Shown here: positions 1-64,000 of the stretch, piece by piece
How positions within the stretch are numbered: position 1 is the stretch's first letter
How the letters are laid out: each line of letters opens with the position of its first letter
Assembly (NCBI RefSeq): GCF_020148005.1
Contig: NZ_JAGXFD010000001.1
Coordinates: 134,011 to 198,010, forward strand
Reading direction: 5' to 3'
From: Modicisalibacter tunisiensis
Lineage (GTDB): Bacteria; Pseudomonadota; Gammaproteobacteria; Pseudomonadales; Halomonadaceae
Length of the DNA stretch: 64,000 nucleotides
Translations under genes and position numbers: made by a program
Notes under the pieces: model-generated
The model's input: only the letters and a program-made list of their open reading frames with translations
Told to the model about the DNA's origin: nothing
The model's database searches: none

Positions 1-1040
1 GAAGCCGGGATGGGCGATGTAGTGCAGCGAACGCAGACGGCGCGGCGCGAACCCGCGGCTCACCTTGTGCTCGCCCTGGGTCCCGGGGTCGAAGCGCGTC
101 AGCCCCTTCTCCAGACAGTGCTCGATGCCCTGGTAGTAGCAGGCCTCGAAGTGCAGGCAGTCGGCCTCCACCTCGCTGCCCCAGTAGCGCCCGTAGAGGG
201 TGTCGCTGCCCTGCACGCAGAGCGCGGCCGCCACCGGGCGGCCGCCGTGACGGGCCTGCACCAGCAGCAGAGTCTCGGGCATCGTCGCCCGCAGCCGGCG
301 GAAGAAATCCCGCGACAGGTAGGGCTGCTGGCCGCGCTCGTGATAGGTGATCCGATAGCAGCGGTAGAAATGCTCGAGCGCGGCGGCGTCGATCGCCTCG
401 CCTTCCAGCCGCACCATCTCCAGGCCCTGTTCGGCCACCCGGCGGCGCTCGCGTCGCACTTCCTTGCGGCGCTTGGCGCTCATCGCCGCCAGAAAGCCGG
501 CGAAGTCGCCGTAGCCGGCATCCCGCCACTGGAACTGGACCGACGCCCGCTCGAGCAGGTCGGGGCGCACCGCCAGCCAGTCGTCGACCTCCTCCGACTC
601 GGCGAACAGCAGGTGCCAGCTGGACAGCGAGGCGTCGCAGCAGGCCGCCGCCAGCTCGGCGATCACCGCCCGCCGGGAAACGCCCGGCGCGATCAGCAGG
701 CGAGCGCCCGGGGCGGGCGTGAACGGCACCGCCGTCAGGCCCTTGGGATAGTAGTCGCCACCGGCACGCTCCCAGGCATCCGCCCAGGCCCAGTCGAAGA
801 CATACTCGCCGAAGGAGTGCACCTTGCGATAGCGCGGCAGGGCCGCCACCAGCGCTCCCTCGCGGCGCACGACCAGGTGGGCCGGCGTCCAGCCGGCAGC
901 CGGCGTGACCGCCCCGGAGGCTTCCAGGGCGTGCAGGAAGGCATGGCGCAGGAAGGGCTGATCGGCCGGCACCAGCGCGTCCCAGTCCCGCGCGGACACG
1001 GCCTCGAGGGCCGGCAGGGTGTCGATCGTGAAGTGCATTC
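1..1040 (-). CDS. GNAT-like acyltransferase, DUF482 family (partial, 3' end outside window)
   Basis: Reading the minus strand from the ATG at 1038-1040 gives a continuous frame to the window edge, so the C-terminus is missing. An AAGGAG ribosome site lies a few bases upstream of the ATG. The N-terminus begins MHFTIDTLPALEAVSARDWD, and later segments such as AAMSAKRRKEVRRERRR, YHERGQQPYLSRDFF and FDPGTQGEHKVSRGF are typical of the DUF482/peptidogalycan-biosynthesis-like branch of GNAT acyltransferases. Members are cytoplasmic, about 380 residues, and mostly of unproven substrate. The frame is long, codon-biased and opposed by a spurious plus-strand frame. Family assignment is by recognised sequence pattern; acyl acceptor unknown. 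Confidence 0.8.
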
Positions 1041-1152
1041 GGCAAACTCCTTGACGGCGGACGGGAGCGGCGGCACTGCCGCGACGCCGATCGTGTCCCC
1101 ACGGTCGACGTCGCGATGCTAGGGTATCCCCATGCCCTGCTCGAGAGAAACC

Positions 1153-1446
1153 ATGACACCAGCCCCGCACCCCGCGCCACCCGACGACGGCCCCGTCAAT
1201 GCCATGGCGATCGCCGCCTTCGCCCTGAGCGTGCTGGCGGTGTTCGTCATGCCCGCCGCCCTGGCCGGCGTGGTCTGCGGCCACCTGGCTCGTCACCAGA
1301 TTCGCCGGCGTGGTGAACGCGGCGACAGCTGGGCGCTGGCCGCGCTGATCATCGGCTACCTGCTGATCGGGCTGACCGCCGCCGGATTCGTGTTGTTCGG
1401 TGGTTTCGTGGCCACGTTTTTCGGCATCATGGCTGGTGCCGGCTGA
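1153..1446 (+). CDS. small DUF4190-type membrane protein
   Basis: A 97-residue protein. I chose the ATG at 1153 because GAGAGAAA precedes it; an in-frame ATG at 1132 lacks a ribosome site. The sequence has a short proline-rich N-terminus, then two hydrophobic segments (roughly residues 16-37 and 60-88) separated by a basic loop containing GHLARHQIRRRGERGDSWA. That two-helix layout with GHLA..QIRR between the helices is the hallmark of DUF4190, a small inner-membrane domain of unknown function. It lies between a divergent acyltransferase gene and an aldehyde dehydrogenase gene 37 bases downstream, possibly cotranscribed with the latter. Function unknown. Confidence 0.75.
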   Translation: MTPAPHPAPPDDGPVNAMAIAAFALSVLAVFVMPAALAGVVCGHLARHQIRRRGERGDSWALAALIIGYLLIGLTAAGFVLFGGFVATFFGIMAGAG

Positions 1447-1483
1447 GTCGCCGCGACAGCCGCCATTTTCAGGAGGAGACCGC

Positions 1484-2890
1484 ATGGAGCGTTCGGCCGA
1501 TCACGCACTGAAGACGCTATTCGCCGCCCAGCGTCAGGCCTACGACGCGCATCCCTACCCGGCGCTGTCCGTGCGCCTGGGACAGCTGGCACGCCTGGCC
1601 CAGCTGACGCGTCGCCATGCCGGCGAGATCGAGGCCGCCATCGCCCGTGACTTTGGCCATCGCTCCCGCGTCGAGACGCGCCTGGCCGAGCTCACCACCC
1701 TGCAGCAGGCCATCCGCCATGCGCGTCGCCACCTGCGGCGCTGGATGCGCCCGCGCCGCGTCCGGGTCGGCTGGCGCTTCTGGCCGGCCCGGGCCGAGAT
1801 CCATTCCCAGCCGCTGGGCGTGGTGGGCATCATGGCCCCGTGGAACTACCCCTGGAACCTGGCGCTGCTGCCGGCGGTGGATGCCCTGGCCGCCGGCAAC
1901 CGGGTCATGATCAAGCCCAGCGAACACGCCCCGGCCACCGCGGAACTGCTGCAGTCGCTGGTGGCCCGGTATTTCGACCCGGCCGAGCTGGGCGTGGTGA
2001 CCGGCGACGCCGACGCCAGCCGGGCCTTTGCCGCCCTGCCCTTCGATCACCTGCTGTTCACCGGCTCCTCCGAGACCGGCAGCCAGGTCGCGCAGGCGGC
2101 GGCCGCCAACCTGACCCCGGTCACCCTGGAGCTGGGCGGCAAGTCGCCGGCAATCCTCGACGAGACCACCGATCTCGACGACGCCGCCCGGCGCATCGCC
2201 TTCGGCAAGTGGTTCAACGCCGGCCAGACGTGCATCGCCCCGGACTACGTGCTGCTGCCCCAGCGGCGCCTCAACGCCTTCGCCGAGGCCCTGGAGCGCG
2301 CGGTGCGGCAGCTGTATCCCGATCCGGCCGGCAATCCCGACTACAGCGCGCTGCTCGGCAGCGCCGCGCGCGAGCGGCTGATCGCGCTGCGCCGCGAGGC
2401 CGAGCAGCGCGGCTGCCGGGTGATCGAGATCGGCGGAGACGACGCCACGTTCGCGGCCGGCGGCAAGCTGGCGCCGACCCTGATTCTCGACCCCCAGCAG
2501 TCGCTGCGGGTCATGCGCGAGGAGATCTTCGGACCGCTGCTGCCGCTGGTCGGCGTCCAGGACATGGACGCCGCGGTGAACTTCGTCAATGCGCGCCCGC
2601 GTCCGCTGGCGCTGTATGCCTTCACCGACAACCCCGCCCATCGGCGACTGCTGCTGACCCGCACTCACTCGGGCGGACTGGTGATCAACGACACCCTGTG
2701 GCACATCGCCCAGCCCGCCCTGCCCTTCGGCGGTATCGGCACCAGCGGGCACGGTGCCTATCACGGTGAGCACGGCTTCCTGACCTTCAGCCATCAGCGC
2801 AGCGTATTCCGCCAGTCCCGGCACAGCAGCGTCACCCGCCTTCATCCGCCCTATCGGCGCTGGCTGCTGAGGCTGATGGGCCTGTTCTAG
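1484..2890 (+). CDS. aldehyde dehydrogenase, coniferyl-aldehyde dehydrogenase type
   Basis: A 468-residue NAD(P)-dependent aldehyde dehydrogenase, cytoplasmic, oxidising an aldehyde to the acid. Start at 1484 follows AGGAGGAGACCGC; the longer frame begins inside the preceding gene. PWNYPWN (about 119-125) is the cofactor-fold signature, LELGGKSP carries the general base Glu216 and NAGQTCIAPDY the nucleophile Cys250. The short length, absence of an N-terminal extension and a C-terminal hydrophobic/basic tail (RRWLLRLMGLF) match the coniferyl aldehyde/fatty aldehyde class rather than betaine aldehyde dehydrogenase. The actual substrate may be any medium or aromatic aldehyde. It converges with a dienelactone hydrolase gene 34 bases away, which could suit aromatic catabolism but is not proof. 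Confidence 0.85.
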   Translation: MERSADHALKTLFAAQRQAYDAHPYPALSVRLGQLARLAQLTRRHAGEIEAAIARDFGHRSRVETRLAELTTLQQAIRHARRHLRRWMRPRRVRVGWRFWPARAEIHSQPLGVVGIMAPWNYPWNLALLPAVDALAAGNRVMIKPSEHAPATAELLQSLVARYFDPAELGVVTGDADASRAFAALPFDHLLFTGSSETGSQVAQAAAANLTPVTLELGGKSPAILDETTDLDDAARRIAFGKWFNAGQTCIAPDYVLLPQRRLNAFAEALERAVRQLYPDPAGNPDYSALLGSAARERLIALRREAEQRGCRVIEIGGDDATFAAGGKLAPTLILDPQQSLRVMREEIFGPLLPLVGVQDMDAAVNFVNARPRPLALYAFTDNPAHRRLLLTRTHSGGLVINDTLWHIAQPALPFGGIGTSGHGAYHGEHGFLTFSHQRSVFRQSRHSSVTRLHPPYRRWLLRLMGLF

Positions 2891-2924
2891 CCGCCGGGAT
2901 TCCGCGCCGGCCCCCGGCCCGACG

Positions 2925-3767
2925 TCACTTGCCGTTGAGGGTCTTGTCCAGGGTCAGCAGCGCCGCCTGCCAGGACGCCGCGTCGGCGGCCGCATCGTAG
3001 CCGAGCGGCAGGCCGGTGCGTTCGGCGACCGCATCGGCGTCCGGATTGGTGAAGCTGTGCCTGGCGTGCGGATAGTTGATGACCTTGACCGTGGCCCCCT
3101 GGGCCTTCAGCGCCTGCGCCATGTCGGTCAGCGCCTCGCGCTTGACCAGCGGGTCCTCGGCGCCGTTGTGGATCTGCACCACGCCGTCGAACGGCTGCGG
3201 CTTGCTGACCGCCTGGGCGGGGCTGCCATGGAAGCTGATCGCCGCCTTGATCGGCATTCCGGCCAGCGCCATGTTCATGACGATGCCGCCGCCGAAGCAG
3301 TAGCCGAGCGCCGCCATGCGATCGCCGCGCACGAACGGCTGCTTGCGCAGCCTGGCCATGGCGGCTTCCAGCCGGGCCCGCGCCGAGGGCCAGTCCTGCA
3401 TGACCTGACCGGCAAACTTGCCGGCCTCGTCGGGATGGGTGGTCGAGCGGCCATCGCCGTACATGTCCACGGCCAGGGCGACAAAGCCCAGTGCGGCCAG
3501 CTGGTCGGCACGGTCGCGGGCATAGTCGTTGAGCCCCCACCACTCGTGGACGACCAGCACGGCGGGGCGCGGCTTGTCGTCGGCGACATTGCGCGCCAGA
3601 TAGCCCTGATAGCTCTGACCACCGGTTTCATAGGTGAAGGGTTCGCCCACCACGCGCGGGCCCTGTTCGATCGGCACGGCGGGGGCCTCGGTTGCGGCCA
3701 GTACCGGCGCCGCCAGCAGGGCCAGCAGCGCGGGCAGGAGGGACACGAACTTGAGCAGCATGCGCAT
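2925..3767 (-). CDS. secreted dienelactone hydrolase-family alpha/beta hydrolase
   Basis: A 280-residue protein with a cleavable signal peptide (about residues 1-25, ending PVLAATEA), so probably periplasmic. Start at 3767 follows AAGGAGAAACC; the frame extends 33 bases further upstream without a better site. The dienelactone hydrolase triad is visible: Cys157 in GYCFGGG, Asp205 in NGAEDPL and His237 in ARHSF, with the VHEWWG motif near residue 75. Classical DLH hydrolyses dienelactone to maleylacetate in the cytoplasm; exported members have unknown esters as substrates. It lies 39 bases downstream of the PAS-GGDEF gene on the same strand and may be cotranscribed. Confidence 0.85.
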   Translation of the reverse strand: MRMLLKFVSLLPALLALLAAPVLAATEAPAVPIEQGPRVVGEPFTYETGGQSYQGYLARNVADDKPRPAVLVVHEWWGLNDYARDRADQLAALGFVALAVDMYGDGRSTTHPDEAGKFAGQVMQDWPSARARLEAAMARLRKQPFVRGDRMAALGYCFGGGIVMNMALAGMPIKAAISFHGSPAQAVSKPQPFDGVVQIHNGAEDPLVKREALTDMAQALKAQGATVKVINYPHARHSFTNPDADAVAERTGLPLGYDAAADAASWQAALLTLDKTLNGK

Positions 3768-3806
3768 GGTTTCTCCTTGTTCGACTTGCTTGTTCGGCAT
3801 GTTCGG

Positions 3807-5498
3807 CTATCGCCCCGGGGCCGGTTCGGCGAGAGCCTGGTGGACCCGGTTGCGGCCATGACGCTTGGCGGCATAGAGCCCCATGTCGGCCCGGTGCATG
3901 AGTGCCTCGGCCGTCTCGTGGTCACGCCGCTCGGCGACGCCGAAGCTGACCGTGAAATTGAGCCATTCGTTATGGAATTCGACCATGGCGTTCTCGAACT
4001 TGCGACGCAGCCGCTCGGCCAGCACCACTGCCTCCTGCAGCGACTGCGCCGACAGCAACAGGGCAAACTCCTCGCCGCCGATACGGCCGAAGATGTCCTC
4101 GGCCCGCAAGGTACTGCGGCAGATGTCGCCCAGGCTGCTCAGCACCAGGTCGCCGGCGGCGTGCCCCCAGGTATCGTTGATGGTCTTGAAATGGTCGATG
4201 TCGAAGATCACCAGCGACAGCCGGGTCGCCAGGACGTCGGCCTGCTCGAGAGCCGAGTTCAAGCAGCCCAGGAAGGCACCGCGATTGAGCGCCCCGGTCA
4301 GGCTGTCGGTGGTCGAGAGCTCATGGAGCTTGCGCTCGTGGCGCTTGCGGTCGGTGATGTCGCGGGCCACCGCGAGTATCCATTCATAGCGCCCGTTGAG
4401 GGGGCTGATGTAGGGGGAGCAGGCCGTCTCCAGCCAGATGTAGTGGCCCCTGGCATGCCGGGCACGCAATTCGATGCGCAGATTGCTGCCCAGCCGCGAG
4501 GTCTCGTGGATATACCGCTGGGTGCGCGGCGCATCGTCGGGCGGCAGCAGCTCGATCAGCGGGCGCTGCTGGATCGCCCGGGGCGCATAGCCCAGCAGGC
4601 GCTCGACCGAGGGCGAGGCGTAGCGGCAGAGCCCGTCGGCATCGATCAGCAGGATCAGGTCGCTGACGTTCTCGACGATGAAGCGATAGCGGCGCTCGTT
4701 CTCGGCCAGCGCCAGCTGCGCCTGCTTGCGCAGCGTGACATCCTCGCAGAAGCCGTGCCAGAGGGTGCTGCCATCCGCCTGGCGCTCGGGCTTGGCCTGC
4801 CCCTGGACCCAGAGCTGATAGCCATCGGGGTGACGATAGCGAAACTCGTGGCGCCAGACGCTCAGGCGCCGCGCGCTGCGGTTGATGCTGCGCCACAGCC
4901 CCTCGACGTCTTCCGGATGTACCCGCTCCAGCGCCGCCGTCGCCTCCTGCAGGACGGCTTCCGGCGGCAGCCCGAACAGGCGCCGGATACCGGCGCTGAC
5001 GAAGGGAAAGTCGAGCCGGCCGTCGGGGGTCAGCCGACACTGGTAGAGAGTGCCGGGGAGCTGCTCGCTGAGCTTCTCGAAACGCTCGAGCAGCGCCTGG
5101 CGCTCGGTGACATCGACCAGCGACCCCACCAGCTCCACGACCCGGCCGTCCGTGTCGCGATGCAGGACGAGATCATCCTGCAGGTGATGGCGGGAACCGT
5201 CGAGATGCGTCAGGGCATAGTGCAGGGTCAGCCGGGAATCGCCGTTGCGGCGGGCCTCGGCCAGGCGTGTCAGCAGCCGCCGGCGGCATTGGGAATCGAG
5301 GCATTCCAGCCATCGCCCGGGCTGCTCGCGCAGCGCGTCACGCTCGATGCCGCACAGCGCCGCCACATTCAGGCCCAGGTAGTGGACCTCGCCCTGCCAC
5401 CAGTCCGCGCTCGTCGCGTAGACCACGGCGGGAGACGCACACAGCATGGCGTCCATGAAGCGCGGCAGGAACTGCAATGACGTCGCCGGCATGCTCAT
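3807..5498 (-). CDS. PAS-PAS-PAS-GGDEF diguanylate cyclase
   Basis: A 563-residue soluble sensor that should make cyclic di-GMP from GTP. Start ATG at 5498 has GAAAGAGGGG upstream; the frame opens 42 bases earlier. Three PAS segments occupy roughly residues 15-135, 140-260 and 275-400; two end in the PAC-type phrases DVTERQALLE and DITDRKRHER. The C-terminal GGDEF domain starts at about 405 (STTDSLTGALNRGAF) and carries GGEEF at about 474, an active-site variant found in active cyclases. RAED sits five residues before it, the inhibitory RxxD I-site, predicting product feedback. No membrane helix is evident, so the signal should be cytoplasmic. The ligand is unknown. Confidence 0.92.
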   Translation of the reverse strand: MSMPATSLQFLPRFMDAMLCASPAVVYATSADWWQGEVHYLGLNVAALCGIERDALREQPGRWLECLDSQCRRRLLTRLAEARRNGDSRLTLHYALTHLDGSRHHLQDDLVLHRDTDGRVVELVGSLVDVTERQALLERFEKLSEQLPGTLYQCRLTPDGRLDFPFVSAGIRRLFGLPPEAVLQEATAALERVHPEDVEGLWRSINRSARRLSVWRHEFRYRHPDGYQLWVQGQAKPERQADGSTLWHGFCEDVTLRKQAQLALAENERRYRFIVENVSDLILLIDADGLCRYASPSVERLLGYAPRAIQQRPLIELLPPDDAPRTQRYIHETSRLGSNLRIELRARHARGHYIWLETACSPYISPLNGRYEWILAVARDITDRKRHERKLHELSTTDSLTGALNRGAFLGCLNSALEQADVLATRLSLVIFDIDHFKTINDTWGHAAGDLVLSSLGDICRSTLRAEDIFGRIGGEEFALLLSAQSLQEAVVLAERLRRKFENAMVEFHNEWLNFTVSFGVAERRDHETAEALMHRADMGLYAAKRHGRNRVHQALAEPAPGR

Positions 5499-5561
5499 CG
5501 TGTCCCCTCTTTCCCGTTCCCTGGACCTGTCGCTCACCACACGCCTGACAGGCAGGCGACG

Positions 5562-5900
5562 TCAGTCGCCGCCGCGATCCCCGGACACGCGACGCCGGGG
5601 GATATCGGCCGACGACTCGGCGGCCCCCTCCTCGTCGTGGCGCTCATCGGCGCGGCGTGCGCGACCGCCCTTCAGGGGAGCGGGCGGAACCCCGGCCCCG
5701 GTACACCCGGCCGCCAGCGCCGCCAGTTCGCGATGGCTCATGACCACGCGCTCGGCGCCCGCGCCTTCGACCCAGAGGATCCACAGTGCGGGCGCCTCGC
5801 GGGTCTGGTCCACGCCGACCACGCGCCCTTCGCGCTGTCGTTCGGGATCACGCAGGGTCGCACCGATCAAGAGATGAGCCTGAGCAACACAGTCACGCAT
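5562..5900 (-). CDS. small hypothetical protein
   Basis: I do not recognise this protein. It is 112 residues from an ATG at 5900; a longer open frame runs to 6176 but its first part looks non-coding (arginine/proline-rich, no ribosome site) and overlaps the likely regulatory region. The first 65 residues look like a compact beta-rich domain (GRVVGVDQTREAPALWILWVEG, shortened here), while the tail is charged and low in complexity. The ribosome site is weak, so the true start may be a nearby GTG. It lies upstream of the PAS-GGDEF gene on the same strand, 63 bases away. Confidence 0.45.
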   Translation of the reverse strand: MRDCVAQAHLLIGATLRDPERQREGRVVGVDQTREAPALWILWVEGAGAERVVMSHRELAALAAGCTGAGVPPAPLKGGRARRADERHDEEGAAESSADIPRRRVSGDRGGD

Positions 5901-6122
5901 GATGGCGGTTCGCACGGTCGTCAGGGCCCGCGGCGTCACGCTGCTGCGCGTGATGACACGCTGACCCGGTGGATGAATCGAGAGTTGTTGTCCCAGTGTA
6001 TCAGCTAATCCTGCATTCGGGACGCAATGCAAGTCCAGCCTAGCAGGGCGGGCGATGCCGCGTAGCGGCAATCCGGGCGACCATGACGCACGACAAGGAT
6101 TCCGGGCCCGGCCGGCGGGACG

Positions 6123-6147
6123 AAAAAAGGGTGCCTCCAGGGCACCC
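6123..6147 (-). terminator. rho-independent terminator of gap
   Basis: On the minus strand a perfect 7-bp stem (GGGTGCC with GGCACCC, arms 6129-6135 and 6141-6147, five-base loop) is followed immediately by TTTTTT (6123-6128). It lies 128 bases past the gap stop codon. Between 5901 and 6274 I see no gene, only this terminator. Confidence 0.9.
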
Positions 6148-6274
6148 CAAGCACTCGCTAACCGCGATTCATTCACAGACTAAGGCGGCGACGCGACGGC
6201 AAACCGTCCGTGCGGAGCCGTGAGTGCGCGAAGCCGTGCTGCCCCCGCGCCGCCACACCGGGTGGGATACGTCG

Positions 6275-7279
6275 TCAGGCCGCCGCGGCCTGCATGGCCA
6301 GCGCCGTATCCAGCATGCGGTTGGAGAAGCCCCATTCGTTGTCGTACCAGGCCATGACCTTGACCAGACGGCCGTTGACGCGGGTGTGGTTGGCGTCGAA
6401 GGTGGAGGAATGGGCGTCGTGGTTGAAGTCGATCGACACCAGCGGCTGGGCGTTGACCGCCAGCACCGGCGAGTCGGCCGCGGCCTTCTCGACGATGGCG
6501 TTGATCTCCTCCTTGCTGGTCTCGCGGCCGGCCGTAAAGGTCAGGTCGACCAGCGAGACGTTGATCACCGGCACGCGCACGGCCAGGCCGTCCAGCTTGC
6601 CGTCGAGCTCCGGCAGCACCAGGCCCACCGCCGCCGCGGCACCGGTCCTGGTGGGAATCATCGACTGCGTGGCGCTGCGCGCCCGGTACGGATCCTTGTG
6701 ATAGACGTCGGAGAGGTTCTGATCGTTGGTATAGGCGTGCACGGTGGTCATCAGGCCGTTGTCGATGCCCACGCTGTCGTTGAGCGCCTTGGCCACCGGC
6801 GCCAGGCAGTTGGTGGTGCAGGACGCATTGGAAACGACACGATGCTCGGCCGTCAGCACATCATCATTGACGCCATGGACGACCGTCGCATCGGCATCGG
6901 GACTGGGCGCCGAGATCAGCACGCGCCGGGCGCCGGCCTCGAGGTGCTTGCCGGCATCGGCCTTCTTGACGAACAGCCCGGTGCACTCCATCACCAGGTC
7001 GATCTTCAGCTCGCTCCACGGCAGCCGGGCAGGATCACGCTGGGCCAGGATCTGGATACGGTCGCCGTCGACCGTCAGCGTCTCCTCGTCGTGGGACACC
7101 TCGTGGCCGAACCGTCCGTGCACGCTGTCATGCTTGAGCAGATGCGCGTTGAGCGCCGGGTCGCCGAGGTCGTTGATGGCGACCACCTGCACACGGTCCC
7201 GATAGCCGTTCTCGTAGAGTGCGCGCAGCACGTTGCGACCGATGCGTCCGAAACCGTTGATGGCGACACGCAGTGTCAT
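6275..7279 (-). CDS. gap: type I glyceraldehyde-3-phosphate dehydrogenase
   Basis: A 334-residue cytoplasmic enzyme that oxidises and phosphorylates glyceraldehyde 3-phosphate to 1,3-bisphosphoglycerate. The N-terminal Rossmann motif [10 protein letters not shown] (8-17) binds the cofactor and SNASCTTN carries the catalytic Cys154. Length and motifs are standard for a GapA/GapB-type enzyme; the position of an aspartate-like residue at INDLGD suggests NAD preference, but this is not decisive. Start at 7279 follows GGAGGCCACC. It is divergently transcribed from edd, the arrangement seen in Pseudomonas and relatives where HexR governs both, which suggests coordinated control of the Entner-Doudoroff route. 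It has its own terminator. Confidence 0.97.
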
Positions 7280-7477
7280 GGTGGCCTCCTTCGATGCGAC
7301 TGGCGTGAACCCGGTACATGGCCGCCGTCCGGTCCGACAAGGAACGGCCGGGAGGCAACCACGATGAAATAATCCTACGCTTTGCCCACAATCTGGCCCA
7401 AAGGATGACGACGTTCAAGTAATTTTTTTGGTAAGTTTACACACATCCTTACTCCACGACCGCGAAAAGAGGTTGCC
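7280..7477. promoter_or_regulatory. divergent gap/edd regulatory region
   Basis: This 198-base spacer must hold both promoters. On the minus strand TTGGGC and TAGGAT are spaced 18 bases apart, a weak sigma70-like candidate for gap. Next to edd, GTAATTTTTTTGGTAA partly resembles the TGTAATTAAATTACA type of HexR operator, but one half is poor. No hexR gene lies in the window. The assignment rests mainly on gene order. Confidence 0.35.
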
Positions 7478-9327
<1,850 letters not shown>

Positions 9328-9331
<4 letters not shown>

Positions 9332-10296
9332 CGCGCCCGGCACTGATCGGCGACATCGGCGGCACCAACGCCCGCTTCGCGCTGGTGACGCCGGACACCT
9401 TCACGCCCTACGCGATCCGTACCCTGGCCTGTGCCGACTACCCGACGCTGGAGGCGGCGATCCGCGCCTACCTGGCGCAGGTCGACGCCTCCGGCGAGAG
9501 TGCCCCGCGGGAAGCCTGCCTGGCCTTCGCCTGCCCGGTGCACGACGACGAGGTGCGCATGACCAACAACGCCTGGCGCTTCTCCAAGCGTCAGGTCAAG
9601 GCGGCGCTCGGCCTCGAGCTGTTCAAGGTGATCAACGACTTCACCGCCCAGGCGCTGGGCGTGCCCCACGTCGCCGACGAGGAGCGGGTGGCCATCGGCG
9701 AGGGTCGCAGCGAGCCCCACCGGGCCTGCCTGGTGATCGGCCCGGGCACCGGGCTGGGCGTGGCCGGGCTGTTCCCCGGCCGCCACGGCTGGATCCCCCT
9801 GCCCACCGAGGGCGGCCACGTCACCTTCGCGCCCACCGACGACGAGGAGCAGGCCCTGCTCGACTACTTCCGCGCCCGCTACGGGCGCGTCTCGGTGGAG
9901 CGCGTGCTGTGCGGCCAAGGGCTGCTGGATCTCTACCACGCCCATGCCCTGCTGGCCGGCCGCGAGGCCGCCCTGCCCTCGCCGGCAGCCGTCACCGAAG
10001 CCGCCGGCCGGGGCGACGAGCTGGCCGGACGCACGGTGCGCCGTTTCCTGAAGATTCTCGGCGATGTGTGCGGCGACGCCGCCCTGACGCTGGGCGCCCT
10101 CGGCGGGGTCTACCTGTGCGGCGGCATCGTGCCGCGCCTGCTCGATTACGTGGCGGACAGCGACTTTCGGCGCGCCTTCGCCGACAAGGGCCGCATGAGC
10201 GCTTACAATGCCAACATCCCGGTGTGGGTGGTCACGGCGCCCTGGACGGGGCTGCTGGGCGCCTGCGAGGCATTGCACAACGAGGAGGTCGAATGA
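9328..10296 (+). CDS. glk: glucokinase
   Basis: A 322-residue ROK-independent bacterial glucokinase (Glk family) that phosphorylates glucose with ATP in the cytoplasm. It begins [20 protein letters not shown], with the phosphate-binding GDIGGTNAR at residues 8-16. [11 protein letters not shown] contains the catalytic aspartate and [20 protein letters not shown] and LCGGIVPRL are further family motifs. Start ATG overlaps the edd stop by four bases and its stop overlaps the mutarotase start in the same way. Length is normal for the family. Confidence 0.96.
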
Positions 10297-11219
10297 TTCC
10301 CGCTTCTCTGCGCGAACAGCTCGAAGCGACGCGGGGCCAGCGCCACGCCGTCTGGGCCGGACGCGACATCTGGCTGGCCAACGAGGCCTGGGGCGAGCTG
10401 ATCGTCAGTCTGCAGGGCGCCCAGGTGCTCCACTATTTACCGGCCCCCGAAACCGGGCCAGCCGCAGGCGCTCGCCCGGCACCCACGGCCGATGACGGCT
10501 GGCTGTGGGTCACGCCCACGCCCCAGCCGCTGCCCGGCGCTATCCGTGGCGGCATTCCGCTGTGCTGGCCGTGGTTCGCCGACGAGCGCTTCGCCGACGA
10601 GTCCCCGGAGCGCAACGGCCCGCTGCACGGCCCGGCGCGCAAGGCCGACTGGCGGCTGGAGGCCGTCGACGAGCATGAGGAAGGCGTCGAACTTCACCTG
10701 TCTCCCTCCGAGCGCCTGCACGGCCAGCTGGTGCCGCGGGCGGTCATCCAGGCCAACGCCCGCCGTCTGCACGTGGAGCTGGTGACCGAGCACACCGGCG
10801 AGACCCCGGTGAAGCTCACCGGCGCCCTGCACACCTACTTCAGTGTCGCCGACGTTCATGCCTGCCGCGTCGAGGGGCTGGCCGGGGCACGCTATCTCGA
10901 CAAGCTCGACGGTTTCGCCGAGCGGGTCCAGCAGGGCGAGCTGGGCGTGCGCGGCGCCCTCGACCGCATCTATGCCTCCAATCAGGCCCCGGTGCTCGAC
11001 GACGGCCGCCGACGGCTGCGCATCGCCAAGCAGGGCAGCGACTCCACGGTGGTCTGGCATCCGGACACCGCCCTGCCCGACGACACCCCGGCCGAGGCCG
11101 GCCGACACTTCCTGTGTGTCGAGACCGCCTGTACCCGGATCGACCCAGTATGGCTGGTGCCCGGTGCCCAGCATGTGCTGGGCACGACCCTCAGCCGTGA
11201 CGAGGACACCCCTTCATGA
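10293..11219 (+). CDS. D-hexose-6-phosphate mutarotase (aldose 1-epimerase family)
   Basis: A 308-residue protein of the YeaD-like group, which interconverts the anomers of glucose 6-phosphate. The ATG at 10293 overlaps the glk stop, with GAGGAGG just upstream. Recognisable segments are GAQVLHYLP near the N-terminus, GGIPLCWPWF (active-site region), HGPARKADWRL with the catalytic-type histidine, LHTYFSVADV and a C-terminal CVETACT. The position between glucokinase and glucose-6-phosphate isomerase genes fits the role of supplying the right anomer to the pathway. Confidence 0.92.
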   Translation: MIPASLREQLEATRGQRHAVWAGRDIWLANEAWGELIVSLQGAQVLHYLPAPETGPAAGARPAPTADDGWLWVTPTPQPLPGAIRGGIPLCWPWFADERFADESPERNGPLHGPARKADWRLEAVDEHEEGVELHLSPSERLHGQLVPRAVIQANARRLHVELVTEHTGETPVKLTGALHTYFSVADVHACRVEGLAGARYLDKLDGFAERVQQGELGVRGALDRIYASNQAPVLDDGRRRLRIAKQGSDSTVVWHPDTALPDDTPAEAGRHFLCVETACTRIDPVWLVPGAQHVLGTTLSRDEDTPS

Positions 11220-12091
11220 GTGATGCCACGGAGTTCGACGTTCCCTTCCTGCTGGGCATGATGCGCCTGCACGAGGCTCACGCCCTGGATACGCCCGCGC
11301 GCCTGGCCGACTGGATCGAGGCGCGTCTCGACGAGGGCCTGCACTGGTTCGACCACGCCGACATCTACGGTGGCCGGGAGGGCGAGCGGCGTTTCGGCGA
11401 GGCCCTGCGCGCACGTCCCGCGCTCGCCGCGCGGGTGCGGGTGGTGACCAAGGCCGACATCGTGCTGCCCGAACTGGACACCTCGCCCCACGGCGTCAAG
11501 CATTACGACACGTCGCCCGGCTACGTGACGGCGGCCGTCGATGCCTCGCTGTCGCGGCTGGGCGTCGAGCGCCTCGATCACTTCCTGATCCACCGCCCCG
11601 ACCCGCTGATGGACGCCGAGGCCACGGCCGAGGCGCTGGACGGCCTCGTCGACAGCGGTAAGGTCGGCGCCATCGGCGTTTCCAACTTCCTGCCCGAACA
11701 GTGGCGACGCCTGCAGCGCGGCATGCGCCATCCGTTGACCGCCCACCAGCTGGAGCTGTCACTGGCCCACGCCGAGCCGCTGTTCGACGGCCTCTACGAT
11801 GCCCTGCTCAACGACGGCCAGCGCCCCATGGCCTGGTCGCCGCTGGGCGGCGGCACGGTATTCGAGGACGTGCTGGGCGGTTCGCTGGCCCGCCTCGCCC
11901 AGGAACTCGGTGCCTCCCGGGGCGGTATCGCCCTGGCCTGGCTGCGGCGCATCCCCGGCCGTCCGGTGCCGGTCATCGGCACCCTGCGTGACTCGCGCAT
12001 CCGCGAGCTGCTGCACGACGGCGAGGTGACGCTCGACCGGGCAACCTGGTTTGCGCTGCTCGAGGAGGCCCGCGGGCATCGCGTCGCCTGA
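11216..12091 (+). CDS. aldo/keto reductase
   Basis: A 291-residue NADPH-type aldo/keto reductase, coupled to the preceding gene by a four-base overlap. The (beta/alpha)8 signatures are present: WFDHADIYGG with the catalytic Asp/Tyr pair, KADIVLP with the lysine, LDHFLIHRPDPL with the histidine, and GVSNFLPEQW. The C-terminus GRPVPVIGTLRDSRIRE resembles the E. coli YdhF oxidoreductase group. Its sugar or carbonyl substrate is unknown; an in-operon role in sugar metabolism is inferred from position only. A GC-rich hairpin without a T-run (12096-12114) lies beyond the stop. Confidence 0.9.
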   Translation: MSDATEFDVPFLLGMMRLHEAHALDTPARLADWIEARLDEGLHWFDHADIYGGREGERRFGEALRARPALAARVRVVTKADIVLPELDTSPHGVKHYDTSPGYVTAAVDASLSRLGVERLDHFLIHRPDPLMDAEATAEALDGLVDSGKVGAIGVSNFLPEQWRRLQRGMRHPLTAHQLELSLAHAEPLFDGLYDALLNDGQRPMAWSPLGGGTVFEDVLGGSLARLAQELGASRGGIALAWLRRIPGRPVPVIGTLRDSRIRELLHDGEVTLDRATWFALLEEARGHRVA

Positions 12092-12234
12092 CGACGGGCG
12101 GCCCTCGGCCGCCCCCGTGACAAGCCGTGCGGGCTCTGCGAAGATCGGGTGACACGATTCACCTGATCGCGGCAGGGCCCCACGACGGCACGGGCCTGGC
12201 CGCGACGCCCTACACAACAAGAGGACACGCCCTT

Positions 12235-13902
12235 ATGTTCCAACTCACCCGCAGCGTGACCTGGCGCGCCCTCCAGGCGCTCCACCGGGAAACCACCCAC
12301 GACCGCATTCGCGATTACTTCGCCGCCGACCCGGCGCGCTTCGACAAGATGAGTCTGCGTGTCGGCGGACTGTTCCTCGACTACTCCAAGCATCACATCT
12401 CCGACGCCGTCCTCGCCAAACTGCTCGAACTCGCCGATCACTCGGCGCTGGTCCAGCGCCGGGCGCAGATGTTCTCCGGCGACATCATCAACGTCACCGA
12501 GGACCGCCCGGTACTGCACACCGCCCTGCGCAACCTCGGCGACGAGCCGGTGATGGTCGACGGCCACGACGTGATGCCCGAGATCACGCGTACCCGCGAG
12601 CAGATCCGCGCCTTCTCCGAGGCGGTGCGCGACGGCAGCTGGAAGGGCTATAACGGCCAGACGATCAAGGACGTGGTCAACATCGGCATCGGCGGTTCGG
12701 ACCTGGGGCCCAACATGGCCTGTCGGGCGCTGCTCAAGTACCGCAACCAGGCCCTCAACTTCCACTTCGTTTCCAACGTCGACGGCGCCCACATCCAGAA
12801 GGTCCTGCGCCGGCTCGACCCGGCGACCACGCTGTTCATCGTCTCGACCAAGACCTTCTCCACCCAGGAGACGCTGCTCAACGCCAAGACCGCGCGCCGC
12901 TGGTTCCTCGACAACGCCGGCGAGGACGCCGACGTGGGCGCCCACTTCGTCGCCGCCTCCACCAACCGCAAGGCGGCGATGGAATTCGGCATTCGTGAAG
13001 AGAACGTCTTCGAGTTCTGGGCCTGGGTCGGCGGGCGTTACTCGATGTGGTCGTCGATCGGCCTGCCCATCGCCCTGTCGATCGGCTTCGACGGTTTCAT
13101 GGAGCTGCTCGAGGGCGCCTACGAGATGGACCGCCACTTCATCGAGGCCCCCAACGCTCGCAACATGCCGGTGCTGATGGCGCTGATCGGCATCTGGTAC
13201 ATCAACTTTCACGGCGCCGAGACCCAGGCCATCGTGCCCTACGACCAGGCCCTGCATCAGCTGCCGGCCTTTCTCCAGCAGCTCGACATGGAGTCCAACG
13301 GCAAGTCAGTGGACATCTTCGGCCATCCGGTCGACTACAAGACCGGGCCGATCGTCTGGGGCCAGACCGGCTCCAACGGCCAGCACGCCTTCTTCCAGTT
13401 GCTCCACCAGGGCACCCGCTACGTGCCGATCGACTTCATCGCCTCGCTCAAGCCCGACGCTGGCATGGAGGAGCATCACTTCGCCCTGCTCACCAACATG
13501 CTCGCCCAGGCCAACGCCTTCATGGAGGGCAGCCAGCAGGGCAGCCAGCTCGACCCCTACAGCTGTCCGGGCAACCGCCCGTCGAGCACCCTGCTGCTCG
13601 ACGAGCTGACCCCGCGCAATCTCGGCGCGCTGATCGCGCTCTACGAGCACAAGGTGTTCGTCCAGGGGGTAATCTGGAACATCAACTCCTTCGACCAGTG
13701 GGGCGTGCAGCTCGGCAAGCGCATCGCCGGCGAGATCAGCGAGCGCATCGACGAGCGGGTTCAGGATTTCGACGCCTCCACCCAGGGTCTGCTGGCCCTG
13801 GTGCGCCAGCACTTTCCCGCCCACTCGGACCGGGACGCGGGCACGGCCGACGCGCCCGACAAGGGCAAGGCCAAATCCCCCAGCCGGAGCAAGCGCTCAT
13901 GA
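12235..13902 (+). CDS. pgi: glucose-6-phosphate isomerase
   Basis: A 555-residue cytoplasmic enzyme interconverting glucose 6-phosphate and fructose 6-phosphate. I chose the ATG at 12235 (MFQLTRSVTWRALQ); the frame opens 108 bases earlier but that part is unlike the family. Family signatures include VNIGIGGSDLGPNM, VSTKTFSTQETL, WVGGRYSMWSSIGLP and GQTGSNGQHAFFQLLHQG. Length agrees with standard Pgi. A 143-base gap separates it from the aldo/keto reductase gene, so it may have a second promoter, and it overlaps the fructokinase start by four bases. The C-terminal tail (after about 530) is charged and probably disordered. Confidence 0.96.
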   Translation: MFQLTRSVTWRALQALHRETTHDRIRDYFAADPARFDKMSLRVGGLFLDYSKHHISDAVLAKLLELADHSALVQRRAQMFSGDIINVTEDRPVLHTALRNLGDEPVMVDGHDVMPEITRTREQIRAFSEAVRDGSWKGYNGQTIKDVVNIGIGGSDLGPNMACRALLKYRNQALNFHFVSNVDGAHIQKVLRRLDPATTLFIVSTKTFSTQETLLNAKTARRWFLDNAGEDADVGAHFVAASTNRKAAMEFGIREENVFEFWAWVGGRYSMWSSIGLPIALSIGFDGFMELLEGAYEMDRHFIEAPNARNMPVLMALIGIWYINFHGAETQAIVPYDQALHQLPAFLQQLDMESNGKSVDIFGHPVDYKTGPIVWGQTGSNGQHAFFQLLHQGTRYVPIDFIASLKPDAGMEEHHFALLTNMLAQANAFMEGSQQGSQLDPYSCPGNRPSSTLLLDELTPRNLGALIALYEHKVFVQGVIWNINSFDQWGVQLGKRIAGEISERIDERVQDFDASTQGLLALVRQHFPAHSDRDAGTADAPDKGKAKSPSRSKRS

Positions 13903-14879
13903 TCCCTGTCATCGCCTTCGGCGAGGCGCTCGTCGACATGCTTTCCAGCCGCCTCGGCGACGCCGCCGGCGGTCCCGAAACCTTCACGCCCTATGCCGGC
14001 GGCGCGCCGGCCAACGTCGCCGTGGCCTGTGCCCGGCTCGGCGTGGAAAGCCACTTTCTGGGCATGGTCGGCGACGACCGCTTCGGCCGCTTCCTGACCG
14101 CCGAGATGGCCAGCCACGGCGTCGACACCTCGGGCGTGGTGACGACGCAGGAAGCCCGCACCGCGCTGGCCTTCGTCTCCCGCGACGCCGACGGCGAGCG
14201 CACCTTCGACTTCTACCGGCCGCCCGCTGCCGATCTGCTCTACCGCCTCGAGCACCTGCCGGCGGGGGTGTTCGCCGAGCCGGCGATCGTCCACCTGTGC
14301 AGCAACAGCCTCACCGAGGAAGCGATCGCCGAGACCACCCTGGCGCTGGCCGACATCGCCCGGCGCTCGGGCAGCCTGGTCAGCGTCGACGCCAACCTGC
14401 GCCACACCCTGTGGCCCGGGGGGCAAGTCGACATCGGCCGCGTCACCGCCCTGCTCGATCGCGCCGACCTGCTCAAGCTCTCCGCCGAGGAGGTCGAGGC
14501 ACTGCGCGGCGATCACCCGGTGGAAGCCTGGCTCAATCAGCGCTTTGCCGCTGGGGTGAAGTTGATCGTGATCACCGACGGCGCCGCGCCCGTGGAGGTA
14601 CACCGGCTGAACCAGCGACTCACGGTCACGCCGCCGGCCGTCAAGGCCGTCGATACCACCGCCGGCGGCGATGCCTTCATCGGTGGCCTGCTCGCCCTGC
14701 TCGCCGAGGACGACGTCGATGCCGGGTCATTCGCCGCCTGGTGCGACGACACGGCGCGCCTCGAGCGGGCGGTGGAAGTGGCCTGCCGCTGCGGCGCCCA
14801 CGCCGTGACCCGCCCCGGTGCCTACGCCGCGCTGCCGTCGAAGGCGGATCTCGACCAGCTCAGGGGCGAGGCGAAGTAG
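13899..14879 (+). CDS. fructokinase-like PfkB-family carbohydrate kinase
   Basis: A 326-residue ribokinase-fold (PfkB) kinase. It begins MIPVIAFGEALVDML and carries GGAPANVAVACARLG (34-48) and DTTAGGDAFIGG with the catalytic Asp258 and anion hole. The sequence most resembles bacterial fructokinases that phosphorylate fructose to fructose 6-phosphate, which would feed directly into Pgi, its coupled upstream neighbour (ATGA overlap). 2-Keto-3-deoxygluconate kinase is the main alternative, since KDG kinases look similar and would also suit an Entner-Doudoroff operon. Confidence 0.85.
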   Translation: MIPVIAFGEALVDMLSSRLGDAAGGPETFTPYAGGAPANVAVACARLGVESHFLGMVGDDRFGRFLTAEMASHGVDTSGVVTTQEARTALAFVSRDADGERTFDFYRPPAADLLYRLEHLPAGVFAEPAIVHLCSNSLTEEAIAETTLALADIARRSGSLVSVDANLRHTLWPGGQVDIGRVTALLDRADLLKLSAEEVEALRGDHPVEAWLNQRFAAGVKLIVITDGAAPVEVHRLNQRLTVTPPAVKAVDTTAGGDAFIGGLLALLAEDDVDAGSFAAWCDDTARLERAVEVACRCGAHAVTRPGAYAALPSKADLDQLRGEAK

Positions 14880-14898
14880 CCACCCGCCCGCCTGCCGA

Positions 14899-15567
14899 TT
14901 ACGCGGTAGGCAGACGCCGCGCCAGCCAGTCGCCGATATCGGCGATCTGCTGCGGGCACAGGGCGTGGGCCATCGGGTAGGTACGATAATGCGCCGGCAA
15001 GCCCAGCTCGCGCGCCCGGTCGTAGCCGGCCCGACCCAGCGACTCGGGAACGATCGGATCGAAGGTGCCGTGATGTACCTCGACCGCCAGGTCGCGGTTG
15101 GCCTCGGCAACGCTGAGCGTGTCGCCGGTGGCGAAGTAGGTGGACATCGCCAGCAGGCCGGCGAGCGGGTGTGGATAGGTCAACGCTGCCTGGTAGGCGA
15201 CCGCCCCACCCTGCGAGAAGCCGGCAATCACGATCCGCCGGCTGTCGATACCCGCCTCACGCTGAGCATCGATCAGCGCCTGAACGGTCTGCGCCGAGGC
15301 TTCGAGCTGATCGACATCGATCTTGCGCGACAGGTCCATCTCGAGGATGTCGTACCAGGCCGGCATGCGCATGCCGCCGTTGACGGTCACCGCCCGGCTC
15401 GGCGCATGCGGCAGGACTACCCGCAGGCCCAGGTCGCGCGGCAGCCCGAGCGCCGGCACCAGCGGTTCGAAGTCGCCGCCATCGGCCCCCAGGCCGTGCA
15501 GCAGAATCAGTGCGGCGTCCGCCGCCTGCCCGTGGCGGGATTCGATCACCAATGGCTCGCGTGCCAT
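14899..15567 (-). CDS. carboxylesterase / phospholipase-carboxylesterase family
   Basis: A 222-residue cytoplasmic alpha/beta hydrolase, without signal peptide, that hydrolyses short-chain esters. Start at 15567 follows AAGGAGAATGGC. The Ser118-Asp170-His201 triad appears in GFSQGG, GTFDPIVP and YPMAHALCP, and ILLHGLGADGGDF is the oxyanion-hole loop. This is the pattern of Pseudomonas EstB/carboxylesterase II and of YpfH-like proteins. It converges with the fructokinase gene and runs divergently from the CysB-like regulator gene. Confidence 0.92.
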   Translation of the reverse strand: MAREPLVIESRHGQAADAALILLHGLGADGGDFEPLVPALGLPRDLGLRVVLPHAPSRAVTVNGGMRMPAWYDILEMDLSRKIDVDQLEASAQTVQALIDAQREAGIDSRRIVIAGFSQGGAVAYQAALTYPHPLAGLLAMSTYFATGDTLSVAEANRDLAVEVHHGTFDPIVPESLGRAGYDRARELGLPAHYRTYPMAHALCPQQIADIGDWLARRLPTA

Positions 15568-15635
15568 GCCATTCTCCTTGAGCAAATTTCAGGGGCGGGA
15601 CAGCTTCTACCCACCGACGTCACATGGTGTGCATT

Positions 15636-15685
15636 TTGATATGGATATCAAGAAAACCTATTTATAGTAATAAAAAATAGGTTTT
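15636..15685. promoter_or_regulatory. two palindromes upstream of the CysB-like regulator
   Basis: An unusually AT-rich stretch in a GC-rich window. TTGATAT-GG-ATATCAA (15636-15651) is a perfect palindrome of the T-N11-A type bound by LysR-family proteins. Immediately after it, AAAACCTATTT (15653-15663) and AAATAGGTTTT (15675-15685) form a perfect 11-bp inverted repeat with an 11-base spacer. They lie 36-85 bases before the regulator start and also upstream of the divergent esterase gene, so autoregulation is likely. Binding is inferred. Confidence 0.5.
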
Positions 15686-15720
15686 ATATTCCCACTAATA
15701 CTTAGCCGTTAGGGAAGACC

Positions 15721-16656
15721 ATGAATCTCCAGCAGCTTCGCATCGTACGCGAGACGGTGCGACAGAGTTTCAACCTCACGGAAGCGGCCAACGCTCTTTT
15801 CACTTCCCAATCGGGGGCCAGCAAGCACATACGCGATCTGGAAGACGAGTTGGGCGTCGAATTGTTCGAGCGCCGGGGAAAGCGCATCTTGGGTCTCTCG
15901 TTAGCTGGCAAGTCGCTTGTGGACACCATCGAGCGCATTCTGCTGGATGTCGAGAACCTCAAGCGCTCAGCCTATCAGCTCGCCCATCAGGACCAGGGCA
16001 GCTTGGCCATCGCGACCACACATACTCAAGCGCGTTATGCACTTCCACCGGTAATAGCTCGCTTCAAGGAGGCATTTCCCAAGGTCCATCTGGAACTGCA
16101 CCAATGCAGCCCCGGTGAAATCGTGTCTCTTCTCAAGGCTGGCAAGGTGGACCTGGGCATAGCCACCGAAGCCTTGCACCAAGAGGGACAGCAATTCGTC
16201 TGTTTTCCTTTCTACCACTGGTATCACGGCGTGATTGTTCCCGAGACCCACCCGTTGACGCGCGAGGTCAAGTTGACGCTAGAGCGTATCGCCGACTACC
16301 CGATCGTCACCTATCACGAAGGATTCACCGGTCGCGCCCGAATCGACCAAGCCTTTGCCGAAGCCAACGTCTCTCCCGACGTCGTACTCACGGCATTGGA
16401 TGCCGACGTCATCAAGACCTATGTCGAGCTCGACATGGGCGTCGGCCTGATCGCCTCGGTCGCGTTTCACGCCCAGCGCGACCATGGCCTGAAATTGATC
16501 GACGCTTCACACCTATTTCCATGCAATACGACCTACATCGCCCTGCGGCGAGGCCATTTCCTGCGCAGCTTCGCCTACCAGTTCCTCCAGCTGTGCCACA
16601 ACGATCTCGATCCCGAAACCGTGCAGCGTGCATTGAGCCCAGCGCTGGGCGGCTAG
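15721..16656 (+). CDS. CysB/Cbl-like LysR-family regulator
   Basis: A 311-residue LysR-type regulator. The N-terminal winged helix-turn-helix (MNLQQLRIVRETVRQSFNLT, then ALFTSQSGASKHIRDLEDEL at 26-45) is nearly the CysB/Cbl recognition helix. The effector domain contains ATTHTQARYALPPVI, the region where CysB binds O-acetylserine or sulfate. It precedes a sulfate ABC importer operon on the same strand, so control of inorganic sulfur uptake (and perhaps of the adjacent sulfonate genes) is expected. Whether it is the global CysB or a local Cbl-like paralogue cannot be told from this window; it is slightly shorter than E. coli CysB. Confidence 0.9.
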   Translation: MNLQQLRIVRETVRQSFNLTEAANALFTSQSGASKHIRDLEDELGVELFERRGKRILGLSLAGKSLVDTIERILLDVENLKRSAYQLAHQDQGSLAIATTHTQARYALPPVIARFKEAFPKVHLELHQCSPGEIVSLLKAGKVDLGIATEALHQEGQQFVCFPFYHWYHGVIVPETHPLTREVKLTLERIADYPIVTYHEGFTGRARIDQAFAEANVSPDVVLTALDADVIKTYVELDMGVGLIASVAFHAQRDHGLKLIDASHLFPCNTTYIALRRGHFLRSFAYQFLQLCHNDLDPETVQRALSPALGG

Positions 16657-16796
16657 CCAATATTCTTTTCTGCGATAAACAATCCTTTTTTTATTCGTTC
16701 ATGAATCGCCCTCCTTGCGGTTAGATACTGATATCTCATCAAGCCAATCATCCAGCTGGCCTCATGCGTCACTGCATCCGCAAGAAAGGAGTTCTC

Positions 16797-17819
16797 ATGC
16801 TGCATCTTTCACCGACCATCAAGCACTGGCTGGCCCTGGGCGTCCTGGGGTCCTCGATCCTCTCGGGAAGCGCGCTGGCCAAGGATATCGAACTGCTCAA
16901 TGTCTCCTACGACCCCACGCGGGAGCTCTACAAGCAGTACAACGCCTGGTTCGAGGATTACTGGAAGGAGCAGACCGGCGACACCCTTCAGGTCAAGCAG
17001 TCGCATGGCGGTTCCGGCGGGCAGGCACGCTCGATCATCGATGGCTCGCCCGCCGACGTTGCCACTCTCGCGGTCTCGGTGGACATTCAGGGTATCGTCG
17101 AGAACTCCAATCTGATCGAGCCCGGCTGGCAATCGGAACTACCTTATAACTCGGCCCCTTATACCACCGTTCAGGTGTTCCTGGTTCGCGAAGGCAACCC
17201 CAAGGATATTCACAACTGGGACGACCTGGTGCGCGAGGATGTCCAGGTCATCACCCCCAACCCCAAGACCTCGGGCGGCGCGCGCTGGAACTTCCTGGCA
17301 GCGTACGGGTGGGCACTGGATCAATACGGCAGTGAAGACAAAGCCCGGGACTACATCAACAAGCTGTACAAGAACGTCCCGGTACTGGATTCCGGCGCGC
17401 GGGGGGCGACCAATACCTTCGTCCAGCGCCATATCGGTGACGTCTTGATCACCTACGAGAACGAGGCGCTGCTGGCCACCGAGGAACTGGGGCCAGATCA
17501 GTTCGACATCGTGGTACCCAAGAAGACGGTGCTGGTCGAGACCCCGGTTGCGGTGGTCGACGCCAATGCCAAGAAACACGGCACCACGAAAGTTGCCACG
17601 GCCTATCTGGAAAAGCTGTTTGAACCCAAGGCCCAGAAAATTGCCGCGGAGAACTATTACCGCCCCCGCGACAATGACATTCTCGCCGAGTTCAGCGATC
17701 GCTATGCCGACGTCGACACCTTCACGGTGGAGGAAAAATTCGGCAGCTGGGAGAAGGCTCAGGCCAAGTTCTTCGATGATGGCGGCGTCTTCGATCAGAT
17801 CTATCAACCCCAGGGATGA
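16797..17819 (+). CDS. sbp: sulfate/thiosulfate ABC transporter, periplasmic binding protein
   Basis: A 340-residue secreted receptor with a signal peptide at about 1-24 (cleavage after SGSALA). The start at 16797 follows AAAGGAG; an upstream ATG at 16764 has no ribosome site. LLNVSYDPTRELY, QSHGGSGGQARSI and NPKTSGGARWNFLAAYGWA are the sulfate-ligating loops of the Sbp/CysP family. CysP (thiosulfate) is a close alternative; the two cannot be separated by eye. First gene of the importer operon, 141 bases after the regulator gene. That spacer includes ATTCGTTCATGAAT (16693-16706), a possible LysR-type site. Confidence 0.93.
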   Translation: MLHLSPTIKHWLALGVLGSSILSGSALAKDIELLNVSYDPTRELYKQYNAWFEDYWKEQTGDTLQVKQSHGGSGGQARSIIDGSPADVATLAVSVDIQGIVENSNLIEPGWQSELPYNSAPYTTVQVFLVREGNPKDIHNWDDLVREDVQVITPNPKTSGGARWNFLAAYGWALDQYGSEDKARDYINKLYKNVPVLDSGARGATNTFVQRHIGDVLITYENEALLATEELGPDQFDIVVPKKTVLVETPVAVVDANAKKHGTTKVATAYLEKLFEPKAQKIAAENYYRPRDNDILAEFSDRYADVDTFTVEEKFGSWEKAQAKFFDDGGVFDQIYQPQG

Positions 17820-17913
17820 TCATGACGCCCTTCGTGTTTACGCCGGGCCATGGGATGGCTCGGCGTCCTGACGTTGCATGCCCCATCAACGCGCACAGCA
17901 GCGAGGTACCGCT

Positions 17914-18750
17914 ATGAGTGTCTTGGCGTGGCGACGCCCTTCGCTGATGCCCGGCTTCGGCCTGAGTGTCGGCTACACCGTGGTGTATCTGAGCCTGATC
18001 GTGCTGATCCCCCTCTCGGCGGTCTTCATCGAGACCTCGGAACTGGGCTGGGGGCGTTTCTGGGACACAGTGAGCGCACCGCGGGTCGTCGCGGCGTTGC
18101 AGACCAGCTTCGGGGCCTCGCTGATCGCCGCCACCATCAACGCCGTGTTCGGCCTGCTGGTGGCCTGGGTGCTGGTTCGCAACCCATTTCCCGGGCGCAA
18201 GCTCATCGATGGCCTGGTCGATCTGCCGTTCGCCCTACCCACGGCCGTGGCGGGCATCGCGCTGACCGCGATCTATGCCCCGACCGGCTGGATCGGCCAG
18301 TGGCTGCAGCCGCTGGGGCTGCAGATCGGCTATCAGCCGGCGGGGATCGTCGTGGCGCTGATCTTCATCGGCTTGCCGTTCGTGGTTCGCACCGTGCAAC
18401 CGATCCTCGAGGATCTCGACCCCGAATTCGAGGAAGCGGCGGTCAGCCTCGGCGCCAATCGCTGGACCACCTTCCGGCGCGTCGTTCTGCCCGAACTCTG
18501 GCCGGCGCTGCTGACCGGTTACGCCCTGGCCTTCGCCCGTGGCGTCGGGGAGTACGGCTCGGTCATCTTCATCGCCGGCAACATGCCCATGGTCTCGGAA
18601 ATCGCGCCGCTGCTGATCGTCACCAAGCTCGAGCAGTTCGAATATGCCGAGGCCACCGCCATCGCCGCCGCGATGCTGGTGCTGTCGTTCGTCATCCTGC
18701 TGTGCATCAACGGTCTTCAATGGTGGCGCACCAATCGCCACGCCGCGTAG
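17914..18750 (+). CDS. cysT: sulfate ABC transporter permease CysT (CysU)
   Basis: A 278-residue inner-membrane permease with six predicted helices, one half of the sulfate channel. The ATG at 17914 follows GCGAGGTACCGCT. The cytoplasmic coupling motif EEAAVSLGANRWTTFRRVVL (EAA loop, about 176-195) contacts the CysA ATPase. GFGLSVGYTVVYLSLIVLIP starts the first helix. It lies between the binding-protein gene and cysW in the usual cys order. Confidence 0.94.
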   Translation: MSVLAWRRPSLMPGFGLSVGYTVVYLSLIVLIPLSAVFIETSELGWGRFWDTVSAPRVVAALQTSFGASLIAATINAVFGLLVAWVLVRNPFPGRKLIDGLVDLPFALPTAVAGIALTAIYAPTGWIGQWLQPLGLQIGYQPAGIVVALIFIGLPFVVRTVQPILEDLDPEFEEAAVSLGANRWTTFRRVVLPELWPALLTGYALAFARGVGEYGSVIFIAGNMPMVSEIAPLLIVTKLEQFEYAEATAIAAAMLVLSFVILLCINGLQWWRTNRHAA

Positions 18751-18766
18751 CCAAGGAGATCTGTCA

Positions 18767-19663
18767 ATGAAGATCACTACCGTCAACGGTTCGTCACCCA
18801 CCGCGCATGCACGGCCGACTGACGCCAGGCAAGCAGCGTGGCCACGGATTGTGATGACCGGAGTGGCACTGGGCTTTCTGCTGGTCTTTCTGGTTTTGCC
18901 GTTGATCGCGGTGATGACCCAGGCCCTGGCCAAGGGATTCGGAACCTACATGAGTGCGCTGTCCGATCCGGCGGCCTTGCACGCCATCTATCTCACCCTG
19001 ATCGTAACGGCCGTCGCCGTACCGCTGAACCTGGTGTTCGGGGTGGCCGCAGCCTGGACAGTCACCAAGTTCGATTTTCGCGGCAAGAGCCTTCTGGTCA
19101 CGCTGATCGACCTGCCCTTTGCCGTCTCGCCGGTGATCGCCGGACTGATCTACATCCTGCTCTATGGGGCACATGGCTGGCTGGGGCCGTGGCTCGATGC
19201 CCATGACATCAATATCGTCTTCGCGCTGCCCGGCCTGGTGCTAGCGACACTCTTCGTCACCTTCCCCTTCGTCGCCCGTGAGCTGATTCCGGTCATGGAG
19301 GCCCAGGGGCGTGCCGAGGAAGAAGCGGCGCTGTCGCTGGGTGCCTCGGGCTGGCAGACGTTTCTGCGTGTCACGCTGCCCAACGTCAAGTGGGGGCTCA
19401 TGTATGGCGTCATCCTCTGCAGTGCACGGGCGATGGGTGAATTCGGTGCCGTCTCCGTAGTCTCGGGGCATATCCGCGGCGAGACCAACACGATGCCGTT
19501 GCATATCGAGATTCTCTACAACGAATACCAGTACGCGGCCGCCTTCGCCGTGGCTTCGCTGCTCGCCTTGCTGGCGCTGGTAACCCTGGCCGCCAAGGCC
19601 TTCGTGGAATGGCGCGCCAGCCGTTCTCATGCCCTTTATGATTTGGAGGCCTCGCCGACATGA
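18767..19663 (+). CDS. cysW: sulfate ABC transporter permease CysW
   Basis: A 298-residue inner-membrane permease pairing with CysT. I chose ATG 18767, preceded by CAAGGAGATCTGTCA; the open frame begins inside cysT but those residues are arginine/cysteine-rich shadow. Six hydrophobic segments and the EAA motif [20 protein letters not shown] are visible, along with the CysW-like phrase [20 protein letters not shown]. It is coupled to cysA by a four-base ATGA overlap. Confidence 0.94.
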
Positions 19664-20823
19664 GCATCACCGCACGCGCTATTACCAAACGCTTCGGAGC
19701 CTTCACGGCACTCGACGATATCAATCTGGACGTCGAGAGCGGTGATCTCATCGCCTTGCTGGGGCCGTCTGGGTGCGGCAAGACTACGCTGCTGCGCGTC
19801 ATCGCCGGGATGGAATTTCCCGACGAAGGCGCGGTCCTGCTCGATGGCGAGGACATGACCCATGCGCATATCCAGCGCCGCGAGGTCGGCTTCGTCTTCC
19901 AACACTATGCCCTGTTCCGGCATATGACGGTCTTCGAGAATGTCGCCTTCGGCCTGCGCTCGCGGCCGCGCCGGGAACGACCTTCCGAACAGGCCATTCG
20001 CCACAAGGTTCACGAACTCCTCGAGCTCGTTCAACTGGGGTGGCTGGCCGATCGTTTCCCCGCCCAGCTGTCTGGCGGACAACGCCAGCGCATCGCGCTG
20101 GCGCGGGCACTGGCCATCGAGCCGCGCTATCTCCTGCTCGACGAACCGTTCGGGGCACTCGATGCCAGCGTACGCAAGGAGCTACGCCGCTGGCTGCGTC
20201 ATCTACATGACGAATTGCACGTCACCAGCCTGTTCGTGACCCACGACCAGGAGGAGGCCATGGAAGTCGCCAGCCGCATCGTGGTGATGAACAAGGGCCG
20301 CATCGAGCAGGTGGGCACCCCCGAGGAGATCTACGATCACCCAGCTACTCCATTCGTCTCGACCTTCATCGGTAACGTGAATGTCCTGAAAGGCCACATT
20401 AGCAATGGCAGACTGTTGTCCGGCGACTGGCAGTTGCCACTGGGCGAAGACACGCCGAGCGTGGCGAAGGGCGCGTCCATCACCGGGTATGTTCGCCCCC
20501 ACGACATCGCACTGTTACGACCGCAAGCCACACCTGAAGCCGCCGGTCTGCCACGCGGCCGTGTGCATCATATCCAGCCGATGGGCGGCACCTATCAGTT
20601 CGAGATCGCCCCACTCGATCCGGTCGAGCTGCTCGACAAGTCGATTCTCGAGGTCGAGTTGTCGCGTCGCGATGCCGCCCACTTGAACCTCGCCGTGGGC
20701 GAGACCGTCGCCATGCAAGCGCTCACCATCCACTGGTACGAGACCGCCGTGTCGCAGGCTGACGGCGACAGGCAACAGGAAGAGGTATCGGCCGAGACAC
20801 CTCGCCGAGCCGTCGCGACATAG
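19660..20823 (+). CDS. cysA: sulfate/thiosulfate ABC transporter ATPase
   Basis: A 387-residue ATP-binding subunit that drives sulfate import. The Walker [10 protein letters not shown] lies at 35-43, the ABC signature is [15 protein letters not shown], and Walker B/D-loop is [12 protein letters not shown]. The region after about 240 is the TOBE-type regulatory domain (VRPHDIALL). Length is typical for CysA. It ends the operon and a strong inverted repeat follows its stop. Confidence 0.95.
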
Positions 20824-20855
20824 CGATCGCTGACAGAGCGTGGTGCTCATCACGG

Positions 20856-20892
20856 AACGCTAACGGCGTCCTTGCCGGGCGCCGTTAGCGTT
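20856..20892 (+). terminator. strong hairpin after cysA
   Basis: AACGCTAACGGCG (20856-20868) and CGCCGTTAGCGTT (20880-20892) form a perfect 13-bp stem with an 11-base loop, ending in a short T-run. It lies 32 bases after the cysA stop and 26 bases beyond the stop of the convergent EAL-like gene, so it may terminate both strands. Confidence 0.75.
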
Positions 20893-20917
20893 TCGGCTGA
20901 CCGCGCATGTTGAATCG

Positions 20918-21772
20918 TTAGCGCGCCGCCAGCCCAGAAGCCGGGCGAACAAGATCAGCGGCCATTTCGTCGACTATCGGCCCGCTGACAAAGCCCAGCG
21001 AAAGACGCCTGAGGCGCGCCAGATCGTCACGCCGGTGAATATTCGGCCACCAGCTCGCGATGCCGCTGCGGTGCGCATCGTTTAACCAATGCGCCAGCCT
21101 TGAGTCGCCTATTGCCTCGTCTTCTAACGAGGCCCTTGCCAGCCCCTGCGGTGTGGCCCAGCGCACGCCAAGCTCATGAAGGCGTAACCAGACATCGCTC
21201 GCCAATTCAAGCGGAAGCTCATCGGCCAGCAAGGCGTACCCGCGGCGATGGAAACTGACCGCCGCCTCGCGCGCGTGCGGGTCACCCAGCAACGCCTTAC
21301 CACGCTGACGCAGAATGATCCGCGACGGTCGCAGGCCCAAACGCTCCAGTAAGCTCTCGAATACCGCGCCGTGCGAGGACCCGACAGCCTGAATATGCCG
21401 GCTGTGAACGGAAACGATCAATGGCCGGGACGAATCCGAGTGGCTGTTGAGAAATTCCAGCGCCTGCAGCGTCCTCAGGAAGCGATCCAGAAAGACCACA
21501 TCCTCCGTATTCCAGGTCAGGAAATAGAGCGCCTCGGTCGAGAGCGGCTGGCCCTGATCGGTCCGTATGTCGAGCCGTCCCTCGTAGGCGGCTGGCTGCA
21601 TATTCTCCAGCTCCAGGATTGGCTGCAAGCAGGGATAAATTACATGATCGGCCAGCCGTGCCCACACCCGCCCCTTGTCATAATAGAACCGAGCGTAACG
21701 ATTCAAGCTGGCATGTACGTTGAAGTCATCGAGATGAGCGTTGAAATAGTCGACGACGCGAGTCAGTGGCAT
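20918..21772 (-). CDS. degenerate EAL-domain protein in the sulfonate operon
   Basis: A 284-residue soluble protein. ATG 21772 has CAGGAG nine bases upstream; the frame could open with TTG at 21796 but without a ribosome site. The overall order resembles an EAL phosphodiesterase: YPCLQPILELENMQPAAYEG at the start (EAL replaced by EGRL), IVSVHSRHI where LNxS is expected, and DDLARLRRLSLGFVSGPIV where EQLxxLxxLGxxxxQGxxxxxP belongs. The metal-binding Glu/Asn/Asp residues and DDFGTGY are lost, so no c-di-GMP hydrolysis is expected. It lies 26 bases downstream of the permease gene and is the last gene of the ABC operon. A regulatory or ligand-binding role is inferred; function unknown. Confidence 0.6.
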   Translation of the reverse strand: MPLTRVVDYFNAHLDDFNVHASLNRYARFYYDKGRVWARLADHVIYPCLQPILELENMQPAAYEGRLDIRTDQGQPLSTEALYFLTWNTEDVVFLDRFLRTLQALEFLNSHSDSSRPLIVSVHSRHIQAVGSSHGAVFESLLERLGLRPSRIILRQRGKALLGDPHAREAAVSFHRRGYALLADELPLELASDVWLRLHELGVRWATPQGLARASLEDEAIGDSRLAHWLNDAHRSGIASWWPNIHRRDDLARLRRLSLGFVSGPIVDEMAADLVRPASGLAAR

Positions 21773-21798
21773 GACCTGATACTCCTGAAAAAACAACG

Positions 21799-22689
21799 TT
21801 ATTGTCCCCGCACCATTCCCCAGCGCCTGACGGTCAGCCGTTCGAAGGTATCGAAGATCAGGTTCTCGACCAGCAGGCCGATCACGATCACCACCACCAG
21901 ACCGGCAAATACCTTGTCGGTGTAGAGTTCGTTACGGTTCTGGAAGATATACCAGCCCAGCCCGCCGCCACCCGAGGAAGCGCCGAACACCAGTTCGGCG
22001 GCGATCAGCGTGCGCCAGGCGAAGGCCCAGCCGATACGCAACCCCGCCAGCAGTGACGGCAAGGCGGCCGGGATCAGGATCAGCGCCACATACCGCAGCC
22101 CACGCAGGCCGTAGTTTCGCCCCGCCATCCTCAGGGTCTCGCTCACCCCCTGGAAGCCGGCATGAATGTTCACCGCCATGGCCCACAATACCGAATGAAT
22201 CAGCACGAATATTAGACTGGCTTCGCCCAGCCCGAACCACAGCAATGCCAGCGGTAACAGGGCAATCGCCGGCAGCGGGCTGAACATGGAGGTCAGCGTC
22301 GTCAACAGATCTCGACCAATGCGCGTCGATACCGCCAGGGTGGTCAGCCCCAGCGCCAACAGCGATCCCAGGGCGTAGCCCTTGATCAACACACTCAGTG
22401 ATACGCCGATGCGCGCCAGCAACGGGCCAGCGAAGAGACCGTCCCATAGTGCCCGTACCGTGGCACTCGCGCCGGGCAACATGAGCGGATTGCCTTGATA
22501 GCGAGCCGCGCCTTCCCAAAGCAGCACGAGCCCCACCAGGATCAGCGCCTTGCGCACGGCCGGCAGACCCCATAGGTGCTGCCAGCGGCTGCGTTGGGCC
22601 ATCAGATCGCGGGTATCGATCGGCGGCAGCTCATAGAGCCGGTCAGGCCTTTCCCCCCGTTCTTCGGCGGGCACGGAACGTAGCGTCAT
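21799..22689 (-). CDS. sulfonate-type ABC transporter permease (TauC/SsuC family)
   Basis: A 296-residue inner-membrane permease with an extended cytoplasmic N-terminus of about 45 residues and six predicted helices. The EAA-type coupling segment is ETLRMAGRNYGLRGLRYVAL, and AWRTLIAAELVFG plus GLGWYIFQNRNELYTDKVFA near the end are typical of TauC/SsuC. The start overlaps the ATPase stop by four bases (ATGA). With the neighbouring receptor and dioxygenase this points to import of taurine or another alkanesulfonate, though nitrate-type homologues exist. Confidence 0.9.
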   Translation of the reverse strand: MTLRSVPAEERGERPDRLYELPPIDTRDLMAQRSRWQHLWGLPAVRKALILVGLVLLWEGAARYQGNPLMLPGASATVRALWDGLFAGPLLARIGVSLSVLIKGYALGSLLALGLTTLAVSTRIGRDLLTTLTSMFSPLPAIALLPLALLWFGLGEASLIFVLIHSVLWAMAVNIHAGFQGVSETLRMAGRNYGLRGLRYVALILIPAALPSLLAGLRIGWAFAWRTLIAAELVFGASSGGGGLGWYIFQNRNELYTDKVFAGLVVVIVIGLLVENLIFDTFERLTVRRWGMVRGQ

Positions 22690-23588
22690 GATCGAGCCTC
22701 CCGCGTTACCGCATCGTCGGCTTTCGCTTGATGCTCAAAGAGCAGTTGATGAATCCGCTGAGTACGTGCTCGCGTCGCCTCGCTACCATGGTTGTTCAAG
22801 GTATCCTCCTCGCAGCCAAGCTCGGCACGGACACGCCCCGGATGAGGCGACAGCAGCAGGATACGGTTGCCGATGACCTGAGCCTCCTCGATAGAATGAG
22901 TGACAAACAACAGGGTGAAGTGCACGTCATCCCACAAGGCCAGTAGCTCTTCCTGCATCTTGCGTCGGGTCAAGGCGTCGAGTGCGGCGAAGGGCTCGTC
23001 CATCAGCAGTATACGTGGCTGCATGGCCAGCCCCCGGGCGATCGCCACGCGTTGCTTCATGCCACCAGACAGGGTATGCGGATAGGCATCAGCGAAGCCC
23101 GACAGGCCGACCTTTTCCAAGGTTTCCAGAGCGCGAGTCTCGGCGGCATCCCGCGCCAGGGTCCTGGACGCGAGCAGCGGAAACATCACATTCTGCTTGA
23201 CGGTCTTCCAGGGCGGCAGTTGATCGAATTCCTGAAATACCACGATACGATCCGGCCCGGGGGCGTGGATCGAGCGTCCATCGAGTCGGATCTCGCCCTC
23301 CACCGGGGCAAGAAAGCCGGCCACCGCCTTGAGCAGTGTCGACTTGCCGCAACCCGATGGCCCCAGCAGCACGAAACGATCGCCCTCCTGCACATTGAAA
23401 CTGACCTGCTGAGCGGCCTTGACCACATGTCGCGCCGTGCGGTACTCGAGGCTTACGTTATCCACCGCCAGCCGCGGCTGTTCCGGCGGCGACGGCGTCT
23501 GTTGCGGCGCCTCGGCGGCTGGCCGTGGCGCGAGCGCGTCGGGCGTCTTGAGTGTGTCGGGCTTCTTGAAAGCGTCGAGGGTGGCCAT
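22686..23588 (-). CDS. sulfonate-type ABC transporter ATPase (TauB/SsuB family)
   Basis: A 300-residue ATPase. ATG 23588 follows GGGAGTTGAC and sits directly after the receptor stop codon. Residues 1-45 are a low-complexity Pro/Ala/Thr extension (DAFKKPDTLKTPDALAPRPA), longer than in E. coli TauB. Then come Walker A GPSGCGKSTLLK, the signature LSGGMKQRVAIARGLAMQP and Walker B LLMDEPFAALDALTR. The Q-loop phrase VFQEFDQLPPWKTV is typical of the nitrate/sulfonate class. Confidence 0.92.
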   Translation of the reverse strand: MATLDAFKKPDTLKTPDALAPRPAAEAPQQTPSPPEQPRLAVDNVSLEYRTARHVVKAAQQVSFNVQEGDRFVLLGPSGCGKSTLLKAVAGFLAPVEGEIRLDGRSIHAPGPDRIVVFQEFDQLPPWKTVKQNVMFPLLASRTLARDAAETRALETLEKVGLSGFADAYPHTLSGGMKQRVAIARGLAMQPRILLMDEPFAALDALTRRKMQEELLALWDDVHFTLLFVTHSIEEAQVIGNRILLLSPHPGRVRAELGCEEDTLNNHGSEATRARTQRIHQLLFEHQAKADDAVTREARS

Positions 23589-23589
23589 G

Positions 23590-24630
23590 TCAACTCCCTT
23601 CCCAGTCATGCGCCTCGGGGAAGAAGTAGTCCTTCCAAGAGGCCGGTGAATGCCGAATGGCGCCTACGTCATGCAGAAATTTCGCCAAGGGATAAGTATT
23701 GTTCGGTACCGGCGAGAAGTTGATCGCATCGTCGGTAATGATGTCCTCGAGGAAATCGTTATCGAGCTTTGAACCGGTCACTCGCTTGTAGGTCGCGACT
23801 GCTTCGGCCGGATGATCGGCAATGAATTCGCTGGCCTGTTGCAGCGCGTCGAGAAACGCCTGATAGAGCTCGGGGTTATTCTTGCGATAGGCGGCCGTGG
23901 CATAGAGCAGTACCGGCGATACCGGCCCGCCCAGGATGTCGTAGGAATCGAGCACCTTGTGCACATCGGGGTCCGCCAGTTCCTGATACTGATAGGGCAG
24001 GTTGGAGAAGTGCGCCGTCAGTTCAGTGCCGCCGCTCACCAACGCATTGGTGGCGTCCGGATGCGGCAACGACACGGTCAGGTCATCCAGCTTGGCGTAG
24101 TGTTGCTGCCCGAATGCCTTGGCAGCTGCCATCTGCAGAAAGCGCGCCTGAACCGAGACCTTGACCGCCGGCACGGCAATGCGATCGTGCTCGCTGAAGT
24201 CGGCCAGCGTCTTGACGTCGGGGTTATTGGTGACCAGATAGGTCGGAAAGTTGCCCAGCGAGGCAATCGCCTTGACGTCGAGGCTGCCTCGGGTGCGATC
24301 CCAGGCCGTCAATAGCGGCCCTACCCCGGCGGCGGCGATGTCGATGCTGTCGGAAAGCAGCGCATTGTTGACGTTGGCGCCCCCTGAAAGCTGCTTCCAC
24401 TCGACATCGAGCTCGATGCCGGCCTGCCTGGCCTCCTTCTTCAACAGGCCCTGGTCACGAATGACGTGCAGCGGAAGATAGACGATGCCGTACTGCTCGG
24501 CGATACGGACCGTCTCGGCAGCCTGAGCCTGAGCGCAAGCCGCCAACCCCATGCCCGCTACGCCAAGCGAAACCAGGCCGGCCGTGAATAGTCGATAGCG
24601 GGTTGGCCGTGTCATGTTCGCGTCTGTCAT
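23590..24630 (-). CDS. sulfonate-type ABC transporter substrate-binding protein (NMT1/SsuA-like)
   Basis: A 346-residue exported receptor. ATG 24630 has CCAGGAGACGAT upstream. The export signal runs to about residue 40; it contains both a lipobox-like LAAC and a later AQAAE signal-peptidase I site, so lipoprotein or free periplasmic form are both possible. The mature part (VRIAEQYGIVYLPLHVIRDQ, ELDVEWKQLSGGANVNNALL) is the NMT1/SsuA fold. First gene of the operon; tauD-like gene is divergent. The ligand is inferred to be a sulfonate from neighbours. Confidence 0.88.
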   Translation of the reverse strand: MTDANMTRPTRYRLFTAGLVSLGVAGMGLAACAQAQAAETVRIAEQYGIVYLPLHVIRDQGLLKKEARQAGIELDVEWKQLSGGANVNNALLSDSIDIAAAGVGPLLTAWDRTRGSLDVKAIASLGNFPTYLVTNNPDVKTLADFSEHDRIAVPAVKVSVQARFLQMAAAKAFGQQHYAKLDDLTVSLPHPDATNALVSGGTELTAHFSNLPYQYQELADPDVHKVLDSYDILGGPVSPVLLYATAAYRKNNPELYQAFLDALQQASEFIADHPAEAVATYKRVTGSKLDNDFLEDIITDDAINFSPVPNNTYPLAKFLHDVGAIRHSPASWKDYFFPEAHDWEGS

Positions 24631-24768
24631 ATCGTCTCCTGGTAAATGCATCTTCATCAGAACTGACAGCCTATCGAGCTGCCACAACCGCCAGCCAATC
24701 ACTTATTTCGCAATGCTTTTCAAAAAATATGGGTTGGCTTCGCGCAGTTACATAATCTGCCAGTGGCT

Positions 24769-24780
24769 GATTAGCTAATC
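24769..24780. promoter_or_regulatory. GATTAGCTAATC palindrome in the divergent sulfonate promoter region
   Basis: A perfect 12-bp palindrome in the 257-base spacer between the receptor gene (minus) and the dioxygenase gene (plus). The surrounding spacer is AT-rich relative to the genes and otherwise empty. A shared operator is plausible; the binding protein is unknown, with the nearby CysB-like regulator a candidate. Confidence 0.35.
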
Positions 24781-24887
24781 GAATATCGGTATTTTTCAAC
24801 GCGTCCAATTCGATCAAGGATAGACACCAAGGCTTCAGCTATCCGGCATCCGTTATCTCCACCAGAACGTTGCGAGGCAATCACACC

Positions 24888-25814
24888 ATGAGCTATCAAT
24901 CGTTTCGAGTCATTCCAAGCGCCGGACATATCGGTGCAGAAATTCAAGGCCTTGACCTGAGCAGTGAATTGACACCACTGCAGTGGCGCGAGATTCATAA
25001 AGCGTTTCTCGATTATCAGGTACTTTTCTTTCACGACCAGCACCTGACGCGTGATCAGCACATTGCCCTGGGCAAGCATTTCGGTGAACTTCACATCCAC
25101 CCGATGGTCAGCGGTCCCGAGGGTTACCCGGAAATTTTTCCGATCGAGGCGAACAAGGATTCATCGGACAATCCCCGCGAGGTCAAGGCAGGAAAGCGAG
25201 CCGTCAACGGCAATGACTGGCATTCAGACGTTTCCTGCGACGAGCAGCCGCCATTGGGCAGCATCCTGTATCTGAAGGAAGTGCCAGCCGCCGGAGGCGA
25301 CACGCTATTCGCCAGTAGCTACGCCGCCTTCGAAGCTCTTTCGCCGGCCATGCAGCGTTTTCTGGAAGGACTTACCGCCCGCCATTCCGGAGAGGCCAAT
25401 TACCGCTATCGCTACGGCAATCAGCGTCCTCAGAATCGCGAATGCTTCGGTTATGCCAATGGCAGCGAATACCCGGAAGCCATTCATCCGGTGGTGCGCA
25501 CCCACCCGGAAACGGGCCGCAAGGGGCTTTTTGTCAACCGTGGATTTACCGCCGAAATTCTCGAACTGACCCCGTCGGAAAGCGAAGCGCTGCTGGAGTT
25601 TATTTATCGGCATCAGGAGACCCCGGAGTTCACAACACGCTTTAGCTGGCGCAATAACTCGCTTGCCTTCTGGGACAATCGCTGCGTTCAGCACCGAGCA
25701 TTATTCGACTATGCCGGAAAGACCAGGCGCGGTGAACGAGTTACTATCAAGGGAGACCGTCCCTTTTTATCTCTTGATTCAAAGAATCAACACTGGGATC
25801 TAGTCGGCTCCTAA
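24888..25814 (+). CDS. TauD/TfdA-family 2-oxoglutarate-dependent dioxygenase
   Basis: A 308-residue non-haem iron dioxygenase. I chose ATG 24888 (MSYQSFRVIPSAGHIGAEIQ) over an earlier alternative codon at 24870. The iron-binding facial triad is visible as His112 and Asp114 in WHSD and His269 in CVQHRA; RRGERVTIKG holds the 2-oxoglutarate-binding arginine. TauD releases sulfite from taurine; AtsK-like relatives cleave alkyl sulfates. Being divergent from a sulfonate ABC operon, a desulfonating role in sulfur scavenging fits best. The exact substrate cannot be read from sequence. Confidence 0.9.
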   Translation: MSYQSFRVIPSAGHIGAEIQGLDLSSELTPLQWREIHKAFLDYQVLFFHDQHLTRDQHIALGKHFGELHIHPMVSGPEGYPEIFPIEANKDSSDNPREVKAGKRAVNGNDWHSDVSCDEQPPLGSILYLKEVPAAGGDTLFASSYAAFEALSPAMQRFLEGLTARHSGEANYRYRYGNQRPQNRECFGYANGSEYPEAIHPVVRTHPETGRKGLFVNRGFTAEILELTPSESEALLEFIYRHQETPEFTTRFSWRNNSLAFWDNRCVQHRALFDYAGKTRRGERVTIKGDRPFLSLDSKNQHWDLVGS

Positions 25815-25836
25815 ACTTGGCTACGGGAGGCATGAC

Positions 25837-26484
25837 ATGGCAATAATTATTAATGAAAAATGCCACTATCTTATCGTACCCGGATGGAAAGGCTCAGGTT
25901 CAGACCACTGGCAAAGCCATTGGCAAGCCGTTCTACCCCAAGCCTCGCGCATCCAGGTGACTGACTGGGATCTGCCCCGCTTCGATGATTGGATTGAGGC
26001 GATCGAGCGTGCCGTTTCCAGACTCGAAGGACCGATAGTGCTCATCGCACATAGCCTGGGCTGTATCAGCATTGCCCATTGGACTACGCGATCAGCGTTC
26101 ACATACAAAATAGCCGCAGCCATGCTGGTGGCCCCCGCCGATGTAGAACAAGGGCCGGCAAGGAGAAACCTGAAAGCCTTTGCCCCCATCCCCGGAACCC
26201 CGTTACCTTTTACGAGCCTGGTGGTGGGATCGACCAACGATTGGTCGGCATCTAGACAGCGAATAGAACACTTCGCCAATGCCTGGGGAAGCATCTGCCA
26301 TATTATCGCCAATGTCGGCCATATCAATGTTGAATCGGGGCACAGCCATTGGCCTGAGGGACTTTATCTCTTGAGCCACCTGACCCGAGAAATCGCACCA
26401 GAAACACCTGGCACCCATTACTGTGAGGACCAGCATTCACGATTTAGAACGGCCAGATCCGTGGGATCAGCAGCAGCGAGGTGA
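25837..26484 (+). CDS. RBBP9/YdeN-family serine hydrolase
   Basis: A 215-residue cytoplasmic alpha/beta hydrolase, 22 bases after the dioxygenase gene and probably cotranscribed; CGGGAGG lies before the ATG. YLIVPGWKGSGSDHWQSHW opens the fold, the nucleophile is in AHSLGC, and VGHINVESGHSHWPEG carries the histidine, all diagnostic of the RBBP9 family. The last 20 or so residues (SRFRTARSVGSAAAR) are basic and extend 41 bases into the 3' end of the convergent permease gene; the family's usual length is about 180-195. The substrate is unknown. Confidence 0.88.
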   Translation: MAIIINEKCHYLIVPGWKGSGSDHWQSHWQAVLPQASRIQVTDWDLPRFDDWIEAIERAVSRLEGPIVLIAHSLGCISIAHWTTRSAFTYKIAAAMLVAPADVEQGPARRNLKAFAPIPGTPLPFTSLVVGSTNDWSASRQRIEHFANAWGSICHIIANVGHINVESGHSHWPEGLYLLSHLTREIAPETPGTHYCEDQHSRFRTARSVGSAAAR

Positions 26485-28213
26485 TCCCCACCAGCACGCT
26501 CAGCGGCCCCCCGACGCGCAGGAAGTCGCCGAAGCGATAGCCGCCCGGGCCGTAGACCATCAGATTGGTCTGGTAGCCCAGCGGCGTCAAAAAGCTCGCC
26601 GAGGCGGCGAACATCACCGCGATGGCGAACGGCATGACGCTCACCCCCAGGCTCTCGGCGCTGGCGGTGACGATGGGAAAGGCAATCACCGCCGCGGCAT
26701 TGTTGGTCACCACTTCGGTGAGCAGCGCGACCAGCACATAGGCGCCGATCAGCATCAGGTAAGGGTCGCCGCCGGCCAGCGTCATCGCCTGCTGCGCCAC
26801 GGCCGCCGCCGCCCCGGAACTCTCCAGCGCCGCGCCCAGGCCGAACGACGCGCCGATGGTCAGCAGCACCTGGGTATCCAGACCGCGCTTGGCCGCGCCC
26901 ACCGAGCAGCAGCGCGTGAGCAGGCTCGCCAGGGCGCCGAGCATCGCCGCATTGAGCATGCTCAATACGCCGAAGCTGGCCAGCACCACCACGCCGACGA
27001 GGATCGTCCACGCCAGCCAGGCCTTTTCGTGCACCGGGCGCGCCTGGCCGTTGACCTGGCTGATCAGCAGGAAATCCCGCGACTGGCGATGGCGCTCGAT
27101 GAATGGCGGACGCACTTCCAGAAGCAGCACGTCGGCCGGCTGCAGGCGAATCTGCCCCAGGTTGCCGTCGACCCGCTCGCCGTTGCGGCAGACTGCCAGC
27201 ACCGCGGCGCCGTAGAGCGTGCGGAAGTGTCCCTCGCGGATACGCTGGCCGATGAACTGGCACTGATCGGAAACCACCGCCTCGACCAGCCGGCGCTCGC
27301 GAAAATCCTTCTGCAGGTTCGACTCGCCGAGGCTCGACGGCCGCAGGCCGCGGAACTGCTGCAGTTCGATGGCCGCCTCGCTGGTGCCGGCGAACACCAG
27401 CCTGTCGCCGGCCTTGAGCTTCTCGCCCGGACCGACGACGCTGACCACGTTGCCGCCGCGCTCGATCTCGACCAGGAAGAGGCCACGGAGATGACGCAGC
27501 CCGGCCTCCTCGACCGTCTTCTCGACCAGCGGGCCCTCCGGGTCGACCGCCATCTCGATGGTGAACTCGCGCGGATTCTCGAAGGCCTGGGCGGCGCTGC
27601 GCCGGTTGGGCAGCAGCCAGCGACCGGCGAACAGCAGATAGCCGAGCCCCACCAGCGCCACCGGCACGCCGACCCAGGCGATGTCGAACAGGTGTAGCGA
27701 GGCCTGCGGGTAGCGCGCGGCGAGCAGGCCGTTGACCACCAGGTTGGTGCTGGTGCCCAGCAGTGAGCAGGTACCGCCGAGAATCGAGGCGAAGCTCAGC
27801 GGGATCAGGAAGCGATGGGCCTTCAGGTCGAGCCGCCGGCTCCAGCTCATCACCGCGGGCACGTAGGTCGCCACCACCGGGGTATTGTTGAGGAAAGCGC
27901 TCATTGCCGAGACCGGCAACAGCAGTCGTGCCATGGCACCGGACTCGCTGCGGGGACGCCCCAGCACGTAGCGGATGATCAGATCCATGCCGCCGGTCTC
28001 GCGAATGCTGGCGACCAGCACGTACATGAACGCCACGGTGAACAGACCGTCGTTGGAGAAGCCGGCCAGTGCCTGCTGCGGGCCGATCACGCCCAGGGTC
28101 AGCAGAACGATCACCCCACCGAGCAAGATCATATCGGCGCCGATACGCGTCGTGCCCATCAGCAGGAACACGATGGTGACGGTCGCGAGCGAGATCCAGG
28201 CATCGGGAGACAT
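26444..28213 (-). CDS. SLC13-family permease with two TrkA-C domains
   Basis: A 589-residue inner-membrane transporter. ATG 28213 follows GCAGGACCGCC. Hydrophobic helices cover about 1-185 and 390-589; the middle carries two RCK-C (TrkA-C) ligand-binding domains at about 210-295 and 300-385 (GEKLKAGDRLVFAG; LQPADVLLLEV). The motifs SAFLNNTPVVATYVPAV and TNNAAAVIAFPI are the paired SLC13/DASS signatures. Relatives move dicarboxylates, sulfate or other anions with sodium. Its place beyond the sulfur genes makes sulfate or another anion possible, but this is inference. Confidence 0.9.
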   Translation of the reverse strand: MSPDAWISLATVTIVFLLMGTTRIGADMILLGGVIVLLTLGVIGPQQALAGFSNDGLFTVAFMYVLVASIRETGGMDLIIRYVLGRPRSESGAMARLLLPVSAMSAFLNNTPVVATYVPAVMSWSRRLDLKAHRFLIPLSFASILGGTCSLLGTSTNLVVNGLLAARYPQASLHLFDIAWVGVPVALVGLGYLLFAGRWLLPNRRSAAQAFENPREFTIEMAVDPEGPLVEKTVEEAGLRHLRGLFLVEIERGGNVVSVVGPGEKLKAGDRLVFAGTSEAAIELQQFRGLRPSSLGESNLQKDFRERRLVEAVVSDQCQFIGQRIREGHFRTLYGAAVLAVCRNGERVDGNLGQIRLQPADVLLLEVRPPFIERHRQSRDFLLISQVNGQARPVHEKAWLAWTILVGVVVLASFGVLSMLNAAMLGALASLLTRCCSVGAAKRGLDTQVLLTIGASFGLGAALESSGAAAAVAQQAMTLAGGDPYLMLIGAYVLVALLTEVVTNNAAAVIAFPIVTASAESLGVSVMPFAIAVMFAASASFLTPLGYQTNLMVYGPGGYRFGDFLRVGGPLSVLVGITSLLLIPRIWPF

Positions 28214-28309
28214 GGCGGTCCTGCGGCTGAAAGAGATTCAGTCCGCATTTTGACCGCCCTGCTTTATATCATGAAGTTATTTGTGGAAATTTGGCTAGAC
28301 CTTAATCGC

Positions 28310-30364
28310 CTAAGCACTTTCAGTGGACGGCGGCTTCGCCCCGCCCAGTCCCCACCAGGCCCTGAGCGACTGAGTGGGCATCGTCTGGCGACGCTCGGTC
28401 TCGGGGAGCAACGATTCGGCGTCGACATCGGCCGTTTCGTCGTTCGGCGGATTCGCCTCGAGCTGCTCCAGCCGCGTAAGCACCCACGGTGGGTTGACCT
28501 CGGCAGGAATGCACACCAGCCCGTGACGCTGCATCCATTCGCCCGCCCGAATGCTGCTGGTATAACGCAGCAGCGGTGCCGAGGCGACCATGCCCAGCAA
28601 CACCGGTGACAGCCACCAGAAGAACAGCGGTGCGAAGTAATAGCTGACGCCGCCCCAGAGCAGGCCCAGCAGGGTCATCGCCCCGGTGCGCCGCCACGCC
28701 ACGCTCCACGGGATCAGCCGCCCGCCCCGCACCTGGGAGCTCCACGATACGGTCCGCCCGAGCAGCACGCTGACCACGAACCAGGCGTGGAAGGCCATCA
28801 TCAGCGGCGCGATGAGGATCGAGAACACCACCTCCAGCAGGGCGCTCAGCGTCAGCCGCACGGCCCCGCCGAATTCGCGGCGCCGCTGGGCCAGCGCCAC
28901 GATCACGCCCAGCAGCTTGGGCAGCAGCAGCATCAGCACGGTGATCACCAGCAGCGAGGCGATCATTGCCACCTTGGACTCCGGCCACTCCGGAAACAGC
29001 TGGTAGCCCTCGTTGAAGAAGCGCACCTTGGCCACCGCGCGCACCACCGCATCCACGGTGCTCAGCCCCAGCATGATCAGCCACAGCAGCGAGGCCATGT
29101 AGGCCAGCGCGCCGAGCAGGAAGTGCAGACGGTTGATGGGGTGCAGGCCGCGGGCGAACAGCAGGCGCAGGTGCTGCATGTTGCCCTGGCACCAGCGCCG
29201 GTCGCGCTTGGCGTAGTCGACCATGTTGCCGGGCAGTTCCTCGTAGCTGTCCTCGACCCCGGCGTGCAGACGCACCTCCCAGCCGGCGCGGCGCAGCAGT
29301 GCGGCCTCGACGAAGTCGTGACTGAGGATCTCGCCGCCCAGCGGGGCCTTGCCCGGCAGCGGCGGCAGCCCGCAATGCTCGACGAAGGCCGCGATGCGAA
29401 TGATGGCATTGTGGCCCCAGTAGTTGGCGGTATCGCCCTGCCAGACGCTCTGTCCGGCCGCCAGCATGGGGCTGTAGAGCGTGGCGGCGAACTGCAGGAA
29501 GCGGCCGAACAGGGTGTTGGAGCGCGCCGGCAGCGGCACGGTCTGCAGCAGCCCCAGCCGCGGGTTGGCCTGCATGGTCGCCGCCAGGCGCACCAGGGTC
29601 TCCCCGCCCATCACGCTGTCGGCGTCGAGCACGATCATGCTCTCGTAGGCGTCGCCCCAGCGGCAGCAGAACTCCGCCAGGTTGCCGACCTTGCGGCCGA
29701 TGTTGCGCTCGCGACGCCGGTAGTAGAGCGTCAGCCCGCCGGGCATGCGCTCGCTCAGCGCCGCCGCGGCGCGACGCTCGGCGTCGGCGATTTCCGAATC
29801 GGTGGTGTCGCTGAGCAGGAAGACGTCGAAGGCGTCGGCCTTGCCGGTGGCCGCCAGCGAGTGGCAGGTCGCCTCGAGCCCGGCGATCACCCGGGCCGTG
29901 TCCTCGTTGTAGACCGGCATCACCAGGGCGATGCGCCGGTTCGGGTCGAGGGTTTTCGACAGCGGCGCGGCCCGCTTGAGGGTCAGCGGGTCACGCCGGG
30001 TGATGACGACCAGAAAGCCCGCGATCGCCGACCAGAACGACATGGTCAGCCAGGCGAACATGCACACGAACAGGCCCAGGATGGCGCCTTCCAGCACCGT
30101 CAGGCCGTTGGCGCGCAGGATGTCGAACATCATGTAGGCGCCCTGCAGGCTGGTCACGATCGCCAGGGTGAAGAACACCAGCCGCCGCAGGCCCAGCATC
30201 GGCATGCGCTGGGCCGGCGGGGTCGAGCGACCGGCCGTGCTTGCTTCGGCAGGCGCGGCGGTCGACGACGAGGTCGACTCCGGCCGCTCCTGAAGCGCGA
30301 CATCGGGGGACGTATCCGTGCCCTGGCTCACCCCCGGGGCACGAGGATCAGTTTCATAGGACAT
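28310..30364 (-). CDS. opgH: glucans biosynthesis glucosyltransferase H
   Basis: A 684-residue inner-membrane glycosyltransferase (GT2) that builds the beta-1,2 backbone of osmoregulated periplasmic glucans from UDP-glucose. A disordered Ser/Thr/Pro N-terminus of about 60 residues precedes two helices, the catalytic GT2 domain (ALVMPVYNED; VLDADSVMGGETL; the RRWCQGNMQHLRL acceptor motif) and several C-terminal helices. Its start overlaps the opgG stop by 11 bases. It is shorter than E. coli OpgH (about 850). Such glucans are normally made at low osmolarity, so the pair is notable in a presumed halophile. Confidence 0.95.
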   Translation of the reverse strand: MSYETDPRAPGVSQGTDTSPDVALQERPESTSSSTAAPAEASTAGRSTPPAQRMPMLGLRRLVFFTLAIVTSLQGAYMMFDILRANGLTVLEGAILGLFVCMFAWLTMSFWSAIAGFLVVITRRDPLTLKRAAPLSKTLDPNRRIALVMPVYNEDTARVIAGLEATCHSLAATGKADAFDVFLLSDTTDSEIADAERRAAAALSERMPGGLTLYYRRRERNIGRKVGNLAEFCCRWGDAYESMIVLDADSVMGGETLVRLAATMQANPRLGLLQTVPLPARSNTLFGRFLQFAATLYSPMLAAGQSVWQGDTANYWGHNAIIRIAAFVEHCGLPPLPGKAPLGGEILSHDFVEAALLRRAGWEVRLHAGVEDSYEELPGNMVDYAKRDRRWCQGNMQHLRLLFARGLHPINRLHFLLGALAYMASLLWLIMLGLSTVDAVVRAVAKVRFFNEGYQLFPEWPESKVAMIASLLVITVLMLLLPKLLGVIVALAQRRREFGGAVRLTLSALLEVVFSILIAPLMMAFHAWFVVSVLLGRTVSWSSQVRGGRLIPWSVAWRRTGAMTLLGLLWGGVSYYFAPLFFWWLSPVLLGMVASAPLLRYTSSIRAGEWMQRHGLVCIPAEVNPPWVLTRLEQLEANPPNDETADVDAESLLPETERRQTMPTQSLRAWWGLGGAKPPSTESA

Positions 30365-31994
30365 CGGGATTCCACAGGTAGCTCCAGGTTTCGGTCAACC
30401 GCTGACCACGCAGCGTCAGGGACAGCTGCATGTCGGCGGACGCGCCTTGCGGGTCCAGGGTGAACATGGCCCGCCAGGTGTCGCCGTCGGGCAGCGGCCG
30501 GACGCTGAGGTCGCTGACCTTGCCCTGGCTCACGTTCAGGTCGGCCTGCACCGGCTGCGAGGCGTCCAGCCCGGCCAGTTCGCCGCCGCGGAAGTCGACG
30601 ATGAAGCGACGCAGGGTATGCGGCGGCGGCTCGGCCTGCCCCGGATCCGCCGCCCAGCCGTTGCGCATGCGGATCGCGCGCCCCAGCGTCTCGCCGGGCA
30701 CGGTGGCGTCCCGGGTGGCGAGGCGGTAGCGATAATGGCGCGACTGACCGGCCTTGAAGGGCGTATCCGGCACCCAGTAGGAGACGATGTTGTCGTGGAT
30801 GGTGCGCTCGGTGGGAATCTGGACCAGCTCGACGCCGCCCTCGCCCCAGTCGCCTTCGCGCGGCTCCACCCACAGGCTGGGGCGGCGCTGATAGGCGGCA
30901 TCCAGATCCAGGTAGTGCTCGAAGTCACGATCCTGCTGCATCAGGCCGAAGCCACGAGGGTTGGTATCACGCAGCTGGGTGACGTTGAGCGACGGCGGAT
31001 TGGACAGCGGCCGGCGAATCCACTGCCCGCTCGAGGTGTTCATGAGCAGGCCGTCGGAATCGTGTGCCTCGGGCCGGTAGTCGTCGAAGTCCTCCAGGCT
31101 GTTCTCGCCGTGCAGGAACATGCTGGTCAGCGGCGCGACACCGAGCTTGCCGACATCCTCGCGGGCGAACAGGCGGGCGTCGACGTCCACCACGGTCTGG
31201 CGGCCGGCATGCACGTCGAAGCGGTAGGCGCCGGTGACCGAGGGGCTGTCGAGCAGCGCCAGCAGCGTCATGGTCGAGGCGTTGGGTTCCGGACGGACCA
31301 GCCAGAAGGCCCGGAAGGCCGGATACTCCTCGCCGCCCTGGGTCGCGGTGTCCACCGCCAGCCCGCGGGCGGACAAACCGTAGCGCTGTCCGCGCCCGGC
31401 AAGCCGGAAGTAGGACGCCCCCAGGAAGACGGCGATCTCGTCCTTGTAGTCCGGCGTATTGACCGGGTAGTGCAGGCGGAAGCCGGCGAAACCCAGCTTG
31501 GCCGGGTCGATCTTTTCCACCTTCTCCTTCAGCGACGCCGACTCGCCGCGGTATTCGAACATGCCGGGGTCGAAGGCCAGATCCTCGATGCGGCCGCCCT
31601 TGAGCACGTGCATCTCGACCGGGTTGTCGTAGAGAAAGCCGGGGTGGAAGAACTGGACCTCGAAGAGCCGGTCATCCCGCCACAGGGCATGCTCGGGCCG
31701 GAAGCGAATGTCACTGTAGGTGTTGTGATCGAGCTCCTTGAGAAAGGCAGGCAACCTGGATTGCGGGGCCTGATAGTCGCCGTCGGCAAGCTTGCGGGCC
31801 CGCTCGACGACATGCTCGAACAGCGCCTGGGGTGTCCAGTCCTCGCGGGGGGACGGGTCCGGCGACGAAAGCGGAACCTGCTCGGCGGCCCTGGCCGGCG
31901 CCGAATCCGTTCCGCCAGAGGGCGTTTCCTGGGCATTGGCCACCGGCAGGCCCGCGCACGCGAGCCCCAGCGCCAGATAGTGCCACACATTCAT
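30354..31994 (-). CDS. opgG: glucan biosynthesis protein G
   Basis: A 546-residue periplasmic protein with a signal peptide (residues 1-21, ending VANAQ). ATG 31994 follows GAGGAACGCCC. The OpgG beta-sandwich appears in FRPEHALWRDDRLFEVQFFH, FAGFRLHYPVN, VFLGASYFRLAGRGQRYGLS and FWLVRPEP. OpgG is needed with OpgH for periplasmic glucan synthesis and likely acts on the beta-1,2-glucan chain. The two genes form an operon, divergent from a membrane sulfatase-like gene across a short spacer. Confidence 0.95.
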   Translation of the reverse strand: MNVWHYLALGLACAGLPVANAQETPSGGTDSAPARAAEQVPLSSPDPSPREDWTPQALFEHVVERARKLADGDYQAPQSRLPAFLKELDHNTYSDIRFRPEHALWRDDRLFEVQFFHPGFLYDNPVEMHVLKGGRIEDLAFDPGMFEYRGESASLKEKVEKIDPAKLGFAGFRLHYPVNTPDYKDEIAVFLGASYFRLAGRGQRYGLSARGLAVDTATQGGEEYPAFRAFWLVRPEPNASTMTLLALLDSPSVTGAYRFDVHAGRQTVVDVDARLFAREDVGKLGVAPLTSMFLHGENSLEDFDDYRPEAHDSDGLLMNTSSGQWIRRPLSNPPSLNVTQLRDTNPRGFGLMQQDRDFEHYLDLDAAYQRRPSLWVEPREGDWGEGGVELVQIPTERTIHDNIVSYWVPDTPFKAGQSRHYRYRLATRDATVPGETLGRAIRMRNGWAADPGQAEPPPHTLRRFIVDFRGGELAGLDASQPVQADLNVSQGKVSDLSVRPLPDGDTWRAMFTLDPQGASADMQLSLTLRGQRLTETWSYLWNPDVL

Positions 31995-32083
31995 GGGCGT
32001 TCCTCATTCCCAAAATTGACAATGCGTCCCTTCCGTTCACTGCCCACAATATAGCGGTTTGGCACTCGCTGCGCGTTCGCGCC

Positions 32084-33784
32084 ATGATGGGCCTTCCCCA
32101 TGCCGGCCGGTGGCGGTCACCGGCGAGGAGTCGTCCCCTGTCTCGAGGCCTGTTGATTCTTGTCGTCGTCGAAGGCTGGCTGCTCGCCCTGAGTCGCCTG
32201 GCCCCCGCCATGACCGGCGGCGGATGGCCGGCGCTCGAGGGGCTGTGGCTGGTCCTGGCGCTGTGCCTCGCCGGCCCCGGCCTGCGCCGGTGGCTGGCCT
32301 GGCCGGCGGCCTGCGCACTGGGGCTGGCGACGCTGCTGGCCCTGCTCGATGACCTGTCCCGACTGAGCCTGGGGCGCGCCTTCAACCCGCTGCTGGATGC
32401 CAGCCTCGTTGGCCCAGCCTACCATCTGATGGTCGATAATGTCGGTAAGTTCCTTGCGCTGCTGCTCCTGTGCGCCGCCGGGGCAGCCATCCTGGCGCTG
32501 ACCTGGGGCGGGGCGCATCTGCTGGGCCGGCTTCCGACCGCGACGAGCCGGCCACGACGCGGCGCGCTCGTCGCCCTGCTCGTGCTGTCGTTGCCCGTGG
32601 CGGCGTCGGGTCACGCTGCCACCCCTCTGATGACCCTGGTCATGCGCCACTGGCAGCAGGGCGTGGAGACCCGCCAGGCCTGGGCCGCCTTCCGGCAGCA
32701 GCTCGCCGACGGCCACGCCCGCCCGGCCGCGGCGCTGCCGGGGCTGGCCGGGCGCGACGTGAGCCTGGCCTTCATCGAGTCCTACGGGGTCTCGGCCCTG
32801 TTCGACCCGCGCTATGCGCCCGTCATCGCTCCCCGGCTGGCGGCCATGCAGCGCCGCTTCGACGCCGCCGGCCTGCACGTCGCCACCTCGCGGCTGACCT
32901 CGCCGGTGCAGGGCGGCCAGTCCTGGCTGGCCCATGGCACCGTCATCAGCGGACTGTGGCTGACCAGCCAACGGCATTACGACCTATTGCTGACGCGCGA
33001 GAGCCCGACCCTGATCGACGATTTTGGCCTCACCGGGCACAAGAGCGTGGCCATCATGCCGGCGATCACCGCGCCCTGGCCGGCCGGTCGCCAACTGGGT
33101 TACGACACCCGCCTGGCCGCCCGGGACATTCCCTACCGGGGGCCGGCACTCAACTGGGTAACCATGCCCGATCAATACACATGGCGGTTCTTCGCGGACT
33201 ACCGGCGCAGCCAGTCACGGCCCCTGTTCACCGAACTGGCGATGATCTCGAGCCATGCGCCCTGGACGCCGATTCTGCCGCTGCTGGATGACTGGGATGA
33301 CCTGCAGGAGGGGCGGCGCTTCGACCGCTGGGCGACGGCCGGGCCGGCACCGGAAGTGCTGTGGCAGGACGCGGGGGACGTGCGTCGCCACTATATTCGC
33401 GCCATCGACTATGCCCTGGCCGCGATGGCCGGCTTCGCCGAGCGCTACCTGGGCGAGCACCAGCTGCTGATCGTGCTCGGCGATCACCAGCCGGCCCCGC
33501 TGATCACCGGCGACAAGGCCAGCCGCGACGTGCCGATCCACGTCATCAGCCGCGACGCCGCGCTGATCGCCCGCTTCGAGGCGGCGGGCTTCCGGCCCGG
33601 CCTGTGGCCGAGCGACGCGCCGGCGAGCCGGCGCCAGGATGCGCTGCGCGGCCTGCTTCACCGGCTGTTCGGTGCCCGATCCCAGCAGGGCATCGCAGTT
33701 GGCGCTGACAAGGGGCTATCGAAGTGTTGTCGCCCGGGGGCGCCCGGTGGTTTATCAACGGCTGATCCGTCGACAGGTCTATGA
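32084..33784 (+). CDS. membrane-anchored sulfatase/phosphoglycerol-transferase-like protein
   Basis: A 566-residue protein (ATG at 32084 or 32087; no clear ribosome site). About 150 N-terminal residues hold four hydrophobic helices, and the rest is a periplasmic alkaline-phosphatase-superfamily domain. Metal-site features are FIESYGVSALFD, GGQSWLAHGTVISGL with the likely nucleophile, and VLGDHQPAPLIT (the DH metal pair), as in LtaS/OpgB-type enzymes. Because it is divergent from opgGH, addition of phosphoglycerol or similar groups to periplasmic glucans is an attractive inference; sulfatase activity is the alternative. The last codons and stop lie inside an interspersed repeat element, so the C-terminal tail may be repeat-derived. 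Confidence 0.8.
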   Translation: MMGLPHAGRWRSPARSRPLSRGLLILVVVEGWLLALSRLAPAMTGGGWPALEGLWLVLALCLAGPGLRRWLAWPAACALGLATLLALLDDLSRLSLGRAFNPLLDASLVGPAYHLMVDNVGKFLALLLLCAAGAAILALTWGGAHLLGRLPTATSRPRRGALVALLVLSLPVAASGHAATPLMTLVMRHWQQGVETRQAWAAFRQQLADGHARPAAALPGLAGRDVSLAFIESYGVSALFDPRYAPVIAPRLAAMQRRFDAAGLHVATSRLTSPVQGGQSWLAHGTVISGLWLTSQRHYDLLLTRESPTLIDDFGLTGHKSVAIMPAITAPWPAGRQLGYDTRLAARDIPYRGPALNWVTMPDQYTWRFFADYRRSQSRPLFTELAMISSHAPWTPILPLLDDWDDLQEGRRFDRWATAGPAPEVLWQDAGDVRRHYIRAIDYALAAMAGFAERYLGEHQLLIVLGDHQPAPLITGDKASRDVPIHVISRDAALIARFEAAGFRPGLWPSDAPASRRQDALRGLLHRLFGARSQQGIAVGADKGLSKCCRPGAPGGLSTADPSTGL

Positions 33785-33856
33785 GGAGGCGCTGTGAACC
33801 CTTCCCTGGGCGCTACCTACGCCATCCATGGCGTAGGACCCCCTCTTCGACCTGTC
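33772..33856. repeat. interspersed hairpin element, copy A
   Basis: Nested inverted repeats: outer arms GACAGGTC (33772-33779) with GACCTGTC (33849-33856), and a core TACGCCAT-CC-ATGGCGTA (33818-33835). Between left outer arm and core lies GGCGCTGTGAACCCTTCCC, shared almost unchanged with copy B at 56243-56384. The element covers the sulfatase-like stop codon and fills most of the 103-base convergent spacer before gbcB, where it could also work as a terminator. Confidence 0.8.
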
Positions 33857-33887
33857 CCCGGCGCCGCAGCAGTGGGTAAACTCCGCT

Positions 33888-34994
33888 TCAGTAATCCACC
33901 ACCAGATCGCCCTTGGGGCGACTGCAGCAGGACAGGATGTAGCCCTCGGCGATGTCCTCGTCGGTGATCCCGCCGTTGTGGTCCATCTCCACCTCGCCGG
34001 ACTTGAGCCCCACCCGACAGGTGCCGCAGATGCCCATGCCGCAGGCCTTGGGGATGTGCAGCCCCAGCTTGGAGGCCGCGGCATGCACCGTCTCGCCCGG
34101 CTGGATACGCACGCTCTTGCCGGTGCCGGTGAATTCCACCTGCACCATGTCGCTGTAGTCGAGATCCTCGGCTTCCGCCTCGGCCTGCTCGGCCAGCTCG
34201 CGCACGTCCTCGCGCACATCCAGCGGCGTGGCACCGAACGACTCCTGATGGTAGTGCGCCATGTCGAAGCCGTTGCTGCGCAGAATCTTCTTGACGGCGT
34301 TCATGTAGGGCGTCGGTCCGCAGCAGAAGATCTCGCGCTCGAGGTAGTCCGGCACCATCAGCTCGAGCATCGCCTGGGTCAGGAACCCCCGGTAGCCGGT
34401 CCAGGCCTCGCCGATGTCCGACTTGTTCTCGCAGACCACGTGCAGCTTGAACTCGGGCAGGCGCGAGAACATGTGCACCAGCTCGCGATGGAAGATCACG
34501 TCGCCCGGCGAGCGCGCGCTGTGGACGAACTCGACGTCAATGTTGGCATTGGTGTCGAAGAACCAGCGCGTCATCGACATCAACGGCGTGATGCCCACGC
34601 CGCCGGACAGCAGCAGCACCTTGTCGGCCGGGTGATCGATGGCGTTGAAGTCGCCCACCGGTCCGTGCACGGCGAGTTCGTCGCCGACCTTGAGGTTGTC
34701 GTGCAGCCAGTTGGACACCTTGCCGTCGGGCAGGCGCTTGACGGTGATCGAGAAGCTGTAGGGAATCGATGGTGAACTGGAGATGGTATACGAGCGCATG
34801 ATCGGCTCGCCCTCGATCTCCAGCTCCAGGGTGACGAACTGCCCGGGCTTGAAGAAGAACAGCACCGGCTGCTCGGCCATGAAGCAGAAGGTTCGCACAT
34901 CCAGGGTTTCCTGGATCACCTTGACGCAGCGCACCCGGTGGCGGCCGTTGGTCCAGGTCTGGGTGGTAACCGGGTTGAAGAAGTTCATTGTCAT
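33888..34994 (-). CDS. gbcB: glycine betaine demethylase, ferredoxin-reductase subunit
   Basis: A 368-residue cytoplasmic reductase passing electrons from NAD(P)H to the Rieske oxygenase GbcA. I chose ATG 34994 (MTMNFFNPVTTQTWTNGRHR); a longer frame upstream is arginine-rich shadow. Domains: FAD-binding barrel (RSYTISSSPSIPYSFSITVK, about 66-85), nucleotide-binding domain (LLLSGGVGITPLMSM) and a C-terminal plant-type 2Fe-2S ferredoxin (ACGMGICGTCRVGL, then CCSRPKG). The arrangement and length match Pseudomonas GbcB. It is divergent from gbcA rather than cotranscribed. Confidence 0.93.
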   Translation of the reverse strand: MTMNFFNPVTTQTWTNGRHRVRCVKVIQETLDVRTFCFMAEQPVLFFFKPGQFVTLELEIEGEPIMRSYTISSSPSIPYSFSITVKRLPDGKVSNWLHDNLKVGDELAVHGPVGDFNAIDHPADKVLLLSGGVGITPLMSMTRWFFDTNANIDVEFVHSARSPGDVIFHRELVHMFSRLPEFKLHVVCENKSDIGEAWTGYRGFLTQAMLELMVPDYLEREIFCCGPTPYMNAVKKILRSNGFDMAHYHQESFGATPLDVREDVRELAEQAEAEAEDLDYSDMVQVEFTGTGKSVRIQPGETVHAAASKLGLHIPKACGMGICGTCRVGLKSGEVEMDHNGGITDEDIAEGYILSCCSRPKGDLVVDY

Positions 34995-35368
34995 TGCTGT
35001 CTCTGCCTGCCGGATCGTGGGCTGCCGGAACCATGGCCACAAGGGCCGCGACGCCGCCCTCGACCTCGCCCCGAGGGATCGCCGTACCGCCAATTCTGGG
35101 TAGGGGCGCGCCGCGTCACTTGTCTGGCAACGACGCGCGCATGCCCATCAGGCCATGTGCCACCAGTGCCCGGGTGCCGTCACGTCGTCCTGAATGCCGG
35201 GCTGCGTCGCCTCCAGACAACCTCGTCCTCGACCGCTCCGCCACACTCGGCACAAGCCGAGGTGACAACAGGACGTCGCCCGCCGGTACCACGCCTCTCG
35301 ATTTCTCGACCCACACGACCCTAATCGCCGTCCTCGGGGGAGGCCGCGATGCATGAGGATTCCACGCC
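34995..35368. promoter_or_regulatory. divergent gbcB/gbcA regulatory region
   Basis: A 374-base spacer with no credible gene. It should contain both promoters and, by analogy with Pseudomonas, sites for the AraC-type regulator GbdR, but I could not identify a convincing site. CTCGGC-ACAA-GCCGAG (about 35248-35263) is a small hairpin near the gbcA side. No gbdR gene lies in the window. Confidence 0.4.
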
Positions 35369-36652
35369 ATGGACCTGATAGCCCAGACTGCCTTCGACGA
35401 CCCGCTGGCCAACGTCAAGGAGACCACCGCCAACCTGCTTCACGAACGCGATCGGCGTTTTTCGCTGCCCCAGGCGTTCTACAACGACCCGCGGCTGTTC
35501 GCCCTCGACATGCAGGAGATCTTTACCAAGGAATGGCTGTTCGCCGGCATGACCTGCGAGATTCCGGCCAAGGGCAATTTCCTCACCGTCGATGTCGGCG
35601 ACAATTCGGTGATCATCGTCCGCGGGGCGGAAGGCCGGATTCACGCCTTCCATAACGTGTGCCGCCATCGCGGCTCCCGACTCTGCGTCAAGGACAAGGG
35701 CAAGGTGGCCAAGCTGGTCTGCCCCTACCACCAGTGGACCTACGAACTCGACGGCCGACTGCTGTTCGCCGGCACCGACATGGGCGACGACTTCGACCTT
35801 GCGAGTTACGGGCTCAAGCCGGTGCACGTGCGCAGTGCCGGCGGCTTTTTGTTCATCAGCCTCGCCGAACAGCCCCCGGCCATCGAGGACTTCCTGGCCA
35901 CCCTCGAAACGTATCTCGAGCCCTACCGGATGGACGAGGTGAAGGTCGCCGCGGAATCGAGCATCGTCGAGCAGGCCAACTGGAAGCTGGTGATCGAGAA
36001 CAACCGCGAGTGCTATCACTGCAACGGCGCCCATCCGGAACTGCTCAACTCGCTGCAGGAGTTCGACGACACCGACGACCCGCGTGCGACCGAGTCCTAC
36101 AAGGCGCTGGTGGCGCGCAAGCAGGCCGACTGGGAGGCGGAAGCGGTGCCCTGGCGGCTCGCCCGCATCGGCAAGCGCAACCGCCTGACGCGTACCCCGC
36201 TGCTCGACGGCACGGTATCGATGACCCTGGACGGCCAGCCCGGCTGTCGCAAGCTGATGGGGCGGCTGACCAGCCCCGACATGGGCTCGCTGCGCATCCT
36301 CCACCTGCCCAACTCCTGGAACCACTTCATGGGCGATCACGCGGTGGTCTTCCGGGTCCTGCCGCTGGGGCCGCAGCGCACGCTGGTCACCACCAAGTGG
36401 CTGGTGCACAAGGATGCCGTCGAAGGCGTCGACTACCAGCCCGACGAGCTGCGCCGGGTGTGGGATGCAACCAATGACCAGGACCGCCGCCTGGCCGAGG
36501 AGAACCAGCGGGGCATCAACTCCGTGGCCTACCAGCCTGGGCCCTATTCCGAAACCTACGAGTTCGGGGTGATCGATTTCGTCGACTGGTACAGCGAGCG
36601 CATGCTGTCCAATCTCGGCCATGCCCCCGGGCTGCACCTGGCTCGCGGCTGA
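35369..36652 (+). CDS. gbcA: glycine betaine demethylase, Rieske oxygenase subunit
   Basis: A 427-residue Rieske non-haem iron oxygenase that removes one methyl group from glycine betaine as formaldehyde, giving dimethylglycine. The 2Fe-2S ligands are in CRHRGSRLC (Cys98, His100) and CPYHQW (Cys118, His121). The mononuclear iron site is in ENNRECYHCNGAHPEL (His217, His222). Length and motifs match Pseudomonas GbcA. The start follows GAGGATTCCACGCC. A strong terminator lies beyond the stop. Carnitine or stachydrine oxygenases are relatives, but the paired GbcB favours betaine. Confidence 0.95.
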   Translation: MDLIAQTAFDDPLANVKETTANLLHERDRRFSLPQAFYNDPRLFALDMQEIFTKEWLFAGMTCEIPAKGNFLTVDVGDNSVIIVRGAEGRIHAFHNVCRHRGSRLCVKDKGKVAKLVCPYHQWTYELDGRLLFAGTDMGDDFDLASYGLKPVHVRSAGGFLFISLAEQPPAIEDFLATLETYLEPYRMDEVKVAAESSIVEQANWKLVIENNRECYHCNGAHPELLNSLQEFDDTDDPRATESYKALVARKQADWEAEAVPWRLARIGKRNRLTRTPLLDGTVSMTLDGQPGCRKLMGRLTSPDMGSLRILHLPNSWNHFMGDHAVVFRVLPLGPQRTLVTTKWLVHKDAVEGVDYQPDELRRVWDATNDQDRRLAEENQRGINSVAYQPGPYSETYEFGVIDFVDWYSERMLSNLGHAPGLHLARG

Positions 36653-36697
36653 CACTTCCCGCCGAAAGCTCCCTTCCCGTCTCGCGCACGGCATTCC

Positions 36698-36723
36698 GCC
36701 CGACCCCAAGGTCGGGCTTTTTT
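36698..36723 (+). terminator. rho-independent terminator of gbcA
   Basis: GCCCGACC (36698-36705), loop CCAA, GGTCGGGC (36710-36717), then TTTTTT. Perfect 8-bp stem, 45 bases after the gbcA stop. Confidence 0.95.
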
Positions 36724-36744
36724 GTGGATTTCCCTTCCACACCC

Positions 36745-36771
36745 TAAACGATGCCGCCCCTCGGCCGATAT
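36745..36771 (+). promoter_or_regulatory. FliA (sigma28) promoter of the chemoreceptor gene
   Basis: TAAA (36745-36748), exactly 15 bases, then GCCGATAT (36764-36771). This matches the flagellar sigma28 consensus TAAA-N15-GCCGATAA at all but the final base. It lies about 190 bases before the chemoreceptor start, directly after the gbcA terminator. The leader between (to 36959) contains an unused-looking GGAGG and no gene. Confidence 0.8.
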
Positions 36772-36959
36772 TCCTCCGAAGGAGGTAACGATCCCGCGTC
36801 GTTACCGCCTGTTCTTGACCCCACGCGGGGCAGTCACGCCAGACAAATCAACAACAAGGCGAGATTTCCGTCACCGGCTTCTCAACGTGGTGACATGGAA
36901 ACCTCTGCCGAAACCGATGCTCACAACGTAAATTCCTTGATGCAGGAGTCTCACTTGTC

Positions 36960-38711
36960 ATGAGTCGCAATTTCCTGACCCGACGCTGGTCATCGCTCGG
37001 CCTGCAAGCCAAGGTCATGACCCTGGTTCTGGTGCCCCTGATGCTCGTCACCAGCGGCCTGGTGGCCCTCACCATCCTCGATCGCATCGAGGACAACCAG
37101 AAGACCCTGGCCGAAGAGCGCCAGATGCTCATCGACGCACGCAAGCAGTCGGTCAAGAGCGTGGTCGAGACCGCCAAGTCGGCGATCGCGCCGATCGTCG
37201 CCGAGGCCGGCGCCGACGACCAGGCCGCCATGGAGCGCGCCAAGGACATCCTGCGCCGGCTGCGCTTCGACGGTAACAACTACGTCTTCGTCTACGATTA
37301 TCAGGGCACGAACCTGGTCCTGCCCCACAACCGCAAGCTGGAAGGGACCGACATGCTGGACAAGGAAGACGCCCAGGGGCACTTCCTGGTCAAGGACATG
37401 ATCCAGGTCGCCAAGGACGGCGGCGGTTTCTATCAGTACCTGTGGCCCAACCCCGATACCCGACAGCCCGAGCCCAAGTACTCCTACGCCGCCGGTATCC
37501 AGAAATGGGGCTGGATGCTCGGCTCCGGGGTCTATGTCACCGAAATCGACCAGGCCATGGCGGAGATTCGTGCCACCGCCGCCGCGGAACTGCGCACGGC
37601 GATCATCCGGGTGGTCCTGCTGGGCCTGGGCATGCTGGTGATCGTGGCGCTGGTGGTCGGCTACCTGGTCCGGCGCACCGTGCGGCCGCTGCGCGAGACC
37701 GCCGAGGCCATGAAGGACATCGCCAGCGGCCGGGGCGACCTGACCCGGCGCCTGCCGGTACGCAGTGACGACGAGATCGGTGCGCTGGCGACCCAGTTCA
37801 ACGCCTTCGTCAGCCGCATGCAGGAAACCCTGCGCGAGGTTCGCGCCAGCACGCGCAGCGTGAGCCAGGCCGTCGGCCACATCGCCCACAGCAGCCAGGA
37901 GCTCTCCAGCCGCACCGAACAGGCCGCCGCCAACCTGCAGCAGACGTCTTCCTCCATGGAGGAGATCACCGCCACGGTCAACCACTCCTCCGAGTCGGCC
38001 GCCCAGGCCAACCAGCTGGTGCAGTCGACCAGCCGCGTGGCGCAGGACGGCGAAAACGCCATGGGGCAGGTCGAGCAGACCATGCGCGACATCAACGAGT
38101 CGGCCGAGAAGATCAGCGAGATCATCACCATGATCGACTCGATCGCCTTCCAGACCAATATCCTGGCGCTCAACGCCTCGGTCGAGGCGGCCCGCGCCGG
38201 CGAACACGGCCGCGGCTTCGCGGTGGTCGCCGAGGAAGTCCGCTCCCTGGCCAGCCGTTCCAGCGAGGCCTCCAAGGAGATCCGCGAGCTGATCGACACC
38301 TCGACGCGGCATACGCAGACCGGTGCCGACCTGGTGCGCAACGCCGGCGAAACCATGCGCGAGATCGTCACTAGCGTGACCCGGGTTTCCGACGTCATCG
38401 CCGAGATCAGCGCCGGTGCCAAGGAGCAGAGCAGCGGCATCGGCCAGATCAACACGGCGGTCGCCGAGATGGACACCATGACCCAGCAGAATGCGTCCAT
38501 GGTCCAGCAGACCTCCATGGCCGCCGCGGACATGCGCCATCAGGCCGAGCAGCTGACCCGACTCGTCAACCACTTCGTGCTTGGCGACGACACCGCGCCC
38601 GCCGCCCCCGCACTGGGCTCGACACACCGCGAACCCGCCGCCCTGCCCTCGGCCCGCGAGTCATCCCGTTCCCGAACCCAGCAGGAGGAGGACGCCTGGG
38701 AGTCCTTCTGA
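36960..38711 (+). CDS. methyl-accepting chemotaxis protein with a single-Cache sensor
   Basis: A 583-residue inner-membrane chemoreceptor. The start follows CAGGAGTCTCACTTGTC. A first helix (about 17-42) is followed by a periplasmic sCache_2-type domain (about 45-205, with [20 protein letters not shown] and [16 protein letters not shown]), a second helix (about 207-230), HAMP, and the cytoplasmic signalling hairpin with [20 protein letters not shown]. The C-terminus ends DAWESF, a CheR/CheB-docking-like WxxF pentapeptide. Expression by FliA is predicted. The ligand is unknown; the gbcA neighbour makes a quaternary amine worth testing. Confidence 0.94.
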
Positions 38712-38715
38712 ACCG

Positions 38716-38741
38716 ACAGCCCGCCCTGACCGGCGGGCTGT
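38716..38741. terminator. bidirectional hairpin between convergent genes
   Basis: ACAGCCCGCC (38716-38725) and GGCGGGCTGT (38732-38741) make a perfect 10-bp stem with a six-base loop, exactly between the chemoreceptor stop and the GGDEF-EAL stop. No long T-run on either strand. Confidence 0.6.
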
Positions 38742-38748
38742 ACGCGCG

Positions 38749-41118
38749 TCACGATACTGCCGGCCGGCTCGCCTGCGCCGGCAGCTCGGCGAAGAAGGCC
38801 GCCCATGCCAGCGGTCGCTGGAAATAGTATCCCTGCAGGAAATCCGCCCCCATGGCGTGGAGAATCTCCACCTCCTCTTCGGTTTCCACCCCCTCGATGA
38901 CCACGCCGCGCTGCAGCCGCTTCACCAGATAGAGCAGCCCGTCCATGATGCCGCGAGCCTCCCGGGCGTCGCGATCGGTCAGCCCGGCGATCAGCGAGCG
39001 GTCAATCTTGATGCTCGAGAAGGGAATCTCCTTGAGGAAGCTGATCGAGGTGTAGCCGGTGCCGAAGTCATCCAGGGCCACCCGGAACCCCGCCTGACGC
39101 AGCCGGGTGATCTCGGCGGTCAGGGTCGAGCGGTCGAGCAGCTTGACGTGCTCGGTCAACTCGAAGGAAATGCGCCCCGGGTCGATACCGTGGCGAGCGG
39201 CCAGGGCCAGCGCCGTGTCCACGAAACGCCGCGTATAGAGCTGCTTGGGCGAGATGTTCAGCGACAGGTAGTCCAGTTGCGCCAGCGCGGGCTCGTCGGC
39301 CAGCCGCGAGAGCATCGTCTCCAGCGTCCAGTCGCCGAGCTTGATGATCAGGTCGCTGGCCTCGGCGATGGGAATGAACACGCCGGGGCTGATCGGCCCG
39401 CGCTCGGCATGCTCCCAGCGCAGCAGCACCTCGCCGGCGCACCAGCCCCGGCGCTTGAGCGAGTGGATCGGCTGGATCGCGAAGCTCAGGCCTTCCCCGC
39501 CCGCCGCGAGCGCCTGTTCCAGCAGGTTGGAAAGCTCGGCGTGATACGTCTGGGCATCGAGCATGGCATCGGTGAACTCCACCAGGCTGTCCTCGCGGTC
39601 TTCCTTGGCGGCATACATGGCGGCATCGGCACACTTGAGCAGTTGCACAGCGTTCTGGGCATGCAGCGGATAATGCGCGATGCCCATCGAACAACCCAGG
39701 GTGTGCGCATTGCCGCCAACCTCAAAGGGGCGCTTGAGCGAGCGCAGCAGCAGTTCGGCGAGTTCCGGATAGGGCGTTTCCCGGCCGCAGAGCACCAGAA
39801 ACTCGTCGCCGCCCATGCGCCCGGCCACCGGCTGGCGCCCCACGCTGTCACGCAGGCGCGTGGCGAAAAGACGCAGCAGCGTATCGCCCTGGGCGTGGCC
39901 GAAGGCGTCGTTGACCTCCTTGAAGCCATTGAGGTCGATGTAGACTACCGTGAACGGCTCGCCGTCCCGAATGCGCTCATCGAGCATGGCGAGCATCGCC
40001 TGGCGGTTGTAGAGGTTGGTCAGCGCATCATAGGTCGATTCGTGCCGGACGCGCCGGATCTGGCGCTGCTTGATGCGCAGGTGAACCCAGGCTCCCAGGG
40101 CACCGGCGATCAGCAACAGGCTCAGCCCGCCGATCAGCCACCCGGCCCAGCGCGGCATCAGCCCCGGCAACTCTCCCAGCACCTTGACGTCCACGCCCTC
40201 GGGCAGCCGGTTCAGCAATTGCGGTTCCAGGGAGAGCTGCTGCGGCACCGTCAGCGGAGACAGCGGATCTGCCGCCTTCGAGACACGCTGGGCCACCTGC
40301 TGGGAGAGACTCGCCACATTGATGAACGAGCCCCCCACACAGCCGAAGGGCGTCAGGTAATCCAGAGCGCAGAAGAAGTCGCCCAGCTGCCGACGAAAGT
40401 GCGCCGCCAGCGCGTCGGCGGAATGCATCGTCGACAGCTGCAGCGGCGCATCCAGCGCGACAACCGTGTAACCCGAGGCGTCGAAGTCACTCGCGTAGAG
40501 CGCGCGCCAGGTGCGGGTCGCCACCGTTTCGAAGCCCATCGCCTCCACATCGGGCATGACCTGACGCCGAAGGCGCAGACCGGCGCGGGACGCCGAGTGC
40601 ACCAGCAGCAGCCGGTTGCGGCCGGCGATCTCGCGCGCCAGCTGCACGGTATCGATGACCGCCGGGCGGGTGTTGGCGAGAATCACTCCCTGATGCGCCC
40701 CGGCCTCGGCCAGTTCGGGATCGTTGACGCCGATGGCGATCGGATGGCGATCGGGAAACCAGTTCGTGTACTCCCGATAGAAGCGCAGCGCCGGGTCATC
40801 GAGCAGGATTACCCGATCGTACTGTGTCAGGCGATTGCCGTTGCTGTAGAGCGCGAAGTTCCTCAGATAACGCGCACGCGGCAGGTCCCGGGCGTCCAGG
40901 TAATGGACGCGCACCCGGTTGACCTTGCCGCGCAGGTAGTAGGTCAGGTTGCTGACCAGGCTGTCCGTCCACTCGTCGCCGTCATGATAGGACGCCAGGA
41001 TCAGCACGTTGCTGACCGGGTGCGCGGTCGACACGGCCGGGGGCGGCACCCGAGCGAGCCCCGGCTTCGCCAGGGCCAGCACCGTCAGGCCGAAAACAAG
41101 AAGAAGCCCAGCTTTCAT
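38749..41118 (-). CDS. membrane GGDEF-EAL protein with periplasmic ABC-receptor-like sensor
   Basis: A 789-residue inner-membrane c-di-GMP enzyme. I chose ATG 41118, giving a clean signal/anchor (MKAGLLLVFGLTVLALAKPG); ATG 41142 is possible, but longer starts run into the -10 element. Residues 35-315 form a periplasmic domain of the ABC-sugar-receptor type (NVLILASYHDGDEWTDSLV). A helix at about 325-345 leads to GGDEF (intact GRMGGDEF, no RxxD I-site) and an EAL domain with EVLLRW, DDFGTGY, IKIDR and IEGVETEEE all intact. Both cyclase and phosphodiesterase activity are possible. The ligand is unknown. Confidence 0.92.
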   Translation of the reverse strand: MKAGLLLVFGLTVLALAKPGLARVPPPAVSTAHPVSNVLILASYHDGDEWTDSLVSNLTYYLRGKVNRVRVHYLDARDLPRARYLRNFALYSNGNRLTQYDRVILLDDPALRFYREYTNWFPDRHPIAIGVNDPELAEAGAHQGVILANTRPAVIDTVQLAREIAGRNRLLLVHSASRAGLRLRRQVMPDVEAMGFETVATRTWRALYASDFDASGYTVVALDAPLQLSTMHSADALAAHFRRQLGDFFCALDYLTPFGCVGGSFINVASLSQQVAQRVSKAADPLSPLTVPQQLSLEPQLLNRLPEGVDVKVLGELPGLMPRWAGWLIGGLSLLLIAGALGAWVHLRIKQRQIRRVRHESTYDALTNLYNRQAMLAMLDERIRDGEPFTVVYIDLNGFKEVNDAFGHAQGDTLLRLFATRLRDSVGRQPVAGRMGGDEFLVLCGRETPYPELAELLLRSLKRPFEVGGNAHTLGCSMGIAHYPLHAQNAVQLLKCADAAMYAAKEDREDSLVEFTDAMLDAQTYHAELSNLLEQALAAGGEGLSFAIQPIHSLKRRGWCAGEVLLRWEHAERGPISPGVFIPIAEASDLIIKLGDWTLETMLSRLADEPALAQLDYLSLNISPKQLYTRRFVDTALALAARHGIDPGRISFELTEHVKLLDRSTLTAEITRLRQAGFRVALDDFGTGYTSISFLKEIPFSSIKIDRSLIAGLTDRDAREARGIMDGLLYLVKRLQRGVVIEGVETEEEVEILHAMGADFLQGYYFQRPLAWAAFFAELPAQASRPAVS

Positions 41119-41209
41119 TGCGAGCCTGCGGGATCGATGCATGAGACAAGCGGCGAGGATCACCCGCCGTCTGCATGAGAGATGGCATGCCGTATGGCAA
41201 AAGCCGCGC

Positions 41210-41215
41210 ATTATA
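41210..41215 (-). promoter_or_regulatory. -10 element of the GGDEF-EAL gene
   Basis: On the minus strand CCTATAATG gives a perfect TATAAT (plus-strand 41210-41215), about 90 bases before the chosen start. The -35 region is poor (TGGCAT at 17 bases). Confidence 0.4.
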
Positions 41216-41328
41216 GGCCGCTGCCACCGGCGATGCCACGCTTTCAGGGTGCGCGATATACGAGCCCTGAAATCAGGATTTCGCCGCCATCACGCATCGA
41301 ACAACCGCTCCCGCTGCTGCGGCCTGCA

Positions 41329-41571
41329 TCAGCGCAGCGCCGGCAGCATGAAGTGCTCGATGGCCTGACGCACCGACGGCAGCATCACGTCGGTGTGCGC
41401 CATGAGCTCCTCGATCAACGCCGGCAGGCCGGGCACGCCGACCTCGAGATGCTTGCGTATCGCCATTCTGGCGCAGGTTTCCGGGCAGGCATGCTCGGGC
41501 AGGCGAATGTCCAGCGCCTGCAGGCGCGAACGGAAGTCATCGCCGTCGATCAGTTCGACAATCATCATCAC
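41329..41571 (-). CDS. small hypothetical protein
   Basis: An 80-residue protein that I do not recognise. GGGAGGG lies just upstream of the MMM start (41571; either following ATG may be used). The sequence is mildly acidic, with PEHACPETCARMAIRKHLEV giving two cysteines four residues apart, and predicted helical (GLPALIEELMAHTDVML). It has no signal peptide. The good ribosome site and balanced composition favour a real gene. It stands alone, downstream of the DUF4168 gene on the same strand but beyond a terminator. Confidence 0.55.
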   Translation of the reverse strand: MMMIVELIDGDDFRSRLQALDIRLPEHACPETCARMAIRKHLEVGVPGLPALIEELMAHTDVMLPSVRQAIEHFMLPALR

Positions 41572-41714
41572 TGCACCCTCCCGTCGTCGGGCGCCGGCCC
41601 CGGCCGGCGCCGCATGGGCTGTCGTTTCGATACTCGCCCGTCATCGGCGGACGCGCAATGATCGATTTCATCATCCCACCGTGCCGGGGGCCGTCCCTGC
41701 CGCGGGCATAAACG

Positions 41715-41742
41715 ACAACGGGGCGCCGAAGCGCCCCGTTGT
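41715..41742 (-). terminator. terminator of the DUF4168 gene
   Basis: ACAACGGGGCGC (41715-41726), loop CGAA, GCGCCCCGTTGT (41731-41742): a perfect 12-bp stem 37 bases beyond the stop. On the minus strand it is followed by the T-containing CGTTTATG, a weak T-run. Confidence 0.8.
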
Positions 41743-41778
41743 ACGTCATGACCGGGCGACGCCCGGTGCGTGTCCGGT

Positions 41779-42168
41779 TCAGGATTCGTTGGCCATCCCC
41801 TGGACCCGCTTCATGAGTTCGGGATCCTGCTGGATCGCCTGGCCGATGGCGTTGAAGGTCTCGACGGTCAGGCCACTGTCCTGCACGACGGACACCATCT
41901 TGTCATTGGCTTCCTTGCGGATCGCCTGCTGCTTGGACTGGTCGTCGGTGCCCTGCAGCTTTTGGGTGTATTTCTGCGAAATCGCGGCGATCTGCTGCGA
42001 GGCATCAGCGAACTGCTGCAGCTGCTCGTCGGTGAAGTCCTGCGCCGTCGGCGCGGCCTGCTGAGTCTGCTGCTGGGCCTGGCCGTTGGTATCCTGGGCC
42101 ATGGCAGGGGCCGAGATCATGCCGGCCGTGAGCAGCGCCGCAGCGAACAGGGCAGTGAACTTTTGCAT
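41779..42168 (-). CDS. secreted DUF4168 protein
   Basis: A 129-residue exported protein. The ATG follows CTGGAGGTTCTAG. A signal peptide (1-24, ending APAMA) precedes a Gln-rich linker and the DUF4168 domain (FTDEQLQQFADASQQIAAIS to about residue 125), a helical periplasmic domain of unknown function. It is monocistronic with its own terminator. The 149 bases upstream of its start (42169-42317) contain GGAACTT-like and GAATTT/AAATTC motifs but no promoter I can defend. Confidence 0.85.
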   Translation of the reverse strand: MQKFTALFAAALLTAGMISAPAMAQDTNGQAQQQTQQAAPTAQDFTDEQLQQFADASQQIAAISQKYTQKLQGTDDQSKQQAIRKEANDKMVSVVQDSGLTVETFNAIGQAIQQDPELMKRVQGMANES

Positions 42169-42317
42169 CTAGAACCTCCAGAATGAATGTCGCGTGTACG
42201 GACTCTGACGGCGGTGTGCCTCGCGGGTTCCTGAATTTCCTGTAACGTATTGAAAATTCAAGTTCCACCGTCTCTACATCCGTCGCCAGGGAGCGACAGG
42301 GCCGCCCCCGGATACGC

Positions 42318-43646
42318 TCAGCCCTGCTCGAGCCAGGCGACGAGTGCCTCGATCCCCTCGAGCAGCGAACGACTCGCCGGGTGATCGAGCACCGCACCTT
42401 CCCCATCGAGCAGGGCGGCCCCATCGAAATCAACATAGGCCAGGCGCGCCGTCAACTGGTGCGGCCGGCAGCCGAAGGCACTGCCCGGCAGCAGGGCCAC
42501 GCCCGCTTCGTCGAGCAGCCGCCGGGTCAGCTCGGCGCTGGTGGTGATGCCGCGCCGGGCCAGCGACTCGCGGAAGGCCCCGAAATCCGGGAACAGATAG
42601 AAACCGCCATCCGGCGCATGCACCCGCACGCCGGCCGCGCTCAGCCGGTTCGCACAGGCCTCCCCCAGCTCCGCCAGGATCATTCGCTGGCGCGCGACAT
42701 AGGCGGTCAGCGCCGAGCTCAGCGTATAGGCGGTGATCGCCGCATACTGGACGGGGCTGGTGACGCTCGACCAGGTCTCGGAAGCCAGGCCGATGAGACG
42801 CTGGAACAGCTCGTCGCCCAGCGCCGCCGGCACATGCATGACGCCCAGCCGCCAGCCGCCGGCCCCGCACCACTTGGACAGGCCGCTGGTGGTCACCGTG
42901 CCTTCCGGGTAGTCGCGGGCGAAGGCGCGATGCGCCCCGGCATGGTCGAGCATCGCGTAGATCTCGTCGGCCAGCACCAGCACCCCGTGGCGGCGGGCAA
43001 CCTCGGCGAGGCGCTGCTGGCTCTCGGCATCCGGCGACAGCCCGGTGGGGTTGCCCGGCGCATTGAGGATCAGCACCTTGAGTCGCTCGGGAGCGTCGCG
43101 GCAGCAGGCGTCCAGCTGCTCGGCGGTCACCTGCCAGCGGGACTCGAAGTCGGCCTCGAGGCGCACCGCACGCTGACCGGCCAGGCGCGCCTGGGGCGCG
43201 TAGGAGACCCAGGCCGGCGCGGGAATGAGGATGTCCGCCTCCGGCAGCGACTTCATCAGGGCGAACAGCAGCAGCTTGCTCCCCGGCCCCACCACCACGC
43301 GCTGCGCCTCCCAGGCCGTCTCGTCGGTGGCCCGATGAAACGCCGCCACCTGCTCGCGCAGGGCCGCCAGCCCCTGCACGGGCAGATAGGCCTTCTCGCC
43401 GGCATGCTCGGCGAGCGCCGCCACCGCCGGCGCGAACACCGGGAACGGCGACTGGCCGAAGCCGAGCTTGTGGATGCGGCGCCCCCCCGCCTCGAGCAGG
43501 CGCGACTGCTCGTTGATCAGCAGGGTGTCCGAGGAGGGCGTTCCCGCCTCGGCCTGCCGGTAGCCGCCCTCGAGCCGCTGGGCGAGCGACGCCGACTCGG
43601 CGGGAAAGGGGTCGGGGGTGTCGTCGTGACGGATCGCGGTGGTCAT
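42318..43646 (-). CDS. PLP-dependent aminotransferase, class I/II
   Basis: A 442-residue fold-type I aminotransferase. ATG 43646 follows CCAAGGAGGCCACG; the same frame stays open to 44549 by chance through the regulator gene. NAPGNPTGLSPD, VLADEIYAMLDH and SGLSKWCGAGGWRLG carry the usual Asn, Asp/Tyr and PLP-binding lysine, and ARLAYVDFDG replaces the common RxSF/RIAY region at the C-terminus. The substrate is unknown. An RpiR-type regulator gene lies 41 bases upstream on the same strand and TRAP transporter genes follow further upstream, suggesting a small uptake and catabolism unit. Confidence 0.9.
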   Translation of the reverse strand: MTTAIRHDDTPDPFPAESASLAQRLEGGYRQAEAGTPSSDTLLINEQSRLLEAGGRRIHKLGFGQSPFPVFAPAVAALAEHAGEKAYLPVQGLAALREQVAAFHRATDETAWEAQRVVVGPGSKLLLFALMKSLPEADILIPAPAWVSYAPQARLAGQRAVRLEADFESRWQVTAEQLDACCRDAPERLKVLILNAPGNPTGLSPDAESQQRLAEVARRHGVLVLADEIYAMLDHAGAHRAFARDYPEGTVTTSGLSKWCGAGGWRLGVMHVPAALGDELFQRLIGLASETWSSVTSPVQYAAITAYTLSSALTAYVARQRMILAELGEACANRLSAAGVRVHAPDGGFYLFPDFGAFRESLARRGITTSAELTRRLLDEAGVALLPGSAFGCRPHQLTARLAYVDFDGAALLDGEGAVLDHPASRSLLEGIEALVAWLEQG

Positions 43647-43687
43647 CGTGGCCTCCTTGGAAGGCGCTGGGGGTAGGAATCGCCGGG

Positions 43688-44593
43688 TCATTCGATGGTC
43701 AGGCGGGCGATCAACGCCTCGCGGCGGCGGATCGCCGCCACCGCCTCGCTGCCCATTTCCCGGGCCAGGCGGGACAGCAGCAGTTCCACCAGCAGGAACA
43801 GGCTGCTCATGGGATTGAAGAAGAACGGCCCCTCGGCGGGCGCCGTGAGGGTGCAGTCGGTCAGCCGCGCCAGCTGGGAGCGGGCATGATTGGTCAGGGC
43901 GATCAGCCCCGCGCCCTGCTCCACCGCCAGGCGGCAATAGTCCACGCTGATGCGCGTCTCGGGGCGGAAGGCGATGCCGATCACCAGATCGCCGGCGTCC
44001 AGATGCAGGGCCTGTTCGACGGTGACGCCGGCCCGGGACGACACCAGCTGCACGTCGCGACGCAGGTAGTCGAGGTAGTAGGCCAGGTAGTGCGCGGCGC
44101 CGTAGCTGGCCCGCAGCCCCACCACATGCACGCGGCGCGCGCTCCGGATGCGCTCGACGGCGCGCTCGAGGCACGCCGCGTCGAGCCCGCTCACGGCCGC
44201 GGACAGGTTGGCCATCTCCTGCTGCCAGAGTGCCTGATCCGGAAAGGCGCCAGGCTCCGCCGCGGGCGTCTCGCCGAAGTCCAGCAGGCGCTCGGCGCGG
44301 GTGGAGTAGAAGGTGCTGCCGGTGAGGTCGCGGCGGAACAGCGCCTGGAAGGCCTTGAAGCCGGAGAACCCCAGGGCCTGCGACAGGCGCGTCAGCATCG
44401 AGGCATTGGCGCGATGACGCTCGGCCAGCTGCGAGATGGTCGACACCCCCACCTGTTCCGGCTCGGCCACCAGCGACTCGAGCAGCGCCAGCGCCCTGGG
44501 CGACAGGCGCGGCAAGGCCGCATCGCCCTCGCGCAGCCGGGGCAGCCACGCCTGCAGCGTATCGAAGTCGGCGGGGGCCGCGTCCTGTTTCAT
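43688..44593 (-). CDS. MurR/RpiR-family regulator
   Basis: A 301-residue regulator with an N-terminal RpiR helix-turn-helix (about 30-90, STISQLAERHRANASMLTRL) and a C-terminal SIS sugar-isomerase-like ligand domain (about 125-260, VHVVGLRASYGAAHYLAYYL). AAGAGG is seven bases before ATG 44593; a second ATG six bases earlier is too close. SIS regulators usually sense phosphosugars, but those beside aminotransferase genes often respond to amino- or keto-acid compounds. A palindromic site 54 bases upstream suggests autoregulation. Confidence 0.92.
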   Translation of the reverse strand: MKQDAAPADFDTLQAWLPRLREGDAALPRLSPRALALLESLVAEPEQVGVSTISQLAERHRANASMLTRLSQALGFSGFKAFQALFRRDLTGSTFYSTRAERLLDFGETPAAEPGAFPDQALWQQEMANLSAAVSGLDAACLERAVERIRSARRVHVVGLRASYGAAHYLAYYLDYLRRDVQLVSSRAGVTVEQALHLDAGDLVIGIAFRPETRISVDYCRLAVEQGAGLIALTNHARSQLARLTDCTLTAPAEGPFFFNPMSSLFLLVELLLSRLAREMGSEAVAAIRRREALIARLTIE

Positions 44594-44646
44594 GGTCATG
44601 CCTCTTGCCCGTTCATGGCCTCAGGCTAGGATGACCACCGGCGATT

Positions 44647-44662
44647 TGCAAATAAATTTGCA
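44647..44662. promoter_or_regulatory. palindromic operator upstream of the RpiR gene
   Basis: TGCAAAT-AA-ATTTGCA is a perfect 16-bp palindrome in an AT-rich patch between the regulator gene and the TRAP terminator. It lies 54 bases before the regulator start, where the promoter should be. Binding by the RpiR protein is inferred. Confidence 0.5.
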
Positions 44663-44718
44663 TAGTGAAAATAAATTATCAGCCCCGGCCGCCGGCCCTC
44701 CCCTGCTCGCCGCCAATG

Positions 44719-44743
44719 AAAACGGGCGCCCGCAGGCGCCCGT
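44719..44743 (-). terminator. terminator of the TRAP operon
   Basis: ACGGGCGCC (44722-44730), loop CGCA, GGCGCCCGT (44735-44743); on the minus strand the stem is followed by TTTTC. It is 43 bases after the fused permease stop. Confidence 0.85.
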
Positions 44744-44785
44744 GTCGTGAGCCGGTTTCTCCGTCGGACGACGGGAAGGTCACGA

Positions 44786-46984
44786 TCAGCCGTAGACCAT
44801 GTCCGGCAGCCAGGTGATCAGCGCCGGGAACACGATCACCAGGAACAGCCCCAGCGCCTGGATGCCCAGGAACGGCAGCGACGAGCGGAAGATCTGCGCC
44901 ATGGTGATGTGCGGCGGACAGACCCCCTTGATGTAGAACAGCGCATAGCCGAACGGCGGGCTCAGGAACGACATCTGCATGTTGACCAGATAGATGACGC
45001 CGAACCACAGCGAGACATCGGCAGCCGAGACCCCGGGCAGGCCGAACAGCCCGTCGAACTCCAGCGGCTGGATCAGCGGCACGAAGATCGGCACCGCCAG
45101 CAGCAGGATGCCCACCCAGTCGAGGAACATGCCCAGCGCGATCAGCAGCAGCATCATGATCGCCAGCACGCCGTAGGGCCCCAGCCCGGCGCCCGAGATC
45201 AGCTCCTGCACGAAGCTCTGGCCGCCCTGGAGGATGTAGAAGCCGACGAAGATGGTCGCGCCGAAGATGATCCACATCACCATCGCCGTGGCCACCAGCG
45301 TGGTCATGCACGCCGCATGCAGGTTGGGCCAGGTCAGCCGGCCGTGCATGGCGGCCACCACCATGGCGCCGAAGGTGCCGATGCCGGCCGCCTCGACCGG
45401 CGTGGCCAGGCCGGTGAAGATCACCCCCAGCACCACGACGACCAGGGTGATCGGCGCCAGCATGTTGCGCAGCAGACGCAGCTTCTCCTTCATGCTGACC
45501 CGGTCCTCGGGCGGCAGGGGCGGCGCGGTGCGCGGGTTGAGCTTGCCGCGGAACCACACGTAGAAGGCATACATGCCGGCCAGCATCAACCCGGGAATCA
45601 GCGACCCCAGGTACAGCTCGCCCACCGACTGCTGGGCCACCACGCCGTAGATGATCGCCAGGATCGACGGCGGAATCAGGATGCCCAGCGTGCCCCCGGC
45701 CATGATCGAGCCCAGGGCGATTTCCGGGTCGTAATGGCGCTTGAGCATCGCCGGCAGTGCGATCAGGCCCATGGTCACCACCGCCGCACCGATCACGCCG
45801 ACCATCGCCGCGAGCAGCGTGGAGGCGACGATAGTAGCGATCGCCAGGCCCGCCTTCAGCCCGCCCATCCACTTGTAGACGACGTCGAACAGCTCCTCGA
45901 TCAGGCCGGCCTTCTCGAGCACCGCCGCCATGAAGATGAACAGCGGGATCGCCGAGAGCTGGTAGTTGGTCATCATCGGGAAGATGCGCGAGGGCATCAT
46001 GTTGAGCATGAACTGGTCGCCGACCAGGTAGAGGAAGATCACCCCCAGGCCGCCGGTGACGAAGGCCAGCGGCAGCCCCGCCATCAGCACGATCATCAGC
46101 GAGCCGAACATCAGGGCGGTCAGCGCGCCGATGCCCACGTTGGCCAGGCTGTGCTCGACGCTCAGGGCGAAGGGCTGATAGTCGTTGACCACGATGTTGA
46201 CGATCTCGAACAGCGTGATCGCCCCCAGCACGATGGCCAGGATCACCAGGAACCAGGCGAAGGGCACGTTGCCGTCGCGGGCCGGCAGGGCGTGACGAAA
46301 CGACTGATAGTCGCGGATCAGCTGTGCCAGGCCCTGCAGCAGCAGCAGCAGCGCCCCGAGGAACAGCGTGAACTTGATCGGGTAGTACTGGATCGCCCAC
46401 TCGGTGAACGACACCTCGTTGGCGTAGCCGCTGGCGAAGAACACGCCGTTCTGGTCCATCGACTGCGAGAAGAAGGTCCAGCCGGTGGTCAGCAGCGCCA
46501 GCGCGAAGACGAAGAAGAAGATCGAGGTCATCAGGTCCAGCGCCGCCTTGGTCAACGGGCGGCCCCGGGTGTAGAGGATGTCGACCCGCACGTGCCCGCC
46601 CTCGCGCAGCGCATAGGCGCCCGCCAGCAGGTACTGCATGCCGAACATCAGGAACATCGACTCGTGGACCCAGTTGGTCGGCGAGTTCAGGGCATAGCGG
46701 ACGAACACCTCGTAGCAGTAGGCGAACGGCGCGATCAGGGCCCAGTAGGCCACGTAGCGTCCCGAGAACCCGGAAATCCTGTCGATGACTCGCGTCAGGC
46801 CGTTGCCCGGCGGATGAAAGGCGCCCTCGTGTGACGATACCGGCACCTCGCCGGCCGTCGACCCGCTGACCCGCCCGCCACGCCGGAAACTGCGGTCGAC
46901 CAGGAACATCACCACCAGCGGCAGGAGCAGCAGCACCGCCCAGTACAGCCAGTGCGGCAGCACGAAATTGACTTCTAGGTTCAT
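44786..46984 (-). CDS. fused TRAP transporter permease (DctQ-DctM)
   Basis: A 732-residue inner-membrane protein joining small and large TRAP permease subunits. ATG 46984 follows GGGAGAGGTGCA. A first helix and a basic linker precede the DctQ part (about 65-225, with NWVHESMFLMFGMQYLLAGA and GHVRVDILY), then DctM helices to the C-terminus (FIFMAAVLEKAGLIEELFDV; AGGTLGILIPPSI). Fused QM subunits are known in several TRAP families. The Na+-driven symporter works with the receptor gene 113 bases upstream. Substrate probably an organic acid. Confidence 0.94.
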   Translation of the reverse strand: MNLEVNFVLPHWLYWAVLLLLPLVVMFLVDRSFRRGGRVSGSTAGEVPVSSHEGAFHPPGNGLTRVIDRISGFSGRYVAYWALIAPFAYCYEVFVRYALNSPTNWVHESMFLMFGMQYLLAGAYALREGGHVRVDILYTRGRPLTKAALDLMTSIFFFVFALALLTTGWTFFSQSMDQNGVFFASGYANEVSFTEWAIQYYPIKFTLFLGALLLLLQGLAQLIRDYQSFRHALPARDGNVPFAWFLVILAIVLGAITLFEIVNIVVNDYQPFALSVEHSLANVGIGALTALMFGSLMIVLMAGLPLAFVTGGLGVIFLYLVGDQFMLNMMPSRIFPMMTNYQLSAIPLFIFMAAVLEKAGLIEELFDVVYKWMGGLKAGLAIATIVASTLLAAMVGVIGAAVVTMGLIALPAMLKRHYDPEIALGSIMAGGTLGILIPPSILAIIYGVVAQQSVGELYLGSLIPGLMLAGMYAFYVWFRGKLNPRTAPPLPPEDRVSMKEKLRLLRNMLAPITLVVVVLGVIFTGLATPVEAAGIGTFGAMVVAAMHGRLTWPNLHAACMTTLVATAMVMWIIFGATIFVGFYILQGGQSFVQELISGAGLGPYGVLAIMMLLLIALGMFLDWVGILLLAVPIFVPLIQPLEFDGLFGLPGVSAADVSLWFGVIYLVNMQMSFLSPPFGYALFYIKGVCPPHITMAQIFRSSLPFLGIQALGLFLVIVFPALITWLPDMVYG

Positions 46985-47049
46985 TGCACCTCTCCCGTCA
47001 GCGCGGCCGGGAAGCCGCGACGGTGCCAAGCATTCATGTCGTCAGAGTG

Positions 47050-47077
47050 CCCCGCCGCCGGCGCTGCCGGGGCGGGG
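47050..47077 (-). other. intercistronic GC-rich hairpin in the TRAP operon
   Basis: CCCCGCC (47050-47056), one bulged G, CCGGC (47058-47062), loop GCT, GCCGG (47066-47070) and GGCGGGG (47071-47077) form a 12-bp stem between receptor and permease genes. There is no T-run. Such hairpins commonly protect the upstream mRNA or weaken read-through, giving more receptor than permease. Confidence 0.55.
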
Positions 47078-47097
47078 AGAGTCCGGCAGGCGCCGGG

Positions 47098-48267
47098 TCA
47101 GGCGTCCAGCGAGTAGTCCTTGATGTCCTCGTCGGTCACCAGGGCCACCGCCGGGTCCTGCATGGTCTTCAGGTGGGCGCGGAACAGCTTGGCGGCGTCC
47201 GGGTCCTTGTTGGCCCACTTGAACCACAGCGGGATCGCCGCCTTGCGGAAGCGGTCGGCGTCGTCCTCGGAGAGGTGGATGATCTCCACGCCCTTCTCGC
47301 GGTACTTGGGCCAGGCCTCGGCGTTGGCCTTCTGGATCGCCGCGTAGTGATCGCGGGAATAGGCCGAGACCAGCTCGTGCATGAGGTCCTGGGTCTGCGG
47401 CGACATGCGCTCGTAGACGCGCCGGTTGACGGCGATGTCCATCAGGTCGACGGCCTGGTGCAGGCAGGGCGTGGAGGGCGGGCCCATGATGATGTACTTG
47501 GCCACCTGCCAGAAGCCCAGCTCGTAGTTGACCGCCGCGCCGGTATAGTCGGCCGCGTCGATGGTGCCCTTCTCCAGCGCCGGGTACACCTCGGAGCCGG
47601 GCAGCAGCGTGGTCCGCGCGCCGATCGAGGCGAAGGTCTCGGCGACGATCCCGCCGGGCATGCGCAGCTTGATGCCCTTGAAGTCGTCGAAGCTTCTCAG
47701 CGGCACCTTGGAATGGATCAGGTTGAGGTCGTGGTGGACGTAGCCCAGCAGTTCCTGGCCCTGCTTGTGATAGAGATCCTTGGCAATGCCGAAGCCGCCG
47801 TAGGCACCGAACATCATGTCCCACTGGTGCGGCATCGACAGCCCCATCGGATAGGCGGTCAGGAACACCCCGGCGGGCATCTTGCCGGGCCAGTAGACGG
47901 TGAACCAGTTCTGGCCGTCGAGCACGCCGTTGCGCACCGCATCGGCGACCTCGAAGGCCCCGGCCACCGCGCCGGCCGGGAAGGGCTTGATGGTCACCTC
48001 TCCGCCCGTCAGCTCCTGGACGCTGTTGGCCCAGGTCTCGAAGGTCTTGTACCCGGTCGTCCCCGGCTGCCAGGAGGACTGCATACGGATCTGGATGCCC
48101 TGCTGGGCCTGGACGTTGCCGACCCAGGGGGCCGCGACGGCGGCGGCGGAGCCCACGGCGGCGCCCTTGAGGAAGCGGCGCCGCGTGGTGGATTGCGACA
48201 CCGTCGCGCTCAGGTTATCGGTCGCTTGAGCATCGGTGGCAGGCGTCTTGGGCGTTTTGTCTTGCAT
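47098..48267 (-). CDS. TRAP transporter substrate-binding protein (DctP family), Tat-exported
   Basis: A 389-residue receptor. A long N-region of about 28 residues precedes the twin-arginine signal TTRRRFLKGAAVG and a hydrophobic stretch ending VQAQQ, so export in folded form is predicted. The mature protein carries the DctP-family segments RMQSSWQPGTTGYKTFETWA, KLRMPGGIVAETFASIGA and GTIDAADYTGAAVNYELGF, resembling the alpha-keto-acid receptor TakP group. It should deliver an organic acid to the fused permease. The ATG at 48267 follows CAGGAGACCTTGCC. Confidence 0.92.
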   Translation of the reverse strand: MQDKTPKTPATDAQATDNLSATVSQSTTRRRFLKGAAVGSAAAVAAPWVGNVQAQQGIQIRMQSSWQPGTTGYKTFETWANSVQELTGGEVTIKPFPAGAVAGAFEVADAVRNGVLDGQNWFTVYWPGKMPAGVFLTAYPMGLSMPHQWDMMFGAYGGFGIAKDLYHKQGQELLGYVHHDLNLIHSKVPLRSFDDFKGIKLRMPGGIVAETFASIGARTTLLPGSEVYPALEKGTIDAADYTGAAVNYELGFWQVAKYIIMGPPSTPCLHQAVDLMDIAVNRRVYERMSPQTQDLMHELVSAYSRDHYAAIQKANAEAWPKYREKGVEIIHLSEDDADRFRKAAIPLWFKWANKDPDAAKLFRAHLKTMQDPAVALVTDEDIKDYSLDA

Positions 48268-48768
48268 GGCAAGGTCTCCTGGGAATCAGGCCACCCTGGC
48301 GGATGCAGGGTGATGTGGCTTGTTGTTCTACCCGTTCTGCCTGACGCGGCAGTACGTCCCGCTGTTCACAGTAGCCGAGTTGCGTTGGCTGACCACTGGC
48401 GTCGTCAACGCTTACGGCCACCCCCGATGCCGCCCGACACCCGCCAACGGGCCGCCGGCCACGCCCCGTGCGGCCCGCTGTGGTCATACCAGTTATCCAG
48501 CCAATTCAACCTTTTAGACCAAAGCACGACCTTCCGCGGCCGCTTCTGTGCCCGGCCCGGGGCCCCGCGAGAGAGAGCCATGAACGCCACCGGGGCATTT
48601 CCCGCCCTTGCGGGCCGGCTTTCCTGCCGACTCGGCCACCGCCGGGCACGCCCCGTCGGCAGGCCGGGGTATACTGCCGGGTAGCCGATCCGCCACCATC
48701 CACCCTTGCAAAAGCACAAGACGAGCGGCCGTTCGAAGCCGCCTTCGCATTTACCAGGGAGCGTTATC
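48268..48768. other. intergenic stretch upstream of the TRAP operon and the EAL gene
   Basis: A 501-base divergent spacer. Open frames here have no ribosome site and look like chance. I searched by eye for a sigma54 element (GG/GC spacing) for the TRAP operon and a FliA element for the EAL gene and found none I can support. Confidence 0.4.
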
Positions 48769-49557
48769 ATGACCCACTGTGCACGCGTCGACGGCCACTG
48801 CGGGCGCTGCGACCAGCCCTTGCCCTTCGACTTCACCATGGCCTTTCAGCCCATCGTCGACGTCGACGAACGCCGTGTCGTGGCCCACGAGGCCCTGGTC
48901 CGCGGTACCGGGGGCGAATCGGCCTGGCACGTCCTGCAGCGAGTGGACGACGACCTGCTCTACCGCTTCGACCAGGCCTGCCGCGTCAAGGCGATCGAGC
49001 TGGCCAGCCGCCTCGAGATGCCCGTCATGCTGTCGATCAACTTTCTGCCCAACGCCGTCTACGAGCCGGCGGCCTGCATCCAGGCGACGATGGACGCCGC
49101 CCGGCGCCACGCCTGGCCGACCGAGCGGATCAACTTCGAGATCGTCGAGAGCGAAGCCGTCACCGATCGCCGGCACCTCAAGCGCATCGTCGACCACTAC
49201 CACCAGATGGGCTTCTCCACGGCCCTGGACGACTTCGGCGCGGGTTACGCCAATCTCGACCTGCTCACCGAGCTGCATCCCGACACCCTCAAGCTCGACC
49301 GTCAGCTGGTGATGGGGATCGACAGCCATCCGCGCCGCCAGATGCTGGTCGAGACGCTGGTCGCCCTCGCCGACCGGCTCGGTTGCCGGCTGATCGCCGA
49401 GGGCGTGGAAACCCCGGCCGAGTCACGCTGGCTCTATCGGGCGGGGATTGCCCGCCAGCAGGGCTACTACTTCGCCCGGCCGGCGGTGGAAGCCCTGCCG
49501 AGCGTACCGCCCGAGCGCTTCAGCGAGGTTCACGGCGACGGACGACCGGCGGGGTGA
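48769..49557 (+). CDS. stand-alone EAL-domain c-di-GMP phosphodiesterase with an N-terminal cysteine cluster
   Basis: A 262-residue soluble protein; ATG 48769 follows CAGGGAGCGTTATC. Residues 1-15 read MTHCARVDGHCGRCD, with cysteines at 4, 11 and 14. The remainder is an EAL domain with all key catalytic segments: HEALVRG, SINFLPN, NFEIVESEAV, LDDFGAGYAN, LKLDRQLV, LIAEGVETP and QQGYYFARP. It should hydrolyse c-di-GMP to pGpG. The cysteine cluster could bind a metal or respond to redox, by inference. It precedes the LpxR-like gene by 132 bases. Confidence 0.92.
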   Translation: MTHCARVDGHCGRCDQPLPFDFTMAFQPIVDVDERRVVAHEALVRGTGGESAWHVLQRVDDDLLYRFDQACRVKAIELASRLEMPVMLSINFLPNAVYEPAACIQATMDAARRHAWPTERINFEIVESEAVTDRRHLKRIVDHYHQMGFSTALDDFGAGYANLDLLTELHPDTLKLDRQLVMGIDSHPRRQMLVETLVALADRLGCRLIAEGVETPAESRWLYRAGIARQQGYYFARPAVEALPSVPPERFSEVHGDGRPAG

Positions 49558-49689
49558 CCGGCGGCCGGGCGGCAAGGCAGCGCAAAACAATGAGCGTTTA
49601 TATAATTATCAGGCTATGGTATTTTGGCGCGACGAGACCCCGCGCTGTCGCGGGTTCAGGGATTCGACTCGAGAACACATCGCCATACC

Positions 49690-50679
49690 ATGCCCATGTC
49701 ACGCTACGTCACGCCGCTCGCCCTGCTGTGTACCGGCCTGCTCGCCTCGCCGTTCGCCGCCGCGACCGACCTCTATTCGCTCAAGGTCAGCAACGACCTG
49801 TTCTCGTCCAGCGAGGATGGCCACTACTCCAGCGGAGTCGAGCTCAGCCGCACCACCCTGCCCGAGGCCGACCACTGGTCGCGGCGCTTCGCCGACTGGC
49901 TGCCCGGCTGGCAGGCCGACGATGTCGATGCCGTCAGCTATCACCTGGCGCATCAGATCTACACTCCCAACGACATCAGGCGCCGCCATCCACGCGGCGA
50001 CGATCGCCCCTATGCCGGGGTGCTGCTCGGCGGGGTCTCGTTCTTCGCCGATGAGGAACACGATGGCTGGCGCGAGGCCTCGATGCTCGACCTGCAGCTC
50101 GGCTGGGTGGGCCCCGCCGCGGGCGGCGCCGTGCTGCAGGACCGCGTCCACAAGATGACCGGCAGCGACGACCCCAGGGGCTGGAGCCACCAGCTCGACA
50201 ACGAGCCGCTGCTCGGGGTCGCCGGCAACAAGGCCTGGTGGTGGCAGGACCGGCTGGCCGGGCTGGAGTGGGAGTACGGTCCCAGCACCTCTTTTCAGGT
50301 CGGCAACCTCTACGACTACGTGGGCGGCGGTGGGGCGATTCGCTTCGGCGAGGGTCTCGACAAGAGCTTCGGTATCCCCAGCGTCGCCCCGGCCCTGGGC
50401 GGACGCCAGGGCTTCCGGGCCGGTGGCGGCTTCGGCTGGTACGGTTTCCTCGGGGTCGAGGGGCGCTACATGGCCCACAACCTGCTGCTCGACGGCAACT
50501 CCTTCAAGGACAGCCCCAGCGTCGACCGGCGCGAATGGGTGGGCGACCTGAGCGCCGGCGCCGTCATCAGCTGGGACAACTGGCAGATCGCCTTCACCAG
50601 CGTCTGGCGTACCCGCGAATTCGAGAGCCAGGACAGCGCCGACCACTTCGGCTCGATCACCCTGTCGAAATGGCTGTAG
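49690..50679 (+). CDS. LpxR-like outer-membrane lipid A deacylase (DUF2219)
   Basis: A 329-residue outer-membrane beta-barrel. The start is ATG 49690 or 49696; ribosome site weak. The signal peptide ends near residue 25 (SPFAAA). Salmonella LpxR removes the 3'-acyloxyacyl chain of lipid A using Asn/Asp, Ser and His. Here Asn35-Asp36 (VSNDLF), Ser47/Ser48 (HYSSGVEL) and His154 (DRVHKMTG) fit those positions, and DDRPYAGVLLGG is the family motif. The C-terminal aromatic tail (ITLSKWL) fits a barrel. A TATAAT-like -10 lies at 49601-49606. Confidence 0.88.
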   Translation: MPMSRYVTPLALLCTGLLASPFAAATDLYSLKVSNDLFSSSEDGHYSSGVELSRTTLPEADHWSRRFADWLPGWQADDVDAVSYHLAHQIYTPNDIRRRHPRGDDRPYAGVLLGGVSFFADEEHDGWREASMLDLQLGWVGPAAGGAVLQDRVHKMTGSDDPRGWSHQLDNEPLLGVAGNKAWWWQDRLAGLEWEYGPSTSFQVGNLYDYVGGGGAIRFGEGLDKSFGIPSVAPALGGRQGFRAGGGFGWYGFLGVEGRYMAHNLLLDGNSFKDSPSVDRREWVGDLSAGAVISWDNWQIAFTSVWRTREFESQDSADHFGSITLSKWL

Positions 50680-50716
50680 CGACCGGCGTCTGCCGGCGAG
50701 GCGGATCGTCGCGAAC

Positions 50717-52009
50717 CTAGCCGATCCCGACCCGGCCGCGGCCGGCCTGCTTGCCGCGATACAGGGCCCGATCGGCGGCGGCGATCAGTGCCTCGGCGCT
50801 CGCCTCGCCACCGCGGCTCGCGGCGACGCCGAGGGTCAGGGTAGGACGCCGGGGATCGCTCCGTGCCGACTGGATGACCCGCTCGCAGAGACGCTCGGCG
50901 ATCTGGCGGGCCTCCTCGTGGCCGGCGCCGGGCAGCACCGCGAGGAATTCGTCGCCGGCGTAGCGCCCCACCTGGTCATCGCCACGCAGCTGGCTGCTCA
51001 GGACCTGCGCCACCCAGTTCAACGCCTGATCCCCCGCCGCATGGCCGTACTGATCATTGATGGTCTTGAAACGGTCGACGTCGATCATCAGCACGCCCAC
51101 GCTCCCCTGGGTGGCGGCACTCGCGGCCAGGGCCGCCTCGAGTGCCGCCAGGATTCCCCGGCGATTGGGCAGGCCGGTGAGCGCATCCTGGTTGGCGGCA
51201 TCCTCGGTGACCCGCTTCCAGGCCACGAAGTGACGAGCCATGGCATTCAGGTAGCCGGCCACGGCCCCCAGCTCGTCGCCGGCGTCCGTGTCGGCGCGCG
51301 CCGTGAGATCGCCCGCGCCGAGCCGCTGAACGGTCCGCCCCAGGGCACGCACCGGGCGAACGATGGAGTGGACGATCAGCACGAGCCCCGCGGTCGCGAT
51401 CAGCAGTGTCACTCCCCAGGCACCGACCAGCCACTCGAGCTGGCGCTGCTGGGTCTGGACGGCCCGCGCCGCCCGTCGCTTGATGGCCGTCGACAGATGG
51501 GTCTGGACCTGCTGCAGATCACCGATGGCGGACGCGAGCCGCCGGCGGACACTGGCAAAGCCCGGCGTGTCACCGGCCAGGTGCAGGGGACGGGCCTGCT
51601 CGACCAGCCCCTCGATGGCCGGCCGGGCCGACTGCCAGGCGGAACGTGCCCGGGCAACACTCTGCGGCGGCAGGTCGCGATCGGATGCGGTGCCGGCGAG
51701 CTGCGAGAACAGCCGGTCGATGGCCCCGGTCAGGCCCCCGTAGTCGGGCACGGACTCGCCGGTCTCCGCCGCCAGGACATCGGTCAGGGCGCGCTGCAGG
51801 TCGTACTCGAGGGTGGCCAGCGGCACCAGCAGCGTCACCGCCTCCTCCACGGAGCGATGCAGTCGGGCCTCCTGACGCTCGAGCACCAGCACGCTGACGA
51901 CGATCAGCACCGTCATCGGCACCACCAGCACCGCCACCGCCAGCGCCAGCCGTTTTCCCACCGAGAGCCGCCGCAGCAGCGACTCGACCTTGCACAATGT
52001 TCGCTTCAT
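50717..52009 (-). CDS. membrane diguanylate cyclase with HAMP domain (AGDEF variant)
   Basis: A 430-residue inner-membrane protein. I chose ATG 52009 (MKRTLCKVESLLRRLSVGKR); the longer frame lacks a ribosome site. A helix at about 22-43 begins a periplasmic four-helix sensor (to about 195), a second helix (about 197-220) leads to HAMP (VRPVRALGRTVQRLGAGDLT), then a GGDEF domain. The signature is RYAGDEF, with Ala for the first Gly; some AGDEF enzymes remain active. RGDD five residues earlier is an intact I-site. It converges with the LpxR-like gene. Confidence 0.92.
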   Translation of the reverse strand: MKRTLCKVESLLRRLSVGKRLALAVAVLVVPMTVLIVVSVLVLERQEARLHRSVEEAVTLLVPLATLEYDLQRALTDVLAAETGESVPDYGGLTGAIDRLFSQLAGTASDRDLPPQSVARARSAWQSARPAIEGLVEQARPLHLAGDTPGFASVRRRLASAIGDLQQVQTHLSTAIKRRAARAVQTQQRQLEWLVGAWGVTLLIATAGLVLIVHSIVRPVRALGRTVQRLGAGDLTARADTDAGDELGAVAGYLNAMARHFVAWKRVTEDAANQDALTGLPNRRGILAALEAALAASAATQGSVGVLMIDVDRFKTINDQYGHAAGDQALNWVAQVLSSQLRGDDQVGRYAGDEFLAVLPGAGHEEARQIAERLCERVIQSARSDPRRPTLTLGVAASRGGEASAEALIAAADRALYRGKQAGRGRVGIG

Positions 52010-52110
52010 GGATCTCGCGGACTCGCTTCTTGCCACGCCGGGCGTGTTCAGGACCGGGGCCCAATTGGGCCGCATCCCCGAGGTCATGGCAAGTCGAGTC
52101 CGCGCACCGC

Positions 52111-52923
52111 TCAGCGCCGCAGCACGCCCTCTTCATGAAGCAGCTTGAAGATCGCCTCGGCGCCCTGCTCGGGCGTCGCGTCGGTCAGCACCTGCCCGCC
52201 GCCGCCTTCCGCCTTGGCGGCGGCGGCCTTGAAGCGATCCCGCGCCGAGGCGGCCTTGACCACCTTGAGCCGCTTGGGACGCGGCCGCGCGGGCTCCAGC
52301 GTCCAGTCGGCCAGCGCCGTGTCGGGGCGCGACGCCTGTTCGCTGACAGCCAGCGCGCCGCGCCGGGCCGGGCCGAAGGCACTCTGGCGAGGAGCGGGTG
52401 CCGCCTCGTCGACGGTGATCACCGCCGGCAGGCGAAGGCGCAGCCGGCGACGCTGGCCGCGCGGCAGCGCCTGCAGCAGGGTGACATGCTCCGGCTCGAC
52501 GCGTTCGATCTCGGCCAGCCCGGTGACGATCGGCCAGCCCAGCGACTCGGCCAGCAGGTAGGGCAGCAGCCCCGAGCCCTCGCCGGTTTCCGCCCGGGTG
52601 CCGCACAGCAGCAGCCGCGGCGGAGCCTCGCGCAGCGCGTCCGTCAACGCCGGCAGGACATCGGCATCGCCGGCCTGCTCGATCAGCGTCAGCGCCTCGA
52701 AGCCCATGCCCAGATAGCCCCGCAGGGCGGCCTCGCTGTCGGTCTCGTGGTGCCCGGCGTGAATCAACTGCACCCGGGCATGGTCCAGGGCGAGCGCCGC
52801 CTCCACGGCACGGGCATCCTGATCGGCCCGCCGGGTCCGGCCGGTCACCGGATGGCGGCCGATCGAGACCAGCACCGCCACGTCCAGCGCCCCGGCGGCG
52901 TTCTTCGTCGTCTCATGCGGCAT
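52111..52923 (-). CDS. etfB: electron transfer flavoprotein beta subunit (dimethylglycine operon)
   Basis: A 270-residue ETF small subunit. GGAGG lies eight bases before ATG 52923 (a GTG just upstream is the alternative). Its start overlaps the etfA stop by 11 bases. The N-terminal DVAVLVSIGRHPVTGRTRRAD and GTRAETGEGSGLLPYLLAES resemble the AMP-site domain, and the C-terminal arm RPRPKRLKVVKAASARDRFK reaches the partner subunit. It is diverged from housekeeping FixA/EtfB and belongs to the DgcAB-linked type. It should take electrons from dimethylglycine/sarcosine demethylation. Confidence 0.9.
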   Translation of the reverse strand: MPHETTKNAAGALDVAVLVSIGRHPVTGRTRRADQDARAVEAALALDHARVQLIHAGHHETDSEAALRGYLGMGFEALTLIEQAGDADVLPALTDALREAPPRLLLCGTRAETGEGSGLLPYLLAESLGWPIVTGLAEIERVEPEHVTLLQALPRGQRRRLRLRLPAVITVDEAAPAPRQSAFGPARRGALAVSEQASRPDTALADWTLEPARPRPKRLKVVKAASARDRFKAAAAKAEGGGGQVLTDATPEQGAEAIFKLLHEEGVLRR

Positions 52924-54202
52924 CACGCTTGCCTCCGTCTTCCTGGCGCGCCTGCTCGACGCGCGTCACCAGTGCCTCGAGAATCGCCGCGCTGTCGCCG
53001 ATCACGGCCAGATCGGCCCGCTTGATCATGTCGCAGCCGGGGTCGACGTTGACGGCCACCACCTTGTCGCAGCGCTGGATCCCCTGCAGGTGCTGGATGG
53101 CGCCGCTGATGCCCACGGCCACGTAGACCCGCGCGGTCACCCAGGTGCCGGTGGCGCCCACCTGGCGGTCGCGCGGCATGAAGCCGTCGTCCACCGCCAC
53201 CCGCGACGCCCCTTCGGTGGCGCCGAGCGCCGTGGCGGCCCGGTGGTAGCCCTCCCAGTCGCGGATGCCGTTGCCGGCGGCGAGGATGAACTCCGCCTCG
53301 CCCAGCGCCACGCTGGCCGGATCGACGGCCACCGCGCCCAGGTCCTCGACCCGCGAGAAGGCCTCCGGCAGGGCCGGCGGCGCGAGCGGTCGCGCCGCAT
53401 GCACGGTCTCGCTGACCGGCTCGGCACACTCCGCCAGCGCCAGCGCCAGCGCCACCCGCGGCAGGTCGCGCCGGATGTCGAGCGAGCCCGCCGCGCCGCG
53501 GCAGGTGGCATGCCAGCCCAGGGCGCTGCCGGCGTCCGGCTCGATCTGCCAGAGTCCGGCGGCCGGTCGCTCGCCCAGCCGCGCCGCCAGACGGCGGCCA
53601 AGCTCGCCACCGCCCAGCGCGGAGTCCGGCAGCAGCCAGTGACGCGGTGACAGCGACTCCTCGATGGCACTCAGCGCCGCGATCCGCGCCTCGGGCGCAT
53701 AGCCGGCAAGGCGCGGTTCATCGAGGGTGACCAGGCGATCGACGCCGGCCTCGGCAAAGCCGCTCTCGCGGGCCTCGCCGAAGACGATCGCCACCACCGC
53801 CCCGGGGGCCTGCGGATCGGCATCGGCCAGCCGGCGGGCCAGCCCCAGCAGGTCACGGTCGTGGGACGACAGGCGGCCCCCGGCGAGGTCGGGCACCACC
53901 GCCACCAGGAACGCCGGCGACTCGATCTCGACACGCTGCCGGGCCGGCTGGCCGTCGCCACGGTCGCCCGCCGACGACCGGCCGGCGCCCTGCTGCACGC
54001 CACTGCGATCGATGCGCTTGATGCCGTTGGGGCCGGTGAAGCCGACGGCATGCGGATCGCGGCGTATCCGGCCGTTGGGGCCCGGCCACTCGCTGGGCGC
54101 GGCGCCCTCGCCCAGCTCGGCGAGCACGTCGAGATGCTCGGGGTGCAGACGGTTGCGGGCGATCCACTCCTTGCGGGGATCGCGACGAACGATCTCGCTC
54201 AT
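52913..54202 (-). CDS. etfA: electron transfer flavoprotein alpha subunit (dimethylglycine operon)
   Basis: A 429-residue ETF large subunit, longer than the usual 310 because of an N-terminal extension of about 100 residues (MSEIVRRDPRKEWIARNRLH, then a low-complexity region). The C-terminal FAD-binding domain is clear: VGATGTWVTARVYVAVGISG followed by AIQHLQGIQ, then VAVNVDPGCDMIKRADLAVI. Start overlaps the dgcB stop (ATGA). With EtfB it should accept electrons from the DgcA/B demethylase. The extension lies in the same position as in Pseudomonas relatives, as I recall. Confidence 0.92.
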   Translation of the reverse strand: MSEIVRRDPRKEWIARNRLHPEHLDVLAELGEGAAPSEWPGPNGRIRRDPHAVGFTGPNGIKRIDRSGVQQGAGRSSAGDRGDGQPARQRVEIESPAFLVAVVPDLAGGRLSSHDRDLLGLARRLADADPQAPGAVVAIVFGEARESGFAEAGVDRLVTLDEPRLAGYAPEARIAALSAIEESLSPRHWLLPDSALGGGELGRRLAARLGERPAAGLWQIEPDAGSALGWHATCRGAAGSLDIRRDLPRVALALALAECAEPVSETVHAARPLAPPALPEAFSRVEDLGAVAVDPASVALGEAEFILAAGNGIRDWEGYHRAATALGATEGASRVAVDDGFMPRDRQVGATGTWVTARVYVAVGISGAIQHLQGIQRCDKVVAVNVDPGCDMIKRADLAVIGDSAAILEALVTRVEQARQEDGGKRDAA

Positions 54203-56169
54203 GCGGCCTCCTCCTCGGTGACACGCCGCCGGTCCTTCGCCGGCGCACTCTCGTCCAGCGCATCGGCGACCAGCTCGGCGATATCCTTGACCACGGCGCG
54301 GTCCTCGGCCACCACGCCCTCGAGCATGGCGGTGCACTGCGGGCAGCCCACCGCGACCAGATCGGCGCCGGTCTCGCTCACGTCGTTCATGCGCATGTCG
54401 GGGATCCGCTGCTTGCCGGGGATGTCGGTGATCGGCGCGCCGCCGCCGCCGCCGCAGCAGCGCGACCGGTAGCCGGAACGCGCCATCTCGACCCGCTCCA
54501 CGCCGAGGGCGTCGAGCACCGCCCGCGGCGCGGCGTACTCGCCGTTGTAGCGGCCCAGGTAGCAGGGATCGTGGTAGGTCACGCGGCCGAGTCGGCTGGC
54601 CTTGAGTGACAGCCAGCCGGCCTCGAGCAGCTCGTTGATGTAGGTGCTGTGGTGGCTGACCTCATAGTTACCGCCCAGCTCGCCATACTCGTTGGCCAGC
54701 ACATGGAAGCTGTGCGGATCGCAGGTGACGATGCGATCGAAGCGGTACTGGGCCAGGGTGGCGATGTTGCGGCGCGCCAGGCTCTGGAAGGTCGCCTCGT
54801 CGCCCAGCCGCCGCGCCACGTCGCCGCTGTCGCGCTCCTCGTTGCCGAGCACCGCGAAATCGACCCCGGCGGCACGCAGCACCTTGACCAGTGCCCGCAG
54901 GGTGCGCTGGTTGCGCATGTCGAAGACCCCGTCGCCCAGCCACAGCAGCACCTGGGCCTCGCCGCGCTCGGCCATCAGCGGCAGCTCGAGGTCCGCCGCC
55001 CAGTGCAGGCGCGAACCGGGATCGAAGCCGCCGGGATTGTCGGTGGCGATCAGGTTGTCGAGTACTTCGGCACCCTTGTTCGGCGTGTTGCCGTGTTCCA
55101 GGGTCAGAAAGCGGCGCATGTCGACGATGGCATCGACGTGCTCGATCATCATCGGGCACTCCTCGACGCAGGCGCGGCAGGTGGTGCAGGACCACAGCGT
55201 CTCGGCGTCGACCAGCGCCGTGCCCTCGCGGGCGACGATCGGCCCGTGGGGGTCGCCGGCGTGCTCGCCGACGGCCTTGCCGGGATACGGCGAACCGGCG
55301 TAGGCGGCATCGCTGCCGCCCGCCATGCCCACCACCATGTCCTGGACCAGCTTCTTGGGATTGAGCGGCTGACCGGCGGCGAACGCCGGGCAGACTGCTT
55401 CGCAGCGCCCGCACTGCACGCAGGCGTCGAAGCCCAGCAGCTGGTTCCAGGTGAAGTCGGCGGGCGTCTCGACGCCCAGCGGCGCCTCGGCATCGTCGAG
55501 ATCCAGCGCCTTGAGCCCCGTGGAACGCCGTCCCGGACCGGCCGCGGTGGAGAACCGCTCGGCCCGGCGATGAAAGGCCAGATGCAGGGCGCCGGCGAAG
55601 GCATGCTTCATCGGCCCGCCCCAGGTCATGCCGAACACCAGTTCGGCCAGCCCCCAGGCCACCGCCGCGGCAAGCAGCACCGCGACCAGCCAGCCACCGG
55701 CGTCGGGGGGCAGCACGCCCACCGCCGGCAGGGTGGCCACGAAGATGCCCAGCGAGAACGCCATCAGGCTCTTGGGCAGGCGCATCCAGGGACCCTTCGA
55801 CAGCCGCGCCGGCGGGTTGATCCGGCGGCGGGCGACGAACAGGCTGCCCACGAACATCGTCGCGCTGGCCGCCAGCAGCAGCCAGCCCAGCACGCCCTCG
55901 GCCAGGCCCAGGCCATGGACGACGATCGCCAGCGCCATGGCGGCGACGAAGCCGCCGGCGGTGGCCACGTGGGTGCTGGACATCACCTTGTCGCGCGCCA
56001 CCACGTGGTGCAGGTCGACCAGGTAACGGCGCGGTACCGCGGCCAGGCCGCGGATCACCGGCACCGGTGAAGGACGCCCCTGACGCCACAGGCGAATGCG
56101 CCGCACGGCGCCGATTGCCGCCAGTGCCAGGGCGGAGAAGATCAGGATCGGCAGGAGGATATCGAGCAT
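54199..56169 (-). CDS. dgcB: dimethylglycine catabolism iron-sulfur membrane protein
   Basis: A 656-residue inner-membrane protein. ATG 56169 follows GAGGTGAGCGAG. Five or so helices fill residues 5-220. The cytoplasmic part has two 4Fe-4S motifs (CVQCGRCEAVCP and CTTCRACVEECP) and a pair of heterodisulfide-reductase-type cysteine motifs (DPCYLGRYNG to RCCGGGGGAP; GCPQCTAML). This is the layout of Pseudomonas DgcB, which works with DgcA in demethylating dimethylglycine to sarcosine and passes electrons onward. It is coupled to etfA by a four-base overlap. A hairpin repeat separates it from dgcA. Confidence 0.94.
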   Translation of the reverse strand: MLDILLPILIFSALALAAIGAVRRIRLWRQGRPSPVPVIRGLAAVPRRYLVDLHHVVARDKVMSSTHVATAGGFVAAMALAIVVHGLGLAEGVLGWLLLAASATMFVGSLFVARRRINPPARLSKGPWMRLPKSLMAFSLGIFVATLPAVGVLPPDAGGWLVAVLLAAAVAWGLAELVFGMTWGGPMKHAFAGALHLAFHRRAERFSTAAGPGRRSTGLKALDLDDAEAPLGVETPADFTWNQLLGFDACVQCGRCEAVCPAFAAGQPLNPKKLVQDMVVGMAGGSDAAYAGSPYPGKAVGEHAGDPHGPIVAREGTALVDAETLWSCTTCRACVEECPMMIEHVDAIVDMRRFLTLEHGNTPNKGAEVLDNLIATDNPGGFDPGSRLHWAADLELPLMAERGEAQVLLWLGDGVFDMRNQRTLRALVKVLRAAGVDFAVLGNEERDSGDVARRLGDEATFQSLARRNIATLAQYRFDRIVTCDPHSFHVLANEYGELGGNYEVSHHSTYINELLEAGWLSLKASRLGRVTYHDPCYLGRYNGEYAAPRAVLDALGVERVEMARSGYRSRCCGGGGGAPITDIPGKQRIPDMRMNDVSETGADLVAVGCPQCTAMLEGVVAEDRAVVKDIAELVADALDESAPAKDRRRVTEEEAA

Positions 56170-56242
56170 CTCGCTCACCTCATGTTCGGAACCATAAGCT
56201 GGGGGATTCGCTTCGCCACCATGCATGCCGCCGGGCTGATCC

Positions 56243-56384
56243 GGGGGCAGGCCTTCGCGAGGGCGCTGTGAACCCGTCCCTGGACGCTACCTTTGCCATC
56301 TGACCGCCATGGATGGCGGAAATGCCGGAATGGAAAGGAACACTTTCCGGCCATGGCAAAGGACCCTCGCTACGCCCTGCCCCC
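56243..56384. repeat. interspersed hairpin element, copy B (expanded)
   Basis: Homologous to copy A at 33772-33856. Outer arms GGGGGCAGG (56243-56251) with CCTGCCCCC (56376-56384), next GCGAGGG (56257-56263) with CCCTCGC (56364-56370), core TTTGCCAT (56292-56299) with ATGGCAAA (56353-56360). The conserved block GGCGCTGTGAACCCGTCCC lies in between. The core loop holds 53 bases instead of two, itself folding into CCGCCAT-GG-ATGGCGG (56304-56319) and CCGGAA/TTCCGG (56325-56350). It fills most of the dgcA-dgcB spacer (56170-56433). Confidence 0.8.
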
Positions 56385-56433
56385 AGCGCCCATCGGCATG
56401 GGTGGCCAGGACCCTTCCGGCTTCAAGCTCGAG

Positions 56434-58518
56434 TTAAAAGTCCTTGCAGATCCGCAGGGCATCATAGATCGCCGCATGCGTATTGCGCGGTGCCGTGCAG
56501 TCGCCCAGCCGGAACAGCACGAAGCCGGCATCCGGATCGTCGTCCAGCGTGGCCAGGGCAGGCTGCGGCTGGATGGCGTAGAGCGCCTCGAGGTCGACCT
56601 GCCCCTTGTTGCGGGACTGCTCCTTGAGCGCGTAGTAGAGCGCCTCGTCGGGGCGCACGCCGTTCTCGACCACCACCTGGTCGACCACCCGCTCCTCCTG
56701 GGCGCCGGTGTACTCGTTCTCGAGCACCGCCACCAGCGAGTCGCCCTCGCGATAGACCTTGTGCAGCGCCAGGTCGGAGGTCATGATCACCTCCTTCTCG
56801 TAGAGGCTGCGGTAATAGGTCGGGAAGGTAGTGCCCCCCACCGCCGCACCGGGCTTGATGTCGTCGGTGACGATCTCCACCTTGGCGCCCTTGTCGGCCA
56901 GGTAGTCGGCCGCAGAGACCCCGGCGAACTCGCAGATGGAATCGAAGATCAGCACGTTCCTGCCGGGCTCCACGGCGCCGCTGAGGATGTCCCAGGTGCT
57001 GACCACCAGGCTCTGTTCGCGATCCTCGGCATAGCCCCATTCGGGCACCTGCGACAGGAAGGGCTGACCGCCGGTGGCGAGCACCACGATGTCCGGGCGC
57101 AGGTCGCCGATGGTCGCCGCGTCGGCGCGGGTGCCCAGGCGCAGGTCGACCTTGAGGCGTGCCAGCTCGAGCTGATACCAGCGGGTGATGCCGGCGATCT
57201 GGTCGCGCTGCGGCGCCCTGGCGGCCAGGGTGATCTGGCCGCCCAGCTGCTCGGCGGCCTCGAACAGGGTGACATCGTGGCCGCGCTCGGCCGCGACACG
57301 CGCCGCCTCCATGCCGCCGGGGCCGCCCCCGACCACCACGACCTTGCGCTTCGGCCCGTCGCTGGGCTCGATGATGTGCGGCAGGCCCATGTACTCGCGC
57401 GAGGTGGCGGCATTCTGGATGCACAGCACGTCGAGGCCCTGGTACTGGCGGTCGATGCAGTAGTTGGCGCCCACACACTGCTTGATCTGGTCGACCTGGT
57501 CCATCTTGATCTTGGCGATCAGGTGCGGGTCGGCGATGTGCGCGCGGGTCATGCCCACCATGTCGACATAGCCGCCCTCGAGGATGCGGCTGGCCTGGTT
57601 GGGATCCTTGATGTTCTGGGCGTGGATCACCGGCGCACCGACCACTTCCTTGATGCCCGCCGCCAGATGCAGGAACGGCTCCGGCGGATAGGACATGTTG
57701 GGAATCACGTTGGCGAGGGTGTCGTGCGTGTCGCAGCCCGAGCCGACCACGCCGAAGAAGTCGACCATGCCGGTGGCGTCGTAGTAGGCGGCGATCTGCT
57801 TCATGTCGTCGTGGGTCAGGCCGTCGGGATGGAACTCGTCGCCGCAGATGCGCAGGCCGACCACGAAGTCGTCGCCGACCTCGGCGCGCACCGCCTTGAG
57901 GACTTCCATGCCGAAGCGCATGCGGTTCTCGAAGCTGCCGCCCCACTCATCCTCGCGCTTGTTGACGCGCGGGCTCCAGAACTGGTCGATCAGGTGCTGG
58001 TGCACGGCGGACAGTTCGATACCATCGAGACCGCCTTCCTTGACGCGGCGCGCGCCCTGGGCGAAGTCGTCGATGACCCGCCAGATCTCTTCTTCCTCGA
58101 TGGTCTTGCAGGTCGAACGGTGCACCGGCTCGCGAATGCCCGACGGCGACAGCAGCGTCGGCCAGTCGAAGCCGTCCCAGCGCGAGCGGCGGCCCATGTG
58201 GGTGATCTGGATCATGATCTTGCCGCCGTGCTTGTGCACGGCATCCGCCAGGTTCTGGAAGTGCGGGATGATCCGGTCGGTGGAGACGTTGACCGAACTC
58301 CACCAGGCCTGCGGACTGTCGATCGACACCGGCGAGGAACCGCCGCAGATGGCAAGCCCGCAGCCGCCCTTGGCCTTCTCTTCGTAGTACCTGACGTAGC
58401 GATCGGTGGTCATGCCGCCATCGGTGGCGTAGACCTCGGCGTGGGCGGTGCTGACCACGCGGTTGCGGATGGTGAGATTGCCGATCTCGATCGGCTTGAA
58501 CAACGCGTCGAATGCCAT
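56434..58518 (-). CDS. dgcA: dimethylglycine demethylase subunit DgcA
   Basis: A 694-residue flavo-iron-sulfur enzyme of the 2,4-dienoyl-CoA reductase/trimethylamine dehydrogenase family. ATG 58518 (MAFDALFKPIEIGNLTIRNR) has GAGG upstream; the longer frame is shadow. The N-terminal old-yellow-enzyme barrel contains SAVHQHLIDQFWSP and DEWGGSFENR. A 4Fe-4S site follows (CVGANYCIDRQYQGLDVLC), then the C-terminal nucleotide domains with VVVVGGGPGGMEAARVAAER. It removes a methyl group from dimethylglycine, giving sarcosine. The gene is in the conserved order between the DUF5943 and dgcB genes. Confidence 0.95.
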   Translation of the reverse strand: MAFDALFKPIEIGNLTIRNRVVSTAHAEVYATDGGMTTDRYVRYYEEKAKGGCGLAICGGSSPVSIDSPQAWWSSVNVSTDRIIPHFQNLADAVHKHGGKIMIQITHMGRRSRWDGFDWPTLLSPSGIREPVHRSTCKTIEEEEIWRVIDDFAQGARRVKEGGLDGIELSAVHQHLIDQFWSPRVNKREDEWGGSFENRMRFGMEVLKAVRAEVGDDFVVGLRICGDEFHPDGLTHDDMKQIAAYYDATGMVDFFGVVGSGCDTHDTLANVIPNMSYPPEPFLHLAAGIKEVVGAPVIHAQNIKDPNQASRILEGGYVDMVGMTRAHIADPHLIAKIKMDQVDQIKQCVGANYCIDRQYQGLDVLCIQNAATSREYMGLPHIIEPSDGPKRKVVVVGGGPGGMEAARVAAERGHDVTLFEAAEQLGGQITLAARAPQRDQIAGITRWYQLELARLKVDLRLGTRADAATIGDLRPDIVVLATGGQPFLSQVPEWGYAEDREQSLVVSTWDILSGAVEPGRNVLIFDSICEFAGVSAADYLADKGAKVEIVTDDIKPGAAVGGTTFPTYYRSLYEKEVIMTSDLALHKVYREGDSLVAVLENEYTGAQEERVVDQVVVENGVRPDEALYYALKEQSRNKGQVDLEALYAIQPQPALATLDDDPDAGFVLFRLGDCTAPRNTHAAIYDALRICKDF

Positions 58519-58528
58519 CTCGGAAACC

Positions 58529-59074
58529 TCAACCTGCCAGGTAGTGACGGGGAGCGACCGCGAAGCGGCCAACGTCGCAGCCTTCCTCGGCGGCACTCTG
58601 GGTCTGCTCGGCGATGGTGCGCAGATCGCTGCCGCGGGCCTCGAGAATCTGGTCCATGGCCCCGGCGAACCAGCCGGTGAACATGTACTCGACCTTGCGC
58701 CCGACCTTGCCGAGCTGATAGACGAAGGCACTGTGCTCGAGGCGCACCCGGGCGCTGCCGGCGTCGAGATCGATCGCCTCGGTGGTGAAGCGCCCCCAGC
58801 CGCGCTGGGACAGGCGCGTCATGTAGTGCTCGAATACCGCCTCGCCCTCGAGGCCGTGCAGCTCGGCCTCCTTCTCGCACCAGTGCCAGGCGCTCTTGTA
58901 GCCGGCGTGGTAGAGGATGTCGGCGTAGGTCTCGACACCCAGCGCCTCTTCCACGGCGACGTGGTTGTTGATGAAGAAGTGGCGCGGCACGTAGAGCATC
59001 GGCAGGGCATCGGTGGTCCACACGCCGGTCTCGCTATCCACCTCGATGGGCAGTTCGGGGGCCGTCTTGGTCAC
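58529..59074 (-). CDS. DUF5943 protein of the dimethylglycine operon
   Basis: A 181-residue soluble protein. I chose GTG 59074 because GAGGA stands nine bases before it; the frame could begin with TTG at 59089. The sequence (PRHFFINNHVAVEEALGVET; HWCEKEAELHGLEGEAVFEH; VRLEHSAFVY) resembles a V4R-like small-ligand or tetrapyrrole-type fold. It lies ten bases before dgcA, the position of PA5397 in Pseudomonas, and so is probably cotranscribed and functionally tied to demethylation. Biochemical role unknown. Confidence 0.85.
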   Translation of the reverse strand: MTKTAPELPIEVDSETGVWTTDALPMLYVPRHFFINNHVAVEEALGVETYADILYHAGYKSAWHWCEKEAELHGLEGEAVFEHYMTRLSQRGWGRFTTEAIDLDAGSARVRLEHSAFVYQLGKVGRKVEYMFTGWFAGAMDQILEARGSDLRTIAEQTQSAAEEGCDVGRFAVAPRHYLAG

Positions 59075-59108
59075 GGTTGGGTTCCTCAATCTTGCTGATT
59101 GTTATGGC

Positions 59109-59150
59109 CTTCGGGCTTCGGGCTTCGGGCTTCGGGCTTCGGGCTTCGGT
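59109..59150. repeat. heptanucleotide tandem array (CTTCGGG)
   Basis: Five perfect copies of CTTCGGG followed by a sixth differing at the last base, directly upstream of the DUF5943 start. It is in the operon spacer between the dipeptidase stop and the DUF5943 ribosome site. Confidence 0.9.
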
Positions 59151-59165
59151 AGCAGGATTGTTCGC

Positions 59166-59228
59166 AGCTCTCAGCTCTCAGCTCGTGGCTCGTGGCTCGT
59201 GGCTCGTGGCTCGTGGCTCGTGGCTTAT
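59166..59228. repeat. heptanucleotide tandem array (GGCTCGT and variants)
   Basis: Nine heptamers in register: two AGCTCTC, one AGCTCGT, five GGCTCGT and a final GGCTTAT whose TTA is the complement of the dipeptidase stop codon. It is separated from the CTTCGGG array by 16 bases. Confidence 0.9.
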
Positions 59229-60202
59229 TGTCCCCAGACGTCCCTGAGCACCCGCACCCAGTTCTCGCCCATGATCTTGCGCACCTGGGCCTCGCTGAAG
59301 CCGCGACGCGAGAGCGCCTCGGTGAGGTTGGGGAACTCGCCGATGGTGCGGATGCCCTCGGGGTTGATGATCTTGCCGAAGTTGGTCAGGCGCCGGGCAT
59401 AGCCCTTGTCGTGGGTCAGCCACTCGAAGAAGTCATGGCCGTGGCCCTGGGTGAAGTCGGTGCCGATGCCGATGGCATCCTCGCCGACGATGTTCATCAC
59501 GTATTCGATGGCCTCGACGTAGTCGTCGACGGTGGCGTCGACCCCGGCGCGCAGGAAGGGCGTGAACATGGTCACGCCGACGAAACCGCCATGCTCGGCG
59601 ATGAAGCGCAGTTCCTCGTCGGACTTGTTGCGCGGATGCTCCTTGAGGCCGGCGGGCAGGCAGTGGGAGTAGCAGACCGGCTTCTCGGAGGCCTCGATCA
59701 CCTCGCGGGATGTTTTCTCGCCGACATGGGACAGATCGCACATGATGCCCACGCGGTTCATCTCGGCGACGATCTCGTGGCCGAAGCCGGAGAGGCCGCC
59801 GTCACGCTCGTAGCAGCCGGTGCCGACCAGATTCTGGGTGTTGTAGCACATCTGCACGATGCCCACGCCGAGCTGCTTGAAGATCTCGACGTAGCCGATC
59901 TGGTCCTCGAAGGCATGGGCGTTCTGGAAGCCGTAGATGATGCCGGTCTTGCCCTCTTCCTTGGCCCGGGTGATGTCGGCGGTGGTGCGCACGGGCCGAA
60001 CCAGGTCGCGGGACTCGGCCATCAGGGCATTGGTCCTGACGATGTTGTCGACGGTGGCCTGGAAGCCCTCCCAGACGGACACGGTGCAGTTGGCGGCGGT
60101 AAGGCCGCCCTTGCGCATGTCCTCGAACAGCTCGCGGTTCCACTTGGCGATGATGAGACCGTCGATGACGATGGCGTCGTCGTGCAGGGCTTGCGGGGTC
60201 AT
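59225..60202 (-). CDS. membrane-dipeptidase-family (M19) hydrolase of the dimethylglycine operon
   Basis: A 325-residue zinc peptidase of family M19. GGAG lies seven bases before ATG 60202; an ATG at 60229 is the alternative. VIDGLIIAKWNRELFEDMRK starts the barrel with unusual residues where HxD is normal (DGLIIA), while CDLSHVGEKT, YSHCLPAG and GTDFTQGHGHD retain other metal-site histidines and aspartate. No signal peptide, so cytoplasmic. The orthologue in Pseudomonas (PA5396 position) begins the dgc cluster; its substrate in betaine catabolism is unclear. First gene of the operon here. Confidence 0.88.
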   Translation of the reverse strand: MTPQALHDDAIVIDGLIIAKWNRELFEDMRKGGLTAANCTVSVWEGFQATVDNIVRTNALMAESRDLVRPVRTTADITRAKEEGKTGIIYGFQNAHAFEDQIGYVEIFKQLGVGIVQMCYNTQNLVGTGCYERDGGLSGFGHEIVAEMNRVGIMCDLSHVGEKTSREVIEASEKPVCYSHCLPAGLKEHPRNKSDEELRFIAEHGGFVGVTMFTPFLRAGVDATVDDYVEAIEYVMNIVGEDAIGIGTDFTQGHGHDFFEWLTHDKGYARRLTNFGKIINPEGIRTIGEFPNLTEALSRRGFSEAQVRKIMGENWVRVLRDVWGQ

Positions 60203-60434
60203 GGTCGGCTCCGATGGGGTTGGCGTCATGGCCGCAGAATAGCCTTGCCCCCGGGGCGCCCGGCGCTTGGAAGCGACGGGGGAAATTCCAAAAGCGTCAT
60301 GGGTGTCGCGAATACGACGCTATCCGATTTGACGTCCCGGCCAACGGCGCCATGCCTAGCTCCCCGAACCGGCCATGCCGGCCCCGGGCAGCGTGTCAGG
60401 GTGCCGTAACAGCTTCGCGGGTTGACGACACGTC

Positions 60435-60466
60435 GTTCCTTTTATAGAACGTTCTTTATATAGAAC
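60435..60466. promoter_or_regulatory. two tandem 16-bp operators before the XRE-azlCD genes
   Basis: GTTCCTTTTATAGAAC (60435-60450) is followed with no gap by GTTCTTTATATAGAAC (60451-60466). Each is GTTC[C/T]-N6-AGAAC. The junction itself makes the palindrome AGAACGTTCT. A TTGACG -35-like element lies at 60422-60427 and TATAGA -10-like sequences lie inside the sites. The regulator starts 25 bases downstream, so autorepression is expected. The rest of 60203-60434 shows no gene. Confidence 0.7.
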
Positions 60467-60490
60467 ATCTTCTGGAGACATCGACCGTTC

Positions 60491-61018
60491 ATGGACAATC
60501 CGTCACTGACTACTCTGGGACGCCATCTACAGACGTTGCGTCGCACCCGCGGCTGGTCGCTGTCGCATCTGGCGGAGCGGGCGGGTATCGCCAAGTCGAA
60601 CCTGTCGCGCCTCGAGCAGGGCGATGGCAACCCCACGCTGGATACCCTTTGGCGCCTGGCGATACGGCTCGAGGTGCCCTTCGGCGCTCTGGTCGCACCG
60701 ATCACCGCCACGCTCGGCGAGGACGGCGTTACCGTGCAACTGATCGACCAGGGGCACGACGCGCCGGCCGTGGATGCCTACTGGATGCGCTGCGAACCGC
60801 ACACCTGTCGCCGCGCCGAAGCGCATTCGCCAGGCACCCGGGAGTACCTGAGCCTGATCAGCGGTGCGCTGGAGGCCGGCCCGCTCGAGGCGATGCAGGC
60901 ACTGGCCGTCGGCGACCAGTACGCCTTCGCCGCCGATCGACCGCACGCCTACCGTACCGGCGACACCGCCGCGACCTGTCTGCTGACCATCGTCTACGGC
61001 GGAGGGGAACACGGATGA
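60491..61018 (+). CDS. XRE-family regulator with C-terminal cupin domain
   Basis: A 175-residue regulator. The start follows TCTGGAGACATCGACCGTTC. An N-terminal helix-turn-helix of Cro/CI type (about 9-63, RGWSLSHLAERAGIAKSNLS) is joined to a cupin fold (about 85-172, with GTREYLSLISGALEAGP and ADRPHAYR). This domain pair is common among small-metabolite-responsive repressors next to transporter genes. Its stop overlaps the azlC start by four bases, so it likely controls the amino-acid exporter and itself through the tandem sites upstream. The effector is unknown. Confidence 0.9.
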   Translation: MDNPSLTTLGRHLQTLRRTRGWSLSHLAERAGIAKSNLSRLEQGDGNPTLDTLWRLAIRLEVPFGALVAPITATLGEDGVTVQLIDQGHDAPAVDAYWMRCEPHTCRRAEAHSPGTREYLSLISGALEAGPLEAMQALAVGDQYAFAADRPHAYRTGDTAATCLLTIVYGGGEHG

Positions 61019-61749
61019 CCGATAATACCCCGGTCCACCGCCAGCCCCCGGCCTGGCTGACTGGCCTGCGCGAGGCATTGCCACTGCTCGGCGGCTACGT
61101 GCCGGTGGCAGTCTCGTTCGGCCTCGTCGCCACCCAGGCCGGCTTCTCGACCACTGAGGTCGCGGCGATCTCGACACTGATCTACGCCGGCGCCTCGCAG
61201 TTCCTGTTCGTCGGCATGGCCGCCGCCGGCGCGCCATTGTGGCTGACGGTGGCCATGACGCTGCTGATCAATATCCGCCATCTGGTCTATGCCCCCAACC
61301 TGGCACCCTGGCTGACCCGCAGCCGCTGGTGGCCCTGGCTAATGCACGGCCTGACCGACCAGATCTTCGCGCTGGCGCATACCCGCCTGCCGCAGATAGC
61401 GCCGGAACGACGCCTCGGCTGGTTCAGCGGTGCCGCCGGGCTGGCCTGGCTGAGCTGGATCGCCGGCAGCGTACTCGGTGCGGTGGCCGGCGAGTGGCTG
61501 ACCCGCCGCTGGCCGCTGCTCGGCGAGGTGATGCCGTTCGCCCTGCCGGCGCTGTTTCTGGTGCTGTTGGCGCCCCACTTCACGTCGCTGCGCTGGTCGC
61601 TGGCGTTGGGTATCAGCATGGCGGCGGCGCTCGTCCTGGCGCTCGGCGGATTCGCCAACGTCAGCATTCCGCTGGCCGCCGCCGCCGGCGCGCTGGGTTT
61701 CTATGCCATCGGCAACCGTCCAGGCGGTGATGGCGAGGCGGCCTCATGA
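61015..61749 (+). CDS. azlC: branched-chain amino acid exporter large subunit AzlC
   Basis: A 244-residue inner-membrane protein with about seven helices. ATG 61015 overlaps the regulator stop, with GGAGGGG upstream. GGYVPVAVSFGLVATQAGFS, TLIYAGASQFLFVGM and LLINIRHLVYAPNLAPWL are the AzlC/YgaZ signatures. With AzlD it should export branched-chain amino acids or analogues. The start overlaps and order (regulator-azlC-azlD) point to one transcript. Confidence 0.94.
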   Translation: MTDNTPVHRQPPAWLTGLREALPLLGGYVPVAVSFGLVATQAGFSTTEVAAISTLIYAGASQFLFVGMAAAGAPLWLTVAMTLLINIRHLVYAPNLAPWLTRSRWWPWLMHGLTDQIFALAHTRLPQIAPERRLGWFSGAAGLAWLSWIAGSVLGAVAGEWLTRRWPLLGEVMPFALPALFLVLLAPHFTSLRWSLALGISMAAALVLALGGFANVSIPLAAAAGALGFYAIGNRPGGDGEAAS

Positions 61750-62096
61750 GTGCGTCGATGTGGCTGGCGGTGGTGATCGCCGCCCTGGGTACCCTGGCCC
61801 TGCGCCTGTTGCCGCTACTCTGGATGCGCCGCCGCCTGCATCGCTCCACCAACGACGGCGAGGGCAGCAACACCCTGCCCCCCTGGCTGCGCCTGCTGGG
61901 GCCGCTGATGATCGCCGCCCTGTTCGGCGTATCGCTGATCCCGCAGCGACAGGATTCCGTCGGCTGGTGCGCGACACTGGTGGGTATCGGCGCTACCCTG
62001 ATCGTGTGGCGACGCACCCGCACCCTGGGATGGCCGGTGATCGTCGGTGTCGCCACCTTCGGCCTGGTGGTGGTCGCGGTCCGGATAGCCGGGTGA
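61746..62096 (+). CDS. azlD: branched-chain amino acid exporter small subunit AzlD
   Basis: A 116-residue inner-membrane protein with three to four helices, ATGA-coupled to azlC. LAVVIAALGTLALRLLPLLW with the LRLLP motif and LGPLMIAALFGVSLIP are typical of AzlD/YgaH. It completes the exporter. Confidence 0.92.
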   Translation: MSASMWLAVVIAALGTLALRLLPLLWMRRRLHRSTNDGEGSNTLPPWLRLLGPLMIAALFGVSLIPQRQDSVGWCATLVGIGATLIVWRRTRTLGWPVIVGVATFGLVVVAVRIAG

Positions 62097-62247
62097 CTGC
62101 TGGTTCGCGCCGGTCCCGGAGACTACCCCTGAAAACGGAGCACGGCTTTCTGCTAACATCACGGGCTCATCGTTTACCGACTAACGATCTTTTGTCGGAC
62201 AGGACGCCTCACATCGTCATTCGGTTTCCCAAGGAGAGAGAAACGAC

Positions 62248-62613
62248 ATGTCGCAACCTCTTGTGTCCCGAACGGGGGCCATCCTGCTGCTGCTGGCCTC
62301 GCTCGTCGGGCTCGCCTTCGCCCTCTATGCCTATTTCACCCCGCTGACCGGCGTCAACGGCACGCTGGGCGCCATGGTCGCCATTCTGGCCTGTATCGTG
62401 CTCGCCATCCTGGCAATCGGGCTCGCTGCCGTACCGGGGCGCGGAGCCCGCATCGCGCTGCGCGTGCTGATCCTGCTGGGCCTTGCCGGCACCTTCTTCG
62501 CCGGCCTCCTGCTGCATCAATGGTGGGTCGCCATCGCCATGGTAGTGGGTCTCGTCGGGCTGATCATCGACATGATCCGCCCGCCCCGTACCACTCGCCC
62601 CACCCACGCCTGA
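62248..62613 (+). CDS. small four-helix membrane protein
   Basis: A 121-residue protein with four predicted helices (about 9-30, 38-63, 69-88 and 91-110) and short polar ends. AAGGAGAGAGAAACGAC is a strong ribosome site. I do not recognise a named family. It lies 11 bases before the PQQ-dehydrogenase start, so the two are probably cotranscribed; the N-terminal membrane domain of membrane glucose dehydrogenases is also about this size with similar helices, so it may be a split-off membrane partner (inference). Confidence 0.8.
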   Translation: MSQPLVSRTGAILLLLASLVGLAFALYAYFTPLTGVNGTLGAMVAILACIVLAILAIGLAAVPGRGARIALRVLILLGLAGTFFAGLLLHQWWVAIAMVVGLVGLIIDMIRPPRTTRPTHA

Positions 62614-62624
62614 GGAGCCGCGCC

Positions 62625-63032
62625 ATGTTGACCACCCGATTCGCCTTGCCGCGTCTCGTCACGGCCACCGCCCTGACGCTTTCCGTGGTTCCCCTGACGG
62701 CCTCGGCTCAGGAGCAGTCCACCGCCCAGGAACAGACCACCAGCCAGGACCAGGCGCGGACCGGCACCCAGGCATCCGACTCCCAAGAGCAAACCGCCAA
62801 CCCGGATCAGGCCGCCACCGCACAAGACCAGGCCAGCGGGCAGGCATCGAACGCTCAGGCCGACGAATCCGTCGGCCCACCGATTCCGCTGGTCCCCGAA
62901 AAGCCGACTTGGGACAGCTTCCACGGCCAGCTCAATGCGCAGAAGTACAGCCCGCTCGATCAGATCACGGCCGATAACGTCGGTGATCTCGAGAAGGTCT
63001 GGGAAATCCGGGTATCCGGATTAAGTGGTTGA
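62625..63032 (+). pseudogene. PQQ-dependent dehydrogenase, truncated at its N-terminal domain
   Basis: A 135-residue remnant of a protein normally 550-800 long. GAGGAG precedes ATG 62625. A signal peptide (1-27, ending TASAQ) is followed by an unusually long Gln/Ala/Thr-rich linker (about 28-80) and then the start of the PQQ beta-propeller (TWDSFHGQLNAQKYSPLDQI, DNVGDLEKVWEIR). After Arg129 the homology stops; six unrelated residues precede a TGA. The break lies near 63012, where foreign sequence begins. The rest of the gene may continue beyond the element outside the window. Confidence 0.8.
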
Positions 63033-63057
63033 TGGGCCTTCCAGCCCCATCCAACCC

Positions 63058-63315
63058 TTAGTCCTTCCAGAAGGTTGATAGATCGACACCGAAGTTCTTC
63101 TCAGGCTCGGGGAGTCCCATGTTGTAGGTCATGGTGGCTCTGCCCAGAAACGGGGATTCCTTGACTTGTGGCGCCTTCTTCTTGTGCTTGGTGGTATAGA
63201 GCATCCGGGCTCGCATTACCTCGAACGAATAGCCCCGGCCATCACGGTTTTTGTCCTTGGCTAGGTGTCGGGTCCCGTGTGATTGACCACCCGCTTGGTA
63301 AATAACTCTGGCCGT
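63058..63315 (-). pseudogene. C-terminal fragment of an unrecognised gene
   Basis: A minus-strand frame stays open from a stop codon (TTA complement, 63058-63060) back to 63315, with no start; its upstream part overlaps the transposase end. The clearly protein-like portion reads RHLAKDKNRDGRGYSFEVMR and continues through ARMLYTTKHKKKAPQVKESP to a terminal FGVDLSTFWKD. Codon use is less GC-rich than its neighbours. A hairpin (GATGGG/CCCATC, about 63030-63050) follows the stop. I do not recognise the family; it may be a target gene truncated by the IS or a passenger. Confidence 0.45.
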
Positions 63316-64000
63316 TTAGCCCGCCATTCCTTCATCGCTGCAATCGGTGATTGATGATGCAGCGCCTTCTGAGGGATGTGGTGATTGTACAGCCAAGCGT
63401 AGCGTTTTAGCGTCTGCTCCAGATCCTCGCCTGAGGTATAGCGCCGGGTCGCCAGCACGTCGCTGATGCGGCCGTTGAACCGCTCCACCATACCGTTCGT
63501 CTGTGGCCTTCCCGGCTTGATCAGGCGATGTTCGATACTATGGGCTTGGCACTCCTGGTCGAAGGGGTGGCGGCCGCTGGGCGTGCGCTCACCTGCCCGC
63601 GTGAAGCGATCGGTGAACGACTTGCCGTTGTCAGTGAGCACCGTCTGGATCGTGAAGGGAGCCATCTCCTCCACGCACTTCATGAACGCCTTGGCGTCCT
63701 TGGCAGACTGGCTGCGCCTGACCTCCAGATAGACCCAGCGTGTGGCACGGTCGATGGCGACATACAGGTAGCGCTTCTGCTCCTCATCAGGCATCTGAGG
63801 AAGGTGCTTGATGTCGATATGCACGTACCCGGGCTCGTAGTCCTTGAAGGGCTTGTGCCGGGGCTTCCCATCATCGCCAGCGTCCTGCCGAGCCAGTTCT
63901 GCCAGTGTCGGCACCTCGCGCCGCTGGAGCATGCGGTGCAGGCCTGAGCGAGACAGTCGAGGGTTCAAGAACTCACGTGCCACGACGAGCAGATCATCCA
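63261..64000 (-). mobile_element. IS481-type insertion sequence (partial, runs off the window)
   Basis: Only the transposase 3' part and possibly one end are visible. TGTCGGGTCCCGTGTGATTG (63265-63284) begins with TG, as many insertion-sequence ends do, and overlaps the transposase stop region, but the partner end is outside the window so the boundary is not certain. Foreign sequence may already begin at about 63012, where the PQQ-dehydrogenase gene breaks off. Confidence 0.65.
63261..64000 (-). CDS. IS481-family transposase (partial, N-terminus outside window)
   Basis: The frame is open to the window edge. The N-terminal helix-turn-helix part is cut off, leaving about 245 residues. The visible sequence includes the end of the DNA-binding region (LSRSGLHRMLQRREVPTLAE) and the integrase core with the three acidic residues in HIDIKHLPQM, TVLTDNGKSFTD and GMVERFNGRISDVL. 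IS481 transposases are usually about 320-350 residues. The C-terminus (KRVVNHTGPDT) ends very close to the probable element end. No frameshift in the visible part, so the element may be active. Confidence 0.88.
   Translation of the reverse strand, partial: DDLLVVAREFLNPRLSRSGLHRMLQRREVPTLAELARQDAGDDGKPRHKPFKDYEPGYVHIDIKHLPQMPDEEQKRYLYVAIDRATRWVYLEVRRSQSAKDAKAFMKCVEEMAPFTIQTVLTDNGKSFTDRFTRAGERTPSGRHPFDQECQAHSIEHRLIKPGRPQTNGMVERFNGRISDVLATRRYTSGEDLEQTLKRYAWLYNHHIPQKALHHQSPIAAMKEWRAKRPELFTKRVVNHTGPDT

Follow-up and report, generated by a model that had tools for sequence, protein, structure and literature searches.

An intergenic MITE-like repeat of Modicisalibacter tunisiensis with paired GGA stem-loops as putative CsrA sites

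What kind of element leaves nearly the same sequence block at two places in a bacterial genome, set between arms that differ from copy to copy and still pair? The window in which this question arose is a stretch of 64,000 nucleotides from the Modicisalibacter tunisiensis genome (3.55 Mb, G000 below; other G-numbers denote the relatives compared). A first-pass annotation described there a two-copy interspersed element with compensatory changes in its stems, taken to suggest selection both for a fold of DNA or RNA and for a sequence that is recognised, and likened it to REP/BIME elements. Both copies and all of the arms that it quoted lie where it had placed them, and the block common to the copies has two matches in the window, each with 0 mismatches, against a chance expectation of 0.04 matches with up to three mismatches allowed. 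Folded on the strand that it had read, both copies surpass 200 of 200 shuffles (z of -5.4 and -4.1). Copy 1 covers a stop codon, as was claimed, and the placing of copy 2 between dgcA and dgcB agrees with the DgcB-like and DgcA-like domains that Pfam matches give to the flanking genes; the names DgcA and DgcB are our assumption from domain content. In window coordinates the features are as follows.

33686..33762, family-like sequence beyond the core of copy 1, CAGGGCATCGCAGTTGGC..., including AGGGCATCGCAGTTGGC and GGGGCTATCG
33763..33862, GGA strand minus and model strand plus, copy 1 as matched by covariance model R1 (117.4 bits, E 5.0e-21; contig 167773-167872)
33772..33779, outer arm GACAGGTC of copy 1
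33782..33784, plus strand, stop codon inside copy 1, of the upstream ORF 32153-33784
33799..33810, minus strand, GGA-loop stem-loop CCC-AGGGAA-GGG of copy 1
33821..33832, minus strand, GGA-loop stem-loop GCC-AUGGAU-GGC of copy 1
33849..33856, outer arm GACCTGTC of copy 1
33888..35093, minus strand, FAD/NAD-binding oxidoreductase ORF with a Fer2 domain, upstream of copy 1 as read on the GGA strand
54199..56226, minus strand, DgcB-like ORF (DUF3483 + 4Fe-4S + CCG), downstream of copy 2 as read on the GGA strand
56237..56387, GGA strand minus, copy 2 as matched by model R1 (151 bp, 91.1 bits, E 2.0e-15; contig 190247-190397)
56243..56251, outer arm GGGGGCAGG of copy 2
56274..56283, minus strand, stem-loop with CAGGGACG, the sole GGA hairpin counted on the minus strand of copy 2
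56300..56350, nested insert of 51 nt within the hairpin 2 apical loop of copy 2
56376..56384, outer arm CCTGCCCCC of copy 2
56434..58731, minus strand, DgcA-like ORF (Oxidored_FMN + Pyr_redox_2), upstream of copy 2 as read on the GGA strand

The plus-strand ORF ending in copy 1 has no Pfam match. Copy 1 is degraded in G002 and was not seen at the aligned G011 site; the family-like sequence next to it, perhaps a truncated second unit, is partly present in G002 and likewise not seen at the G011 site. The match to copy 2 owes its length to the nested insert, which the first pass had missed, as it had the further outward reach of many copies, which form units of ∼145-180 bp. Comparison with relatives suggests that the DgcB-like ORF more likely starts at 56169 than at 56226, and the best named relative of its protein is from Modicisalibacter coralii (90% identity).

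The gap before the DgcB-like gene contains a model match in 1 of 80 fetched relatives (20 of them Halomonadaceae by title), namely a Halomonas metagenome bin. Quite different hairpins were seen by eye in the dgcA-dgcB gap of other species (20 of the 80 gaps inspected). At five of these loci (L232, L233, L240, L245, and L246, ∼2750-3010) they belong to AAGCTGGAAG- or AGCTGTAAGC-type repeats. In two species (L234, ∼2835-2925; L296, ∼2795-2885) the gap contains a GGCC-AGGGAT-GGCC hairpin loop, which might represent a GGA-hairpin element of its own.

A repeat family with covarying stems

A pattern search of the whole G000 genome returned 46 matches at up to two mismatches against 2 in a reversed control, and at least 4 of the 30 matches fetched (L020, L025, L027, and L029) are not the repeat. 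Model R1 was built from 22 copies, leaving out four insert-bearing copies, the non-repeat matches, and overlapping duplicates, and recovers 43 copies in G000 at E 1.2e-10 or better, both window copies among them; this may be a lower bound because 150 of 2663 candidates were scored. The element is thus far from a two-copy one, with at least 43 copies in this genome, and the genome-wide covariance search that the annotation had proposed bore it out in finding many copies with covarying arms. In the 22-row alignment, comprising four helices, 16 of 27 pairs have both partners changed and 95.4% of cells are paired, whereas control structures slid along the alignment pair just 29-56% of cells. Four of five measures of compensatory change were reached by none of 500 shuffles; the fifth, the number of further pair types, was reached by 379 of 500 and shows no excess. 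Compensatory change in the stems of the repeat is real, and we regard the family as solid, as we do its covariation and its loops.

The 43 copies reach at most 12 nt into called genes, the coding fraction of the sampled loci being 0.855, and 10 of the 43 lie between divergent genes. Relatives of model R1 occur in at least 19 other genomes among 274 sampled in the class, a lower bound because filters were strict and at most 14 candidates were scored per genome. Beyond chromosomes, 1 of 72,556 plasmid records had a match, a 1.83-Mb Halomonas replicon, and none of 50,697 phage records did. In G029 and G027 copies stand as inverted (head-to-head) pairs ∼100 nt apart. Inspected by eye, their outer arms are as long as ∼28 bp and differ in sequence from every other copy, yet are still complementary. 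No published description of the repeat was found by text or sequence-letter search, in which subscription journals are thinly covered.

Intergenic, hairpin-forming, present in many copies, and with GTAG beside the hairpin in Halomonadaceae copies, the repeat has clear likenesses to REP/BIME elements moved by a RAYT transposase, and the search for a RAYT gene that the first pass had advised gave one Y1_Tnp (PF01797) match in G000. The same search detected none in G011, G008, G012, and G007, which hold 39, 31, 20, and 14 copies, respectively, and it is on this ground that the RAYT/REP reading is disfavoured. By eye, GTAG does not persist in the copies of G029 and G027, and the length of 145-180 bp and the two-hairpin plan are unlike the REPs listed in the accessible part of PMC2817692. 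A REP/BIME identity, to which the annotation had likened the repeat, is very improbable, given a RAYT undetected in several copy-rich relatives, a GTAG that by eye is lacking in G029 and G027, and the other architecture.

Paired GGA stem-loops on the opposite strand

The first pass had read one strand; the near-invariant signal of the family is carried by the other, and consists of two adjacent stem-loops with ANGGAN-type loops. The proposed combination of a folded form and a recognised sequence is supported in both its parts, with the recognised sequence better read on this opposite (GGA) strand. The loops are usually closed by C-G, a closing pair that is invariant in the 22-row alignment; loop positions 2 and 6 vary freely and A, G, G, and A rarely, with N often G or A instead of a pyrimidine.

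Hairpins were counted from sequence and a simple stem rule, namely a three-pair stem, in which G-U counted as a pair, around a loop containing ANGGAN or AGGAN. The matches counted were those passing threshold, minus seven weak reverse-strand self-matches and one duplicate, and represent 43/43 known copies in G000, 24/39 in G011, and 26/28 in G029, and at E 1e-6, 25/25 in G023 and 20/27 in G021. Exactly two GGA hairpins were found in 117 of 133 insert-free copies from these five genomes and 13 class-survey or Rfam-hit loci (G000 28/34, G011 22/23, G023 15/17, G021 19/20, G029 21/26; survey and Rfam-hit loci 12/13). The remaining 16 fail the count; exceptions in the loop include GTA (L117), GGC (L127), and GGG (L228), and in some copies the loop register is shifted. 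Distant members have an apical hairpin of other sequence, for example GACAGGACGTC, mostly still exposing GGA. Among the 120 insert-free copies of the five genomes, 105 have at least two hairpins on the GGA strand, whereas on the opposite strand none has two and 5 have at least one; one GGA hairpin is found in 1.8% of shuffled sequences. The distance from GGA to GGA is 22-23 nt in 110 of the 117 two-hairpin copies (22 nt between starts in copy 1 of the window). Pairs of sites for CsrA prefer a spacing of ∼18 nt.

The orientation of the GGA strand relative to genes is biased. In gaps between co-directional genes of G000, G011, G021, and G023 it is sense in 54 copies and antisense in 23 (P = 0.0005; by genome 20:9, 11:4, 7:7, and 16:3, one G011 copy called inside a gene being left out), and among non-Watson-Crick cells read on this strand G-U outnumbers A-C by 74 to 47 (P = 0.018), both P values being optimistic because the copies are related. 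The G-U excess is absent in G021 (8 G-U vs. 11 A-C), and in G029, many copies of which are in inverted pairs, sense and antisense are equal (11:11). Genes were called with a home-made caller, retrained separately for G029, the first version of which gave a bias of 12:10 with 2 of 43 copies inside genes, and which was replaced and retrained before the final count because that version had misassigned the strand of the DgcA-like gene. These sequence statistics support the reading of the GGA strand as a putative RNA, and a recognised sequence made of two ANGGAN loops on that strand points to RNA and CsrA, not to a transposase alone.

In the 20 sense cases of G000 the core begins 31-84 nt after the stop codon, and for every one of the 33 copies outside divergent gaps a stop codon is found within 84 nt. 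Such positions would suit hairpins at 3' ends or between cistrons that block exonucleases or terminate transcription independently of CsrA, their GGA loops being shared by common descent, as would the different hairpins seen by eye to fill the dgcA-dgcB gap elsewhere. A stabiliser, however, needs no constant loop, yet ANGGAN is kept even where the apical hairpin has a different sequence, and the 10 copies between divergent genes also sit poorly with a 3'-end function, so that we judge this explanation improbable. No T-run was evident in the copies inspected by eye, and independent rho-type terminators were rejected on that basis.

The nested insert bears on the same loops. Copies of this long type make up 9 of 43 in G000, 8 of 25 in G023, and 1 of 24 in G011, with none among 20 in G021 and 26 in G029. 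At two loci (L133 and L114 vs. L342 and L343) G000 and G002 are identical over 180 compared bases except for the 51 nt, which are placed between GCCAT and CCATGGC. The insert itself forms two hairpins and occupies the same loop position in the same orientation in many copies (gain and loss being unpolarised); an exact match to its core occurs in 23 of 376 loci (some overlapping), always at the repeat position. It removes a GGA loop on one strand and brings an AUGGAU hairpin on the other, leaving the nine insert-bearing G000 copies with one GGA hairpin on the GGA strand.

CsrA, the candidate partner of these hairpins, prefers unpaired ANGGA in short hairpins, and sponge RNAs expose such hairpins, according to the accessible text of a review (PMC7366521). 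By that description and the accessible part of a second source, the repeat has the sequence character of a CsrA target, namely paired ANGGA in short hairpins (PMC7366521; PMC4333381). G000 encodes one CsrA, of ordinary sequence by eye; CsrA was found in 38 of 38 genomes searched, repeat-bearing or not, and its co-occurrence with the repeat thus tests nothing. The sequence argues strongly for CsrA as the probable partner of the GGA-strand hairpins.

Among known RNAs the closest in plan is TwoAYGGAY of Rfam 15 (RF01731, threshold 43 bits), which also has two adjacent AYGGAY-type stem-loops inside a long outer stem. Rfam gave no match on the window at gathering score, and RF01731 found none of the 43 G000 copies; at relaxed thresholds four G000 loci, of 12 loci scanned, again gave no TwoAYGGAY match. 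With at most 54 candidates scored per genome, RF01731 scored above threshold in 2 of 38 genomes (G027 and G029) and below it in G010 and G016. One G029 copy passes the gathering score with 43.5 bits and two more fall below, all on the GGA strand. Despite the same architecture the repeat thus falls outside formal TwoAYGGAY membership, as 0/43 G000 copies pass, and it differs in being a high-copy, turning-over, intergenic element, whereas the Rfam type is cis-regulatory. MicroRNA, snoRNA, and Yersinia-sRNA models hit in the relaxed scan (four G000 loci and eight of relatives) were each below gathering score and were taken as hairpin noise. Sponges of the CsrB/RsmZ type are dedicated single-locus sRNAs; the repeat differs in having two predicted sites per copy, dozens of copies, and no known promoter. 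What it shares with them is several ANGGA-exposing hairpins, as described in the review text accessible to us (PMC7366521).

Turnover of whole units

Across nine orthologous copies of G000 and G002 the core differs at 15 of 901 sites, and the flanks have 157 differences in 3266 intergenic sites and 1026 in 24499 coding sites, so that cores diverge about one-third as fast as flanking DNA; a tenth pair consists of different copies and contributed flanks only (136/3052 and 958/23227 without its rows), two shared copies found later were left out, and shared cores were selected by aligning. Five of the six loop changes in the nine pairs are at N positions and one is on GGA (positions by reading).

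Of the 50 G002 copies 27 were examined; 10 of these continue in alignment into a G000 copy, 13 lack a counterpart in G000, and 4 lie opposite a different copy. The G000 site was read for 10 of the 13, and in each the whole unit is absent, several sites having a few unrelated junction bases (unpolarised); the other 3 matched none of the G000 loci that bear copies. Eight presence/absence sites differ in length by 145-180 bp, and no target duplication was evident by eye at sharp-junction sites between the two genomes. Many copies end in the terminal repeats AGGGCWATYGC, and a second subfamily has other ends (by eye). In the four gaps with different copies (L345/L115, L349/L121, L352/L127, and L392/L113), those of G000 and G002 are in opposite orientation, which would be rare under random re-use of 1000-3000 gaps (P 0.005 or less); at one of them G000 is the changed genome because G002 and G011 share the same copy. 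A four-copy G000 locus compared with G002 has one copy shared, one internally deleted there, one matched by a different copy that is oriented alike, and one absent. Insertion into hairpin loops was tried as a rule behind the unique arms, comparing 9 junctions with 11306 intergenic positions (fractions 0.017-0.786), and is not claimed because the tendency is weak.

The presence or absence of whole units brings the repeat close to MITEs. QMITE2 of Coxiella, according to the part of its description available to us, is hairpin-forming, 150-190 bp long, present in ∼50 copies per genome, and found mainly in 3' untranslated and intergenic regions (PMC5896051). It has direct repeats of 7-11 nt, of which none is evident in the present repeat, and the word CsrA does not occur in the accessible text (PMC5896051). 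The repeat could accordingly be purely selfish DNA, in which a transposase would recognise the hairpins as single-stranded DNA, with the GGA loops, rather than being CsrA sites, as the signal that it binds. Whole-unit presence or absence at the 10 aligned G000 sites, the terminal repeats, the precise nesting of the insert, and the head-to-head pairs of G029 and G027 are all as this would predict. The sense-strand bias and the one-sided G-U excess are harder to attribute to DNA, as are loop variation mostly confined to the two N positions of ANGGAN and the slower divergence of shared copies; further, no mover was found, a Y1 transposase being undetected in several copy-rich genomes. On balance a purely selfish element appears unlikely, though it is the foremost of the three alternatives.

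A candidate paired CsrA module that moves

The explanation that we favor, and consider probable on sequence grounds, is a MITE-like intergenic repeat of ∼145-180 bp that would carry a paired CsrA-binding RNA module on its GGA strand. We predict that RNA of this strand folds into a stem presenting the two adjacent ANGGAN stem-loops and that CsrA docks on both loops via its two binding faces, so that every copy that is transcribed would offer CsrA a pair of sites, for the most part in RNA of 3' untranslated regions or between genes. A copy would then alter the stability or translation of its transcript, and dozens of copies together could soak up CsrA, while whole units would be gained and lost by a mobile mechanism. 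A sponge or regulon-wiring role is plausible from the sequence. It is a more tentative possibility, on which we place limited weight, that the mobile repeat constitutes a distributed Csr system, with paired CsrA sites scattered behind genes, the Csr regulon rewired, CsrA titrated by copy number, and the 51-nt satellite, seated in the GGA loop, switching single copies down on the GGA strand.

TwoAYGGAY has been proposed to bind CsrA, in the accessible part of its source (PMC4333381), and the repeat gives this predicted motif a multi-copy natural system for a simple CsrA-binding test. For relatives of this salt-loving bacterium, a review table in the accessible text has “unknown” as the Csr partner sRNA in Halomonas anticariensis (PMC7366521), and the table of a 2026 preprint, likewise seen in part, has the CsrA pathways of Halomonas hydrothermalis as “uncharacterized” (PMC12889724); the repeat is a candidate for the partner in H. 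anticariensis. If the distributed reading is true, mobile repeats with ready-made regulator sites would offer genes a direct route into a post-transcriptional network, and copy number itself would become a regulatory variable.
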